DNA from: Lepidostoma basale
Taxonomy: Eukaryota > Arthropoda > Insecta > Trichoptera > Lepidostomatidae
DNA length: 64,000 nt
NCBI GenBank assembly: GCA_022606425.2
Contig: JAHDVF020000582.1
Span: 112,247 to 176,246 of the forward strand
Reading direction: 5' to 3'
Translations under genes and position numbers: made by a program
Shown: in pieces, positions 1 through 64,000 of the stretch
Layout of the letters: every line of letters begins with the position of its first letter
Position numbering within the stretch: the first letter of the stretch is position 1
The notes under the pieces: model-generated
Told to the model about the DNA's origin: nothing
The model's database searches: none
What the model saw: the letters and a program-made list of their open reading frames with translations, nothing else

Positions 1-49
1 TTCATGGATTTCATGGTTTTATGAATATTAACATTTTTCATTTTATTTG

Positions 50-420
50 TATTTTTATATACTTTGTATACAACACTAGCTTTTATAAAAAATAAAATTA
101 AATATCAGACATGTTTCGGACAACCCGATCCTCCCTCAGTGATATTATAAAGATATTTAAAATATTATAAAATTGTTCACAAATATGATCAGTTTTGACT
201 GATGTTATAAAGATTTATTTTGGAACGTTTATGGTTTTGTTATAACAAATATGAATAAATTAAAATAATAATTTAAAGTTCTTATTGGGGTTCAGGTAAT
301 TGCTTACAACAAAGGAAATAAATCAAAGATTGACGTTAAATTTATTTGATTATTTATAATATTTTCTTTATTTAAATTTCTTTTTGTAATTTCTAAAATT
401 TCAAAATATTAACTTTGCAT
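50..420 (-). mobile_element. Penelope-like terminal region, copy 1
   Basis: The reverse complement of this stretch matches the plus strand at about 37640-38010 over most of its length, which lies just upstream of a GIY-YIG endonuclease remnant. Shared blocks include the AAATCAAAGATTGACGT-type segment near 320-340 and the ATATCACTGA...CCGAAACATGT block near 101-146. I infer a terminal-repeat (pLTR) piece of a Penelope-like element. No coding part is retained here. Confidence 0.6.
101..146 (-). ncRNA. hammerhead-ribozyme-like motif, one core change
   Basis: On the minus strand the order is AATATCA, CTGAGGG, an extra A, a short GGA/TCC stem II, GAAAC, ATGTC, TGATATT. The two flanking 7-mers are perfectly complementary and form stem I. 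The cleavage triplet GTC is kept. The core reads CUGAGGG where CUGANGA is expected, so A9 is changed and this copy is probably inactive. Related copies are at 37899-37944 and 46368-46413. Confidence 0.6.
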
Positions 421-431
421 TTAACATCAAT

Positions 432-575
432 AATTTGTACTCTCAAATGAATAGTTTGCACTTTCGAAAGAATGGTTTGCACTTTTAAATTAATACTTTG
501 CACATTCGAAAAAATAGTTTGAACTTTCAAATGAATACTTTGTACTTTTGAAAGAATAGTTTGCACTTTAAAGTT
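432..575. repeat. 21-bp tandem repeat, about seven units
   Basis: Units begin at about 429, 450, 471, 492, 513, 534 and 555 in exact 21-bp register, each resembling AATAGTTTGCACTTTCGAAAG with one to five changes. No length variation is seen between units. It lies next to the Penelope-like terminal region and may be part of that element. I see no coding sense in it. Confidence 0.85.
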
Positions 576-1201
576 GGCCCTTTGAAATTAGTATGTAATA
601 AATAATTCAATCTCACATCTAACCTAACACAAATGTTACTTCTCACCTTACCTAACTATTCCAAAATATTGCTAAATAAGAATCGACATTAAGGTCCTTG
701 ATCCTTTCAATATTTAAACATTCGCAAAATATAATAAATCTTCTTAAAAACAGACGTTTTCAATCTCATTAATTAGCAAAATATTTTCTTGAAGTTTTGT
801 ATCCATAGAATAAAATTGGATTTGCGTATTACTCGTGTCCTGCGTGACGTCATATACTCCCTCCTTGATACTTCAAGTGTGTGAGTAATGTACTACAAAG
901 ATGTCAGATAAAAAATGGGACCGAAAGTTGATTTATTTATTTTTGTTATCGTAATATGCGTAATGGGGTATGCGGGTTCGATAGTAAATGTATCATATTT
1001 TTATTATTTCTTAGGTATAAGCACACATTATCCCTTGCGTATAACGTGGATGATACAAGATTTATAAATCTTCAGAGAAACCGCCACCCTGAGTTTTACA
1101 AATGGGTGACTCTGTCGGAGGGTGTTGTGTCTCTGTTATATAATAATAATAAATATGCCCATATTGTACTACGTTAGATGTCTTTGGGATGTCTTTGAGA
1201 C
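576..1201. other. AT-rich DNA, no gene seen
   Basis: A short copy of a dispersed repeat (AACAGACGTTTTCA, near 750-765) is present, the same as at 3500 and 58530. A palindromic TGACGTCA site occurs near 844-851, which matches a cAMP-response-element core but may be chance. The only open frames are short and have no recognisable protein. Confidence 0.5.
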
Positions 1202-1318
1202 CAAGAAAATTGAACTGAAAAACATTTAATAAATATGCGTTTTGAATATAAATGTTATTGCATATTATTTATATTCAAAACGCACATTTATTAAATGTTT
1301 TTAAGTTCAATTTTCTTG
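1202..1318. repeat. long hairpin, 49-bp arms
   Basis: Positions 1202-1250 and 1270-1318 are inverted copies of each other with only a few mismatches, separated by 19 bases. The arms include AAACATTTAATAAATATGCG and its complement. The outer end of the right arm (TTTTCTTG) is also the start of the 92-bp tandem duplication that follows. Confidence 0.85.
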
Positions 1319-1490
1319 CAATTTTCACGTGAGGAACACCAGAATAAGAGAGATATGTGAGGTTGAGGATATTATAAGATGGAGCAGACAGCAAAAATTC
1401 CATTTTCTTGCAATTTTCACGTGAGGTACACCAGAATAAGATAGATATGTGAGGTTGAGGATATTATAAGATGGAGCAGACAGCGAAAAA
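1311..1490. repeat. 92-bp direct tandem duplication within LINE-B
   Basis: The segment starting TTTTCTTGCAATTTTCACGT at 1311 recurs at 1403. Both copies carry the LINE-B coding stretch that reads as IREICEVEDIIRW-like residues. The right arm of the neighbouring hairpin is the left edge of the first unit, so the two rearrangements share a breakpoint. Confidence 0.85.
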
Positions 1491-1692
1491 GGGACTGTTA
1501 CGATCATGTTCAAAGAATGGACTCTACCAGACTCCCCTATATTGCATTGCATAATCAACCTCATGGGACTCGTCCTCGTGGAAGACCTAAAAAATGGAAG
1601 GACAGCTGGGAATCTACCTCACAGGAGGAGCAACTCTCTGTAGAATAGACCACATAGGTCTACAATAAGGAAGAATAAGAAGAAGAAGAAAC
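1328..1692 (+). pseudogene. LINE-B 3' fragment (reverse transcriptase C-terminus)
   Basis: The plus strand encodes the end of a non-LTR retrotransposon polyprotein: residues like IREICEVEDI, RRKRDCYDHV and then RPRGRPKKWKDSWEST, followed by a stop and a tail of AAG/AGA repeats at about 1674-1692. This matches the C-terminus of the long LINE-B ORF at 23803-25329. It is 5'-truncated and contains the internal 92-bp duplication, so it is dead. Confidence 0.75.
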
Positions 1693-1721
1693 ATATTATT
1701 TAAGAAGTAACAATGTTTATT

Positions 1722-1898
1722 AGTCTTCTTCTTTGTTGTAGACCTATGTGGTCTGTTCTACAGAGTGTTGCTCCTCCTGTGAGGTAGAATCCCAGCTGTC
1801 CTTCCATCTTTTAGCAGGTTTTCCACGAGGACGTTATGCAATGAAATATAGGGGAGTCTGGTGGTGTCCATTCTTTGAACATGTCCGTACCAGTCCTG
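1722..1898 (-). pseudogene. LINE-B 3' end, opposite orientation
   Basis: The CTTCTTC tail, then the complement of the same stop-proximal sequence found at 1590-1650, run on the minus strand. The GRP-K-W region is at about 1800-1830. It faces the plus-strand LINE-B piece tail to tail, only about 30 bp away. It joins LINE-A sequence abruptly near 1898. Confidence 0.7.
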
Positions 1899-2255
1899 AC
1901 CGACTTTCAATAATTGATATATTTGTTCGTGCCACGTTTCCCTCGGTCTTCCTCTATTTCTTGTTCTATTAACATCGTTAACATTTACTTTTTACCATTA
2001 TTTCCATGTGTCTAAACCATCTGAATAATCCTTTTATTATTTTATTCATAACACTTTCATTTGCACCGCATTCACGCCTTATATTTTCATTCGACACTCT
2101 ATCATAAGCAGATTTTCCACACATTCGTCTAAGAGATCTTATTTCTACTGCATTTATTCTATTTTTATCCTTATTTTGTCAGTTCCATGTTTCGTTTCTA
2201 TACATAAGAACACCAATGTTCACTGTAAACGAATACAAATTTTCCATATTATATA
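1899..2255 (-). pseudogene. LINE-A fragment fused upstream of a LINE-B end
   Basis: Minus-strand sequence matches LINE-A: the complement of DRVSNENIRRECGANESV, then FRWFRHMEIM-like residues, then RNRGRPRETWHEQI. It changes without spacer into LINE-B 3' sequence near 1898. The join could be template switching during retrotransposition or a later recombination. Confidence 0.7.
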
Positions 2256-2731
2256 ATTATCAATTTACTCAAATTCCATAATTTATATTGATAACATTTT
2301 TCTATGGTAGTATTCTGAGTTACTTGAATTGAAGTTATAAAGCTTATTTGATGAGTATTCAAAATGATTCAAAGTTCACATCAATTGAATATACTTGAAG
2401 GTAGAGAAGATTATTAAACATTCGCGTATTAATGAATGTGGCTGAAGATATTTATGAATGTTGTTTATTCACGACTTGAACCAAGACAAATTAAGTCACC
2501 ATTGAATGAGATTCATGTTCCCGCGCGTTGTATGTAATATTTTCGTGTGACGGGAGATCATTCTAGTTCATTAGAAAACAAATTTGTCACTTCCAGCTTC
2601 ATTCATAGGCGAAGAGGAATACAACCAAAACAACTGCGCTAATGATGTGAATTCACAGCTATAAAGTAATGAATGAGTTATTTTACGAATGTGGTACGAG
2701 GTGAAAAACGCAAAAGACAATTAAAAAATCA
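2256..2731. other. no gene recognised
   Basis: Unique-looking, moderately AT-rich DNA. It has no long open frame and no match to the repeat families seen elsewhere in the window. Confidence 0.4.
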
Positions 2732-3369
2732 CTAACAAGGGGAGGGCACGACACAGAAAAATGACTTCGGGGTGGAATTTAGTACCTCCTAATAGTCATC
2801 CATAGTCAATTAAGAAGTCGCAACAGCCAGACAAAATCTAGAAAAAAAGGCATTATTTTTTTCACCATTGCTTATATATTAGAAATTGTTCCACAAGTCA
2901 ATAGCTAGGTAGCTAAGCGGATAGCTTTTTTTTTTTTTTTTAAAAAAAGACTAATATCAAGGATTTACATCAATGATATTAGAATTTATTTTTACAATCT
3001 TCAATGTGAGCAGAAAATAGCTCATTATTATGAAGAAGGAATCTGGTCGTGTCCAGGCTTGAACCCATGTCCCCTGGATCAGGAGCCAAGCGTTCTATCC
3101 CCTAGACCACCACCCGATTCTTGCTTGCTTTCTCTTTTTCGCTGGCTGCACGGTCTCCGGTTCAAATCCTGCGCCATTAGCTATTGAAACAAATGCCGAA
3201 ATTTCTCGTATATTATATATGCAACGGTGAAAAGTTGAAAAGCTTTTTTTCTAGAAATAACTGAATATTGCGCTTGCTAACTTTGATTAAGGACGACTCT
3301 TAGGTGGTATTAGTCCTGCAAAAGCACTTCCCGAAGTCAATTTCCTATGTCATGCCCTACCGGTGTTAG
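2732..3369. mobile_element. 638-bp foldback element with tRNA-like centre
   Basis: The outer 170-200 bp are inverted copies: 2732-2905 reads as the complement of about 3170-3369 with scattered changes and small gaps. Shared blocks include CTAACA at the very ends, GACTTCGGG, TCTAGAAAAAAAG, TCACC-TTGC-TATATA and CAATAGCTA. The centre has an A-box-like GTAGCTAAGCGGATAGC and a B-box-like GGTTCAAATCC, split by an inserted SINE-2. It may be two tRNA-headed repeats in inverted order or a long-TIR transposon. Flanks TTAAAAAA on both sides could be a target duplication. Confidence 0.65.
2918..3130 (-). mobile_element. SINE-2 copy inserted in the foldback element
   Basis: On the minus strand this runs from a tRNA-like head with an A-box (GTGGTCTAGGGGATAGAACG) and B-box (GGGTTCAAGCC) through an AT-rich body to an A-rich end (the T run at 2926-2941 on the plus strand). 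Two relatives occur at 59375-59465 and 61310-61430. It separates the two tRNA-like halves of the surrounding element, so it is the younger insertion. Confidence 0.75.
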
Positions 3370-4500
3370 TTAAAAAAATATTTTGTATTCAATTCTGCTA
3401 TCGTTTTGTATATATGTATATTTATAACATATTTTATATAACAATGTAACTATGCAAACTACTTTTTTCAAGAATTTTATTAAAAGTATTCCCATAAATG
3501 TTAATAAAACTTCTAGAAAAAGTATATTTTCATTCGTATTAATTATTTTATATGAACGTTTACATCATTGTTCAAATAACGGTAAATAATTAACTTGCGT
3601 TGCGTGCCAAGTGAAATTATGTACAGGCGGTTTTGTTTAATGAACTTTATTATATTTTTGGCGAAATAATGAGAATAGTGATTGAAATGTAGGTATTTCA
3701 ATCACGTGTGGCAACATTAATATCATATACCTATGTTGGACTTGTAAGCCTTGAATAAGATTTTTTTGTATTCAAATTATGGATATCAGTAAACAAATAT
3801 AATCTTATACACCAGTTTTTATTTCGCTTTTCTTTCATCGTTATCTTTAAAGTGTTTTTTGAACATTCTTTAAATAATTTTCTTTTAATTTCGGTGTCTG
3901 GATATGAATAAGTTCATAAATGTAAAAAAAAAGATTTTTTTTTTAAATTTGTGTAAAATAAATATTTTTGGCGAATCTAATTTTAATTTTCTTACTAACC
4001 CGTACATTAGCTTAAAAGTTTTCAAAATGAATCATAATATGCACAAAAAATATTGAAAAATAAATTGAGAATATATAATAAATAATATAAGCACACTTTT
4101 ATTTATTAGTTTTTGCATCACTTTTTTTGACGAATCTCCAACCTGTAGGTTTAAACAACAAAGAATAAATATATAAATGAAGTGGCGTATAAACTAATTA
4201 AATGTGTAGTGATTTTTATTAATATTTTCCAACTACTAATTAATTGCTTCATACGAAAGTATAAATTGTATATTTTTAACGCGATTTAATAACACCATAA
4301 AATAGTCGCACTGACAAATTATTTGATTTATTCAATTTATTTCTAAGACGAGTGTTACCTTGGATACAGTAAGCCTCTCATTCTAAAAATACGAAATCAA
4401 AATGGAAACGATCACTCCAAATTGAAAACAGATATTTCATAATAAGGTAAACGTTGAATTTGAACATTTCTGTGTCAAATAGTGCTTAAACAAATTGGTC
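3370..4500. other. AT-rich DNA with one dispersed-repeat copy
   Basis: Positions about 3500-3597 match a dispersed repeat also seen at 58505-58610 (AATAAAACTTCTAGAAAA, then TTTACATCATTGTTCAA) which belongs with Penelope-like termini. The rest is AT-rich with runs of A and T and shows no gene. Confidence 0.45.
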
Positions 4501-4539
4501 CTGTCAGACTTGTCTCGGCTAAGAAGATCGCGTTATTAT

Positions 4540-4735
4540 TATAAAAGATTCGCTGAGTCAGTTGAATGTTGAATGGGAAGCGAGGAGGAAAATATCCAGA
4601 TTGCATCGTCGGAACGGCGCTTTAGAGCTTACGTTACACAAACATTACTGCGACGCTCTTCGCAGCTGGATTCAGGGGTGTACTCGTAGACGTGCTGGCT
4701 GCTGGCGTCCTCGGTGACCAGGGAAGTACGTTAGT
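4540..4735 (+). promoter_or_regulatory. possible promoter and 5' exon island
   Basis: A GC-balanced stretch in AT-rich surroundings. TATAAAAG is at 4540-4547 and an arthropod initiator-like TCAGTT at 4558-4563. The spacing is about 20 bases, shorter than the usual 30, which counts against it. An ATG at 4573 opens 38 codons (MGSEEENIQIASSERR...) before a stop, and a GGTGACC splice-donor-like site lies near 4714. No homologue is recognised, so this is only a candidate. Confidence 0.25.
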
Positions 4736-4844
4736 AGTAAATTGTATTTAAAATAAATATACTGTTAATAATCAAATCGTTGACAACTGATGAAAACCCT
4801 CAGAAAAATAATAAACCGGACACTGACAGAAATAAAAAACACCA

Positions 4845-5100
4845 CGATCAAATAAATGTTTGATATCCAAGATGTCAGAAGAGGGATACAAAGAATAAGA
4901 TATTGTAGAGGCAATTTGGAAAGAATGGATGCCCAGAGACGACCACATTTTGGCTTATGGGAAAACAAAGGAAAAAAGGATGCCTGGAAGACCCCCCAAA
5001 ATATGGAAAGACAGCTGGAAGTCCATATCGCAAGAAGCGGTAAATTCTGCACTAACAGGCCCGAGCGGCATCAGAAACCCTCTTAAAAGAAGTAGTATTT
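4845..5100 (+). pseudogene. LINE-B-like C-terminal fragment
   Basis: A plus-strand frame reads KRMPGRPPKIWKDSWKSIS at about 4974-5032, matching the GRPPKRWRDSW end of LINE-B. Upstream residues of the RRYWRDHV-type region are present but frameshifted. The fragment ends shortly after the stop-proximal region without a clear GAA tail. Confidence 0.6.
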
Positions 5101-5459
5101 AAGTATACTCGAACATAACGGTATAAGTGAAAACAAAAAGACATTTTTTATTTAGAATTTATCATGATAAAAGTTGTTTTAAAGATTCATTTGGCGTGTT
5201 GTCGCAAAATTGAGACCTGCGTGCACATCCTATTACGGAAGTTCGACATGATGAAGTTGGCCATCAATGTAACATAACGGCCAGAAATTTCACGCATATC
5301 AACTCACGAATTGCGAAAACATGACATGAAACTTTAAAAGCGTATTTTTTTAAATTGAGGTTAAGTTTTTGTAAACATATTTTTTGTTTGTTACGCCAAA
5401 GAAATATAACTAACAAACGTGCGTAAATAAGTATACACACGTTTTTTAAAGTTTTAATC

Positions 5460-5790
5460 ATTGAAATTGATTTGCAGCAAGTCTTACATTTTTGCTTTGG
5501 TTCTTGGGATGCCACTTATGCCACGTGAATGTTGTAGTTTTCCTTGCTTTTGACATTTTTGTATACAGTTGATTATTTGAAACCAATTAATCTGTATACA
5601 ACTTTTGAGGTATTGATACTCAGGACATTTTTTGTTATATTGATAGTCTATTTACATTTTTATTGTCACGTTAATTCTACCAGACAATCCATTGGAGCGT
5701 TTTTTCACACTGTCATCGCCGGGAGTAGAACCCAGGACCCTCGGTGTGGCAGTCATAGCTATTACCACGAAGGCCGCCAATCAATTAAGC
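5460..5790 (-). mobile_element. SINE-1 copy
   Basis: The minus strand carries a tRNA-like head (complement of 5711-5785, with a B-box-like GGGTTCTACTCCCGGCG) followed by a body with GTCACGT/ATAGAC blocks and a long 3' region (GTATACAA, then GGATGCCA...CAAGAACC). The same order is seen at 12637-12915 and, in part, at 13556-13775, 25965-26183, 61455-61640 and 29550-29665. Confidence 0.75.
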
Positions 5791-6360
5791 TCAAAGAAAT
5801 CTATATTATAAGAAAACAAATAAAACGTTTACTTAAAACTGCTGGCATTACACAATATTTCATACAAACACTAAAAGTAAATCAGTGATATTTCACGATG
5901 ATTATAGCTAACGTTACATGTTTTTAAATAGATGTTATATAAACTATTAGAAAATTATGTTTGCTTCCCAGATCAAGTTATGCCTTTGTCTACCTAAGCA
6001 TCTTAATATAATTAACAGAATTTTAGGTATTAATTGATATGAATGTACACATTAAAAATGATATACGAATCCAGTAAAAGCCAATACATAACAATAATTG
6101 TTAGATACCATTTTAACTATAAAAACTAATTTTGATAATAAAAAATACACGTTTTTATTAACGCTATTTTATTTATTATTTTTTCCACTTTATTATAGAC
6201 TTTAAATAAATAACTTTAATTCAATAACCGTAAAACGAGTATAAGAAACTATTATTTTGAATAATAACACGAATAGAAAAATATGATTAATTAAAAAAAA
6301 TTAAATCATTAATCTCTATTTTGTAAAATTAAAAATTTCTAAAGAATCAAATTTCCCCCT
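5791..6360. other. AT-rich DNA, no gene seen
   Basis: Runs of A and T dominate, with no repeat family recognised and no meaningful open frame. Confidence 0.4.
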
Positions 6361-6661
6361 TTAATTAACGACGAAGACAGAATTGTTAATAATTTGATTA
6401 TTTTTTTCCGGGTTGCTTACTTCCCGATACGCCACTGCCGCGGATGATACTTCCCTAAAGCAGACAATGGGAGGATTCCTGTTTTTAGAACAAACGAGCC
6501 ATATCGATACCTTTTTGAAGGCACTCGGAATTATATCTTCCTCTCTCGAGTTGCGAATTTCCAGCATAACGAGCGACGTCGAAACGTCCGAGGTACGGGG
6601 ATGCTTCCTTTGTCTCTGTAGACAGGACGAAACACCCTCTTGGTGCGCTTCAAGTAATTAA
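6361..6661. other. GC-balanced island with overlapping short ORFs
   Basis: Base composition differs sharply from the flanks. A plus-strand frame of 82 codons (6413-6661) and a minus-strand frame of 68 codons (6361-6567) overlap here. Neither resembles a protein I know. It could be a conserved host element or a fragment of an exon. The sequence does not settle which strand, if any, is used. Confidence 0.3.
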
Positions 6662-6969
6662 TATTGTAGGGGTTGATTTCGGAGAGCCGTGAAACCGTAA
6701 TATTATTCTTAAATGCAAGTCACGCCGGAATAAGGGTGGACTGAAGATTGATGCGAAGGTACGAAGTCACATCAGTCATCATTTTTAGAATTATGGTTTT
6801 GTATAGGTAGATAGGAAATGTGGGATTTTTAATGAAAATCAAGTTAATGCAAATGGAAAACTATGATAATCAAATGATTTTACTGAAATCTCTTGATGGA
6901 AGTTCACTTTAAATAAGAATTAAATAAAACGATGTTTTTTAACTACTTCCACTTTTGTCTTTATTTAGA

Positions 6970-7010
6970 CAGCGACCGGTTTCGCCAGGCTCGCTGGCAT
7001 CGACAGACTG
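6970..7010 (-). ncRNA. hammerhead-like motif, left arm
   Basis: This is the inverted partner of 7377-7417, with the same sequence on the minus strand: CTGTCGA, T, GCCAG/CTGGC stem II, GAAAC, CGGTC. The core has U for A6. A four-pair stem I (CAGT/GCTG) is present. Confidence 0.5.
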
Positions 7011-7376
7011 GTAACACTATTGTAAACTTAGTCCTTTATATACATACAGATCAGGGGTGGTAAACATGATTCTATACAAAAATAATCTTCAAATATTTAT
7101 GTAAAATTTTTCTGAATTATTACTTGTTAAATTATTACTAATTCAGTAAAAATTTAAACAAAATTACCATTTTTCAAACATTATATATGAATATGTAAGA
7201 GATAATAAAAATTAAAACCCATTGTATTAAACACGAACCTCCAAGAATACCTGTAATACCAATAGTTAAATTCAGAAAAATTGTACATAAATATTTGAAG
7301 ATTATTTTTGTATAGAATCATGTTTACCACCCCTGGTCTGTATGTATATAAAGGACTAAGTTTACAATAGTGTTAC

Positions 7377-7417
7377 CAGTCTGTCGATGCCAGCGAGCCT
7401 GGCGAAACCGGTCGCTG
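7377..7417 (+). ncRNA. hammerhead-like motif, right arm
   Basis: Order: CAGT, CTGTCGA at 7381-7387, extra T, GCCAG (7389-7393), loop, CTGGC (7399-7403), GAAA (7404-7407), then CCGGTC with the predicted cut after C7413, then GCTG pairing with CAGT. The only departure from the consensus core CUGANGA is U at the third invariant purine (A6). Confidence 0.55.
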
Positions 7418-7486
7418 TCTAAATAAAGACAAAAGTGGAAGTAGTTAAAAAACATCGTTTTATTTAATTCTTATGGAAAACTATGA

Positions 7487-8082
7487 AAACAACTTTTTTT
7501 GTCATTAGCAGTGATGTAATAGTCGTACTTTAAAAAGTATTCATATAACTAACTATTATAACAAAACCGCATCTCTCAATTGGTAAGCATAAAGAATTAA
7601 TATCCTCACTGTTATTTCGTGACATGCTTTTATCGTTTCCTACTGAACAAAACATCTAGTTAACAAATATTTACATAATATTTAAATATTTATTTACTAC
7701 TACTTATATTTCTTATTATCTTGAACCGTTTCTACTTTTGATATTTGTACACCGAAGAAGGATGAGAGCCACCCGAAACATGTTCGTTAATAAATATACA
7801 AAAATATAGAAAAAACGTTATAAATACGAGTATTATTCATGTTGAAAGATTCAAAGACTGATTAAGTATTGTATTTTTGGATTTTGGGTATAAAATGGTA
7901 TCTTCTCTGATGTTTTACCACGCTATTTCTCTTCCCTCATTGTTTGTAACTTCCTGAGAACATTTTTTTTTCTGTTTAATCGTAATAAACATTATGTGTT
8001 AAATTCCAAATTTATCACATTATAAACCCGGCATCGGGTTACCATTACCATATATTTATTTTATATTAATTCTCACTAAATA
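7487..8082. other. AT-rich DNA with a Penelope-like terminal relic
   Basis: Near 7750-7800 the plus strand reads GAAGAAGGATGAGAGCCACC, then CGAAACATGTTCG, the degraded form of the CUGANGA...GAAACAUGU block seen at 37906. No gene is visible in the rest. Confidence 0.4.
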
Positions 8083-8215
8083 ACTAGCTAACCAACACAC
8101 CGTCTCCGATAAATTTTTATACATCGTGTCATGCGTTCACGTCGATTTTTCCGACACCTCACGTGGGCGACATTTAATATTTGATTGATTTAATCGTGAT
8201 ATGTTTTATTATTCT
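8083..8215 (-). pseudogene. LINE-A 3' fragment
   Basis: The minus strand matches the LINE-A end: the complement of NQIxNVxHVRxxKNRRExMTRC and then the CGGTGTG-TTGGTTAGC tail. A middle section of the usual 3' end is deleted. Confidence 0.65.
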
Positions 8216-8784
8216 AAACTTAGATATCTTATTTTACCTGTATTATGTAGTGATTGGCGTATTGACGAGTACCAAGCTTTGTGACGCCAAACACAGGCAA
8301 CACAAAAAAAATAAAGCTTCCAAATTGCAATTACTTTCGCCCTAATCTATTCAATGCTTTGTGATCAATTACGGGCCATTTTTTGCGCTGATCTCCGATT
8401 CGAACAAAGAGTATTTCGGTCGCAGATAATTTAAACACAACACGCGGGTTCGGGATTCAAAGCGGGGCCATCGATCATGCTTAATGCTCGTCGAATGATG
8501 CATGGTCCATACGCCACGTAGATTTTATGGAGTCAGAACGAGGATATATCTTCCGCACATGGCGCGGGACTTGTGAAGTATTTAATGATCTCCTCAATAC
8601 ACGATCCAGGCACAGATAAATGTTATTTATTTTCACGAGCGATTCGACTGTTTAGAATTTATTCATAACATTTCTTTTGTCTTCTACTCTTTTGTTTTTT
8701 TCATTTATTTCATACTTTTTTTTTGATTTATAGATATGAAGCTTTGAGCTGACAATAGAAGGTTATCACTAAGAAGTCTAACAA
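8216..8784. other. unique DNA with a GC-balanced stretch
   Basis: About 8390-8640 is richer in G and C than its flanks, with no ORF of note and no repeat match. Possible conserved non-coding DNA. The remainder is AT-rich. Confidence 0.3.
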
Positions 8785-8885
8785 ACAAACTTACTAACCA
8801 TTACCGGAATACGGATCAGTAATGGACCGACACACTTCTTTCCTGACATGCTTCTATCGCTTCCTCAAAATTTATACAATTTACG
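8785..8885 (-). pseudogene. LINE-A 3' tip
   Basis: The complement of the LINE-A end is recognisable: TTACTAACCATTACCGGAAT, then ATGGACCGACACACTTCTTT. It is broken off after the region encoding the last dozen residues and lies directly beside the mariner-type remnant. Confidence 0.6.
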
Positions 8886-9097
8886 ACTTTTTCTTGTAGG
8901 GTTTTCGTAAGTCGCAGGTCTATGCGAATAAGCCACAAACTACAGCGATTCTCAAAGCCAACATAACCCATGCCATTGGTCAAATTCGGCCTGATTTATG
9001 CGCCAGAGTCATGGAAAATTGGACATTTCGGATGCGCGCCACCCAGAGAAGCCGCGGCGAACATTTGAATAATGTTATATTTCATATATACTCGTAA
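8886..9097 (+). pseudogene. mariner/IS630-type transposase C-terminus
   Basis: One plus-strand frame reads FFL*GFRKSQVYANKP, then IRPDLCARVMENWTFRM and SRGEHLNNVIFH before a TAA at 9095-9097. The pattern FFLWG-KS-VY followed by a helix with RV-NW and a terminal G-HL---IF is the C-terminal part of the DDE transposase family (Tc1/mariner superfamily) common in insects. The Trp of FLWG is a TAG stop here. Everything upstream, including the first catalytic Asp residues, is missing. It is a dead fragment with no visible terminal repeats. Confidence 0.75.
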
Positions 9098-9214
9098 TGG
9101 CACTAATAAGCCTTTTAAACATTTTTATAATATTTATTTTTATAAAATCTTATACACGCTTTGTTTTATTTAAATTTAAAGATAAGAAACGCTTAATGAA
9201 AGACCCGTACATTG

Positions 9215-9545
9215 TGTCGTATACACGCACGTCGATTTTTCCGAATGTGGCCGCTTTTTAGTATTTGATTAATTCGGCCATGAAATGCTTTCCTTGGCCT
9301 TCCACAGTTTCTCTTTCAAGTCACAATACTTGTATATTACATTTTAATCTCAATAAAAAAATTCGTCCATTCGTTCCATATATCAAAACCATCTTGGGAA
9401 TCCTTTTTTAATTTTATTTATGATGCAATCATTTGCTTTACAAATCTTCCTTATTTCGTCGTTCGGTGTTCTGTCATATATGATTTTCCCTGACATTCTT
9501 CTCATGATCTCAATAAAATACCAAGTAAACGCTGTAACTAGATAT
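9215..9545 (-). pseudogene. LINE-A relative (divergent subfamily)
   Basis: The minus strand carries the LINE-A order from the MRRMSGKIIYDRTPNDEIRKI-like region through KIKKGFPRWF-YMERMDE to a GRPRKAFHGRINQILK region and RTCVYDTMYGSF. A 30-bp gap separates the two halves. The same subfamily is seen at 55285-55700 with SRGRPMEAWHKQINQI. Confidence 0.6.
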
Positions 9546-9551
9546 CATCAT

Positions 9552-9845
9552 CATCAGTCATAAGCCGTCCAGTTTTGCCCATAGGCCTTCTATCCCGACT
9601 TCCATAACTCTCTATCCCTCACCATTTTGTGCCAATGATATCTTGCCATTTTTTTAAGGGTTAAGGGTCGCCACTCTAGGGTGCGTCTGGTTCACCAATC
9701 ATCTGTTGTCTTCACTATATGGTCGGCCTAATTACATTTCAAAGAAACTATTTTGCACGCTGCATCGGCAACTTTGATCCTTTCTCTGACTCATTGATTT
9801 CATTTTCTGTCTATAAAACTAATACTCAGCATCATATTGGCTTAA
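9552..9845 (-). pseudogene. LINE-C-like 3' end
   Basis: The plus strand shows ATCATCATCATCAGTCATAA followed by CCCATAGGCCTTC, the complement of the GGCCTATG hallmark and a 3' tail of GAT/ATG repeats seen in many insect non-LTR elements. The upstream part resembles the W-D-R region of such elements but is too worn to translate. Confidence 0.45.
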
Positions 9846-9847
9846 TT

Positions 9848-10310
9848 ATCAAATCAAATCAGTTTATTTCATCAATTACAAAAAAAATTACAAATTACAA
9901 AATTAAGGTTTAAGGCATCTATTGAGAACAGCTAAAATAATATATTGTATAAAGTATGCTACCAGAAACGCATGAGAGATGGTTTGACATTAGGAAGACA
10001 AGATACTCTCCAAAATCAAGAGTATTTGCTTTCTAAACGTACATTCACAAATATGAAAGACGTCGATCTCCGAGGAGACCACGTTCATTAGATTAATTGC
10101 ATTTTCCACCGGTGTTACCAGAGGCAGATTGGTTCTGGCGGCCAGTAGGTAAAACAATTGATGTTGCCGCTGTCGGAGATATTTATCAGGGACAAAAATC
10201 CGAACACCCTCCAGCACGGCCGAAGTCTCGAAATATCCCCTGAGTAATCTAAAGATATGGGTTACAAGATGCCCATCTTTTCGAATTATCAAATGAAAAA
10301 GCAATTTAAA
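9848..10310 (-). pseudogene. LINE-E 3' end (CR1/jockey-like)
   Basis: A minus-strand frame (9990-10304) contains LLRGYFETSAVLEGVRIFVP, RQRQHQLFYLLAARTNLPLV and SSEIDVFHICECTFRKQ. This is the familiar C-terminal signature of jockey/CR1-type polyproteins (LF-VP-ARTN, then a DIF motif). The 3' untranslated part continues to 9848 and ends in TTGATTT repeats (complement of AATCAAATCAAATC). A homologous plus-strand copy is at 50985-51300. Confidence 0.75.
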
Positions 10311-11233
10311 AAATTGTCTCTAGCATTATGAGTAACGTTTGCTGAATATATGACAAACAAATGAAACAATTAATTGTTGGATATGTTTTTGTGGGTTAAC
10401 TCTATTGCGGAGCTGAACGCGCACCCTCATAACGTTTTACTAAATTGGCATACCCGAAGTATCCAAAACTCACAAACTCGTTAAAATTTCTATCAAACAT
10501 AGTTTGAAAACAGGTTATACGATCCTTGAGTTTAAGTCAAGTTGGTATTGCCGCCGCGTCACGTATCCAGCTTATTAAAACCAACGCGGAACACGAAAAT
10601 TTGAATGCAGTAGCAAACGATGCACTAATTATTCTGTCCAGAAACTACCGCTCGTAAATTCGGTGAAAGCTCTCCATCTCGTTATATTCTGACTCTATGG
10701 TACTTCTATATGGGTTAATTTTATTTTTGATACTGTTAAAATTTCACGAGAAGGATTGTGGTTCCAACCCTTATGCATAGAAGCGAAGCATGGATGAGAA
10801 CTATTATAAATATCTATCAAACTACTGAACATGATCGCTTCGTAGATCGCCGACTTTCTTATTAGTGAAAGTACGTTCAGTAGACAAATACTTTTTACTT
10901 TAGAGAGTATATTGAATTCCTAATGTCTAACCATTTCCCATGCGTACCTGGTATTAAATATGAATGTGTTACCTGTTATTTAAATTGTTTTCAGTAGATG
11001 ACTTAAAATTAAACATTTGTTTGTTATACCTTGGAGAAATAAACTAAGCATAGCATAGAACTGGCAAAAAAGTATGTGAACTAAATAAAAGTGGTACAGT
11101 TTCAGATATTATTGCAGATCGCTTCTCCAGGCTAATTCTTATATACTCGTACCATATATATTGTGAGTAAATTATGTCCACTTCTATCTGATTAGGAAAA
11201 CTCTTCTGCTTATATCTTTAAAATGTTTTTTTA
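10311..11233. other. unique DNA with a short reverse-transcriptase relic
   Basis: At about 10748-10800 the plus strand encodes RIVVPTLMHRSEAWM, matching the VLLPTLMYGSEAW block of LINE-A just after the reverse-transcriptase domain. The rest has no open frame or repeat that I recognise. Confidence 0.5.
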
Positions 11234-11765
11234 TATCCAAAAAAGCTAAAATGGCAGTGCACAATGGTGTTCTTGTACTGAATCTTATGTGTGAAAGCGA
11301 AACATGGAATTGGCAAAAGAAGGATGACAGTTGAATAAATGCAGTAGATATGAGATCTCTTAGACAAATTAGTGGATACTCTGTGTATGATAGAGTGTCG
11401 AATGAAAATCTAAGAAGTGAATGTGGTGCGTATGATGGTGTTATGAACAAAATAATGAAAGGATCATTAAGATGGTTTGGACATATGGAAAGAATGAATG
11501 AAGGAAGAATGGTTAAAAAGTTTTATGTTAACGATGTAATTGGAACCAGAAATAGAGGAAGACCGAGGAAAACGTGGCACGATCAAATAAATCAAATATT
11601 TAATGTCGGCCATGTGAGGAGTCAGAGAAATCGACGCGCGTGGATGACACGATGTTTGAATGTTGAGGAAGCGAGAGAAATATGTCAGGAAAGCAAAGTG
11701 TGGACGTCTATTTTTTCTGCCTACCCCTTCGGAGAGATGGCGTGATGGTAAGTTAAGATTTTAAT
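11234..11765 (+). pseudogene. LINE-A C-terminal fragment with tail
   Basis: From KKAKMAVHNGVLVLNLMCES through INAVDMRSLRQISGYSVYDR, SLRWFGHMERMNEG, GRPRKTWHDQIN and AREICQESKVW to a stop at 11743-11745, then GCGTGATGGTAAGTTAAG. This is the region after the reverse-transcriptase motifs of an RTE-like non-LTR retrotransposon. One TGA stop interrupts it at about 11333; downstream 131 codons are open. The RT domain itself is missing, as expected for 5'-truncated insertions. Confidence 0.8.
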
Positions 11766-12179
11766 ATCTTTTCATAATGAAAAAATCAATGGGGGTAGAT
11801 TCATTGGGTTTGTGTATCTTTTCCATGCAATCACACCGATGATGGATAGGCCCCGTGAAGGGGTGATGGGTCTACGCGTCAAGAGCTGCGATAGCCACTT
11901 GATTGATCTGAGCGCGAATACCTTTATATTACATTATGTAGGTATAAAAGTCCATTATTGTTATGTATTCAGAAAAAAATATTTCCAAAATATCGCAATG
12001 GTATGCACAGTGCAAAAGTGAAATCTTCATACACTTCCTACAATGTGACCAAAAATCTTTACATTGAGGTTAAAACGTTACATATTGTGCATTCTCATAA
12101 AGAAGTAAAAAACCGAAACTGTTAATAATTTAGTGGTGATTCTTATATGTTATTTATCAATGCAATATAATAAATTTAC
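11766..12179. other. no gene recognised
   Basis: A GC-balanced stretch near 11830-11910 stands out slightly but gives no known protein in any frame. The rest is AT-rich. Confidence 0.35.
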
Positions 12180-12405
12180 ATCTTCCTTCACCATCCAGAG
12201 GAAGACCTAGGAACACATGGATGATTTAGTGCAATAGATTCTTCCGAAAAAATGGCTTGAGTAAGGGCAATACTCAGAACCTTGCGAGGTACAGCCAGAG
12301 ATCGAAAAGAGCCGACCCCTACAGTCAATACAGACAGTGAGTTGGGACAGCGCCAGGAAGAAGAACAGGAAGAAGATATGTAATCTGCATATTCCTGACA
12401 ATTAT
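12180..12405 (+). pseudogene. non-LTR retrotransposon C-terminal relic
   Basis: The plus strand reads SRGRPRNTWM, then NGLSKGNTQNLARYSQRSKR and ADP, then a stretch ending in AAGAAGAACAGGAAGAAGAT. The GRPRNTW and ARDR-W-like elements mark the end of an RTE-like polyprotein. A second trace of the same end (AGATCCGACCCCAACAGC, GGACAGTG-TTGGGACAG) occurs at 25745-25800. Confidence 0.5.
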
Positions 12406-12636
12406 CTGTGGGTGCGAAAGCATAATGTTTCCCACAGTTCAACTTATAAGTCAAAGCTTCCAAATATTGCTAAACCACATTGAATTACTCAAACTGAAAG
12501 TTAACGCGTATGTAAAATTAATATAAATTTAAACGTCTGTTTTCTAAAAGATTCATTATAATATAATATATTTAAAAGGAATTGCGTTCTTTTTCACAAA
12601 CCAATACACATTAAAAAAAAAAAAAAATTAAGTCTA
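12406..12636. other. AT-rich DNA with a dispersed-repeat trace
   Basis: The complement of AGAAAACAGACGTTTAAA lies near 12527-12547, matching the dispersed repeat at 3500 and 58530. An A run at 12614-12627 precedes the SINE-1 copy. Confidence 0.4.
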
Positions 12637-12915
12637 ACATCTTTGCTGGTTCATGGGATGCCACTTGTTCATTGAATGTTGTAGTTTCCCGTTGTTTTTT
12701 ACATGTTTGTATAAAGTCAGGTTATTTGAACCGAATTACTTCGTATACAACATATTAGGTATTGATTATCATGACATGTGATAATAGTAAGTCTATCGCC
12801 ATTTTTATAGTCACGTAAATTCTACCAGACCAGATTTTGTTCACACCTACATCGCCAGGAATCGAACCCGAGACCTTCGGTGCGCTATTGCAACTCTACC
12901 ACGAAGGCCAGCTGG
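12637..12915 (-). mobile_element. SINE-1 copy
   Basis: The minus strand carries the tRNA-like head with a B-box-like CGGGTTCGATTCCTGGCG (complement of 12852-12869), an A-box-like region in CTTCGTGGTAGAGTTGC, and the same body and long 3' region as the copy at 5460-5790. Confidence 0.8.
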
Positions 12916-13555
12916 TATGTAATTACAAAAAAAATTATCTATTTGTTTGCAGCCTTTCGTTAATAAAGCAAATTAACTGTTTTTGTGTGAAAAGTGTTTC
13001 GTGGGCACCTACATGAAGCAATTTAGGCTGAATAATGTATTTCGATCAAAGCTTTTCACATGAATGTAGACAATCTAGATAGGGTGTAATTTGTGATTTG
13101 ATCGCGTGAATGTTGCATTAGAAGGCTTTAATTACGCGGTCGCGTGCGGGTGCCTATTTAGAAATAGTTTTCCCGCTAACTGCTCAATGACAATGGTAAA
13201 ATGTTTAAAATCCTTCACATGCCTAATTTGTATGAGTAATATCACATGCGCATTTGAATTTGAAATAAATAAAACAGAATGTATTAAAATTATACAATAT
13301 AATTTTTTTGTCCTTAGATATTTGACTCATGTTATCCACGGTATCATACCAATGATTTTAAATCAATAAATAAACAGCTAAGCTCTCGGTGTACAATTCG
13401 AAACATTGACTGGAAAGTTTGAATGATTTGTGTTTTTTTATGTTTGATCTGTTTTGCATTTCTAATTAATTGGTGATGGTGATTGATTTTCTTGTTAAAG
13501 TCTTTTTTGGTGAATAATGAGAAAAGGAATTACACACATTTGAAACTAGAAGAAG
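12916..13555. other. no gene recognised
   Basis: An 87-codon frame (13106-13369, plus) has a Cys-rich stretch but no recognisable family. No splice-site or promoter evidence supports it. Confidence 0.3.
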
Positions 13556-13775
13556 AATAATTGGATAGGTCATCCTTGGCAGAGGGGTTAGAGCTCTGAC
13601 TGCCATACCGAATGTCCCGGGTTCGATTCCCGGCGATGGCAGTGTGAATAAAATAACGATAGATAAGCTTCCTATCACATGTCACGAGATCTAAAAACAT
13701 AATATTGTATACAGTAATTGGGTTTAAACAACCTGTGGTACAAAAAATGCCGTTTTTTAAAACTGTAGTAGACTA
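13556..13775 (+). mobile_element. SINE-1 copy, plus orientation
   Basis: A tRNA-like head is well kept: A-box-like TTGGCAGAGGGGTTAGAGC near 13576-13594 and B-box GGGTTCGATTCCC at 13619-13631. These are RNA polymerase III internal promoter elements. The body (GATAGATAAGC, then CACATGTCACGAG) and the GTATACAGTAATTGGGTTTAAACAACC region follow. A functional tRNA is unlikely because the acceptor stem does not close. Confidence 0.8.
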
Positions 13776-13879
13776 GTAGAGTAGTAAAGCTGTTGAATAG
13801 GTTAAGATAAATAAATAACTCTTTCAAACGTGAATTTTTAAACATCGGATTTGATGTATTAAGTAATCAAGAACAACAA

Positions 13880-13987
13880 AATAAAATCGCCACATTTCTC
13901 TATCCTGGCACACCTCTCTGGCTTCCTCCACATTCATACAACGAGTCATACACGCACGTCGATTCTTTCGACTTCTAATATGACCAA
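13880..13987 (-). pseudogene. LINE-A 3' part, split by a DNA transposon
   Basis: The minus strand reads HIRSRKNRRACMTRCMNVEEAREVCQDREMW. It is continued upstream by the fragment at 15964-16180; together they make one LINE-A copy interrupted by the element at 13988-15963. The last 8 bases, ATGACCAA (13980-13987), are duplicated on the other side of the insertion. Confidence 0.85.
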
Positions 13988-15963
13988 TAGGGTGTCCCTT
14001 ATTTTTCAAAGTTTTAATTTTACAACGCATAGGCTACTGTTTTATTCATTTGGGCCTAAAACATCCGAAACCAATTTTTTTCCTTATTCGGAACAGTGTA
14101 ACCCGTGCCGACTTGCGCGCAAAGATGTCCCATACAAATTGCGTCACAGGAGCGGCGCGTTGTCGTTGTTATTAGCATTTAGTTTCGGCTTATCGGGTAG
14201 GAACCATGGATTGTTTTATATTTCAAAGATGTCAGTAGAACTAAGAAGCAATTAAAAAAGTATTTTCTTGGTTGGTGAAGTAAATCATCAAATAACAGGT
14301 GCAAACAACTATCTAATCATCAAGTTCTCGCAGTTCTATTTTTCAAAATACGTGAAGTTAATTTGACTGTGAATGAAAGCGCAAATCTTGTCATTCTGGA
14401 GTCCAATATATTCTGAAAAAAGGCTAGAATACCTACCAGAGCTGTTCGTAATTATGTTAAGAAGTTAGTGGATCTTTATCAGGTCTGACGAGAACTGCAA
14501 AAAATAGCAAGAAGATTCAGGGCTTACATAGGCGCCGCGAAGAGAACTTTCAACTTGAATTAGATAATTTATTCGATATCGCACACGCCGATGCTCTTGA
14601 ATGTGCTATGATACGACAGCATCATATACAGGATACTTGAACGGAGCTTGTAGGCAAAAACTAGAAGGAGGTTTGTTATTCTTTGCTGGCCGCCATCATG
14701 TATAAGAACTGATGCTCAAAAGTGCGTTTGAATCGCAAAATCGATTGTACGAGATGATTATAGGGAACTCATATTGAGCATGCTATTGTTTTTCTGGGTG
14801 GAGGCAATGAAAATAAAATAAACAGACCTGCTGGCCCAATGCATCAAGCACGATGGATAGCAAGAGCTATTTACTCCTAAAAAATACGTTTGCTGCAGTC
14901 CCAGTTTAAAATGTGCGCTAAGGACAAACAAGCTTTACCAGATGTTTGTTTATTTATTGTGTCAGTTTATGTAAAGCCCTGGCTTGAATGTAGTTTGGCA
15001 ATAAAAGCTCCAAATGAAGATTTTTGTTTTTTAAAGATCTTAAAAGATTACGAAGAAGTTGACGATTTCCAAAGCGGCTTTAAACAAGTTCAGTCAACAT
15101 TTGTGGTACTTGTCAGAGGAAATAGCCGTCCTTTTAATTTTTGATGACAACGTTGATGAGCAAACCTAAGGAAACATTGTAGAAATCTTAAAAAAATAAA
15201 GTTTAGGTGAATCGGGAAAGAGATATGTTCCATCGAAGGAACAGATGTCTGGCTTTCTATATGGTACGTAAGTAGTGTTTAATCTGGTATTTAATTTAGA
15301 ACTAATTTGTTTTATTTATAGGTACTACAAGTATTTGTTATCTTGTTTTATGGAAATCTTAGAGTGATTTTGTTTCTGTAAAGAGAAAAGATTTATTTTC
15401 ACAACTAAAACATGATAGTAATTTCCTCAAAGAAATTGTATCTTCATAGAAAGATAGCGCGACGTTTGTGGAAGTTAAAAAGAAGGTTACTAGCTTAAAA
15501 GCAGTAAATGACACAGCTGAAAGAGCTGTTAATCTTATGACAGACTTTCATGGTTTGACTACCGCAGATGAAGAACATAAGCAGTTTATATTATGTTGTG
15601 TGCAAGAACATAGAAAAATTTACCCAGACTGTAAAAAAAGAGATTTTGAAGAGGAAATATCCAAGTAAATAAATATAAAGTTGGATCTTTTTTGATGATT
15701 ACAAGAAGAACATTATATAAATATGTGTTTTCATCAATATTTATCTAACATAGTGGTTTTATGTGATCATCTAAAACTACATTTAAGAGACACTTAAATC
15801 ACCTATTTTTTAAAACTTTGAGGGCAAGTCGGCACGGGTTAGAATTAACGTAGGAAGTTGAAATTCTGTATTTGAGTAACTAGTAGACTATTAAACATAA
15901 TTAGGGGGTATGCGTTTCAATAATCCAAAAAATTTTTTTTTTGCCCATATAAGGGACACCCTA
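13988..15963 (+). mobile_element. 1976-bp TIR DNA transposon with 8-bp target duplication
   Basis: The ends are TAGGGTGTCCCTTAT (13988-14002) and its exact complement (15949-15963). The flanking 8-mer ATGACCAA occurs at 13980-13987 and 15964-15971 and reconstitutes the LINE-A sequence when the element is removed. Subterminal inverted repeats with ACCCGTGCCGACTTGC lie near 14101 and 15827. The 8-bp duplication and a TAGGG start fit hAT-type elements, but I do not see a hAT C-terminal domain in the coding relic, so the superfamily stays open. Confidence 0.9.
14400..15670 (+). pseudogene. broken coding region of the TIR transposon
   Basis: Plus-strand pieces in shifting frames read as one family: KARIPTRAVRNYVKKLVDLY (14425-14484), ENFQLELDNLFDIAHADALE (14543-14602), GPMHQARWIARAIYS (about 14834), an 84-codon open stretch at 14890-15144 with YVKPWLECSLAIKAPNEDFC, then ESGKRYVPSKEQMSGF (15210-15260), and 66 codons at 15468-15668 with VNDTAERAVNLM and QEHRKIYPDCKK. 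I believe this resembles an uncharacterised protein family seen in many insect and cnidarian genomes. Several stops and frameshifts make it non-functional. The family name and catalytic residues cannot be assigned by eye. Confidence 0.65.
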
Positions 15964-16180
15964 ATGACCAACCTTTAAAATTTGATTAATTTGGTCATGC
16001 CATGTTTTCCTCGGTCTGCCACGACTCCGTACTCCATTTACATCATTAACGTATACTTTCTTAACCATTCTTTCTCCATCCATGCGCTCCATATGTCCGA
16101 ACCAACGCAGCGATCCTTTCTTAATTTTGGTCATAATACCTTCTTCCGCTTTACATTTCTTTCTGAATAAAATCTTCTTC
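15964..16180 (-). pseudogene. LINE-A 5' portion of the split copy
   Basis: A minus-strand frame gives EEGIMTKIKKGSLRWFGHME, RMVKKVYVNDVNGVRSRGRP and RKTWHDQINQILKVGH, and its reading continues at 13979 after the transposon. The frame is open across the retained part. It abuts LINE-B sequence at about 16180. Confidence 0.85.
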
Positions 16181-16400
16181 TTCACTTTTGGTAGACTCTG
16201 GAGTCTGTTATTTCAGGCGGGTTCTCTTGAGATGCTGAATTCCAGCTTTCTCTCCACCGTTTCGGGGGTCTTCCTGGTCGGCGTTGTCCGTTTGGCGTTC
16301 CATGGAGAGCTATGTGTGGTACCCTATTTGAGCTCATCCTTTCTACGTGTTGATGCCAGTATCGCCGTCTTTGACGTCCCCATCTGACCACATCTTTGAC
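16181..16400 (-). pseudogene. LINE-B C-terminal fragment
   Basis: An open minus-strand frame reads MVRWGRQRRRYWHQHVERMS, then GTPNGQRRPGRPPKRWRESW and ends with a short GAAGAAGAT tail at about 16172. It matches the C-terminus of the ORF at 23803-25329. The LINE-A copy follows directly in the same orientation, so one inserted at or beside the GAA tail of the other. Confidence 0.8.
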
Positions 16401-17060
16401 CTCGCAAATTTCTCGGAATGATGAAATAAAATATCTAATAAATTATTTCAGTTATATCGTAGAAAATATATGTTTTAGCCAGTTAATATACAGTCTCTAA
16501 CAGAAACTAATCCGTCTTTTTATTTTTTATACTTTAACTTGTGCACCGTGTAAAATCTTAAAACTTAGTATTCACTATGTTAGTGGCATGTTTAGGAGCA
16601 AATTATCCCCTTGCCACTATATTTCAGATACGGTACGAATACAAAGGAGTACTGTAGCATAGAAGTATTTACAGCAGGTACGAGTACAAAGGTCCTGCAT
16701 CGAGAGCGGTTTGGTTCCCGGGGAGAACCAGGAATTAACCATACGACCACAGGACTCTGTCCCGAACAATCCCCTGTCTTAAGCAGGACATCGCTCGTCG
16801 TTGGAACAGTATCCATTTACTCTCCGTTAGAATGGTTGCTATAAACAGAATGCCCTTTTAAATTTGAAATATATTATCGAGAAAACCATATAATCTTTAA
16901 AGTTCATATCGTTTTCCCAATGATTAAGGTGTAAAGTCTTCGAAAAATGTCGAGAAAAATAAACTAAATAGTGGAAAAAACAGTGTTTTCATTCATAAAA
17001 AAATGTCAATCTAATAGAATTTCACGTTGTTATCACCTAAACTTTATCTAAAAATATTAA
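16401..17060. other. unique DNA with a GC-balanced patch
   Basis: Positions 16600-16850 are GC-balanced and open in both directions (77 and 74 codons), but no protein family is recognised. The patch contains GGTTCCCGGGGAGAACC, a near-palindrome that may form a hairpin. Confidence 0.3.
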
Positions 17061-17069
17061 ATAGTCGAT

Positions 17070-17430
17070 TGTGTAGGTAAAATGTCTCATATTTAGGTCA
17101 TGTGCTAAGGGAAGAAATACTCGTACACCGCCTCCTTCGGCTGATAATCTTGGGAAAAACAAAGGGACGGCGGGGAATTGGCAGAAGGCAGGTGTCCTGG
17201 AAGGTTGCGAAATGTAAGAGAGTAGACATGAATGCGACACGAATGTTTCCTGCATGATGTATTGGAAGGAATGGTCGAGGAATCGTTTGGCAGAGGACGA
17301 CCTCACCAGAAGTACCTAGACCAGATTTGCCGAGATATGGGCTGCACCTCTTATGCGGAGTTGAAGAGAGCCTTGCTGCAGACCAATCATAAGATTGAGA
17401 CCGGAGAAGAAGACATAGTCGATTAAAATA
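17070..17430 (+). pseudogene. chimeric retrotransposon C-terminus
   Basis: The first part (17075-17220) encodes KMSHI--GHVLREE, then LGKTKGRRGIGRRQVSW, like LINE-D at 31962-32340. The second (17240-17426) encodes FLHDVLEGMVEESFGRGRPH, QKYLDQICRDMGCTSYAELK and stops at 17424-17426, which is the end of a different RTE-like element. The switch occurs near 17230. Neither half has its reverse-transcriptase domain. Confidence 0.6.
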
Positions 17431-17716
17431 TTTGATTACTAATATGTGTAATTTAATAACTTGTTTTTTTAAATGGTTATTTTTCTTCCAAAATTTTTTG
17501 AAAACATGATGTTGTTTATAGATTACATTATATTAAATAAAAATTGTCCACTCTCCTAAGATAAGAAAAACTTTAATATGACTCACTATTTCTGTGTCAT
17601 TTTTATTAAAAACATAAACAAGTGTTTTTGATGTTATATAAATAGTTAAATTTCATTTATATATTCGGGTGGCAAGCTATGACATGCGTTAACTTCGTTC
17701 AAAAATTAAATTTTGC
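17431..17716. other. AT-rich DNA, no gene seen
   Basis: No repeat or frame recognised. Confidence 0.4.
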
Positions 17717-17720
17717 TTAA

Positions 17721-17944
17721 CCCCTATAGTGCGGTTAACTAAATTTGAAGTTCAAAAAGATGCTTTGAACTGCGGCAGACTACATTTACAGCACATCTTT
17801 AAATGTATTTAATAAACCTTTATAATTTAATTTTTAGTACTAACTTGTACGTAATATTGTGATAATCTGGGACTATCTGTTTTAGCTGCAAATGTAGTCA
17901 ACCGCAATTTTTTAACTGCAAATCAGCCAGCCGCGCAATGGGGG
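17721..17944. mobile_element. piggyBac-like MITE, TTAA flanks
   Basis: TTAA at 17717-17720 and 17945-17948 bracket a 224-bp element. Its ends are CCCCTATAGTGCGG and the complement of CCCCCATTGCGCGG, 11 of 14 matching. Subterminal inverted repeats GACTACATTTACAGC (17787-17801) and GCTGCAAATGTAGTC (17885-17899) lie inside. TTAA target sites and CCC-starting ends are diagnostic of the piggyBac superfamily. There is no ORF, so it is non-autonomous. Confidence 0.8.
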
Positions 17945-17948
17945 TTAA

Positions 17949-18790
17949 AATATGGCGTGAACGTTAAAATTTATTGTGTTTTTTTTCTATTAGCACTCAC
18001 GTATATCGTGAGAAAACAGCATTAATAAAAAAATCACTTTTCAATGGTTAATCTCTCATTTTTACAATTACTCACCAATAAACGTGTCAACAGCTTACAC
18101 AAAAGCGTGTCTGAGAGCAAAATAACGAGAAAAAATCATAAGAAATACTTTCAAAAGGTTCAGCGGTATAATTCCTCAAGTCACTTGGAAATAATCGATC
18201 TCTCGCCAAGAGAACAATTCAAATACTCAATTTTAATTGGTCGAATAATATTCTCTATAATCACGCCCCGGCTTAGACCCGAACGGCTCTCAAAGGACAA
18301 GGGCCGAAATGAGACAAAGTGGAAAAATCCAATCCCGTACTTAAAGCGATGGTTTTTTGTCGGTTTACAGCCCAATCGCACTTGATGCGTTTCAAAAAAC
18401 GCGGCAAAACAAAATCACGCAAAACACTTGAAACCCTTATAACATTATCCTATTAAAAGTATTTATTTTGAAAATAACAGCGTAGAATTTAAGATGAGTT
18501 TACTCTGCCGTTCCGCTAACAGCTCCGTTTGCGAATGGTTTCTTATCCGGTTTCCCGGTTAATTTATCACATCAAGATATATTCTTTCTTTTGTTCTGAA
18601 AATTGATTATTTTTCTATTTTTTCCATCGTAAAGCCAGATAATCCTGTTTTGTTTGCCTCCTCGAATAATTACATCTAATTTTTTTCGGGCTTTTGTAAG
18701 TTCTCTCGAAATACGGGGCTTATAAGTTGGGGGGAAATGAACACATTTGTCTAATTCATTTTATAAGGAAAGTGTTATATATAATATTAT
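17949..18790. other. unique DNA with an unrecognised 113-codon frame
   Basis: A plus-strand frame at 18044-18385 is open for 113 codons and basic in composition, with a GC-balanced second half (18260-18400). I recognise no domain. The overlapping minus frame (18181-18381) is also open, so coding is not demonstrated. Confidence 0.3.
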
Positions 18791-18797
18791 TTTTTTG

Positions 18798-18995
18798 GAT
18801 AATCAAATGATATTACTAAAATCTCTTGATGTAAGTTTTTTGTATATAATAATTAAATAAAACGATATTTTTTTAAATACCTACTTCCACTTTTGTCTTT
18901 ATTTCGACAGCGACCGGTATCGCCAGGCTCGCTGTCGAAATAAAGACAAAAGTGGGAGTAGTTAAAAAACATATTTTTATTTAATTATTATATAT
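18798..18995. mobile_element. shortened copy of the 6.9-kb foldback element
   Basis: The left 46 bp (TAATCAAATGATATTACTAA onward) and the arm start (AATTAAATAAAACGAT, CTTCCACTTTTGTCTTTATT) match 6867-6970. Here the two arms meet almost directly: the CGACAGCGACCGGTATCGCC block is followed at once by its inverted partner, giving a compact palindrome at about 18888-18960. The central 300 bp of the longer copy are missing. Confidence 0.75.
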
Positions 18996-19402
18996 AATTT
19001 TATACAGAAAACGGTATTTAAAGTAATTTATTAAATTTAGATAATCCGTTGTTTTTGCCGAAAAACTATTGTATAATACATAATTAAGTGTTTTAATTTT
19101 GAAGCATTGTTATTATTGTAATACATATCATAATTTATTAATTAATTACTATGATATTGTCGCGACATCTATTTATCCAACTTATGTTAAAAAACTAAAC
19201 TATCCCATGTTCAAAAGTTATCCCTCTGTTTTATTTTATTGTTATTTTTTTGTAAATTGAAAAGGGTTGTTACATAACCAAAAACATATGTGTGAAAAGT
19301 GTTGTAAAAATACTAAGTGCAGTTATATTTATTCAACAAAATTATCTCTCAGGTAAGTTGCATTGAAATGTTTAATAAAAAAATATTTTTATCATATATT
19401 TC
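18996..19402. other. AT-rich DNA, no gene seen
   Basis: No repeat family or coding frame is evident. A trace of PLE-like GTTACATAACC and GTGTTGTAAAAATACTAAGTG lies at 19269-19318. Confidence 0.35.
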
Positions 19403-19560
19403 ATCAAATAAATCAAATATTAAATTTCAGCCAAGTGAGAAGTCGGAGAAATCGACGTGCGTGCAAGACACGATGTGTGAATGATAAATCGAGAGAAGTT
19501 TGTTTGGCGATCCATTTTTTTAGCCTAACCCTTCGTGAAGACGGTGTGATGGTTACATAG
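19403..19560 (+). pseudogene. LINE-A 3' tip
   Basis: HQINQILNFSQVRSRRNRRA and CKTRCVND--REVC, then the GACGGTGTGATGGTTA end. It is joined downstream to sequence not seen in other LINE-A copies. Confidence 0.7.
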
Positions 19561-19850
19561 TTGTTTTTTTCTGATAATTTATTTAAACATTCTTCTCTGG
19601 CCGGATATGGACTGTCCGTGCACTCTGAGCACTTCACCGGGGTGACCGATCGTGGAAAATTGGCAACACTTTGTCTCCCTCCGACTCCGCTTGCGACTCA
19701 ACAATCGTAGTATAGTGGGGGCCCACCGCGTAGCTGAAGCTGTTTGCCGACGTCATGAAGTGCGTTCTGTTGCCCAGGTTCGTCATTGCTTTTTCGTCAA
19801 AAAGAAAAAAAGAAAGTGCCAGGGCATCGAGCGGATGTACGTGATCAGTA
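19561..19850. other. GC-balanced sequence of unknown origin
   Basis: Open on the plus strand (19652-20119 overlaps it) with an Arg-rich start. It may be part of the retroelement complex that includes 20280-20520, because both stand out by base composition, but no motif is recognised. Confidence 0.3.
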
Positions 19851-19851
19851 T

Positions 19852-20262
19852 CTTCTTCTTCTTCCTCAGCCTATTCCCGTCCACTCCTGGACAAAGGCCT
19901 CCTCCGTTTGCTTCCATGTCATTCTGTCCTGTGCAGACTGCATCCAGGTTATTCCGATGTGTCTGTTTAGATAATCCTTCCACCGTAGCTGCGGTCGCCC
20001 TGCACTTTTCTTCGCCGTCCACGGTCTCCAAGTCAGCAGTCTTCTTGTCCACTTTTCATCTGAGCTTCTGGCTACGTGACCTGCCCATTGCCATTTTAGA
20101 GTCGCCACCCGGTGGATGATGTCAGTGACCTTTGTTTTTTCTCTCACCGTATCGTTTCTGACTCTGTCTCTTAGACTTAATCCTAACATGGCTCTTTCCA
20201 TGGCTCTTTGGGTCACTCGTAGTTTCTCGGCACTATCACTTTTATTCAATTCAATTCTTCTC
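19852..20262 (-). pseudogene. LINE-C C-terminal fragment
   Basis: The minus-strand frame of 127 codons (19866-20249) reads KLRVTQRAMERAMLGLSLRD, RVRNDTVREKTKVTDIIHRV, KWQWAGHVARS, then SAGRPQLRWKDYLN and EEAFVQEWTGIG. It is the end of an RTE-like endonuclease/reverse-transcriptase polyprotein widespread in insects. The RT domain is missing. The GGCCTTTGTCC hallmark and a short GAAGAAGAAG tail follow at the 3' side. A close copy lies at 40765-41165. Confidence 0.85.
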
Positions 20263-20279
20263 CCGTATTGATGGTTCTC

Positions 20280-20560
20280 TTCAAGTACTCGTATTTGGTC
20301 GAAGCGATGTTCATGGTGAATTTCTTGACGTTGGTCGGGTTGCTGACGCCGTGTCCGACGATTGGTCCGGGAGGACTTGGGCCATCAATTGTGTCTATGG
20401 TTGCTTTACCGTGACAAGTCTCACCCTTTCGACTGTCCCCGATATACTGATCTTGCGTGTCCTGACACGTTGCGCGAGTTCGAAACTTTAACCACTTTTT
20501 TGGGGTCTAGTTGTTTGTTTGTTATGCACCGTATGACTTAACAATGTAGTAGGCGACCAA
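20280..20560 (+). pseudogene. possible R1-clade polyprotein end
   Basis: One plus frame reads RRVRRLVREDLGHQLCLWLL, YRDKSHPFDCPRYTDLACPD and TLREFETL. The H-x-FDCPRY-DL pattern resembles the Cys-His cluster at the C-terminus of R1-clade non-LTR retrotransposons, which include telomere-repeat-specific elements of moths. This sits 50 bp from a telomere-repeat run, which makes the link tempting. The match is short and I hold it as a guess. Confidence 0.3.
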
Positions 20561-20570
20561 CAAACACACA

Positions 20571-20598
20571 TAACCTAACCTAACCTAACCTAACCTAA
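20571..20598. repeat. interstitial telomere repeat, five and a half CCTAA units
   Basis: TAACC repeats perfectly five times followed by TAA. TTAGG is the canonical telomere repeat of most insects. Both sides are ordinary interspersed-repeat DNA, so this is an interstitial site and not a chromosome end. Confidence 0.9.
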
Positions 20599-20670
20599 AG
20601 TGGAGGGAAGGCGACCACAAGGACGACCACCGAGCCGCTGGTCGAAGCGATCAAATCAGGGATCTGGCTT

Positions 20671-20699
20671 AGGAGAGAGAGAGAGAGAGAGAGAGAGAG
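20671..20699. repeat. GA dinucleotide microsatellite
   Basis: About 13 uninterrupted GA units. Confidence 0.95.
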
Positions 20700-20789
20700 T
20701 AAAACAGTTATTTTTACAAGTTTTGTATCTTGTTTTATTATGATTTGTAAAATAATGTTATTAAAACTTTGATACAAAGGCATTAATTG

Positions 20790-20945
20790 GTGGTCTTATA
20801 TATAAAAATATATTTAAACACCTTTTCACGTAGTACAAACCACTTTATTTGAGTAAGTAGCGCCTACCGGTTTCATTCTATATCGAACTTCCTATGTAGG
20901 AAATCTAAATGTAGGAACATTATGTAGCCCCATTGTAACATACAG
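20790..20945 (-). mobile_element. Penelope-like terminal relic
   Basis: Matches 28768-28900 in order: CACTTTATTTGAGTAAGTA, GCGCCTACCGGTTTCATTC, then CTTCCTATGTAGG. On the minus strand this reads AGGAAG-TTC...GAAT, GAAACCGGTAGGCGCTAC, a worn form of the GAAA-stem III part of the hammerhead-like block. Confidence 0.5.
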
Positions 20946-21690
20946 ATGGCAGGAAATAAAAATACATAAGGCAAATTTTAGAAGCTAAAACAAAACTTGT
21001 TTTCTTTTTGGGTAAATCCCGATAATCAAAATTAAAATCTAGATTGCTTTGCGAGTTACTTTCCCCTGGGCATTTTGTACTAGTTAAACAAAAAGCAAAA
21101 CAAACAAAGCGTAATGGATGTGCTGGTTACTAGGGAACACATTCCGAAAACTTAATATTTGTTCGGTGCAGCATTTTTTTTTGTAACATAATGCACTTTC
21201 AATGACCGACCGAGCGAAACGAAAACAAACAGGCAATAAAAAAATGTGTACGTTTTTCAGAGGTACCTACCTAAATATGAAGCACGGGTAAATTTACATA
21301 TAGAGAGATTTCTATTTTTTCCGAGGGTTTCTTTGCAAAGCGAGGTAATTAAATTACATTACATATTGTATAACGGGAAATGTATGAGCAACGCTTGTGC
21401 TAACATTAATATCGTATGCAGCCATTTATGTACTAACAGAATTTTAATTATTTTCGTGAAGATTCTTTTACCGCATTAAAATATCAAGTATATGTTTAAA
21501 TCGAATTATGAAAGTGTGCATTTGAAAAAAAATCTGTGAAATGTTAATAAGAACGAAAACGCCCGTTTTTTTTTTAGTAGTTTTGTTTTATTTTATATTA
21601 TAATTTCATTTCACTTTGCTATGGTGTTTTTGTAACCATTATATATCACTTTAGCAAGGGAAACACAAAATATAATAAAATATTTCGGAA
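20946..21690. other. AT-rich DNA, no gene seen
   Basis: No repeat family or protein recognised. The 77-codon frame at 21246-21479 has no known resemblance. Confidence 0.35.
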
Positions 21691-21699
21691 ACCAAATTT

Positions 21700-22040
21700 T
21701 CTTTTTGAATAAATATAATTATAACTTTGTATTACAACACTTTTTATTTTCACAGAACTCAAACATGCTTCGGTTACAAGTAACCTATATCAACGTTTAC
21801 AATTTTAACAATCAAACAAATTCGATTAAATACAGAATTGTGTCATTTAATATGTATTTTTATAAAAAGTGTCTTGAAAAAAACGTGTTTCCACATTTAG
21901 TATATAAGTGCCCGCTCTGTTTTATTTTATTGTTATAATCGTATACATTGATAAAGGTTACTTGTAACCGAAACATGTCTTAGTTTAGTGAAAATAAAAA
22001 GTGTTGTAAAACAAAGTACAATATAATTATATTTATTCAA
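21700..22040. mobile_element. foldback element with worn hammerhead-like arms
   Basis: Arms 21711-21810 and 21940-22040 are inverted: TAATTATAACTTTGTATTAC and ACAACACTTTTTATTTTCAC recur as complements at the other end. The arms carry GGTTAC-TT-GTAACC stem II followed by GAAACATGTC (21956-21979, plus) or GAAGCATGTTT (minus). A 77-codon frame inside is a by-product of the arrangement. Confidence 0.75.
21948..21979 (+). ncRNA. degenerate hammerhead-like motif
   Basis: TTGATAA replaces CUGAUGA (two invariant changes), while stem II (GGTTAC/GTAACC, six perfect pairs), GAAAC and ATGTC are kept. Probably inactive, but it adds another independent stem II sequence to the set. Confidence 0.45.
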
Positions 22041-22379
22041 ATATGAATCCACAACACTAAGTGAATCCACAACACAATAGAAGAAAAATTTATTTCATAC
22101 TAATGATTTAATGCGGATTTTTCGCCATTGTAAAAGAAACAATTAATAAATAAAAATATACCATATTTAAATCAAAATATTTCTCGATCAACCATTAAAG
22201 CATGTAGTTTCTATAAATATAGTGATATAACCATAATTACAAATAGTCTAGTAATAAAAAAATATATTATACTTTATAAAGCATACTTGTAAACTATTTA
22301 TTGTGATTGTGTCTTTGGTTTTTCTAAATATCATACGTATTGTTATTTAAAAAAATACTACTTATAAGGAAGACATTAC
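22041..22379. other. AT-rich DNA, no gene seen
   Basis: Nothing recognised. Confidence 0.4.
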
Positions 22380-22930
22380 TAACTAATTCACTAACCATCA
22401 CGCCGTCTCCCCGAAGGGTTAGGCAGAAAGAATGGACTGCCACACTCTTCTTTCTTGACATATTTCTCTCGCTTCCTCAACATTCATACATCGTGTCTTA
22501 CGTCGATTTCTCTGATTCCTCGCATGGCCGACATTCATTATTTGATTTATTTGATCGTGCCACGTTTTCCTCGGTCTTCCTCTATTTCTGGTTCCATTTA
22601 CATCATTAACATATAATTTTTTTACCATTCTTTCTTCATTCATTCTTTCAATATGTCCAAACCATCTTAATGATCCATTCATTATTTTGTTCGTGACACC
22701 ATCATTCGCACCGCATTCACTTCTTATATTTTCATTCGGCACTCTATCATACACAGAGTATCCGCACACATTCTTCTAAGAGATCTCATTTCAACTGCAT
22801 TTATTCTACTTTCATCCTTCTTTTGCCAGTTCCATGCTTCGCTTCCATACATAAGGGTCGGTAGAAGAACACCATTGTGCACTGCCATTCTAGCTTTTTT
22901 TGATAGGTTTTCCATTACTACCATCTTTAA
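22380..22930 (-). pseudogene. LINE-A C-terminal fragment, best preserved
   Basis: Minus strand: SKKARMAVHNGVLLPTLMYG, SEAWNWQKKDESRINAVEMR, SLRRMC, then after one frameshift near 22750 SVYDRVPNENIRSECGANDG, SLRWFGHIERMNEERMVKKL, YVNDVNGTRNRGRPRKTWHD, AREICQERRVWQSILSA. The 3' end reaches the TTAGTTAG-type tail at 22380. The domain follows the reverse transcriptase in RTE-like elements. Only a frameshift and a short deletion (NRRKTRC for NRRACMTRC) disable it, so this is among the younger copies. Confidence 0.85.
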
Positions 22931-23402
22931 ATACTTAAGAATAGTAGTTTTACCAAATTAACTTAAAAGCCGATACCATTATTCAATTATTGGGCTTTAA
23001 CGCAGAGTTATTAGTAAACTAATTAACTTTTGAACTGCGTTTTCGTCCCCTAAACTCCGATACGATCCGATCAATATCGTAATTATACACGAATGCAATG
23101 CAGCCGTATGCATGTACATATTTGTCCTGTTTGAATTTCCCGTGTTGGAAAGCTAAATTAATTAATTGTCCAAGAACACGAAATGTAGAAATATTTCGAA
23201 TGCGGTATTCGATTCAATGGCAGAAATCGTTGTGGATTGGCACGGTTAATTCCACAAAAGTGCATTGTTTCGTCCATCCAAAACAAAAATATTGTGGTGA
23301 GTTCAAAAAAACACATAATTTCAGTGGTATTGAAAGCTGAATTATTATTAACTTGCGGTATAAAGGTGTTACAAATATAGACAAAAAAATGAAGTAAGAT
23401 AT
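22931..23402. other. unique DNA
   Basis: Frames of 80 and 100 codons overlap on opposite strands (23098-23460) without recognisable features. Confidence 0.35.
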
Positions 23403-23742
23403 TTAATTGTTTCTCAATAGATACGAAGATGCAAACGGGAAACTGAATATGGTTGATCAAGGTGTTTACAGGACTTATGACCTGTCATTGGTAGGGTTAA
23501 GCGCACGCTTTATATAATTACAACATTCCCTATTCCACCTATTTTCTTTATGACCATGTTAGACAAATTTTTGGAGGTTGTATATATGCTACAAGTCTAT
23601 ACTTATCTATCTAGTCAGTTTCAGTAGGCCATCTATATAGATTTGATTACATATGTTAATCTTTTTAAGATTAATCTATATAATCCACACACTAACGCCA
23701 TCTATGGAGATTAATTAATCACCCACCATGGGTAAATTCCAG
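23403..23742 (+). mobile_element. repeat F copy
   Basis: Starts near ATTGTTTCTCAATAGATACG and shares with 26235-26600 the ordered blocks GTTTACAGGACTTATGACCT, GTCATTGGT, TGTATATATGCTAC and a CATGGGTAAATTCCA end. It has no ORF, so it is probably a non-autonomous retroelement. It abuts the GAA tail of the LINE-B element. Confidence 0.7.
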
Positions 23743-23772
23743 GATTCTTCTTCTTCTTCTTCTTCTTTCTTT
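23743..23772 (-). repeat. GAA-repeat tail of LINE-B
   Basis: The plus strand shows seven TTC units. On the minus strand this is the 3' microsatellite tail of the LINE-B element whose ORF ends at 23803. The same type of tail ends the LINE-B fragments at 1674, 35226 and 58205. Confidence 0.85.
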
Positions 23773-23802
23773 TGATAGATCTGACGATCTGTGACACAGA
23801 AA

Positions 23803-25329
23803 TCATATCTCGTCGGATGATGAGATCCAGCTGTCCCTCCATCTCTTAGGCGGTCTTCCAGGTGGGCGGTGTCCGGAAGGGATTTCATATGCGGCTGTAT
23901 ACGCGAGTCTGTCACCATCCATTCGGGCTACATGGTCCCTCCAGTATCTTCTTCTGGATCTACTCCACTGAACGATATCCTCTATTTCGCAGGTTTTCCT
24001 TATGTCTGCGTTGCGGACACGATCTCGGAGGGTTTTTCCAGTAATTGATCTTAGGACCTTCATCTCCGATGTTCTAAGTAGTCCCTTGGTTCGCACAGTG
24101 TCAGCCCGCGTCTCTACAGCGTACGTCATGATGGGTCGCACGCATGTTTTGTATATTCTGATCTTGCTGTCGATACGCATGTGCTTGTTTTTCCAGACCA
24201 GATTCTTCAGGCATCCTGACACGGCAGAGGCTTTACTGACTTGTTCACGTACTTCGGTATAAAGGTCAATTTGGCTGCAGATCTCCACTCCCAAATACCT
24301 GAAATTCATCACCTGCTCCACAGGTATATCATCAACAGTCAGTTTACATCTTGCAGGTTGCCTAGATATAGTGAGACTTTTTGTTTTGTTGACTGATATA
24401 GCCATATTTAGCCTTTGGGATACTGTGTGGAATTTGTACAACATTCTTTGCAGGTCATCTTCAGACTCTGCTATTAATGCGGCATCGTCCGCATAGCAAA
24501 TGACATTCACAGTTTTACTGCCCATTTTATAACCTAGTCCCATGCCAGCTACCTCTTCTATAATTTCGTCCATAATAAGATTGAACAGAAAGGGGCTCAA
24601 ACTATCTCCCTGTCTTATACCATTGCTTGTAGGAATTTCCCTAGACAGTTCATTGTCAACCTTAATTTTCGTTTTGCAATTGGTATATAGATCTTGGACA
24701 GTCTTTATCAATGTATTTGATATTCCTCCTTCCTGTAATTTTCTTACAATATCTCTTAACAACACCCTGTCAAATGCCTTAGTCAGATCGACAAAACATA
24801 TATAGGCTACTTTATTATATTCAATTGCCTTCTCTTTCAGTTGCCTCAGAATGAAGATTGCATCTGTTGTGGAGCGATTTCGTCGAAAACCCTGCTGTTC
24901 TTCCCTATTCGTTATCTTTTGCTCAAGTTTCGTTTTCAGAATACTTGTAAATAGCTTAAGCATTGTGCATAATAAGGAGATACCTCTGTAGTTCTCTAGG
25001 TTTTTCTTTTGCCCTTTCTTAAATACAGGTGTTGTTATACTTATTCTCCATTCCTGTGGTATAGCTCCAGCGGCCAATATCCTGTTAAATATGTTTTGGA
25101 TCTCTTTTATACATTCTACGCCAGAGTACTTAATTAATTCATTGGGGATGTTATCGATTCCGGGAGCCTTCCTATTTTTCAGCTTCTTAATATGTGTCAG
25201 TGTCTCTATTTCACTGAACGTTTCTTCTACAGTAGCTTCAATTGTCGGGTATCCGTGCCCCGGGTCCATAGAATAGAGTTGTATGTAATAGAGTCCAGGA
25301 TTCTTATAAGAGTATAAGTATACATTCAC
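23803..25329 (-). CDS. LINE-B reverse transcriptase, 5'-truncated
   Basis: An uninterrupted 508-codon frame encodes the reverse transcriptase of a non-LTR retrotransposon (RTE-like by its C-terminus; clade is an inference). Visible motifs: NYRGISLL (113-120), FVDLTKAFD with catalytic Asp181, GIRQGDSLSPFLFN (237-250), CYADD with Asp281 and Asp282, YLGVEI (345-350), and a C-terminal RRYWRDHVARMDGDR and GRPPKRWRDSW (491-501) ending in a natural stop. Such enzymes copy element RNA into a nicked target. The apurinic-type endonuclease that should precede it is missing; homology appears to begin near residue 21 or later, so the first Met lies in flanking DNA. The catalytic triad is intact and no stop occurs, so this is a recent insertion, but without endonuclease it cannot move itself. 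It is the only long ORF in the window. Confidence 0.93.
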   Translation of the reverse strand: MNVYLYSYKNPGLYYIQLYSMDPGHGYPTIEATVEETFSEIETLTHIKKLKNRKAPGIDNIPNELIKYSGVECIKEIQNIFNRILAAGAIPQEWRISITTPVFKKGQKKNLENYRGISLLCTMLKLFTSILKTKLEQKITNREEQQGFRRNRSTTDAIFILRQLKEKAIEYNKVAYICFVDLTKAFDRVLLRDIVRKLQEGGISNTLIKTVQDLYTNCKTKIKVDNELSREIPTSNGIRQGDSLSPFLFNLIMDEIIEEVAGMGLGYKMGSKTVNVICYADDAALIAESEDDLQRMLYKFHTVSQRLNMAISVNKTKSLTISRQPARCKLTVDDIPVEQVMNFRYLGVEICSQIDLYTEVREQVSKASAVSGCLKNLVWKNKHMRIDSKIRIYKTCVRPIMTYAVETRADTVRTKGLLRTSEMKVLRSITGKTLRDRVRNADIRKTCEIEDIVQWSRSRRRYWRDHVARMDGDRLAYTAAYEIPSGHRPPGRPPKRWRDSWISSSDEI

Positions 25330-25735
25330 AAAAAATATATGCAGTAAGATAATTAAGATGAAACAAGAACACTGTAGGCCAGTGTCAGAGTGTCAGAGTA
25401 AGGAATATGTACAGTTCCTATGGCATTTCTGGCATTTATATGTAATTCCATAAAAATGCCAGGCAGAGTGTTCTTAGGAGACATAATAAAAAGTTTACAC
25501 AATCGTGGAAGTCTAGGAGTTACAAGTATTAACATAAAAATATTAATACAAAAGATAATTAAGACATTACGGACTCACGAGGCAAAGATCGACAGACTAT
25601 ATGGTGAACCAGGCCATTTCCATAGATTTTCATCTGCAAACATGTAGGATAAGAGCAAAAAAACTCCTGGATGTCACAATGCTGTATTCTGCTGCAAAAA
25701 ATTGAATAGTTAAATAAAGTTATTAAAAAAATAAC
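25330..25735. other. unique DNA
   Basis: A short imperfect inverted trace GAGTCCAGGATTC...TTCC is seen near the LINE-B 5' boundary. No gene recognised. Confidence 0.3.
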
Positions 25736-25739
25736 CTAT

Positions 25740-25805
25740 AGCTTGAACGAGGAGATCCGACCCCAACAGCTAACCTGGACAGTGTATTGGGACAGTGTCA
25801 TCTGT
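25740..25805 (+). pseudogene. retrotransposon C-terminal trace
   Basis: A short stretch (CGAGGAGATCCGACCCCAAC, then GACAGTGTATTGGGACAGTG) matches the end of the fragment at 12280-12350. Too short to say more. Confidence 0.4.
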
Positions 25806-25964
25806 CTTTACACGCGACTTTAAAAAATACATTATAAAAATGTCTTATTGTTTATATTTCATATTAAAACATTAAGAAATCGATCATAAAAATATATATG
25901 CCTTACAGTATTAAATTTGTTACATTTATTATTATTATTGTAATTTTGTTTTATCACTCTTTAT

Positions 25965-26183
25965 ATCATAACAGCGCAAGCCAAATCTATGTAAAGGGTA
26001 TAGCAATCATACTTATTCTCGTGACATGTGAAAGGTAGCTAATCTATCACCATTTTATTGTCACGTGAATTCTACACCAGACCACAGATAGTGTGACAAT
26101 CATACTGCCATCGCCGGGAATCGAACCCGACACCTTCGATGTGGCATTAACAACACTTACCACTCGGCCACTAAGGTCGTGTA
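25965..26183 (-). mobile_element. SINE-1 copy
   Basis: The tRNA-like head is on the minus strand, with B-box GGGTTCGATTCCCGGCG (complement of 26110-26126) and the A-box region near 26150-26170. The body reads through the CATGTCACGAG block to about 25965 and aligns with 61455-61640. Confidence 0.8.
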
Positions 26184-26234
26184 TTTATATGTGTGTATTT
26201 ATAAATATTTATATGACTGTATGGATTATATTAT

Positions 26235-26600
26235 AGTAAGGATTAATTGTATCTCAATAGAGACGAAGATGTAAATTGTTTTTTGGAAACAGAATATGGT
26301 TGTCGAGGCGTTTACAGGACTTATGACCTGTCATTGGTTTGGTTAAGCAATCGCTTTATGTTTAACAACATTTCCTATTCCTCCTTTCTTACGACCACCA
26401 CGTTTGATAAATCTTTGAAAGATGTATATATGCTACTATGTTTAGAACCCTTAAATTTTTTAGGTCAATCTACACTAGCCCTATCTATTAAGATTATATT
26501 TAAGCAATAAGCAGAACATCTTTATTAATGCAATGTGAAAGGCTCATGATGATTAACCCGCAATGGGTAAAATCCAATATTTGTCTACAAGTATTTGTAT
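26235..26600 (+). mobile_element. repeat F copy
   Basis: Ordered blocks shared with 23403-23742 and with the complement of 36140-36465: ATCTCAATAGAGACGAAGAT, GTTTACAGGACTTATGACCT, GGTTAAGCAATCGCTTTATG, CAATGGGTAAAATCC and ACAAGTATTTGTATACA. Confidence 0.75.
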
Positions 26601-27369
26601 ACATTCAAAAAACAAATTATATTATATTATAGTATATTGATGAAATGTTATTTTGAAAATATATTCTATACAAATGCAACGTCACTAGCTTTTTTAAACT
26701 CATTTGTAAGGAACTTATCTGTTTTCAAAGTAGATAAAAATTCTGTGACTGACTCTTATAACCTTCGATCAATATTTTATTCTAAAAATAAATACCCCTT
26801 ATACCTGCGTATAGCACTCTCTTGTAAAAGAACAATACACGAAGATGGAAGTCCGACTACAGAGATTGGTATTGTAGAAGAAAACACGACACACAGACTC
26901 CGTATGAGATGAAATTCTATTCACCTGAGATTTAGGGAAGGTTGAAAAGGACTTAATCAAGTTACGAGCGAACACGTGAGATATATATTAGGGCTGGCTT
27001 CGTGAACTACCCTTTTACGGACACAAATAAAGCACATTATTTATTTTAGGTAGCTATTTATTAAAAAACAAGTACCCACGCGTGATATTTTTCACTAGGG
27101 ACGCACACAAATGATGGGAAAAGGTGCGTGAATTTACGGCACCTACTTTTTTCAGTTTGAAATATATATAACCTCAGAATTATTTAAATCTGGTTCGTGA
27201 TACAGAAGCATTATACTTGACTTCTTATAATAGTGATAAAAAATTAAAAGGATTTTCTAGTTTTCGTCCGTAAAATTAAAAAAAAAACATGTATTTATTG
27301 TTACTTGAACAATGATGTGAACCTTCAATAATTCTATATGATACGTTAAATACATTTGACAATATCTTG
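26601..27369. other. AT-rich DNA, no gene seen
   Basis: The 105-codon frame at 26595-26912 has no recognisable domain. Positions 27300-27345 carry the complement of TTTACATCATTGTTCAAGTA, part of the dispersed Penelope-like terminal repeat. Confidence 0.35.
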
Positions 27370-27754
27370 GAAAGGCGAAACATGTCATTCCCATAAACTA
27401 TAATAAAACCCTAATAGTCCATTATTTTGGCCGAAACACTATAATACTTCACAACATTATTAACAGTTGAATTATAAAACTCTGTTTTTAAAATTCTGAT
27501 TTTGAAAATTTGGTTTGGTTCATGTGGAGCTCCCGTGAATTTGGAGAAATTACGTGTATAAGTGAATTGTTTTGGTCAATTTGATTGTTGCCGCACTTTA
27601 TAATAGTTAATTGTGAGACGTAATACGTTTGTACTGTTTTGATGTCAAAATTATACAAGTTTTTTCGTTTATATAAAGAATTTTGACAGGTGTAAAAATA
27701 AATTTTTCATTTGTTCCAATGACAATTTGAATAATTTCTTCAATATTCTTTTAA

Positions 27755-28302
27755 AGTTCTTGCTGGTGTTAGTTGGTTTTAAGTGCCTAATTACTGCCAA
27801 ATAAAAAAAGTGGATACGTGGAACATTAATTAAATCATATAACAGCTAATTTAAAAAACGGTGGATACGTGTAACATAAATTAAAGAAACACAAAAGTCT
27901 GGATCGTCCATGTCAACATGTGCAACATCGGAAAAACATTATGTGTTATTACATTATGTGCTAAATTTAAAAAAAACGGTGGATTCGTGGAACATAAATT
28001 AAATAGACAAATATGCCCCATCTAAAAATAACATTTTGTATTAAATTATTTTTATTTTGTTATTTTATTTTATATCATTGTATTTTATATTATTTGTTTT
28101 AGATTTATTTTATGGATGTTGGAAGATCGAAGTGTGCGCGGGAGATGCCTATTGGTGGCGATGAGGTTCGCAACCCATCACACCGCGTCTCCCGCGGGGC
28201 GAAAAGAGAAGGATGGAGTGCCGCATCGGTTAAAGTGTGACAGTCCATTCTTTCTGCCTACCCTTTCGGGGAGACGGCGTGATGGTTAGTTAGTTAGTTA
28301 GT
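27755..28302 (+). mobile_element. SINE-A-type element, long copy
   Basis: About 550 bp shared with the complement of 38665-39190. The 3' portion (28110-28302) has GATGCCTATTGGTGGCGATG, a GGTTCGCAACCC box, CCGCGTCTCCCGCGGGGCG and then GACGGCGTGATGGTTAGTTA, the same 3' end as LINE-A. The upstream part has repeated AACGGTGGAT-CGTGGAACAT motifs (27800-27990). There is no ORF. I infer a non-autonomous element copied by the LINE-A machinery. Confidence 0.75.
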
Positions 28303-28340
28303 TCTGTTTTTATATATCACAATTTTTATTTTTATTTTTC

Positions 28341-28380
28341 GCGACAGCTATTTCGTCAACTTATGTTGACATAATCAGGT
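28341..28380 (-). ncRNA. hammerhead-like motif, core damaged
   Basis: Minus strand: CTGATTA, T, GTCAAC/GTTGAC stem II, GAAAT, AGCTGTC. G8 of the core is U, which should abolish cleavage. Confidence 0.45.
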
Positions 28381-28499
28381 GTTACAATCATATTTCAACT
28401 ATTAAATTTTCGTGATTTTCGTGAAAAAATGTGTATACACAAAAACAGAGTTTTATAATTTAACAGTTTATAATAAAACTTCTAGACAACAGACGTTTA

Positions 28500-28767
28500 C
28501 AGAGGTAGCCAAGAATCATTATTACATAGACCGCCACACTGTTCTTTCCTCACAAACTTCTCTGGCTTCCTCTACATTGTGTCATTAACAACGTTCAACT
28601 AATTAACTAAACATCCCACCATCGTCTCCACGAAGGAGTAGGCTGAAATAATGAACCGATAAACTGTTCATTTCTGAAATACTTCTCTTTTTACTCCACA
28701 TTCATACGTGCATATCGTGTTGTGCACGTACGTCGATTTCTCCGACTCCTCACGAGGCATACATTTA
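28500..28767 (-). pseudogene. LINE-A 3' pieces, first part of a split copy
   Basis: Two successive LINE-A ends (28525-28580 and 28600-28767) run on the minus strand. The second reaches CATACATTTAATA and is then interrupted by the element at 28768-28900, resuming at about 28901 with CATATTTAATATTTGATCTA. Confidence 0.65.
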
Positions 28768-28900
28768 ATAAAAATAAAATTAAACAATTGTTCACTTAAA
28801 TAAGCCACCTTATTTGAGTAAGTAACGCCAACCGGTTTAACACTGTAGAAAGCTTCCTGAGGGCTATACACAAACAAGAAATGGCTTCATATCAATTTTA
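28768..28900 (-). mobile_element. short Penelope-like insertion inside LINE-A
   Basis: About 130 bp with TTATTTGAGTAAGTAACGCC, AACCGGTTTAACACTGTAG and CTTCCTGAGGG. It is flanked by near-identical CATACATTTAATA and CATATTTAATA, which reads as a target duplication of 10-12 bp. It matches 20790-20945. Confidence 0.65.
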
Positions 28901-29005
28901 CATATTTAATATTTGATCTATTTGATCGCTCCCATATTCTATCTCAGTCATCCCATATTTCTTGTTCCATATCCATTTTTAACATGTACTTTCTTTATCA
29001 TTAAT
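28901..29005 (-). pseudogene. LINE-A, remainder of the split copy
   Basis: Continues the LINE-A reading upstream of the insertion: the complement of the RKYGMTE-GRERSNRSN-type residues, corresponding to the GRPRKTWHDQINQ region, followed by the MVKK-VNxxN-like stretch. Confidence 0.55.
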
Positions 29006-29107
29006 GATTCAATAGTCCGTTGTTTTGGCCGAAATACTCTGATACTTTAACATTATAAACTGTTAAAAATCATTGTTTTATAATATGTATTTATTTTTAT
29101 TTTACGC

Positions 29108-29155
29108 GTCTGCTATTTTGTCAACCTTTGTTGACATCATCAGGTGTTACAATAA
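29108..29155 (-). ncRNA. degenerate hammerhead-like motif
   Basis: Minus strand: CTGATGA is intact, T, GTCAAC/GTTGAC stem II is perfect, but GAAA is AAAA and the cleavage triplet is GAC. Confidence 0.45.
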
Positions 29156-29360
29156 TATATCAAATGTCAAATTTTCGTGATTTTTCGAACATTTGTGTGT
29201 ATTTTTGGTCCTTTTCATTCGAATTTGAATAATTTCCTTGATGTAATTCAAAATTGTATCAAAGAAATTATTCAAATTGACATAGGAGCAAATACACATA
29301 AAGGTTAAAAAAATCTCGATTATTTGACATTTGATATAATATATTATTTTATTATAATAT

Positions 29361-29400
29361 CTGGTGATGTCAACATAGGTTGACGAAATAGCAGACGCGT
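29361..29400 (+). ncRNA. degenerate hammerhead-like motif
   Basis: CTGGTGA (A6 to G), T, GTCAAC-ATAG-GTTGAC, GAAAT, AGCAGAC. Stem II is perfect; the core and cleavage triplet are altered. Confidence 0.45.
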
Positions 29401-29549
29401 AAAATAAAACTACAATTGTGATACATAAAAAAAGTTTATTTATTTATTCATAATTAATTTTTATATCTATTTTGTATATTACATATTATATGTTGATAAT
29501 AGTGAATAAATTTTTTTCTGAAGTTTTTTTTTAAAGTTTCAATCCTAGG

Positions 29550-29665
29550 GATTGGTTTGCAGCAAAGTCTTGTTAGTTAGACATCATTGTTAGTTTTTAG
29601 GATGCCACTTGCATTTTTAAATGTGGCAGTTTCCCGTTGCTTTTCTACATTATTATTTAATATTT
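29550..29665 (-). mobile_element. SINE-1 3' fragment
   Basis: GGTTTGCAGCAAAGTCTTG, TTTTTAGGATGCCACTTGCA and GCAGTTTCCCGTTGCTTTTC match the far end of the SINE-1 copies at 5460 and 12637. The tRNA-like head is absent. Confidence 0.6.
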
Positions 29666-29985
29666 TCACCGGCCTTATTTGCAAGAATTAGAAACATCTG
29701 AAAATCGTTCCCCGGTCCCTCAAAACACAGTCTATCGACCGCTCTCATCCGTCTTCCACCGCAGAAGTTTCTGGTAGGTGGCGTTAGGAGCCGTGTACCG
29801 GAGGGTAAACACGGATCGCCCAGGAATGCTAAACCACATCAGATTATGCGATTAACCCTTTCCGGTACAACTGTCCGACCATCAAAAGGTACCGCTTCAA
29901 TTTGCTGCCCAACAATCTCTATTACCTGAAATGCGGGTTACGAAAAATGTGTTGCTGCATAAATTTACTGGCATCATGCTACTGA
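29666..29985. other. GC-balanced unique DNA
   Basis: Stands out from the AT-rich flanks, but no frame or repeat is recognised. Confidence 0.3.
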
Positions 29986-30425
29986 AGCAAAGAGGGCAGT
30001 ATATAATTGAGTTCGAGTACCGCTTCTTATGTATGAAAGTGAAGCTTGTAGCTGACAAAATAAGGATGAAAGTGCAGTAAATGCTGTAGAAATAAGATCA
30101 CTGAGAAAAATGCGCGTGAAAACGATATATGATAGAAGTAAAATTAAAAAATCTCCCTAAGACGATTTGGACATATCTAACATATTAAAATAAAAATAAT
30201 GGTTAATATGTTGTATGCAGTGTGAGTAGAAAAAGAAACCGTGGAAGATCAATGAAAACATAGAATGATCAAATTAATCTAATACTAAAATGCGGTCACA
30301 TTCGAAGTCGAAAAAATGACGAGCGTGCATGTTCCAATGTATGAATATAGAAGAAGCTTTAAAGGTTTGTCACGATAAAGCAGTTTAGCGGTCCATCCTC
30401 TCTGCTACCCTAATTAGTTAGTTTA
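29986..30425 (+). pseudogene. LINE-A C-terminal fragment, worn
   Basis: Plus strand: a VLLYVRVPLLMYESEACS-like stretch, AVNAVEIRSLRKMRVKTIYD, LRRFGHI, KNRGRSMKT-NDQINLILKC, GHIRSRK and a GLSR-SSLAVHPLCYP end. Many frameshifts. It faces the next copy tail to tail. Confidence 0.65.
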
Positions 30426-30519
30426 TTTACTGCAAACAGATTGAGACGCTCTTGTGAAAACGAACTTTGAGCAAAGTTTTAAAACAAACGAACAGACTAT
30501 GTTTTATCAAACTAACTAA

Positions 30520-30800
30520 CCATCACACCGTCTTCCCGAAGGGGTAGTCGGAAATAATGAATCGCCACACTGTTTTTTCCTGATATCATTCTCTCGCTAC
30601 CTCAACACTCATACATTGTATCTTGTACGCACGTCGATTTTTCCCATTCCTCACATGACCGACATTTAATATTTGAATTATTTGATCGTGGTACGTTTTC
30701 CTCGGCCTTTTTTTTCTAGTTCCGTTTACGGCGTTCACACATTTTTTTTACCATTCTTTTTTCAATCATTATTTACATGTGTTTAAACATACAAAGATGC
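30520..30800 (-). pseudogene. LINE-A 3' fragment
   Basis: The minus-strand end begins at ACTAACTAACCATCACACCG (30512-30531 on plus) and runs through NIGHVRNGKNRRAYKIQCMS-like residues to about 30800. With the copy ending at 30425 it forms a tail-to-tail inverted pair about 95 bp apart. Confidence 0.7.
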
Positions 30801-31955
30801 TAATTTTATTTATATCATATAATAAATTTATTTGGTTATTAAATGAATGAAAAATAAGATTGTTGAAGATTCAAATTCCTTTTGATGATAGAGCTATAAA
30901 ATATTTTGAATGGGAGATTTTGAAAGACTAAATCTAAGACGTGCACGTTCAAATATGGAGGAACAGAGAGTTTACTTGCGCAATGTGAACACCCGCGAAC
31001 AAGCATAGTTTTAAAGCTCAAACTACGTGTAATGAAATTAAATTTACAGTATAACACATCACGATTCCAGACACAATCTCGGATATTTATGTAAAGTAAT
31101 ACGGGCTTATGCACACAAAATTTGCGCATGTATTAAAAACTTCCGACAAAAGCCCCCGCGCGCACATCGCTACGAGCCCTGGACAAAAAGCTCGCTAACA
31201 GCTGACGTCGTTTCTCGGGACTTAAACACTTTGCAAAGCTTCTGCACGAAGAAGGACCGCTCCATTTCTCACAAAAGGACTTAGGCAAGACAAGGCGAAC
31301 ACCTGAGCTCGGGCGGTGAACAACTAACATTTGAAAAGGATCCTGATAACAATATTAATTCAACTGTTTTGTTGTCCCATGGATGCAGAGAGTATTACTC
31401 TAGCGTAACAATAACGGAGGATAATTGGCAGTGTTCTAGAATTGTATACAGTTATTACGGACCTATTTAGTTATGACGTTATTTTTCAATATGAATTGAG
31501 GCATTTTGTCAAGCGATGAATACGAAGGAAATGATGACATAATTAAATTATGAATATCATACATGCCATAACAATATACATGCTAGTTATGAATATCATA
31601 CATTTCATAACAATATACATGCTAGCATGACATGTTGTGTGGAATTGCCAAAAGAAGGATGAAAGCAGTATAAAAAGACGTGTAAAATAGTACGTTTTTA
31701 ACGTGAAATAATTTTGCTTCTTGTCGTGTTTTGTCAGGTTCTCTAGACGCTGACCATTATTTAAAAAAAAGACTTGCTCACGCGATTTTTCACAGTTTAA
31801 AATCTGTTTCATCCACTAATATTTTAACCGCACGACATTCGTCTACCGACTCCATAATATATTATAATATACTCAGTATATATATTTTTATTATTGCAAT
31901 AAAACAACATTATTTTTGAAATATTCTACTGCATCAATTCTGGATCATAAAAGAC
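30801..31955. other. unique DNA with a GC-rich island
   Basis: Positions 31130-31330 are GC-rich and open on the minus strand for 65 codons without a recognised family. A 40-bp near-duplication with TATGAATATCATACAT occurs at 31550-31625. An AATTGCCAAAAGAAGGATGA trace of LINE-A (NWQKKDE) lies at 31643-31662. Confidence 0.35.
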
Positions 31956-31959
31956 TACT

Positions 31960-32345
31960 TAATGAACAGACTGGAAACATTTGAAATGTGGCTCTATCGT
32001 CGAATATTCAGAATTCCCTGGAAAGACATGGTTACGAATACCGAAGTCCTGAGGCGAGCTAGAGTTGACAGGGAGCTGTTATCAACTATCAAAGTTCGGA
32101 AAATTTCACATCTGGGTCATGTATTGCATGGGGAAAAGTACCACCTTCTCCAACTGATATTGTAGGGGAAAATTGAGGGATGTTGAGAGCCCGGTAGGAG
32201 ACAGATGTCGTAGTTGCGAAACGTAAGGGAGTGGACCGGCATCCGAATTGTGGAGGAGCTGTTCCGAGCGGCGCAGGACAGGGACAGGTTCGTCGAGGTG
32301 ATCGCCAATGTTGGGGACCCGACAGGGCACTTGAAGAAGAATATT
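31960..32345 (+). pseudogene. LINE-D C-terminal fragment
   Basis: Plus strand: MNRLETFEMWLYRRIFRIPW, KDMVTNTEVLRRARVDRELL, KISHLGHVLHGEKYHLLQLI, a stop, then LRNVREWTGIRIVEELFRAA and QDRDRFVEVIANVG. This is the C-terminus of another insect RTE-like element. The central zinc-knuckle-free linker has one stop and one frameshift. The RT domain is absent. Confidence 0.75.
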
Positions 32346-33190
32346 AATTATTTGATTGCCTTTAGACAAAAGGTTCCTAAAAAAATTCGGACCACCGCCC
32401 ACTTTGCAAGACACAAATTTTGCTACACTATCGCAAAAGATTCCCCTTTCAGACCGTTTGATATTTTCGACAGAAATAGGAATTAATGATACATTATAAT
32501 GAAAAATTATTGGAAAAGAAATAGTAGTAACTCTACTTACTTTTAAGCTATATCTTGTGATAAAAACTGCGTAAAAATTCATCCAAAATGGCGAAATTGT
32601 AACTTTCATTTATACGTTCAACTTTTTACTTTGGTGTGATCATGATAAGTCAAATTAATCCGTTTACACTAGAATAACTGTCTTTTTAGCGTTAACCATT
32701 TGATAGTTAATGTAGTTTTAAGCATGACAAGCGAAAATCGCATTACGGGTTGTGAAATTTCGAACACGGAGTACGATTTCAGTGCAACGGGATGCTCACT
32801 GAATCGCCAACGAGGAATTTATTTCACAAAAGTTTCAATGTAATTTACGTAACAAATGAACGAGTTTAGGGGGAATCATAAAGTTTACGACTTTAACTTC
32901 GGCCGCTCTGCGTACGTGTTTAGAAATGTGACATTTTGATAATTTTTAACCGTCTGTCAAAAACGTGGGCGCCGAAAAAAACTTTGTACTTTAGACGGCT
33001 GTAAAATTTTTCATACCCCCTCATTAATTCTACTCATAAGAACAATAAGTGTAACGTTACAATATTTTCCCTCGGGATTAGATGAAACAAAGGACCGCGG
33101 TTCGTCTTTTTCAAAGTGATTTCGTTAAGTTTTTTATTTTGTTTTATTTTATTATATATTGAATACAATTCTACAACACATTATATTTAT
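32346..33190. other. unique DNA
   Basis: No gene recognised. GC-balanced patches at 32380-32480 and 32880-33000 are not open for long. Confidence 0.35.
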
Positions 33191-33194
33191 AAGG

Positions 33195-33590
33195 CAAAAA
33201 GTATTACCTTCTCTAAAACACCAAAAACATGTTACCTGGCTGTAGAGAATCAACACATAGAACAGATCAGAACTTTCAGTTATCTAGGCATAGACCTGGA
33301 AGTAATTTAAGCCCAAGTCACCAAGGCAGCTGCAATTATTGGTGCTCTATAATCCATAATATGGAAAAACAAACTCATGGCCATTAAGTGTAAGATGAGA
33401 ATTTATAAAGCATACGTAAGACCAATAATAACATATGGGGTTGAAGCAAGGACAGACATAGTCAGAACTTAACAAGTTTTGATGATTTTCAAGATGAAGT
33501 CACTGAGGATGATAGCAGGCAAGATGCTTAAAGATCGCGAGAGAAGCACCAAAATAAGAGAAATATGCGAACCTGAGGATATAATCATAT
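33195..33590 (+). pseudogene. LINE-B-like fragment after the RT domain
   Basis: Plus strand: KSITFSKTPKTCYLAVENQH, IEQIRTFSYLGIDLEVI, then WKNKLMAIKCKMRIYKAYVR, PIITYGVEARTDIVRT, MKSLRMIAGKMLKDRERSTK and IREICEPEDI. It aligns with residues about 315-452 of the LINE-B ORF, including YLGVEI and RIYKTCVRPIMTY. Two or more stops break it. Confidence 0.75.
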
Positions 33591-35225
33591 TTGTTAATTT
33601 AAAGCTAAGGCATTAACACTATGGAATTCTATAGAAATACACTTGGGAATTTGAAAATAACGTTATATGTAATACATTAAAAAATGAAAACACGACATGT
33701 TTCGGAGGATACCTCCATATAAACTAGAAACTTTAGAAATCCTCAAGTCGGGTGAAATTGGGTGAAAACATAATAAATAATCAGATTCCTCCTTTTACAC
33801 CATTCTCATTTAATATTTTGTCTACTTTTAGTCTCCCAAGCTTCCATTCCCAATCATATGCAAATTAATCATTTATTTATTTCTGTATAAAATAATGTAC
33901 GTCTTTTCAAATGTACGTTTTTTCCAAATTACAATTACAATTATACAAATTACAATTATATTATCATTTTATTATTATGTATTATTTTTGTTTAATATTA
34001 TTTATTAGTTCTTACTGATAAAAAATAATTATTAGTGCTTTTAGTAATTAGTCTAGGTTATTTTTTTAAATTTAAATGTATTGTTCATTTGTATTGTATC
34101 GATTTTAATTAGTCTTTCCTTGTTTAGTTTTTATTATATATTTACACATTAATGTCTAGGAATCCTCCGAAACTTGTCATGTTTTTTTAATTTTTTGTGG
34201 TTTATAAACAAAGTTTTTTTCAATTTTCAAAGTGAATAATATTTTTATCTAGCATACACACTTAATGCAGAATAATATTTTGTTTTTTATGTACACAATT
34301 TTTTTTTTATGCTTTAATAGAGGGTAAAAAAAGATTTTAAATAACAATATGATACGATTCTAAAATAACAACTTAATCTTTTAAAAAAATACTAGAAGCA
34401 TAATATATAATGCAAGATTTCCTTTTAGAAATATTATCACCTCCACTCCCTTATCCCTTTTCTACCAAAAAACACGTTGAAATGAATTAAATTTCGTCAC
34501 AGATTTTTCCATCGTCGCTTTTTACAAAGAAACGGGAGACATTCGTTTTGGAAATAGGAAATGTAATTACTTGGGTTGATTCTTCCCTCAAATAAAGAGA
34601 CATCTAGCGAAGATGTGTGCGAGCTTCCTGTTAGCTTTCAGGATATTGGTCTATTTTTGGGACGTGAGATAAACACTCTTATTTATTCTCCAAAGGCTTT
34701 CCTTTAATGAAAAATCTAGAACATGGAGCCGTTCCATCAACAGTTTATTTTCTAAATGTACACGAATAAATATCCCCCCTGGCGGTAGAGTTTTAGTGAT
34801 CTGAGATATTATATTGTATCCGCTCCCTGTTATCACCTTACAGTGAATACAAGAGCAATGATAGATTTATAACCGTTTATGAAAGCCATTATTTATTCAT
34901 CTGATGATATATTTATTACGTTTGCCATTTTGTAAAAATAACTACCCCTAGGGCGCGCTAGAAAAAAACTGACACAAAAACTATATAGTGTAATTTTTAC
35001 TAGTATGACGAGAGTTCAAATTGAACTTTGAATTTATTATATTTTTATTTTAATAAAAATAACAGTACAATATTTTTTTTAAATTTACTCCATTCAATAC
35101 AAAGATGAGGTACATTTTCAAAACATGATAAAAATTCATCTATTCATTAATGGGCTATTTTAATTTTGAAAACATTCAATATTTTAATTGCAGTAAAAAT
35201 AATGTTTTAATTTATAAATACTTAA
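33591..35225. other. AT-rich DNA holding a worn foldback element
   Basis: At 33690-33720 the plus strand has CGACATGTTTCGGAGGATAC; its inverted partner GAATCCTCCGAAACTTGTCA lies at 34160-34179, so a foldback element of about 530 bp (33670-34200) is likely. Stem II of the left arm is GGAGG/CCTCC on the minus strand. Elsewhere there are long A and T runs and no gene. Confidence 0.5.
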
Positions 35226-35330
35226 CAGTATTTTCTTCTTCTTCTTCATTTAATAGATCTGACTATCTGTAACACATAATGAGTACCAGCTGCCCCTCCA
35301 TTGGTGGTCTTCCAAGTGAACATAGTAGGT
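35226..35330 (-). pseudogene. LINE-B 3' tip with GAA tail
   Basis: TTCTTCTTCTTC then TAGATCTGACTATCTGTAAC and CAGCTGCCCCTCCATTGGTG, the complement of the LINE-B stop-proximal region at 23770-23870. Confidence 0.7.
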
Positions 35331-36046
35331 ACAGAAAAGAGTTTTTTGATAAAGAAAATTTAAAAATAATTTTTATTTATTTCTTCTTTAGAATTTCAAT
35401 GTAACACATGAAAATAAAAGACATGTGTATTTAAAAAAAATGTACTGTATTTATTCATATTATTTTTGTCTAGTATCGACTGGTCTTGGCAATTTTTTGA
35501 CAGATTGGCATTGGCAGCGAGCTACCGAAAATACAATAATAAAATAGTTTAAATTCAGGTCAAACGGAGATCATTACAATCACGAACAATTAAAAAAAAA
35601 GTATTTTCTTTATTTGGAAAAAAATAGTTTAAATTCATAATAATAAAGTTTCTCGCAATACCGTATTCTTAAATTTTAAAAAATGCTTGTTTTCAATTAA
35701 TTTTATTTATTTATTAGATGAACCTATATATTGTGTTCTTAATTAGTATACACAGTAAAAATACTGAGGAATACTTTATGTTGTTGTATCGAAATAATCA
35801 GTTTCGTTCCCGCCGGAGCTTCCTCGGGCTCATAAAAAAATGCTTGCACAAAGTTTGTTTTTGTAACCCTAACAACAAATGACAACGCCATGACAAACAA
35901 TTTCTGTTTTTGTTTTGTGACCTCCGCCGTTAGAAAAATCGGTAGGTTCGATTAAAAACAATAAATTGCTGTAAACGAAAAGTGCAGAAATGTTTTAAAT
36001 TATTTTTAATAATAGCACACCGCAAATAAAACATTACGTGTTTATC
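35331..36046. other. AT-rich DNA, no gene seen
   Basis: A GC-balanced patch at 35800-35945 has no recognised content. Confidence 0.35.
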
Positions 36047-36139
36047 AAATCAAATCAGTTTATTTCATCAATAGTCATGACAAAATTAAGGCGTAAGGCC
36101 ATGTTTAAGAACAAGTTAAATAATATATATATATTTTTT
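36047..36139 (-). pseudogene. LINE-E 3' end, first part of a split copy
   Basis: ATCAAATCAGTTTATTTCAT and the following 3' untranslated region match 9850-9950. It breaks at AAATAATATAT and resumes at about 36466 after the repeat F insertion. Confidence 0.75.
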
Positions 36140-36465
36140 TAATGTAAACAAATACTTGTAGACAAATAACGGATTTATTGCGGGTTAATCATTTTCTTAA
36201 TAGAATATCTTAATAGATGGCGCTAGTGTAGATTGATCTACCAACAGTGAAGTTATTAAAAAATATTAGCATATAATATATACAAGTTCCAAAAAAATTT
36301 CAGACGTGGTGTCGTAAGAAGGGTGGAATGGTGAATGCTGTTAATCATAAAGTGATCGCTTAACCCAACCAATGACAGGTCATAAGTCCTGTAAACGCCT
36401 CGACTATCATATTCTGTTTAAAATAATTCACATCTTCGTCTCTATTGAGATACAATAAATCCTTA
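36140..36465 (-). mobile_element. repeat F inserted in LINE-E
   Basis: Minus-strand repeat F with all blocks seen at 26235-26600. The flanks AAATAATATAT (36119-36129 region and 36467-36477 region) form an 11-bp duplication, and joining them restores the LINE-E sequence present at 9935-9960. Confidence 0.8.
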
Positions 36466-36710
36466 AAAAATAATATATTGTTTATGGTATACTACCAGAA
36501 ACGCATTAGAAATGGTTCGACATTAGGAAGACAAGATACTCTCCAAAATCAAGACTCTTTGCATTCTGAACGTACTTTCACTAATATGAAAGACGTCGAT
36601 CTCCGAGGAGACCCCGTTTATCAGATTAATTGCTCTTCCCACCGGTGTCACCGGTGTATGAAGTTAGAAACAATAATTAATACGAATGAAACGTCTGTTT
36701 TCTAGAAGTT
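36466..36710 (-). pseudogene. LINE-E, coding side of the split copy
   Basis: Matches 9955-10150: ACCAGAAACGCATTAGAAAT, GACAAGATACTCTCCAAAAT, AAAGACGTCGATCTCCGAGG. On the minus strand this encodes the DIFHI-E-TF-KQ-like end of the LINE-E polyprotein. It runs into a Penelope-like terminal repeat near 36665. Confidence 0.7.
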
Positions 36711-37639
36711 TAATTATAGTTTATAGGATTGACATGTTTCGCCGTTTAAAAAATAATACATTTTTAAACAAAACATATTTTTATATTTAATATTTTATAT
36801 AAATTAAAATATATTTTTCAACTTCTAAGGAAACAAAGTTGATGAAATAGTTATTTATTGCACCTCCCGACTAAAGGCTCCGTACCTAAAACATAAAACT
36901 TATTTTTAATTCACGGGCCGAACAAGTTTTTTTCCATCAAAGCGTATAAATCAAAATCGAATTTGTTGAATACTAACAGATAGCATCTTGAATTGGGAAA
37001 AATGTAATTTAGAAATGTCGAAATATTTTCTTTTCAAAGGAGGCAAAAGAAATTACTGCTCCGATTTCGACAAAAAAAATATCAAACAACTCGAGCACAA
37101 GTCGAAATCCGCTTTTTCGTTTTGATAAAATACCTTTCGGGGTAGTTGGTTTTCATCTGAAAAGTTGCGCCTTTCACATACCCGAGATCCCCACTAGGAA
37201 ATATGCTCTAATGTTAAAGTTTTTCGCAACCTCTAATGAAATAACTTCAGAGAATAGAGACAAACGGCCGGGATCATCTCTAGATTCATTGCCGTCATTT
37301 GCTTAACGAAACTTATTGATGTATAACGAAAATACTTCTCCACTAGAGAATTTACAGTGCTTAGTATGATTAATTCATTTGTTTCAGTTTATAAATAGAA
37401 TATTCTTATATTCATAATAACTAACTATAATCATTTTATTTCCTTACATATTTATCTCACTTCCTCAACATTCATACATCGTGTCATGCACGCGCGTCGT
37501 CCATAATAAAAAGACTACCTTTCAAAATACAAATATACTCTAATATCCGTTATCATAATAATAATAATAAAGATCATTCATTTAATTAAGATAATGGCGT
37601 TGAAATTTTGCATGGTAATAATAGAAATATAACTTTGAA
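36711..37639. other. mostly unique DNA
   Basis: A terminal-repeat trace (ACATGTTTCGCC) is at 36732-36743 and a LINE-A 3' scrap (minus) at 37430-37502. The middle (36900-37330) is a unique, less AT-rich stretch with no frame that I recognise. Confidence 0.4.
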
Positions 37640-38045
37640 CAATCTCGAAATTTTAGAAATTAAAAATAAAGAAAATATTATAAATAATCAAATAAATTTG
37701 ACGTCAAGCCCAATCTTTGATTTATTTCATTTATTGTAAGTTAATTAATACCTGAACCTCAATAACAACTTTAAATTATTTTTTTAAATTTTAAATTTAT
37801 TCAGAAAAATATTCGTTATAACAAAAGCATAAACGTTCCAAAATGAACTTTTTTAACATCTGTCAATCAAAAATCATTTTAAATATTTATTGTTTTATAA
37901 TATCACTGATGAAGGGCTGGTTAATCCGAAACATGTTTGGTGTTTAATTTTTATATATTTTTTTAATCAAGTGAGTATTGTTTACTAAGTAATTATAAAA
38001 CACATTAAACATCTACAACATAAAGTTATTGCGAATATAGAAGAA
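37640..38045 (+). mobile_element. Penelope-like terminal region, copy 2
   Basis: Homologous to the complement of 50-420, and its end (ATCACTGATGAAGGGCTGGT to GTGTTTAATTTTTATAT) to 46365-46430. It lies immediately upstream of the GIY-YIG remnant in the same orientation, which fits the organisation of Penelope-like elements with long terminal repeats around the ORF. Confidence 0.7.
37899..37944 (+). ncRNA. hammerhead ribozyme motif, core intact
   Basis: Stem I 5' strand AATATCA (37899-37905); CTGATGA (37906-37912); extra A; stem II GGG/TCC around a loop (37914-37927); GAAA (37928-37931); C-AT palindrome; GTT with predicted cleavage after T37937; then TGGTGTT (37938-37944), which pairs with AATATCA over all seven positions using two G-U pairs. 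All invariant core bases are present. Hammerhead motifs in Penelope-like terminal repeats are known; stem II here is short, which is the weak point. Confidence 0.7.
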
Positions 38046-38049
38046 ATTA

Positions 38050-38440
38050 TTATAACCTTTTAAAATACGCGTGCATCGGAAAAAACATCAAATAAAATCA
38101 GCAAAATTCTTAAAAAAACGGAATTTTTGTATTGCCTTCCACACTAAAAACAATATCGGATCTAAAAAAAACTCTAAACATAAAATTGGTGAATTAAAAA
38201 ATAGTGGAAGATATAAATTAGAGTGCGATTGCAATACTGTGTATACTGGTCAAACAGGGCGTACCTTCAGTAGACGTTTTTCTGAACACTCACGGTCCTT
38301 TAGACTTAAAAAAACATTCTGACAATTTCAAATAATCAACCTATTCCGTTACACATTCGAAATAAAAGATACACGCTTAACTTATTGGAACAATTAGAAA
38401 TCAATCAACATATTAAAACCCCTAAGTTTATACTAATAAC
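38050..38440 (+). pseudogene. Penelope-like element GIY-YIG endonuclease, broken
   Basis: An open frame (38071-38322, 83 codons) has IAFHTKNNIGSK (21-32), then GRYKLECDCNTVYTGQTGR (46-64) and TFSRRFSEH (65-73). GRYKL and VYTG correspond to the two halves of the GIY-YIG motif, with the conserved Arg and the E-H pair after it. After a frameshift near 38310, another frame gives IRNKRYTLNLLEQLEINQHI and a stop at about 38445, the usual C-terminus of Penelope-like proteins. GIY-YIG nicks DNA for these retroelements. The reverse-transcriptase domain is missing, so this is a 5'-truncated, dead copy. Confidence 0.88.
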
Positions 38441-38445
38441 CGAAT

Positions 38446-38664
38446 AAACTAACTTATAATCAACTCCACTCCTTAATATAGTTCCGTTATCAAAGTAGAT
38501 TCTCTGAACTTTAATTCTGCAGTGAATTTTCTCATATAACAGATCCAAATTAGAAGAATACATCGATAGGGCCCCAGGACAACCCGGAACGATTAGTGTG
38601 CTCGTTTACTTAGAATAATGTTTATACTTGAAATATGTATATAAAATCACTACCATAATAATTC
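38446..38664. other. probable 3' region of the Penelope-like copy
   Basis: No motif beyond its position directly downstream of the endonuclease remnant. Confidence 0.35.
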
Positions 38665-39195
38665 ATTAACTAACTAACTAACTAACTAACTAACCATCAC
38701 GCCATCTCCCTGAAAGGGTAGGCAGAAAGAATGGACTGTCACACTTTTACTGATGCGGCACTCCATCCTTCTCTTTTCGCTCCGCGGGAGACGCGGTGTG
38801 ATGGGTTGCGAACCTCCTCGCCACCAATAGGCATCTCCCGCGCACACTTTGATCGTGCAACACCCACAAAATAAATCTAAAATAAATAATATAAAATACA
38901 ATAATATAAAATAAAATAACAAAATAAAAATAATTTAACACAAAATGTTCTTTTTAGATGGTGCACATATTGTCTATTTAATTTATGTTCCACGAATCCC
39001 TCGTTTTCTTTAATTTAGCACATAATGTTTTTTTCGATGTTGCACACGTTGACATGGACGAACCGGACTTTTGTGTTTATATAATTTATTATATGTTAAA
39101 AGTATTCACCGTTTTTTAAATTAGCTGTAATTAGGCACTTAACCAGCAAGAACTTTGAAATAATATTGAAGGAATTATTCAAAAAAAAATATTAT
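38665..39195 (-). mobile_element. SINE-A-type element, long copy
   Basis: Starts with six CTAA units (complement of the TTAG tail, 38669-38692), then the LINE-A-like end ACCATCACGCCATCTCCCTG, the CTCCGCGGGAGACGCGGTG hairpin and the GGGTTGCGAACC box, and continues through the body shared with 27755-28110. The two long copies match along about 530 bp. Confidence 0.8.
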
Positions 39196-39449
39196 TATAT
39201 AAAATTGTTAACATGATCTGACAGATGTTATAATGATTTGAATTTGAATAAATTTAGAATAGAATTAAATAAATATGTATCCAAAATATAACCTCATATT
39301 AATACTTATGTAGATTATTTTTTTTAGTAGTTTTACCGTTTTTTATTAGACGCTTAAACGTTTTTTATGATGTATTGTAATTGTGTACTATTTTAAGTAA
39401 ATAAATAAATATTTAATTGACTTATGGTAAATTTATTCAAAAGTAATTA

Positions 39450-39745
39450 AGAAACCATCACGTCATCTCACCGAAGGTGTAAGCAGAAAGAATATACCAG
39501 CGCACTATTTTATCTTGACATGCTTTTCTCGCTTTTTCAACATTCATACACTATGTCATGCATTCACGTCGAATTCTCCGACTTCTCCCGTCATCGATAT
39601 TTAATATTTGATTTATTTTATTGTGCTTTCTCTTTACGTCTCAGTTCACGTCGTTATTATATACTCGTACATTATTTACTATTATGTTTATTTATTCATT
39701 ATTTCTATGTATCTTAACCATCTTAACAATTCTTTTTTTCTCTAA
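39450..39745 (-). pseudogene. LINE-A 3' fragment
   Basis: The complement of the LINE-A end runs from ACCATCACGTCATCTCACCG through the CMNVEKARKACQDK and RREKSEN-MHDIVYEC-like region to an LRWLRYIEI-like stretch at about 39730. Confidence 0.65.
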
Positions 39746-40764
39746 GTTGTTTTTTTTAAATCTAATAATATTATGAATTAAAATATATTTTTTTAAATAT
39801 AGATCGATTTTCCACTTATTCTTGTACTCTTACAAAAAACGTAAAGCACCTCCACTGGTCCTTCTCATCTCCTTCGCGTTTCTGGAGGGCTTAATTGAAA
39901 CGATTTCCCCACCCTTATCCGATAACACCGTCCCCCCGCAGGGTGTGAATTTACGGCAAAGCTTCAACCCCCCGTTTGGGGCTATATCCCAACTTTACGT
40001 TTTTTAAGATTCCGGCGGTGGAATCGAAAAACTGTCGTAATTAATTTTAATCAGGTCAACAGGGTTCTTCCGGTATTTAACCTCTTTTAAAGCGTTTATA
40101 AATTTATTGTGGGCCTGTTCTTATTTCACAATTCTTATTTGTATTCTTTAAATTTACGTGAATTTAAAGAATTGCAAAAACTCATATTTTTCATTTATTT
40201 CCCGTGTTTCGACTAAAACGGATATCCGTTTATTTATTCTAAAAAAATAATTTGCTATGATAATAAGGAACAAAATTAAATAATACATTTGGAATTTTCA
40301 TATACAATCATAAAAACTTCGAATGAATTAGTTAATATTGTTGAAAACATCCGTTTTCTAAAAGTTATATTAAGCTTTGTTTCATGAGAGTGACAGTTTT
40401 GCCATGCTAGGAAACATTCAATATTTTTTGGTTATGTCCCAGCAAGGTTAAAAATATATAACTCACATTTAAAATAACAATAATAACATACACTATTTTA
40501 TCTATATTAGTAGTAATTTGTTCATTAATAATTACAATTTCATTAAAAATCTGATGCGTTTTATTTTATGAACAAATTTAAATTTTCTCTGATATGATTA
40601 TAAAAAAACGCATCATCATGCTAAGAAGATCTTTAATAAGGTATGTTCTACATTTTTATATAATAGTTTACCTATTACGAAAGTTGAAAATTTAAAATAA
40701 TTGTCTAAAAATCATTAAACAAATAATAAAGTTTAAAGAAAAGTTTCAAGTAAATAACAACATC
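39746..40764. other. unique DNA with one GC-balanced patch
   Basis: Positions 39840-40010 hold a 61-codon plus frame without known relatives. Several short inverted sequences (for example 40135-40180 around AAATTTACGTGAATTTAAAG) are present. Otherwise AT-rich. Confidence 0.35.
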
Positions 40765-41165
40765 TCTTATTCTTCCTCAGCCTATTCCCGTCCACTCGTG
40801 GACAAAGGACTACTCCATTTGCTTCCATGTAATTCTGTCCTGTGCAGACCGCATCCAGGTTATTCCGACGTGTCTGTTTAGATCATCCTTCCACCGTAGT
40901 TGCGGTCGCCCTGCACTTCTCTTCGCCGTCCACGGTCTCCAAGTCAGCAGTCTTCTTCTACCACCACTTTTCATCTGAGCTTCTGGCTACGTGACCTGCC
41001 CATTGCTATTTTAGAGTCGCCACCCGGTGGATGATGTCAGTGACCTTTGTTTTTTCTCTCACCGTATCGTTTCTGACTCTGTCTCTTAGGCTTATTCCTA
41101 ACATGGCTCTTTCCATGATTCTTCGGTTCACTCGTAGTTTCTCGGCACTTTGTTTGGACAATGTA
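40765..41165 (-). pseudogene. LINE-C C-terminal fragment
   Basis: Closely matches 19852-20262, with the same LRVNRRIMERAML, ISLRDRVRNDTVREKTKVTD and DIIHRVATLK residues, and HVARSSDEK. A short insertion after the AADLETV-equivalent region shifts the frame. The GGACAAAGGACTACTCC hallmark ends the fragment. Confidence 0.8.
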
Positions 41166-41930
41166 ACAGTTTCACCTCATAAATGATTTATTCTGTGATT
41201 TCTTAAAATATATGATACGTTGTGAATCTCAGAAATAAGTAAAGATCAAACGCAGTAAAGAAACTTATCGTTTTAATACTAGTATTATATATTATAAAAT
41301 GTATCCAGTGACACGAATATGATATAATAAATTGACGATAATCATTGTACAATTAGGCAATAATCCATATCAGAACACAGTCCATTGAATCCATCAAATA
41401 ACAATTTCGTGCGCTATACATCTCACGTTGATTGAACGCTCCTTACAATAGCCTAAGAGCGATATTAAATCGTGATCTAATCTGCCTATTGAATACACGG
41501 GAGTTTCCAATACCTGAAAATAGTATAGAACTAGTCTGGAGCGAATCCCTGCCAGTAATGGATACCCCCCACGGTACGGCGTGTATCAATTATTCGCAGG
41601 AATGTAATAACCTGATGATTTCGAGTAATACATTTTACACCACATAATAGAGTGAAGAGATTGCTAAGATATTGTGGAAGCCCGAGGCCACGCCTCTAAT
41701 TGAATGGTGGGGTACGTCTGCTCGACGGCGGCCATCTTGAGATTATTAATGCCTGAATTTTCACGGGATTTTATACAAATTTGAAGTATATAAACACGTT
41801 TTTCTAAACAAATTAAAAGAGCTACCAATACAAGCTTACACCAAGGCATTAAAAGTACTCTTCCGCTATAAAAATGGAATTATTTTTTCTATTACTGAAA
41901 GCATCTTATTAAATCGTAGTTAACAAATAA
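41166..41930. other. unique DNA
   Basis: A 71-codon plus frame at 41432-41647 (MNAPYNSLRAILNRDL...) is GC-balanced but unrecognised. No splice or promoter signals support it. Confidence 0.3.
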
Positions 41931-41934
41931 ACAA

Positions 41935-42305
41935 ACCATCACGCTGTTGAGGTAGACATGGCATGACCAAATTAATCCAATTTTAAAGGTTGGTCATGAA
42001 AGAAGCCAGAAAAATAGAGGAAGCTAAAGACGTATGCCAGGATAGAAAAGTGTGGCGGTCCATTCTCTCTGCCTACCCCTGCAGTGAAACGGTGTGATGG
42101 TTCGTTGTTGTTGTTATATCACGCTGTTTCCCCGCAGGGGTAGGTAAAGAGAATGGACCGCCACACTACTCTATCCTGACAAACGTCTCTAGATTCCTTC
42201 ACATTCATACGACGAGTCATACACGCACGTCGATTCTTCCGACTTCTAACATGGCCAACCTTTCAAATTTGATTAATTTGGTCTTTTTACCTCGACTCCG
42301 TACTC
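41935..42305. repeat. tail-to-tail inverted pair of LINE-A 3' ends
   Basis: A plus-strand end (41955-42105: ATGGCATGACCAAATTAATC, AAGACGTATGCCAGGATAGA, then CGGTGTGATGGTTCG) meets a minus-strand end (42115-42300: ATCACGCTGTTTCCCCGCAG to ACATGGCCAACC and AATTTGATTAATTTGGTC). Arms of about 130 bp are complementary apart from an internal deletion, so transcripts in either direction could fold. Confidence 0.8.
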
Positions 42306-42329
42306 CATTTATATATATTATACTATATC

Positions 42330-42416
42330 ACTATATCTCAATAGATGCCTTTAAAATAATTTTGTAATGTCTATTGATGAAATAAACTGATTTGATTTAA
42401 TTTGATTTGATTTGAT
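42330..42416 (+). pseudogene. LINE-E 3' end with GATTT tail
   Basis: CAATAGATGCCTTTAAAATA, GTCTATTGATGAAATAAACT and then four TTGAT-type units. The complement begins the LINE-E pieces at 9848, 36047 and 52069. Confidence 0.75.
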
Positions 42417-43239
42417 TTTCCTCACGTGTGCATACCAGTATCCTCTCCTCTACCTTCCCCGACGCAGCATATCTCCCTTATCCTTGAATTTTTTATTCTC
42501 TATTGCAGTGTCTTGCCAGATATATTTCAAAGGGTCTTCATTCCTGACACTCTGAGCTCGTTTTTGTGATTGTGGTGTCCGCCCTGCACTCGATCCCATA
42601 TGTATATACCACGATGCATCATTCAATTCACTATAGAGTTTTTTTCGTTGCTCAAGCAGTAATAAATCATTAAGATATTTATAAGCTAAACAAGTGATTG
42701 TAATAAATCGAAAAAAATATGATTGTTTATTAAATTCAAAACAAAAGCATCTATACACAAAATTTCCAACCCGCATCGTTGTGATCTTTAAATTTCTCGC
42801 ACCTTACTTTTGCGCTCAGGTGTGTCTCATATGAATGGAAAAATACACGCTCGACAATAAAGAAGGCTTTTCCAACGTTTCATAATAGTGAAAAAGCTAT
42901 GTATTTTTTCGATGACGCGGGATATTTCCATGAAAACACATTTCATTTCATTCCCCAGTTTACAGATTTTCATCTTCTCGGCATTTACTTGCTTTTGGTA
43001 TTGGTGTTATGAAGATTATTTCTTCCACGCAGGCGTATTCATTCGTAATCTACATGCTCATACGCATATTTCATTCCATATATAGACACAAAAATAGTAA
43101 TCTACAGTAAAATATAAGCGATTCAAGCATGATTTTATAATAAATCAAAAGCTCATAGGAAAACATCTGGGAAATAAATGAATGGTTGAAGTAAAATAGG
43201 CACTAAGCAACAAATATTTTTTTTCTTTAAAAACATAGA
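42417..43239. other. unique DNA
   Basis: A 108-codon minus frame (42450-42776) is Arg/Lys-rich near its C-terminus and has GSSAGRTPQSQKRAQSVR. The trailing WQDTAIENKKFKDKGDMLRR part is suggestive of a retroelement C-terminus, but I cannot assign it. Confidence 0.3.
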
Positions 43240-43750
43240 TTTGACATACGCAGTGTACAATGGTGTTCTTGTGCCAACCCTAATGTATGGAAGTGAAGCA
43301 TAAAACTGGCAAAATAAGGATGCAAGTAGAATAAATGCAGTAGAAATGAGATCTCTAAGACGAATGTGCGCTAAATCTGTATATGATAGAGTGTCAAATG
43401 CACATATAAGAAGTGAACGCAGTGCGAATGAAAGTGTTATGAACAAAATAATAAAAGGGTCGTTAAGATGGTTCAGACTCATGGAAAGAATGAGTGAAGA
43501 CAGAATGGCGAAGAAAGTTTATGTAAACGACTTGAACGGAACTAGAAAAATGGAAGACTGAGGAAAACGTAGCACAATCAAATCAATAAATTATTAAACT
43601 TCTGTCACGTGAAGAGTCAGAGAAATTGACTGTAATCGACCTATGAATGTAGAGGACACAAGAGAAGTATGTCAGGACAAAACAGTGTAGCGGTCCATTT
43701 ATTTTGTTGACTCCTCCAAGGAGACGGCGTGATGGTTAGTAAGTTAGTTA
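43240..43750 (+). pseudogene. LINE-A C-terminal fragment with tail
   Basis: Plus strand: YAVYNGVLVPTLMYGSEA, INAVEMRSLRRMCAKSVYDR, SLRWFRLMERMSEDRMAKKV, YVNDLNGTRKMED, then a frameshifted KT-HNQINKLLNFCHVKSQRN, ending with GACGGCGTGATGGTTAGTAA and TTAG repeats at 43733-43755. Confidence 0.8.
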
Positions 43751-44394
43751 GTTAAAATATGTAACGATGCAACAGATTTATCAAAGAAAGTGATTATGTA
43801 GCTCTTGTTTACCAAACTAAATTGTGTAAAGTTGTTTAACTATTATAAGAATACAAAGTCCCTCTTCTAGATATCGAAAATGACAGTTAATAATATTAAA
43901 AGGAATGAATCAATACAGTTTTAAAAAATGTCAAACCGTTATGCTAACTAGAAGAGCAGTAAATTCACTCTACCGTATCGAAAGTCAACACCGTTTTAGA
44001 CCGCCTCGCGATGTAAGTCAGGTGGAAATGTCTTTAAAATGGCACTTAAAGACTCAAAAATCTGTCTCAAACCCATAAAAGGTCTGAACAAAGCGCTGGC
44101 GCCATAAAACTGTGATTCAAAACATAAAATCGTTCAGATAAAATCATAAGTTCAGCGCAATGAATAAAGATAACAGAGAAAACGCAATACACTGACACGA
44201 TTGAGGACCAAACGTTAAAATTTATGTAAGTGACTCAAATATTTAAATTAGAGCTTTACATCATTGTTCAGGTAACAATTAATTTACAATTTAAAAAATC
44301 GTTCACTAATCTGTTAAAAATAATGTGAGTTTTTATTTTCTATAGTCGCCTTAATTTTTATACAAAAGAGTTTTTTAGCCCAAGACGGTTAAAA
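43751..44394. other. unique DNA
   Basis: A trace of TTTACATCATTGTTCAGGTA (44257-44276) is the dispersed Penelope-like terminal repeat. No gene seen. Confidence 0.35.
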
Positions 44395-44645
44395 TAGAGT
44401 GGAGAAACCTTTGTCATTGGATTCTTCGTCAGCTTGTCTTCATCCACTGCTGGACGTAAGCCTCTCCACCCCCACGCCATCCGTCTCGGTCTCTCGCCTG
44501 TGTTCTCCAGGCCCTTACCGCTGTCAATATCATCCCTCCAATTAGTAGGCAGTCTCCCGACACTTCTTCGGACCAATCTTGGCCTCCATTCAGAAACCCT
44601 CTGGCTCCATCTTCCATCATCCCATTGGCACACATATCCAGCTTA
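44395..44645 (-). pseudogene. LINE-C-like C-terminal fragment
   Basis: The minus strand in two frames reads MMEDGARGFLNGGQDWSEEV and SVGRLPTNWRDDID, then RDRDGWRGGGEAYVQQWMKTS and the GCTTACGTCCAGCAGTGG hallmark. It is the end of an RTE-like polyprotein of the same group as 19852-20262 but a different subfamily. Confidence 0.7.
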
Positions 44646-46290
44646 TAGCCACTTCATTGCAATGCGTATCCCTATATCGGTCATTGGATTAAATAAAGTC
44701 AAATGTCTGTTTTGATTTATAAAAATTCAATAGCATGCGTGTGGTATAAAATGAAATTGAGGAAATGTTCAACTCTCTGATTAATTAATTAAAATGTCAG
44801 TTTCTCTTATTTCTGTTGTTCATTCCTGCTCACTACATACTCGAATGGCATCATCATAAATTTGACAACAGCCGGAATGGTTCTGTTTTCTACCAACCGA
44901 AGTGCAAATAGTTCAATCAGTTCTCCAGTAAATGTGATTTTTATTCCGTTTTTACTACCAAACCCAGCATTCACCCCACTCTTTTCACCAGAAATCCTTT
45001 GCATATTTCACTAATAAAGCCTTCTATCTCATATATTTTTATGTAAACAGTAAAAAATGCAGAATTTAATTAAAAACCGAAAAAATCATTTTATTTATTA
45101 CAGTTAGCTTTATGATTCAAGCGTTTAAATTCAAGCTTTATGATTCAAGCGTTGGTGTAAATATGTTTTTATAAAAGAAATATTAAATGGTTATCTGGTA
45201 AAAAAAAAAACTTGTCCTGAATGTATAAATTTTTTTTTAAAAAGAACAATAAATATAGGTGTGAACTAAAACACATTTTTTTCCACAGATTGGCTTAATT
45301 GTATCGACATATTTCGTAGGTATTAAAAAAATACTATCAATACAACTAATTGAAGTTAGACAGAATGCAAGGGATAAAAATAACAAGCGAAATTTAAGAA
45401 TTAATTAACCGAGTTAGTTTTAAAACCTTGTATAAATGTCCAAAGAAAAGAATTTAATAATTTGATAATAACAAATAACAAAACCACAGTATGCCTTTGT
45501 TTATTATTTTTTTTTTTGTTTAAAAACAACTTTCTTCAAAAAATGTAGCCCTAAGAATAATTTAATATTTATGGAATTCCTAAACACAAATAATAATAAA
45601 AACTTAGATTTAAGGTTAAGGCTTGATATAGATTGATAACAAAAAATTATATATACATATTTTTTTTAAATATAGAAAATTAAACACAGTTAATAAAAAA
45701 ACAAAAATGTAGATTTAAAAATGTTCATACAAATGTTGCTAGTATGTGGTGTTGATTTATAAGTATACCAATGTTATGGAGTTGTTTATGGGTAAAAGGT
45801 GCCAGTGATTTGAAATACAGTACTCCGTGTTCATACATAAAAGGGTGAGAATCAATTACCATAACTGCTCTTGTTTCCCTTTGTATGAAAACGTTTTGTA
45901 AAATGAAATAAGTCAGCTTTGCATCTAACGTGCCGACAGCCACTGTGGGAGCGAGTGTGGGGCACTTTATGTTTTTTTGGGCTCACATCCAAAGGAATAA
46001 TCACACGAAACACTTATTCTTTGGGGGTTTCTCGGGTATTGCCGCTGACAGTGACGAAGACTTATGGTAAACAATGAAATGGTACACTGGGAACGGTTGC
46101 AGAGTCATAATAAATCATAGATGCGATGGAAAGGATTTATAAGCTGCGAGGAAAGAATCGTAGACGGATAGACAAGGTTGTCGCAGTTGGAACCGCGTAA
46201 ATTAAACGGTTTAATTTATTTTCGCTTAGAATGAATTTTTGAAACCAGAACTAATTAAAAGCTATCAAAAAATAAATTGAAATAAAATTT
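44646..46290. other. AT-rich DNA with one protein-like frame
   Basis: A 72-codon minus frame at 45725-45943 (MAVGTLDAKLTYFILQNVFI, SHPFMYEHGVLYFKSLAPFT) has more natural composition than neighbours and remains open upstream to about 45970. I do not recognise it. The 65-codon frame at 44807-45004 is similar in status. The rest is AT-rich with long A and T runs. Confidence 0.35.
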
Positions 46291-46480
46291 ATAAGTTCTT
46301 CTATATTCGCCATACTTTTGTGTCTAAATATTTGTGAACAATTTTATAATATTTCAAATATCTATATAATATCACTGAAAAAGGGCTGTGTAGTCCGAAA
46401 CATGTTTGATATTTAATTTTATTTTGTTTAAAAAGTAAGTGTTGTATACAAAGTGCATATAAAAAAAGGAAAATATAAAA
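46290..46480 (+). mobile_element. Penelope-like terminal region, copy 3
   Basis: TTCTTCTATATTCGCCATAC, then ATTTGTGAACAATTTTATAA and the hammerhead-like block, then TGTTGTATACAAAGTG. It is the third member of the family at 50-420 and 37640-38045. The first 20 bases also match the last bases of the window (63964-63985). Confidence 0.7.
46368..46413 (+). ncRNA. hammerhead-like motif, one core change
   Basis: AATATCA, CTGAAAA, A, GGGCT-GTGT-AGTCC (five paired bases), GAAAC, ATGTT, TGATATT. Stem I is perfectly paired over seven bases. G8 of the core is A, which should prevent cleavage. Stem II is longer than in the 37.9-kb copy. Confidence 0.6.
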
Positions 46481-47269
46481 TTTATATATTATATTCCACT
46501 TAATGAGTATTATTTAGGTAAAGAAATAATATGTGTTTTCATTTTCATTTCATTTATTTGTTTATTAATATCAATAGCATTAAAGAATTAATTTCCAATT
46601 CACTGAAGATACAGATATGAATGTTTTAAATATTAATAATGTATATAGGTCCATGTACACAACAAATTAACTAAGTGGAAAAAATTGGTCATTTTTAACA
46701 ACGACCACTACATACAAATTGATAGAATAAAAATAAATATATGTTGACGATGTACCATAAATGGGTTTAGAAATAGAGGAAGACCGACAAAAACTGACGA
46801 AGCTCCGTCAGAACCAAACACCGGTTGGTTAGTTCTAAAATTTAACAATTATATTAAACCAAAAAAATAGAAAATTGAATACAATGATATGCTATGATAA
46901 TACGCTGTATAAATGTGATACGCGAAGAAAATACTAAAGACACCGTCTCTTTAACAATTCTATAAACATCCAACTTTTATAATGTCGACCGTCTCATTAG
47001 GTCCTCGCGTAGCAATTCAATTACTCCTGGCTTACAATGCAGGGCCATATCTGGCAGAGGAAGTTCTTACCACATCGCTTATTTGTGCTGGCCGGGGTCC
47101 AATTGAATATCTGCTGGTGGCGAAGTGTGGAAACCCGACATTATACTGAACTACGAGTATACAAACTATTCTCCTAAATGCCCAGGAACTCTAAATGTTC
47201 TACTAACAGTAAAATAATTTTGAAAATAGAACAGCATGCATTTGCACTCTTATGAGATTACTAACTAAC
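46481..47269. other. unique DNA
   Basis: A LINE-A scrap (ATGTTGACGATGTACCATAA, AGAAATAGAGGAAGACCGAC) is at 46740-46790. A GC-balanced patch at 46980-47160 is unrecognised. Confidence 0.4.
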
Positions 47270-47730
47270 AAACTAACCATCCCGCCGTCTCTCCGAAGGG
47301 GTAGGCAGAAATAATGGACTGCCACACTTTTCTTTCCTGGCATATTTCTCTCGCTCCCTCAACATTTATACATTAAAAAAATAAAAACCATCATTCTGTT
47401 CCTCTAGAGGGGTGGGCAGAGAAAATGGACCGCCACACTACTCGATACCCCTATCTAGTATCCTCCACATTCATATAGCAATCATACACGCACGTCGATT
47501 ATTTCGGCTTCAAACATGACCGACCTTTTAAATTTGATAAATTTGATCATGCCAAATTTTATTCGGTCGCCGACGATTCTGTACTCCATCTACATCATTA
47601 ACGTATAATTTCTTTACCATTCTTTCACCATCCATGCGTTTCAATTCTCCAAACCAACGCAGTGATTCTTTCATAATTTTGTTCATAATACTTTCTTCCG
47701 CTCTACATTCCATCCTTATATCATAATTTA
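47270..47730 (-). pseudogene. two LINE-A 3' fragments in tandem
   Basis: The first (47270-47375) holds only the tail-proximal part. The second (47388-47730) reads AEESIMNKIMKESLRWFGEL, KRMDGERMVKKLYVNDVDGV and RRPNKIWHDQI on the minus strand, plus the end near 47400. The two belong to different subfamilies and lie in the same direction. Confidence 0.75.
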
Positions 47731-47744
47731 AAAAAAATATGTTT

Positions 47745-47820
47745 TTTAGTTTCGACCGGTTTCGGTAGCTCGCCGGTATCTTCCGGTCTACTAGAAGTTA
47801 ATATAAAAGATTTTTTTCAT
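47745..47820 (-). mobile_element. trace of the 6.9-kb foldback family
   Basis: TTTCGACCGGTTTCGGTAGC followed by TCGCCGGTATC resembles one arm of 6970-7010 (GCGACCGGTTTCGCCAGG-CTCGCTGG-ATC). On the minus strand it keeps GAAACCGGTCG. Confidence 0.4.
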
Positions 47821-47934
47821 AATATTTTCTGATATATAATATTTCTTTCTCTACCTTAACATTCACGCACGCCATAATTTCTTCTATTATTTTATATACG
47901 CGATTAATTATGATTTTAATAATATGTAGAAGAA

Positions 47935-47956
47935 GAAGAAGAAGAAGTTGTCATAA
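47935..47956. repeat. GAA microsatellite
   Basis: Seven GAA units at about 47932-47950. It could be the orphaned tail of a LINE-B insertion, but no LINE-B sequence adjoins it. Confidence 0.7.
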
Positions 47957-48625
47957 TATGCTTATGTTAAATTTATGAAAAACACGTTTCAAATGCTTGT
48001 ACCCAACTAACCGATAAGTTGTTTCTCTGAAGGGATAATATGAGAAAATAATACCAGACTTAGCTATCAATATTTTGAATTGCCTATGACTAACTCTTAA
48101 ATACATCAGATATTTAGAATTTGTTCTATAAACGAATTGAAATTCTGATTGAATACGATATCATTCTGAATACAAGTTATTGTGTTGTATTAGATTTCAA
48201 AATACGTAAACGAAATACTTATACGTCTCACAGAACCAAAACACATTCATATCATTGTATATGGCGAAACAAATCATCTTAATGCCACCGTACCATAAAA
48301 TGAAAATACGCCCAAACAAGTTACATAATACCCTGAAAGCAATAATATTATAATAAGAAATACGCCGAAAGATTTCTCTTCATAGCCTGGGTTGTTTTCC
48401 TCGAGGATACTATACAAAAATCCCGGTCAGCGAAACAATTTTTGTTTGAAGAGATAGCATCAATTCAGGGCATATTTTGTATAATATATATTGATGCGGT
48501 CTATAATCGCGAAACGTATATAAAATAGTGCGTATGTTTTTCCGAAAACATTATTATTGCATAAGAAAACAAACAAAAATACTCGTATATACAATAGATC
48601 GATCAGTTATTCTGCAGTATCAAAT
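47957..48625. other. unique DNA
   Basis: No gene or repeat recognised. Confidence 0.35.
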
Positions 48626-48629
48626 TATT

Positions 48630-48900
48630 ATATTTCTAGATAATCCATTGTTCTGGCGGAAACACTTTGATATTTCGACATTATCAACTGATTAATTTAA
48701 ACACTGTTATAATATCACAATTGATTAAATTTCTATGAAATTGTCATATGAAAAGGTGTTACAATCAACTCTTGTAACACCTTTTAATTGTAACACCTGA
48801 TGATGCCAACATTTATTAGCGAAACAGCTGTCGCGACAATTTTTTAGAGATTAAATCAATTGTAATATTATGACAGTGTTTCAATTAAACAGTTAATAAG
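48630..48900 (+). mobile_element. foldback element with hammerhead motif
   Basis: Ends GATAATCCATTGTTCTGGC (48639-48657) and internal inverted arms ATAATATCACAATTGATTAAA and TTAAATCAATTGTAATATTAT. A further small palindrome AGGTGTTACAATCAACTC-TTGTAACACCT lies at 48755-48783. The right arm carries the hammerhead motif; the left arm's partner is largely deleted. Confidence 0.7.
48786..48842 (+). ncRNA. hammerhead ribozyme motif, core intact
   Basis: AATTG pairs with CAATT outside an internal loop (stem I); CTGATGA at 48797-48803; extra T; GCCAA/TTAGC stem II with one mismatch; GAAA at 48821-48824; C-AGCT-G; GTC at 48830-48832 with predicted cleavage after C48832. All core bases are present. 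Confidence 0.65.
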
Positions 48901-48975
48901 TCCTGTAAACACCTTGATCAACCATATTCAGTTTCCAATTTGCATCTTCGTCTCTATTGAGATACAATTAAATCA
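48893..48975 (-). mobile_element. repeat F fragment
   Basis: GTCCTGTAAACACCTTGATC and CATCTTCGTCTCTATTGAGA match the complement of 23411-23480. Only this one end is retained, directly beside the foldback element. Confidence 0.7.
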
Positions 48976-50165
48976 TGAGTTTATATTCTATTTTTGTTTA
49001 TTATAGATATCTAAAACAGCGGCAGCATATACGAGTATTTCAGAACTATCCGCATCTGGTGATGCCAGTGAAGAGAACTATCAAATTTGTATTATTGGAT
49101 ACACACAGAGATTGTCTTAATTGTCTTAATAATGTCTGACTGAAAAAAATAATAATAAAAAATGGATGGTTCAAAAAAAATAATCAAGTGAAAATTTACA
49201 ATCAAATTGTATTGCTTATAAATGTCGTAAAACTATGTTTGAAAAGTATTAATATTTTGCTATTAAGGACTTATAATGACATATATTGCAAAAATGAATA
49301 TTCTCATTACTTTTAATCAATGCATATACTCGTACAACGTTTTATTTATATCTTCCCTGCTTTTCCTACTTAGGTAATTATGATTTTCTTTGATGCAGTT
49401 TTCACTATTTCTATCTTAACAAAAAAAAATCACTATGATATTATATAATAACGAGATCCAAAAGAATTAAGTACAATGCATTTGCGTTTTCATATAATAA
49501 ATGGTGCATTCATTTAAACAATAAAGAGCATTATCTAAGATGGGTGCTTACATTTCAGAGCTTTCAACGTCTCATTAGCACGAGATGAAAATCTTAATTT
49601 CACCTTGTAGACTAGAGTACAAAGGTTTGCTAATGCTCAAAACCTTAGAAGTAATGGTGAATTCATTTCGAGCCTGCAGCTGCAGTTGGTCGAGATATTT
49701 CTAAGGACCATTCATATATCGGTCCTGCTGTAAGGTTCATTACTGTATAAGTATAGAATCCGACTATTGTTTTAACCTACCATTAAATGAAAGCTCTTAT
49801 ATCAAACCAAATGAATGGCATCTTTATCGCGTTCAAATGTAATTTAGATTAAATAAAATATATTTCATACTCATAATAAAAAATGCACTGCTCAACTTGC
49901 ATTAATGCTTTTAAATGCTATAATTGTGAAATTTTGAGAAACGTAAAATAAAATATGATAGTTGGGTGTTAATATGAATTGTAGCTATTTAATATTTTTT
50001 TAAGATAATAAATTAATAAATCATGAAAAAAACTGTTAATGAACATAGTAGACGTCGCTACCAAATATCATTAATTATGATATTTATAACAGAGTTTTTG
50101 ATTTTATTTAAACAGTTAATAATGTTGAAATATCAAAGTGTTTCCGCCAAAACAATGGATTATAA
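48976..50165. other. AT-rich DNA
   Basis: At 50100-50162 there is another Penelope-family terminus (ATCAAAGTGTTTCCGCCAAA, ACAATGGATTATAAAATTG). The patch 49540-49740 is less AT-rich but unrecognised. Confidence 0.4.
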
Positions 50166-50222
50166 AATTGTTGATCACGTGAGGAGCCGAAGAAATCGAC
50201 ATGCATGCATACCACGATGAAT
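50166..50222 (+). pseudogene. LINE-A scrap
   Basis: DHVRSRRNRHACIPR, matching the VGHVRSRRNRRACMTRC region only. Confidence 0.65.
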
Positions 50223-50984
50223 TGGGGATACTAGTAAAGTAGCTATTTCAAATAACTGATTGCAAATTATAAATACAAGTTTTTTTTTAAATATTTTATT
50301 TCGGCTTAACGAGATCTTTTTTTTAAAATGAGTAACTTTAATTAAAATAACATGAATTTTTATTAAACTCAAGTCGTTAACACTGTGGCATAACGTTATA
50401 ACATTTTTATGAATTAAAACACCTTTTACCACTTCAAAAGTGTAAAAAACAGTGTTTCAATTAATAAAAAATCGAAAAAACATTAGTTTAATTGATAACT
50501 TCGTCTATTGGAACGAATAATAACTATATTTTCTATTTTATACATATGACTTAACAATAACATAATTTTAATTTAGTTAATAACGAAGTTTCTACCTCAG
50601 TAAAATATTTCATTATTTTAACTTGTTTTCAAACATTTCTTTGTCGCAAAAGTATTCAAAATTATTAATGAGTCAATAATTCTAACTTCTGTATTCAAAT
50701 ACGCGCTACACAGAACACAATCTTTTACAGCGTTTTTGAATTTATTAGAAAAGTTTTTCGAAAAAGCTTCGTAACAAATTATTTGTCAAAATACTTTCTG
50801 GAGTATCAATCATTATTATTGCGAAAACAGAGGGTCTACGTAACTTATCTGAAGTTTAAGACTTTTTGGCTCCAAATACGGGATTTTCATTATTCTTTTT
50901 AATGGCGCTTAAGACAAAGAATACAAAGCACGCATTGTTTTTGTGTTTGGACTTTTCACTTATGTTGCATTTTAATTAGTTATA
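50223..50984. other. AT-rich DNA, no gene seen
   Basis: Nothing recognised. Confidence 0.35.
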
Positions 50985-51300
50985 CTTCTTGCTGGGTATG
51001 CTGGACTACCAATCATTGGAAATTAGACGAACTATCCACCTAGGTGTTCATTTTTTTCAACTGATTCGTGGTCGAATACATAACTCTGATATTTTGAATG
51101 ACTTGACTTTGTTTGTCCCTGACAATTATCTGCAGCAAAGGCAACATAGATTATTTCACCTGCCACTGTGTAGAACCAATCTACCTTAGGTAATGCCCGT
51201 GGGCAGGGCAATAATCCTTCTAAACCGCATCTCTTCGGATATGGACATCTTCCACGATAGTGAGGCAACCCTCAGAAAGCATCTATCTCTTATAAAATGT
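50985..51300 (+). pseudogene. LINE-E C-terminal fragment (CR1/jockey-like)
   Basis: Plus strand: LEIRRTIHLGVHFFQLIRGR, DILNDLTLFVPDNYLQQRQH, RLFHLPLCRTNLP, a stop, then VMPVGRAIILLNRISSDMDI and FHDSEATLRKHLSLI. It aligns with the minus-strand product of 9990-10304 and shows the LFH-P-RTN and DIF signature of the clade's C-terminus. One in-frame stop disables it. Confidence 0.75.
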
Positions 51301-51609
51301 ATAAAATTGGCATTTGATTCTATTGTTATTCTTATTATTTCTGTTTACTTAATTTATTTAAAAAAAATTAATTATCTTGTTTTTTGTGTTTATGTTTATT
51401 GTTTATTTTGTATTTAGTCTTTTTTAAATTTCACAATTGTATCATCTTTATGTTTGAAATGGTTTTTCTACAGTTATAAGCGATTTTATAAATCTTTCTT
51501 AATTTTTTATTTATTTATATTTACAGAATGTAGGAAGTAACCTCCAAAACATGTTGTGGATATTTTTTTTATTTTATAAAAATATTTATTAAAAAAAAAT
51601 AGATTTTAC
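51301..51609. other. AT-rich DNA with a terminal relic
   Basis: ATGTAGGAAGTAACCTCC followed by AAAACATGTTGTGG (51528-51562) is a worn hammerhead-like end, with GG/CC stem II and AAAA for GAAA. Confidence 0.4.
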
Positions 51610-52070
51610 TAAAATAAGCTAAAATGGCACTTCCCAATGGTGTTCTTGAACTGGCCCTTATGTATGGGAGTGAAGCATAAAACTGGAAAAAGAAGGATGA
51701 AAAGAGAAGAAATGAGATCTCTTAGACGAATGCATGGAATATCGGTGTATGAAGATATAAGAATTGAATATAGGGCGAATGAAAGTGCTATGAACAAAAT
51801 ATGAATATAAAATGAAAGGATCATTAAAATGGTTTGGACACACGGAAAGAATGAAAAAAGAAAGAATGGTTAATAAAGTATATGTTAACGATGTAAACGG
51901 AACCAGAAATAGAGGAAGACCGAAAAAAACGTGGCACGACCAAATACATCAAATGTTGAATGTCGGCCACGTGAAAAGTCGAAGAAACCGACGAGAATGC
52001 ATGACACGATGTATAAATGTTGAAGAAAAGAGAGAAATATGTCAGAAATGAACAGTGTGGCGGTCCATCA
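51610..52070 (+). pseudogene. LINE-A C-terminal fragment
   Basis: KKAKMALPNGVLELALMYG-like start with frameshifts, MRSLRRMHGISVYEDIR, then an open stretch SLKWFGHTERMKKERMVNKV, YVNDVNGTRNRGRPKKTWHD and EKREICQK with a stop at 52049-52051. It is cut at GTGTGGCGGTCCATC, where a LINE-E end in opposite orientation begins. Confidence 0.8.
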
Positions 52071-52205
52071 TCAAATCAAATCAAATCAGTTTATTTCATC
52101 AATAGACATTTCAAAATTAACGTTTAAAGCATCTATTGAGAACAGATAAAACAATATATCAGAAACGTATGAGAGATGGTTCGACATTAGAAAAACAAGG
52201 TGGTT
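52069..52205 (-). pseudogene. LINE-E 3' end
   Basis: AATCAAATCAAATCAGTTTA then ATCTATTGAGAACAGATAAA and AGATGGTTCGACATTAGAAA, matching 9848-10000. An internal 14-bp stretch present there is deleted here. It inserted into, or recombined with, the LINE-A end. Confidence 0.75.
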
Positions 52206-52590
52206 AGGTAGTTGGTTAGTCAATTAATTTTATCCTTCCAAAACGAATTTCTGTTTTAGCGAATATTTTATTTCCAATACTTCTATATAATACATACGAG
52301 AGTCATTTACTCCATGATTTATTACTATACTTATCTGTCTGGGAGCGATCTCTGTAGCAAGTCTCAGTGCAATAATAATTAAGGGCTCAACTTGTGATGG
52401 ATTCGAACCCAAAACAGCCGTCCGTCAGTTGGTGGTTTGCCACAAAACATCCATAACAAACGCATGTCCATTACACATTATCTACTGCAGAAGATTCCAA
52501 CAACCAAATTATTCATTTATTCTAACATTCACTTGTAATATGAATAATTTAAAATAAATAAATTTCAAACTTAAAATTTTGTTGTTTTTC
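52206..52590. other. unique DNA with a possible tRNA-like scrap
   Basis: TGGATTCGAACCCAAAACAG (52397-52416) is the complement of a B-box. No complete tRNA or SINE can be drawn around it. Confidence 0.35.
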
Positions 52591-52599
52591 TTATTCTTA

Positions 52600-53293
52600 T
52601 TGTTGATCTTGCGATCTGTTTATGCAGGATATCAACTTTCTTCCTGTGATGAAGACGACCAGCCTTCTCTCCATCTTTGGACGACCACCAGTCCTGTTGG
52701 TCGACGACCCTCTGGAGTCTCGTGCATCATGATCTTAGGAATTCTTGCTGGATCCATCGTCTTCTCTACCTATTCCATCTCAATATGTCTTCAATTATGC
52801 AGGATTTGTGAATTTCTTCATTGGGTAATCATCCTATATCTAAGGGTTCTTCCCACAATACGTTGCAATGTTCTCATTTCTGCTATTCTTAATAGATGTT
52901 TGGTTCTGACAGTGTCTGCTCTTGCTTGGATTCCGTAAGTCATTATGGGCCTAATGCATGTTTTGTAAATTCTGACTTTGCTTTCCACTAGCATATGCTT
53001 ATTGTCCAAAACAGTGTCCCTCAGACATCCGGAGATAACCGCTGCTTTAACTTAATTATACAGATCGCAAAAGATATCTCCACACTCCACTTCTGCAACT
53101 TTACGAACTGTTCTATGGATTTATCGTCCACAACGAGTTTGCATCTGAGAGGCTGTCTGGATATTGTTCTGATATTTTATTTTGGCGACATATATCAAAT
53201 CACATTATACTTCTTAGACGCAAGATGGAACCTATAAAGCATTTGTTTTAGATTGTCTTCACTTTCTGCCAGCATCGTTGCATCGTCAGCACA
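52600..53293 (-). pseudogene. LINE-B fragment, second long copy
   Basis: Minus strand, in several frames: CADDATMLAESEDNLKQMLY (catalytic loop with C for Y in YADD), an SRQPLRCKLVVDDKSIEQ-like stretch, DNKHMLVESKVRIYKTCIRP, IMTYGIQARADTVRTKHLLR, RTLQRIVGRTLRYRM and a GRRPTGLVVVQRWREGW-like end. It aligns with residues about 280-500 of the 23803-25329 ORF. It is broken by frameshifts, and its upstream part is replaced at 53293 by LINE-A. Confidence 0.8.
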
Positions 53294-53324
53294 ATGTAAA
53301 CGTACAAAAAAATAAGTACAACAA

Positions 53325-53495
53325 CAAACCATCACGCCGTTTTCCCAGAAATGTAAATAGAGAGAATGGACTGGCATACTACTCTATCCTGACACACCTC
53401 TCTAGATTTCTTTACATTCATACAGTCATACTCGCACGTCGATTCTTCCGGTTTCCAACATGGCCGACCTTTGAAATTGGAATAATTTGATGAAA
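53325..53495 (-). pseudogene. LINE-A 3' end abutting LINE-B
   Basis: ACCATCACGCCGTTTTCCCA through CTCTATCCTGACACACCTCT to ACATGGCCGACCTTTGAAAT on the plus strand. About 30 bp of A-rich sequence separate it from the LINE-B edge at 53293. Confidence 0.75.
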
Positions 53496-54117
53496 TCAAT
53501 CAAAGTCTTTATTAAATGTAATTAAAATTGAACATACGTAAGTAAGTATTTATGAGTTTTTAAATTTATATTCATTTAATAAAGCGATAAATTTGTTTCT
53601 GAATATGTAGATTGATTCCAATTTTTATTTTAATATTTTATCGAGGTTAACAACAAACGAAATATTTAAAGTGAAAAATATTGTGAAATATTATTGCATT
53701 TAATGATGAAATCGTGGGTATTATTAATCAAGCAACTCATGGGCGCACGAGATGGCGTCCGTCAGCTGCTGTCATTTGAGTTTCAAAAAATTGAATTATT
53801 CTGCATATTAGTCATGGTTTTAGTACTTTTGAGAATGTGAGATGGTTAAAAGTTCTTTATACGTGCATGTGTATCGCTGTAGATGGTTCAGTGGTTTTAT
53901 AGTGATTCAACGTGGAAGACGTATTACAAAATATTTCATATACAAGTTGTATATCGCTCTGCACGTCTTCCCATCAGTCAGACAGCTAAATTACCATCGA
54001 GAGGGTGAGGATTAGCAATAGTCTCCGGGTTGATACTTCGCCGAGAAGACAAAACTAAATACTGTGGCTCTAAGTAAGTAAGATATTTCATAGTTTGTTT
54101 TGCATTATGTAGTTGAA
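53496..54117. other. unique DNA
   Basis: GC-balanced patches at 53730-53790 and 53960-54060 are unrecognised. No gene seen. Confidence 0.3.
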
Positions 54118-54275
54118 TTGATGTATTAATTTGTTCATAACACTTTCACTCGCACTGCATTCACTTCTTATATAAGAATTTGACACCCTATCATATACAA
54201 AAATATCACACATTCGTCAAACTGCATTTTTCCAACTTTCATCTATCTTTATCAGTTCCATGCTTCACTTACAGA
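54118..54275 (-). pseudogene. LINE-A fragment
   Basis: The complement of DRVSNS-IRSECSASESVMNK, and a KH-NW-KKDES-like stretch to about 54270. The 3' half is missing. Confidence 0.6.
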
Positions 54276-55284
54276 CTGCGCAATAGTAGTTTTAAAAGCT
54301 TCAACACTATAAAGTTAAGTAAATCCAAACACTTAAAGTTTCAAAAATGGTATTTCACTATTAAGTTCGAGATACTCCTTTCCTGAAGGGTCACACAACA
54401 CGCTGAGAAGGGTGAAAGCATACATATATGCATATATATTTGTATAGAAGCTAAACTCCTAGCAACATTTACCCTACAGATAATTTCCTATTCCCGAAGG
54501 GACCAGCGAGAATTTACTATTGAGCGAGATTTATCTCTTCTTGATTGCTAAGTTTTATCTTTGATTGGAAAGGAAGTCGTGTATTTCAACTGTGTTTATT
54601 CGTATCTACCAAAATACGTAGAAAAGTTTTTGTTCTTTCAGAACTTTTAACTGTTTATTAGTATTAATTAGGGACTTGTTTGAAAAAACCTTTTTACTTT
54701 ACACGATTACTTCTAATAAGTAGAGCATTCATTTAATGAAGCGAATATTTAAAAAAAACAAAGAATAATGTAAAATGTACACAGATTTAAATACTGTGGC
54801 AGTAATAAGCAAGATTATTCCAAATATTACAAATGATTCAATTTTCGTTCATATTATGTACTTACGTTTTTTAAATTGAATTAATTGATAGTGGTTCTCC
54901 AGACAGTAATAATAAAAATATACAAAAACAAAATAATACAAAAAAATAATTTTTTTCTGTAATTCAGTATTAAATAAATTACACAATTTTATTGGTAAAA
55001 TCATTTCACAGGAATCAATGTCTCAATACCAAACGTGAAATATTTATATCATACCATAAATATATTTTAGTAATTATTTAAATGTTCCAATAATATTAAA
55101 GAAATATGTATCGTATTTAAAAAAACTAACGCTTTCTAACTAATGCTTTCCAATCATAATGCGATTACATATAATTATATTGTTCAAAAGTACATACTAG
55201 TATGGTATGTTAACATGTTGTTTTCACATTAACTGGTAGGTATGGTAACGAGCATAACATTAATATACTTTTTCTACGTGAACT
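54276..55284. other. AT-rich DNA, no gene seen
   Basis: No repeat or frame recognised. The composition is very AT-rich from 54650 onward. Confidence 0.35.
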
Positions 55285-55705
55285 ATTTAACCATTACACA
55301 GTTTCTCCAGAGGGCTAGGTAGAGAGGGTGGACTTTTTTCGACTTCGAATGTGGCCACCTTTTAGTATTTGATTAATTTGTTTATGCCATGCTTCCATTG
55401 GCCTTCCACGACTTCTATTTCCACTCGCACTGCTTCTATACAGAATTTTAACCATTCTTCCCTCATCCATTTTTACATATGTCCAAACCATCTCAGGAAT
55501 CCCTTTTTTATCCGATTTTACTCTTGATGCAATCATCTGCTTAACATTTTTAAACTTATTTCGTCGTTCAGTTGTCTATTACATGCATCATTTTCTTGCA
55601 CTTTTTTCTCAGTGATCTAATTTCTACGGCATTTATCCCACTTTCATCCTTTTTAACCAGGTCCAAGCTTCACTTCCGTACACAAGTCTCTAGAACTCTA
55701 CCTTT
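55285..55705 (-). pseudogene. LINE-A divergent subfamily
   Basis: Minus strand: KGIPEMVWTYVKMDEGRMVK, ILYRSSASGNRSRGRPMEAW and HKQINQILKGGHIRSRKK, with a worn upstream VLYGSEAWTWLKRMKVG-like stretch to about 55700. It shares with 9215-9545 the changes that separate this subfamily from typical LINE-A. Confidence 0.75.
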
Positions 55706-56540
55706 TGAATGTTTAGATTTTTTCCTTATATTTAAATTATGAATACATTTTTTTGTTACAGTTTTCATAAATAATTTAACACTCGAAAGAAATGTGTAAC
55801 GAAATTCCTTTTCACATATAATCTCTACATTATTCCAGGTAGCTAGATATCTTCAAGGAACCTTCTTCGATATATTCACAATTGTAGCATATGTGCCAAA
55901 AAGAAATGTAAAAGATAAGGAAAATAAGTGAGCATGCATAACTGTAGGGACAGAGATATTTTTGTGGGATAAAAAAAAGAATTGATTTTATTGTTTTAGG
56001 ACAATCTAAAAACGCCATTTTAGCAGAAATGATATAAAATATTCAACGCTCTCTACAACGCGAAGCTTGTTCGGTCTCATACGGAGCACATTCAGCAGCC
56101 GAATATTATTTCTCTATTGGGAACAATTCCAGTGTGTTTTGGGCATCCCGAAGAAACCGCGTTGCGGCCGAGCCCTACTCATGAAAACGTTTCGGGTACC
56201 TACGTACACCGCTTATATTATATATTAGAAAATGGTTATTTCTTCAGGCGTGTAGCCGAACCGGTTCGGGATCGGTCTATTTCAGAGACATGTATTACGT
56301 ATTTCGCAATAGTGCGATAGTTTAACGCGCACTGAAGTTTGAATGTTGGTAATTTTAAACGAATTTGAGTTATACGTAACACAATGTTTTATAGTTTACA
56401 AAGTTCACGTAAAATTAATAGACATGCTTCAAATAATTGAAATAATGTAGCATTTTGAAACTATTTTGCATATTTACGTAGTTTTAAATTCTAAATATTA
56501 ATTGAGTTGGGAATAAAACGATTTGTCTGCTAAGGGAGAT
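55706..56540. other. unique DNA with a GC-balanced patch
   Basis: Positions 56045-56330 are GC-balanced with a 67-codon plus frame (56117-56320) that I do not recognise. Confidence 0.3.
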
Positions 56541-56611
56541 CACATTCGTAGTTTACATCATTAACTGTTTAAATAAAAAACTTTGTTACAAATATCACAA
56601 TTTATTATATT

Positions 56612-56657
56612 TTGTCGCGACAGTTGTTTCGCTAACCGATATTAGCATCGTCGGGTC
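56612..56657 (-). ncRNA. hammerhead-like motif, one core change
   Basis: Minus strand: CCGACGA (U4 to C), T, GCTAA/TTAGC stem II, GAAAC, AACTGTC. The cleavage triplet GTC is kept. Confidence 0.5.
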
Positions 56658-56665
56658 TTAAACAA

Positions 56666-56706
56666 CTGACGATGCTAGCATCGATTAGCGAAACAGCTTT
56701 TGCGAC
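56666..56706 (+). ncRNA. hammerhead-like motif, cleavage site changed
   Basis: CTGACGA, T, GCTA/TAGC stem II, GAAAC, AGCT, then TTT where GTC is expected. The catalytic core is intact but stem III loses a pair. Confidence 0.5.
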
Positions 56707-56750
56707 AAAATATAATCAATTGTGATATTTATAACAACATTATTACTATC

Positions 56751-56876
56751 ACACCGCGTCTCCCGCGGGGCCAAAAGAGAAGGATGGAGTGCCGCATCGG
56801 TTAAAATGTGACAGTTCATTCTTTCTGCCTGCCCTTTCGGGGAGACGGCGTGATGGTTAGTTAGTTAGTTAGTTAA
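56751..56876 (+). mobile_element. SINE-A copy, 5'-truncated
   Basis: ATCACACCGCGTCTCCCGCG, GGAGTGCCGCATCGGTTAAA, GACGGCGTGATGGTTAGTTA and three more TTAG units. It matches 28178-28302 almost base for base, so it is young. It ends in the LINE-A tail. Confidence 0.85.
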
Positions 56877-57146
56877 AAAATGTTTTTATTTTTATTATTT
56901 CGTATTTATGCATTTTTTTATTATTACTGTCTAGAGAACCACTATTAATTAATTCAATTAAAAAACGTAAGTATATGAAATCAACGAAAATTGAATTATG
57001 TGTAATATTTGGAATAATTTTGCTTATTTCTACCACAGTATTTGAATCTGTAGTTAGTTAGTTAGTTATTACTGTTAAAATTTAAAACACTGTTACACAA
57101 CTTATTTTTATTACACTGTCAAACAATTTATTTTTATTCGCTGAGA

Positions 57147-57198
57147 GTGTCGCGACAGCGGTTTCGCCAACCGATGTTGGCATCATCAGGTGTTACAA
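57147..57198 (-). ncRNA. hammerhead ribozyme motif, core intact
   Basis: Minus strand: TGTAACAC, CTGATGA (complement of 57183-57189), T, GCCAAC-ATCG-GTTGGC with six perfect pairs, GAAA (62-65 region), C-CGCT-G, GTC (complement of 57154-57156), GCGACAC. Stem I pairs at positions 1, 3, 6 and 7 only. All invariant core bases are present. Confidence 0.7.
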
Positions 57199-57206
57199 CA
57201 GTTAAT

Positions 57207-57257
57207 TGTAACACCTGATGATGCGAACATCGGTTGGCGAAACAGCTGTCGTGACAC
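57207..57257 (+). ncRNA. hammerhead ribozyme motif, core intact
   Basis: TGTAACAC, CTGATGA (57215-57221), extra T, GCGAAC-ATCG-GTTGGC (one mismatch), GAAA (57239-57242), C-AGCT-G, GTC (57248-57250), GTGACAC. Stem I pairs C-G, A-T, C-G, then a 2x2 internal loop, then T-A and G-C. Predicted cleavage after C57250. An internal loop in stem I is usual in natural hammerheads, where it docks with loop II. Confidence 0.72.
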
Positions 57258-57433
57258 TATCGATGAATAAAAATAAATTGTGTTATTGTAACGGTGTTTT
57301 AAATTTTAACAGTAATCATGTTGAAGTATCATAGTGTTTCGGCCAAAACAATGGACTATGTAATTTATAACAATGATTTTTTATTTAAACAGTTAAAATG
57401 TTGAAAATCAAAGTGTTTTCGCCAAAACAATGG

Positions 57434-58200
57434 ATTATCTAGAACATTATTTTAATTGAGCTATTTAACAACGCATTATTTGAATAAAAAAAACGTATTT
57501 CTATTTCTAACACATTTATATGTGGATCTTCATTGAAAGAAATGTAAATTATATAGAAGATAAAATTTATTTGATCGAAGTATCATGACATATTTTGGAA
57601 ATGTATAATCAAACATTTTAAAGAATTAAAGTATTCTATATTCTCTTCACATTCAATAAACAATTATGAATCAACTGGAAATTGTACGTTTTTCTTGTTT
57701 TGATACTAAAGAAAGTTTTAACTGTTATTATTAATACAGAACGAACTCATACTTTTGGGAATCATACTATTTTTATGGTTAATATCACATTATATGAAGC
57801 CGCCTTGCGACACGTGGTGTAACTCGTGGTGTAACTATACAAATTGTATTAAATAATCTCGATACACATCACGACAAACTTTACACATCTCTATTACAAT
57901 AGTTGAAGTAACAATTTAAATGTTTTTTTATTTTTTTTATATTAGATTATATATTTGTTGTGTATATTTACCAATTAAGTAAATAGAAATCTTCGAATAA
58001 ATTATGTAAGTGTCGGTTATATTTGTTGATAAGATACACACGGTCAATGCAATTAAAATATAATATCTAATTCGACTGAATGTATTGAATAAGAAAATCA
58101 AAACTTTCTGTGTTAACCTTGTAAAAAATTTAATACAAATGAAACCGTATATTTTCTATGACTTTTATGGGAATGATATTCTTAACTTCTCTATAAAATA
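57434..58200. other. AT-rich DNA, no gene seen
   Basis: Nothing recognised. Confidence 0.4.
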
Positions 58201-58202
58201 GG

Positions 58203-58490
58203 TGTTCTTCTTCTTTTTCTTCTCCTTATAGACCTTTGGTCTGTTCCTGAAATCAGGCTGGCCTTTCTTGGGAGGTTGACTCCCAAATATCTCTCCATCT
58301 CTTCGGCGGTCTTCCGGGGGGACGGCAGCCGGCAGCGTGTGGGATTCTGGTGGGATCCATCTTCTTCACGTGCGCATTCCAGTCCCTTCTGCATTGTCTG
58401 CCCCATCTCACGACATCCTCCACCTTGCAGATCTCGCGGATAGCCGTGTTCCTCATCGTATCTCGAAAAGTCATTCCTGTTATCATCATC
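58203..58490 (-). pseudogene. LINE-B C-terminal fragment with GAA tail
   Basis: Minus strand: MMITGMTFRDTMRNTAIREI, CKVEDVVRWGRQCRRDWNAH, VKKMDPTRIPHAAGCRPPGR, PPKRWRDIWESTSQERPA, with a frame kept open for 78 codons, then a GAAGAAGAAC tail (complement of 58205-58225). It aligns with residues about 428-505 of the long LINE-B ORF with small gaps. Confidence 0.82.
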
Positions 58491-58612
58491 CGAAATATGC
58501 CATTCCCTTTAAATATAATAAAACTTCTTGAAAACAGACGTTTTCATTCGTTTAAATTATTTAATATGAAATTTTACATTATTGTTCAAGTTTAACAGTC
58601 AATTTTTGTTTA
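58491..58612 (+). mobile_element. Penelope-like terminal repeat fragment
   Basis: CATCCGAAATATGCCATTCC then AATAAAACTTCTTGAAAACA, GACGTTTTCATTCG and TTTACATTATTGTTCAAG. The same order is seen at 27380-27300 (complement), 36668-36745 (complement) and, in part, at 3480-3600. Confidence 0.6.
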
Positions 58613-59374
58613 AATCCTAATCTCATTCTTGCATGCTGCTACGAATAACACATATTATAATATTTGTCCATATTAAGTTTCTAGATAACTAATGCAAAGG
58701 CACTCTTTTTAATGTGTGTCATAAAATCGTACACTAAAAGCAACACTGTACAGAAATTTGCTGTTTTTTTTAATAGTTACGAATCATGAAATCATAATGA
58801 CTTCAGGGCGTGACGTCGTGAACACGAGCGCCGCGGCGCGCCGTTGCTCTGGCATCGGTCACGTAACCTGTTCAATGCACAGCCATTTAGATTTCCATTC
58901 CGATACAGAGCGGTGATCTACTTATAACAATACAATGTTGTATTAACTTTTTTAACGTATGTGTGCCCTAGGGTTGGGTACTAGAGTATATTAGTAGTCG
59001 CAGATGATGATATGAATTAAAAAGTATAATTTTATGTATATTATATTGTATACACGGATATTATTTATTTTGAAATAATTTTCGATAAACTGTATGCATT
59101 TTCACAATTTAATAAAAAAATTTAAAGCCATTATGGAACGAAACATGTTTTTTTTCACCTACATATAAATCATTGAAAAAAAAGTTGCCATTTCATTCTT
59201 ATAATTTTATTTTTTTAATGAGATCCGAATCATCTTCTTAATAACGCTGTTAATTTAAGGTAAAAAATATATTTTTAAAAGAAGTAATTTTTTTTAACAT
59301 AATCTTTCATGAAAGATGTTTGTTTTATGATATATACGAGTACAACAAAAAAAACAAATCTATGGGACAAAACG
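58613..59374. other. unique DNA with a short GC-rich stretch
   Basis: Positions 58805-58925 are GC-rich with GTGACGTCGTGAAC and CGCCGCGGCGCGCC. No initiator or ORF follows. AT-rich elsewhere. Confidence 0.35.
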
Positions 59375-59470
59375 ATTGGCTCCTGATCCAGGAAGTTTTG
59401 GTTCAAGCCTGGACCCGACCAGATTCCTTCTTCATAATTAGCTATTTTAGGTTCATATTGTACAATAAAT
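59375..59470 (+). mobile_element. SINE-2 fragment
   Basis: ATTGGCTCCTGATCCAGGAA, TTTTGGTTCAAGCCTGGACC and CGACCAGATTCCTTCTTCAT match the tRNA-like head and body start of the copy at 2918-3130. Confidence 0.75.
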
Positions 59471-60635
59471 TCAAAACCATTGATTAAAAAAATCGAATAG
59501 AGTCAAATAAGATCAGATAGGTTGTATCTATAGAAATTTAGTTTAGAATATTGAATAACATTTACTGCGGTAATTTCTAAAGATCATTCCACTAGCATTA
59601 AATATGTTGCTAAAGTTGTTACTAGTTACTAGCATGTTGATAAAGTTAAAATACAAAAATCAAAAACAATGATTGAATAAAATATAAAAACATTTCTTGC
59701 AAGATAAAATCGAGAATTAAACACACGCGGTTGTATCTAACAACCCTAATGCGTGTAGGTGTACAATGTTTATGTTGGGAAATTTGAAATAAATCACAGT
59801 TTTTATTTATTAATACGGTGTTTTTTTTATTATTTAAGACAACGATGGACAAACCGCGTTTTAATTAATATACAAATATTAATTACGAAATAAATTTAAA
59901 GCCAATGAATCATCGTTACTCAAATGCTTATTAAAAGCATGTCTATAATTTGTGTTCAGTTTATATTTTTTGAAGTTTTTTTAAATTTTTTATTTTAATA
60001 AAATTCACAAACATTACAGACAAATATTTCCAGATCGTTTTGCGATTATATTATAAGAATTTATAAGAGAAACATAATGCATGCTACATTTTTAAATGTT
60101 TGTTTTACCCTCTACTAACGCGCCAAAAAAAGCATGAATTCAAAAATATGTTTTTAATACGAAAACAAAATAATGATTACATTCCAAAATATAAACAGAA
60201 AACATTATCGTCGTTGAAAATCAACTCTATATGTTGCTTAAAAAAAGCAGAAAGTTACAGAGAAAACTAAGGCAAGCTAGCTTGAATAAATCACAGGCCA
60301 TGAAAATGACTTATTTCTCTATTCCGCTACCCAGGTACGCCGTTCATTTTTGTATCGAAAGCCAACGTTTAGTAGAGTTATTATTCATTTCCCTACAAGT
60401 TATGGGTCACGTCAGGCGTTATAATGTCTCCACATATCTGACTAAATCTAAATGTTTCCCGCGACACGACAAGAACACAAGCTTTATGAATATCGCGTTG
60501 GTCACTCGTAAAAATATTCAAACGACTTCTCGTACATTTAGAACAAACATTAAATGATAAGCAACATACATCATCAAATCAATTAATCACGCCGTTTTTT
60601 CGGGTAGGTAGGCTCGGAGAACGGACCGCCAAAAT
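59471..60635. other. AT-rich DNA with an unrecognised 108-codon frame
   Basis: A plus frame at 60231-60557 is Lys/Arg-rich (MLLKKSRKLQRKLRQASLNK) and GC-balanced in its second half. I see no family. A LINE-A tail scrap (ATCACGCCGTTTTTTCGGGT, GAACGGACCGCC) lies at 60586-60628. Confidence 0.35.
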
Positions 60636-60639
60636 TTTA

Positions 60640-60825
60640 TTTACATTATCTTCTTCATCTTATCCGCCGTCTGTCGTCCACTGCTGAACGTAAACCTCTC
60701 CTTAAGCATGACACTGCCCTCTATCCGTCACCACTCTCATCCATTCAGCAATCTTCATAGAGTAATATCGTCAGTCCAGCGGGCAGGGGACGTCCAACAT
60801 TCTAGCGGTCTCCACCCCATCATTT
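60640..60825 (-). pseudogene. LINE-C-like 3' end
   Basis: TCTTCTTCATCTTATCCGCC and GTCCACTGCTGAACGTAAAC give the complement of the hallmark seen at 44440. The upstream part (AGCGGTCTCCACCCCATC) is a worn GR-P-W region. Confidence 0.6.
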
Positions 60826-60948
60826 TTTTAATTAATTTTTTTTTTAAATATTATTTTCATACAGATGAGATGAATTTAGAACTCCATTATACGAGTATTC
60901 TATATTTTTTGGCTGTATATCTATAAATTTAACAAAAGTATAACCTTC

Positions 60949-60988
60949 CTGAAGATGGAGATTGTAACGATCTCCGAAATGTCGATCC
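60949..60988 (+). ncRNA. hammerhead ribozyme motif, core intact
   Basis: CTGAAGA (60949-60955), extra T, GGAGAT-TGTAAC-GATCTCC stem II with six perfect pairs, GAAA (60976-60979), T, GTC (60981-60983), GATCC. Stem III is reduced to the self-complementary ATGT, as in other copies, which implies dimeric action. Stem I is weak: only CT/AG-type pairs next to the core are clear. Stem II sequence is unrelated to the other families here. Confidence 0.6.
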
Positions 60989-61044
60989 AGAAAGACGAGA
61001 TGCCCGGATTTTCCCAAGATCCCAAAACACAAATAAATAAAAGT

Positions 61045-61309
61045 ATTCTTAAATACATTTTTGATATAAAATCCAGGAACTTACATATGTTTACGGTTTA
61101 ACACGTTAGACTAATAAATGTCAAACTCAAGACAATACAAATAAAGATAAATGTACATACACGTTTTACTTTCAAAAATATAATGGTTGGCCTAACCTTA
61201 ATGATATATTGTAAAACTTACGTTTATTAAAAAATATAAATACCTAAGTATTATGTTTTGAAATTCAAAACTGAAGTCGTAAATTAAATTTACCTAATAT
61301 TTTTTTTAA
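61045..61309. other. AT-rich DNA
   Basis: Nothing recognised. Confidence 0.4.
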
Positions 61310-61430
61310 AAACTAACACCAAGGATTTAAATCCATGATATTGAAATTTATTTTACAATCTTCAAAGTGAGCAGAAAATAACTCATTATTATAAAGAAGG
61401 AATCTGGTCGTGTCCAGGCTCGAACCCAAT
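61310..61430 (-). mobile_element. SINE-2 fragment
   Basis: ACACCAAGGATTTAAATCCA, ATTTTACAATCTTCAAAGTG, AGCAGAAAATAACTCATTAT and CTGGTCGTGTCCAGGCTCGA match 2945-3062. It is cut inside the B-box. Confidence 0.8.
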
Positions 61431-61454
61431 TATTATTATTATTTTACTATTAAT

Positions 61455-61640
61455 TTTTTTTTCGCTATTTCCATCATTACAGAGCGAGCCAAATCGATTG
61501 ATTCTCGTGGCATGTGATAGGTAGCTTATCTATCGCCATTTAATTGTCACGCGAATTCTTCACCAGACCAATGACAGTGTGACAATCACACTGCCATCGC
61601 CGTGAATCGAACCCGAAGCTTTCGGTGTGGCTAGGTCGTA
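61455..61640 (-). mobile_element. SINE-1 copy
   Basis: Minus-strand head with GGGTTCGATTCACGGCG (complement of 61597-61613). The body through TAGATAAGCTACCTATCACA to the GAGAATCAATCGATTTGGC end aligns with 25965-26183. The A-box side is truncated. Confidence 0.8.
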
Positions 61641-62300
61641 TTTAATAATTAAATAATAATAATAACTTGATAATTTAATTAATTCCGTGAATAGCGACTA
61701 ATTATCATTAACTGATAATTAAAAATTCCAAAGATTCATTTATTACAAAGGTATCAATGATTCAAATATTAACGTCATACGATCACTGATCAGAGGCTCG
61801 GTAACTCGGATTCAATTAATAATTCACAAGACATCTGAGATGAGAAACTTGACTCCGCCCGCCTGAGATCTCCCATAACGGCGCAGTTCATAAGGCAGCA
61901 GATGACCCGTGTACTCAATAGGTTCCGTAGTTTGTCATCACACACACAGACGTTTTTATTTTATTTCTTCCTTTGTGAGTCTCGTTGAAAGTAGTCCAAC
62001 ATAAAACTTTCCCAATGGGAAAATATTACTTTTCTCTTTTCCTGTTTCACCGCGTGTTTGAGATTTCTCGCTCGCGAGTCGGATCTAATTTTAGAACGGG
62101 AATTTCAACGGGCAAAGAAATGATACTTAACAATTTAGTATTTTGTTTTGAACCGAATTCAGAATATAATAAATAACTATTATTTCAGTTTCTCCCATTG
62201 AAGTTTCTATCATTTAACTTCGTTTTGTTTTATTTGCTTAGGAAGACACATTTCTTACAATATACTTTTCAGAAATAGAATAAAACTAACTAATTTACGA
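61641..62300. other. unique DNA
   Basis: A GC-balanced patch at 61790-61930 and a 63-codon plus frame at 61985-62176 are unrecognised. Confidence 0.3.
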
Positions 62301-62302
62301 AC

Positions 62303-62668
62303 CATCACGCCGTCTCCCCGAAGGGGTAGGCAGAAAGAATGGACTGCCACACTCTTCTTTCCTGACATATTTATCAATTCGCTTCCTCAACATTAATACA
62401 TCGTGTCATGCACGCGCGTCGATTTCTCTGACTCCTCACATGGCCGACATTCAATATTTGATTTATTTGATCGTGCCACGTTTTCCTCGGTCTTCCTCTA
62501 TTTCTGGTTCCATTTACATCATTAACATATATTTTTTTTACCCTTCTTTCTTCATTCATTCTTTCCATATGTCCAAACCATCTTAATGATCCTTTCATTA
62601 TTTTGTTCATGACACCATCATTCGCACCGCATACACTTCTTATATTTTCATTCGACACAGAGTATCCA
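62303..62668 (-). pseudogene. LINE-A C-terminal fragment
   Basis: Minus strand: SNENIRSVCGANDGVMNKIM, KGSLRWFGHMERMNEERRVK, YVNDVNGTRNRGRPRKTWHD, GHVRSQRNRRACMTRCINVE and then the tail region with a 4-bp insertion near 62373 that shifts the frame. It is cut at 62668 by the foldback element that follows. Confidence 0.85.
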
Positions 62669-62669
62669 A

Positions 62670-62960
62670 AATACAATTGTGATACTTTGTTTTAAGTATC
62701 ACAATTGCATTTTATTTTAAAATTATACCAAAGAAATTATTCAAATTGATACAGGAACAAATACATATAAAGGTTCGAATAATCACGAAAATTGATATTT
62801 TATATATTATTGTATCACCCGATGATGTCAACATAGGTTGACGAAACAGCTGTCGCGTAAAATAAAATACAATTGTAATACATAAAATAAAGTTATTTGA
62901 TTTAACAGTTTAAAATGTTAAGTTATCATAGTGTTTCGGCCAAAACAATGGACTATTTAT
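62670..62960 (+). mobile_element. Penelope-family terminal element with hammerhead-like motif
   Basis: Contains the inverted scrap AATACAATTGTGATACTT / AAGTATCACAATTG (62671-62711), a body shared with 29245-29420 (AAAGAAATTATTCAAATTGA, AAATACATATAAAGGTTC) and the terminus CATAGTGTTTCGGCCAAAAC (62927-62946). Confidence 0.75.
62819..62858 (+). ncRNA. hammerhead-like motif, one core change
   Basis: CCGATGA (U4 to C), T, GTCAAC-ATAG-GTTGAC perfect stem II, GAAAC, AGCT, GTC at 62852-62854. Otherwise as the intact copies. Confidence 0.5.
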
Positions 62961-64000
62961 TAATAAAATTAAGTTTATCGACTTGATTACATATGTTTTT
63001 CTTTAAAATAAAATAAAATTATTAATAAAGTGGATATAAACAGTGTTAAAAAGTCTCATTTTAAACTTACAATGGAATTCCACAGTGTGTACGCTTTAAC
63101 CATCAATAAAATTAATGATTTTATATTTGGAGTAAATTAAGAAAATACGTATTTTAAAACGATTTTATATAAAAAAAAGTTTACATTTTAACGTTTATGA
63201 GACTCCAAAGTGCCATCGACCACCAAGGACGGTCAACAAAGAGATGGAAAGAAGGTTGGTCGCCTTCATCACAGGAAGAAAGTTGATGTCCTGCGTAAAC
63301 AGATCCTAAGATCAACAATAAAAATGAGATTTTTGACATTTATTTTATTTGTTATAAGTAACAGGCGGGTATTGAATTTACGTTTTCAAATGGGGAATTC
63401 TGTATGAAAAAACATTTATATTCTATGGAGATGTTATGATATGTAAATAACTTTTTGTGTACCGATGCTTGAGCTATCTCAGCTTCCTGAGATCCACCTT
63501 AAGATAGCCTTGTAGCGCTGATTGATATCCAGACCGCTGCTCCAGGACATTAGAAGCAGCCGGTTTCAGAATCCAAACGCTTTGCCAGTCAGAGATACGG
63601 TAAAGCGTAGGAATTCTAAAACCAGCCGACCCCCGCCACTCCATGCCCTCGCCTGCTTCTGATCCGATTGAAATTGCTCGCATTAATCGGACGCCGTTGT
63701 GTTGCTTTGCTCATTTTGTGCAGTCTCGGATCTCCTCGTGATTAGTTTCACTCGCTTCCGGAGCTAAATCCTTCTGGGTAGGTCGGGAGTGTTTTCTGTT
63801 TATTAGATCCGATGTATAGATTGCGCACAGTGAAAAAAATCCAATAAAACATTTTCTATCGCTCTTACCTTTTATTATTATTTTGTTGATTTAATGTTTC
63901 ATTTAATAAAATTGCTATCGATATAAACATTTTAAATCAGTGTGTGTAAAATACATAAGTAATTTCTTCTACATACGCCATACTTTGTGTTGTTATGATG
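62961..64000. other. unique DNA with a GC-rich island; terminal-repeat start at the edge
   Basis: Positions 63460-63790 are GC-balanced; a 69-codon minus frame (63474-63683) is the best candidate for an unrecognised exon. 63205-63275 has a LINE-B-like scrap (CCACCAAGGACGGTCAACAA, AGAGATGGAAAGAAGGTTGG). The final 40 bases (TTCTTCTACATACGCCATAC) match the start of the 46.3-kb Penelope-like terminal region and continue past the window. Confidence 0.35.

Follow-up and report, generated by a model that had tools for sequence, protein, structure and literature searches.

The first-pass annotation of this Lepidostoma basale DNA reported at least a dozen hammerhead-like sites built on one frame within the window, by which we mean the whole 64-kb stretch analysed. 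This raises the question of whether the sites represent a selected RNA fold, and what kind of element carries them.

A hammerhead-like frame with a constant extra base

We identified 17 sites in five sequence groups, A to E (Table 1), and located all seven stem II pairings listed in the annotation at individual sites. The sites share one fold, with a single base between A9 and stem II at all 17, as had also been claimed; this base is U in groups B, C and D and A in groups A and E. Stem II positions scored by script at all 17 sites were paired in 81 of 85 cases when one extra base was allowed, against 31 of 85 with none and 32 of 85 with two, although the first figure is favoured by the route of discovery, as several sites came from a scan that required stem II. 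When no more than one core mismatch was tolerated and five stem II pairs were required, the window held 11 instances of the frame carrying one extra base, 0 lacking it and 1 carrying two, compared with means of 0.28, 0.28 and 0.25 respectively (maximum 3) in 60 dinucleotide shuffles. CTGANGA alone occurred 30 times versus a shuffled mean of 17.8, the largest of 100 shuffles reaching 29.

The whole conserved core (C3 U4 G5 A6 N7 G8 A9 / G12 A13 A14, the 15.1-16.1 pair and H17) was kept at six of the 17 sites (B57189, B57215, B48797, B56666, A37906 and D60949), and three of the 17 combined an intact core with five of five stem II pairs (B57189, B56666 and D60949). The 11 core-changed copies are, judging from their sequence, probably dead. 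In minimal type I hammerheads stem II starts directly after A9; here it was one base off at 17 of 17 sites. The three A sites have 7 bp of contiguous stem I next to the core and the two C sites have 4 bp, against only 0-3 bp in the remaining 12 (B, D and E). Group D is represented in the window by one copy only.

Pairs were counted by script on the 17 sites, and on alignment A5, because in the 17-row alignment A4 the gaps of groups A and E fall within stem II. A5 comprises the nine B sites and C7381, leaving out the A, D, E and C7006 rows. It showed two-sided compensatory changes in family B stem II at columns 17/30, 18/29 and 20/27, and its covariation score exceeded 500 of 500 shuffles. The number of further pair types was not above shuffles (199 of 500), and stem I columns were paired in only 57.5% of cells. 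The annotation had taken such compensation as evidence for a selected RNA fold. The register statistics, the family B covariation and the element anatomy described below support this. However, only about five groups are independent: 10 of the 17 sites are paired arms of five inverted repeats, which multiply them as duplicates, and groups A and E are similar to the right of the motif.

The annotation had also proposed a search with Rfam hammerhead models, a lack of matches above threshold being one half of its refuting condition, and in this half the models stayed below threshold: there was no hammerhead match at the gathering threshold on the window, nor any in the whole window at E<=10. The best match, to RF00163 at 57212-57253, scored 12.6 bits (cut-off 34; E=3.1) when 151 bases were searched, and searches of the A46375 and C7381 stretches returned no hammerhead. 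The palindrome in the B57 stretch also gave many microRNA matches in Rfam, all under gathering scores. Our own covariance model R2, built from the nine B sites and C7381, gave 11 strong matches in the window, all B or C sites, and five further weak matches (E 3.6-6); it did not find the A, D or E sites. R2 therefore provides no proof across groups.

Table 1. Hammerhead-like sites and associated features of the window, by group.
Feature	Position	Strand	Stem II	Other features
A site, C3 at 139	101..146	-		A9 changed; 7-bp stem I
A site, C3 at 37906	37899..37944	+	4/5 pairs	intact core; extra A; 7-bp stem I; stem III ACAUGU
A site, C3 at 46375	46368..46413	+	GGGCU/AGUCC	G8 changed; 7-bp stem I
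Repeat around A37906	37603..38009	+		73% identical to 436-41, opposite strand; part common to 46328-46490
B site, C3 at 28378	28336..28385	-	GUCAAC/GUUGAC	G8 changed
Tail at B29 locus, left	29012-29053	-		family B tail
B site, C3 at 29143	29101..29150	-	GUCAAC/GUUGAC	G12 and stem III changed
B site, C3 at 29361	29354..29403	+	GUCAAC/GUUGAC	A6 and stem III changed
Inverted repeat, B29143/B29361	29052..29454			74%; head to head
Tail at B48797 locus, left	48640-48681	-		family B tail
B site, C3 at 48797	48790..48839	+	4/5 pairs	intact core; extra U; stem III ACAGCUGU
Inverted repeat around B48797	48681..48899			69%; left ribozyme lost
Family B tail	50122..50163	+		no recognised ribozyme alongside
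B site, C3 at 56654	56612..56661	-	GCUAA/UUAGC	U4 changed
B site, C3 at 56666	56659..56708	+	5/5 pairs	intact core
Inverted repeat, B56666/B56654	56576..56744			83%; head to head; tail not recognised
B site, C3 at 57189	57147..57196	-	GCCAAC/GUUGGC; 5/5 pairs	intact core
B site, C3 at 57215	57208..57257	+	4/5 pairs	intact core; contiguous stem I 3 bp
Inverted repeat, B57189/B57215	57068..57316			76%; both intact, head to head
Tail, right arm of B57 locus	57318..57359	+		family B tail and putative ORF start (MLKYHSVSAKTMDY)
B site, C3 at 62819	62812..62861	+	GUCAAC/GUUGAC	U4 changed
Inverted repeat around B62819	62684..62893			61%; left ribozyme lost
Tail at B62819 locus, right	62915-62956	+		family B tail
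C site, left arm, C3 at 7006	6967..7013	-	GCCAG/CUGGC	A6 changed; extra U; stem III ACCGGU
C site, right arm, C3 at 7381	7374..7420	+	GCCAG/CUGGC	features identical to left arm
Element C, palindromic, 606 bp	6867..7472			arms 6908-7118 and 7269-7479, 98% complementary
Target-site duplication ATGGAAAACTATGA, left copy	6853..6866			14 nt
Target-site duplication ATGGAAAACTATGA, right copy	7473..7486			14 nt
Second element C copy, collapsed	18786..18987			tail at left
D site, C3 at 60949	60942..60990	+	GGAGAU/AUCUCC; 8 bp	intact core; extra U; stem III AUGU
E site, C3 at 21793	21755..21800	-	GGUUAC/GUAACC	several core changes
E site, C3 at 21948	21941..21986	+	GGUUAC/GUAACC	C3, G8 changed
Group E inverted repeat	21704..22041			74% over 355 aligned columns; both E sites head to head

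Inverted repeats, one-sided tails and a target-site duplication

Five pairs of sites lie head to head with their ribozymes pointing outward. Altogether the window has eight palindromic loci, and in six of these a tail of about 40 nt is restricted to one arm. In element C the tail is on the left side only (about 6867-6908), and TATATAA is present at 7345(+) and 7042(-), each 36 nt before C3 of its arm. The group E inverted repeat contains TATATAAG at 21901, and the TATA box in E lies 47 nt before C3. The 14-nt target-site duplication of element C is convincing, and a direct repeat of 11 nt, AT-rich in sequence (18775-18785 and 18988-18998), borders the second, collapsed copy on either side. Two further loci showed 7-nt matches and four showed none; a convincing duplication is thus absent at six of the eight palindromic loci, which counts against a Penelope-type explanation.

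The family B tail reads in a MLKYxSVSAKTMDY-like frame in five copies, with pairwise differences of 4, 16 and 34 at codon positions 1, 2 and 3. From this sequence it looks coding, with a putative ORF start. The predicted ribozyme cut falls 54-67 nt upstream of the putative ATG and 96-109 nt from the tail end. No ORF start was seen in the pLTR and tail of element C.

Gene-less long inverted repeats at eight loci could also be foldback or MITE-type DNA transposons, in which case the hammerhead resemblance of their hairpins would be due to chance. We consider this very improbable, as the compensating stems are flanked by CUGANGA and GAAA in five sequence groups, and the ends are asymmetric, with the tail on a single arm and that of family B coding-like. 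In addition, the element C duplication is 14 nt. Such a length is long for a cut-and-paste element.

It is equally hard to credit that the sites belong to metazoan retrozymes, small non-LTR retroelements with tandem type I hammerhead repeats that are copied through circular RNA. Retrozymes are reported from insects among others (PMC7229834), and these share with the present loci type I hammerheads in short non-coding retroelements, here in low-GC repeats. However, retrozymes are described there as tandem arrays with circular RNA, their units measuring about 150-400 bp and having canonical loops, whereas the pairs in the window are inverted and not head to tail. No site fell within a tandem array, and none of the 21 tandem-repeat rows of the window was a ribozyme array; one row, a 2-copy 26-bp repeat (57087-57138), lies beside B57189.

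The best-preserved element, C, with 98% complementary arms and its duplication intact, has the A6 change in both ribozymes. This could mean that the fold is retained for a different function, for instance to bind the element protein or to guide reverse transcription, with self-cleavage weak or absent. The low Rfam scores point in the same direction, as do cleavage mutants of a lizard element that insert normally in vitro, the ribozyme being inert without protein (PMC11167929). However, the two arms of element C represent one insertion and hence are not independent, every conserved core base is kept at six sites, including both arms at 57189/57215, and GAAA is retained beside changing stems at most sites. 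We regard such a different function, with weak or absent cleavage, as rather unlikely.

Relation to Penelope-type elements and other hammerheads

Stop-to-stop ORFs and a regular-expression motif scan, which is a weak test, revealed no reverse transcriptase (RT) or GIY-YIG gene in the 64-kb window, and an X-padded peptide search gave no matches. For a LINE protein, the named insects among the matches listed (120 of 472) were beetles, a wasp, a sandfly, a cockroach and an aphid. Since no RT and GIY-YIG ORF was seen, the loci look like pLTR-only units or remnants, and since element C is also only 606 bp we classify them as Penelope-type pLTR units and not as Penelope elements. The annotation had placed the hammerheads in Penelope-type terminal repeats. 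The inverted arms, one-sided tail and TATA boxes agree with this; however, no RT or endonuclease gene was seen and the link is one of anatomy, so that a Penelope origin of the units is suggested by sequence features.

Penelope pLTRs with hammerheads have already been published, as have inverted pLTRs and tails. The minimal type I hammerheads of Penelope-like pLTRs (Cervera and De la Pena 2014; Luense, Weinberg and Breaker 2017) reportedly have the same order of parts, the same pLTR location, a tiny or missing helix III and a palindromic stem III. The extra base found here after A9 at 17 of 17 sites may set the present set apart from them. In addition, the published pLTR hammerheads are reportedly tandem, whereas here the head-to-head arrangement means that a same-strand dimer partner is not adjacent.

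The Penelope elements of Adineta vaga (PMC3846280) share inverted pLTRs, a palindromic junction, an optional tail at one inverted pLTR, a TATA box and an ORF start within the pLTR plus tail, to which the putative start in family B would correspond. Their duplications also vary, some copies having 8-10 bp and the rest none. However, these copies have an RT-EN ORF or are derived from one, and no such ORF was seen in this window; hammerheads are not mentioned in that paper (0 occurrences). In Poseidon PAc of Anolis carolinensis, priming is internal, at an AC-rich site that equals the tail and lies 85-92 nt downstream of the hammerhead cut (PMC11167929). Family B resembles this element in having a hammerhead near a putative ORF start and a similar cut-to-tail distance, and in the AC-rich stem-loop priming proposed at its tail, but the PAc cut is 26 nt inside the ORF, whereas that predicted for family B precedes the putative ATG.

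The plus-strand hammerhead of chrysanthemum chlorotic mottle viroid shares an extra nucleotide in the catalytic core. This nucleotide reportedly lies between A9 and 10.1. In the viroid RNA it is reportedly one extra A, whereas the five groups of the genomic repeat studied here have U or A. This precedent is among the weaker points of the annotation's interpretation.

We also scanned viral and prokaryote collections, which contain few or no animal genomes. The family B pattern had 0 matches in viral contigs. A looser frame had 8 matches, all with a one-pair stem II, and the ORFs listed for four of these (L001, L003, L005 and L007) resemble phage genes. The extra-base frame with GGC/GCC gave 11 near-identical matches, in which stem II has 4 pairs and a contiguous stem I is lacking, and the frame without the extra base gave 15 matches with 3-5 stem II and 0-5 stem I pairs. 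The prokaryote genome scan yielded 46 matches, at least 4 stem II pairs being present in 7 of these; one sequence, found twice in a single MAG (L036 and L067), had 5 stem II and 3 stem I pairs. The extra-base frame alone therefore also occurs in prokaryotic DNA at 257 billion bases scanned. The matches are at most candidate relatives.

Proposed origin and significance

In our preferred reading, the sites are probably minimal type I hammerheads in Penelope-like pLTRs, which survive in the window as short copies lacking genes; many of these are head-to-head inverted pLTR pairs. Transcription would begin upstream of the ribozyme, as the TATA boxes in C and E suggest, and the RNA would fold through stem I, the variable stem II and the tiny self-complementary stem III, which might also pair between two RNAs. 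The RNA cut would fall after the NUH triplet. A protein of the element, encoded elsewhere in the genome, could act in trans by nicking AT-rich DNA, and by starting reverse transcription within the RNA, close to the ORF start, where the AC-rich hairpin GCCAAAACAAUGG would serve as priming site; the optional tail would be left in this way. The inverted arm would then be added through self-priming or another round of priming. Most copies are probably inactive.

A bolder and doubtful extension is that the Penelope-type elements of insects have in common a hammerhead variant whose bulged base, between A9 and stem II, is fixed, and that their head-to-head pLTR pairs are mobile alone as palindromic units, their arms firing outward with their own promoter and ribozyme, cleavage needing a Penelope protein or partner RNA.

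The role of Penelope hammerheads is unsettled: the sole in vitro system needs protein for ribozyme activity, and insertion proceeds without the ribozyme (PMC11167929). Standard Rfam hammerhead models overlook the present class at their thresholds, and the less familiar features here are an extra base found throughout and palindromes made up of pLTRs alone. The window provides a small test set, in which five sequence groups, with intact copies and natural core mutants, occur together in 64 kb. It may serve to address which core changes are tolerated, how important the extra base is, and whether inverted pLTR units move independently.

Hammerhead-like sites and their extra base

We read the contexts of the CTGANGA motif, which occurs 30 times in the window (shuffled mean 17.8; 30 reached in 0 of 100 shuffles), and scanned for the whole hammerhead frame, which together gave 17 hammerhead-like sites in groups A-E, each named by the position of C3. 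The first-pass annotation had proposed one frame shared across the window, with a constant extra base after CUGANGA. Both proposals held. A single nucleotide separates A9 from stem II in 17/17 sites, and with at most one core mismatch and five stem II pairs, frames with one, no and two extra bases numbered 11, 0 and 1, compared with means of 0.28, 0.28 and 0.25 in 60 shuffles (maximum 3). With zero core mismatch these counts were 3, 0 and 0, and 0 in 60 shuffles.

The conserved core is intact in six of the 17 sites (A37906, B48797, B56666, B57215, B57189 and D60949), and three of them (B56666, B57189 and D60949) combine this with stem II pairing at all five positions. The other 11 are altered at C3, U4, A6, G8, A9, G12 or the 15.1-16.1 pair. 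Contiguous stem I measures 7 bp in three A sites, 4 in two C sites and 0-3 in the remaining 12, and the stem III segment is a perfect palindrome in nine sites.

CTGAAGATG...GAAACGTC-like sequences occur in repeats of other invertebrates, and the extra base may be common to Penelope elements in general. The hammerhead core of chrysanthemum chlorotic mottle viroid also has an extra nucleotide, between A9 and 10.1. There it is described as weakening cleavage (PMC11014351). Frame scans elsewhere matched eleven viral contigs in which CTGATGATGGCTGTTAGGCCGAAACGGGT is conserved; it resembles a hammerhead, contains an extra U and forms four stem II pairs, but lacks a contiguous stem I in the tested order. 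In a Desulfobacterales MAG, a sequence present in two copies fits the extra-base frame, pairing at five positions in stem II and three in stem I.

Coordinates of features in the window (site numbers are positions of C3; (-), minus strand)
Feature	Position	Remarks
Group A sites	A37906, A46375, A139(-)	
Group B sites	B48797, B56666, B56654(-), B57215, B57189(-), B29143(-), B29361, B28378(-), B62819	
Group C sites	C7381, C7006(-)	
Group D site	D60949	
Group E sites	E21948, E21793(-)	
Element C	6867-7472	606 bp, palindromic
Second C copy	18786-18987	collapsed hairpin
Inverted repeat E	21704-22041	
Additional partial tail, B57	57421	farther right
GTTA/TAAC repeats	57055-57070, 28290-28305, 56860-56874	
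Reverse transcriptase ORF, LINE type	23803-25392 (-)	529 aa; PF00078 in relatives among those listed; at most about 60% identity to environmental or assembled proteins; insects predominate among the named relatives in the matches listed
Dispersed repeat D1	22372-22491 and at seven further places	abundant; 120 nt long, 8 copies; with surrounding D2-D13, a large share of the window
Inverted repeat outside the hammerhead set	1587-1814	98-nt arms, 90% complementary, 32-nt spacing
21-bp unit array	429-569	6.7 copies; adjoins group A repeat 41-436
tRNA-Gly (gcc) gene call	13569-13641 (+)	
mir-927 precursor (Rfam)	63554-63634 (-)	70 bits; plus strand of hairpin 54.5, under cut-off

Stem II pairing, covariation and Rfam scores

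All seven stem II pairings listed by the first-pass annotation were recovered among the 17 sites. When the five bases that follow the extra base were set against the five preceding GAAA, 81/85 positions paired, a figure favoured by site choice since several sites came from a scan requiring stem II; the neighbouring registers gave 31/85 without an extra base and 32/85 with two. True partner arms pair at 4.8/5 on average versus 2.4/5 for arms from different groups.

We aligned the nine B sites with C7381 and compared the alignment with 500 shuffles. The structure pairs 79.2% of cells (1/500 shuffles as high), two-sided changes occur at six pairs (14/500) and the covariation score was matched by 0/500; the number of further pair types was ordinary (199/500). 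Slid versions of the structure pair 17-42% of cells. The weak helix is stem I (57.5%). At each of family B columns 17/30 and 18/29, C-G is replaced by U-A, with both sides altered.

Rfam hammerhead models, the check proposed for these motifs, never reached threshold. At threshold mir-927 was the sole match in the window, no hammerhead was found in the whole window at E<=10, and searches of the A46375 and C7381 stretches returned none. The best score was for Hammerhead_1 (RF00163) at 57212-57253(+), covering B57215, with 12.6 bits versus a threshold of 34 (E=3.1, 151-base search). These low scores likely reflect how short stem III is, together with the bulged base. The mir-927 match and the named relatives of the LINE-type reverse transcriptase indicate an insect host.

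Inverted repeats and their Penelope-like layout

Five inverted repeats (C, E, B29k, B56 and B57) account for ten of the sites, one per arm, with outward-facing ribozymes in every case. Two further inverted repeats, B48 and B62, have each lost one ribozyme, the B62 arms being just 61% alike, and the second C copy brings the palindromic loci to eight. Six of these (C, second C, B29k, B48, B57 and B62) carry a tail of ~40 nt, in each case on one arm alone; none was recognised in B56 or E. The family B tail starts with ATG and has a MLKYHSVSAKTMDY-like reading in five copies, which differ pairwise 4, 16 and 34 times at codon positions 1, 2 and 3, the copies having been collected by a pattern built from known ones. 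Inside this tail is a small AC-rich hairpin, GCCAAAACAATGG, found in seven places. The predicted cut lies upstream of the tail ATG, by 67 nt at B57215, 60 nt at B62819 and 54 nt at B29143.

TATATAA lies upstream of C3 by 36 nt in both C arms and 47 nt in E, such TATA-like strings being frequent in the window's AT-rich sequence. A 14-nt duplication flanks element C and an AT-rich 11-nt repeat its second copy; of the other loci, two have 7-nt matches and four none. In two family B copies, the outer ends meet GTTA/TAAC repeats that resemble those ending another, adjoining repeat family; these junctions perhaps reflect an insertion preference.

Penelope elements described from the rotifer Adineta vaga share this layout. 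Their pseudo-LTRs (pLTRs) are inverted, head-to-head arrangements have palindromic junctions, one inverted pLTR may bear a 31-bp tail, 12 to 22 codons at the start of the ORF lie in pLTR and tail together, a TATA box is present, and 8-10 bp duplications occur in some copies and are absent in others; that paper makes no mention of hammerheads (PMC3846280). The hammerheads of Penelope elements are reported to be of the minimal type I, with no role known for them (PMC7761336), and to act as dimers formed through the palindromic stem III loops of copies in tandem (PMC6466107). The head-to-head units in the window have no same-strand tandem partner inside the unit. In a lizard element, reverse transcription begins 111-118 bp inside the ORF, at an AC-rich stem loop that corresponds to the tail; the element's hammerhead cuts 26 bp inside the ORF and cleaves only with added protein, and in vitro insertion proceeds without ribozyme activity (PMC11167929). 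We found no report of hammerheads in insect palindromic pLTR units in literature surveyed by title and start of abstract, with few subscription journals covered.

Proposed origin of the repeats

The Penelope context suggested by the first-pass annotation is supported by anatomy, but genes give it no support. Most likely, the repeats are Penelope pLTR units, non-autonomous or decayed. Each unit would carry a promoter, ribozyme, ORF start and tail, would be copied by protein made elsewhere, and would gain its inverted arm during insertion; we infer cleavage, dimer pairing and priming in these units. The arms of element C are 98% alike over 211 nt and both ribozymes carry the identical A6 change, which agrees, as weak evidence from a single insertion, with cleavage being dispensable for insertion. 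The sites in the window add new members to a known kind and consistently show one variant of the core.
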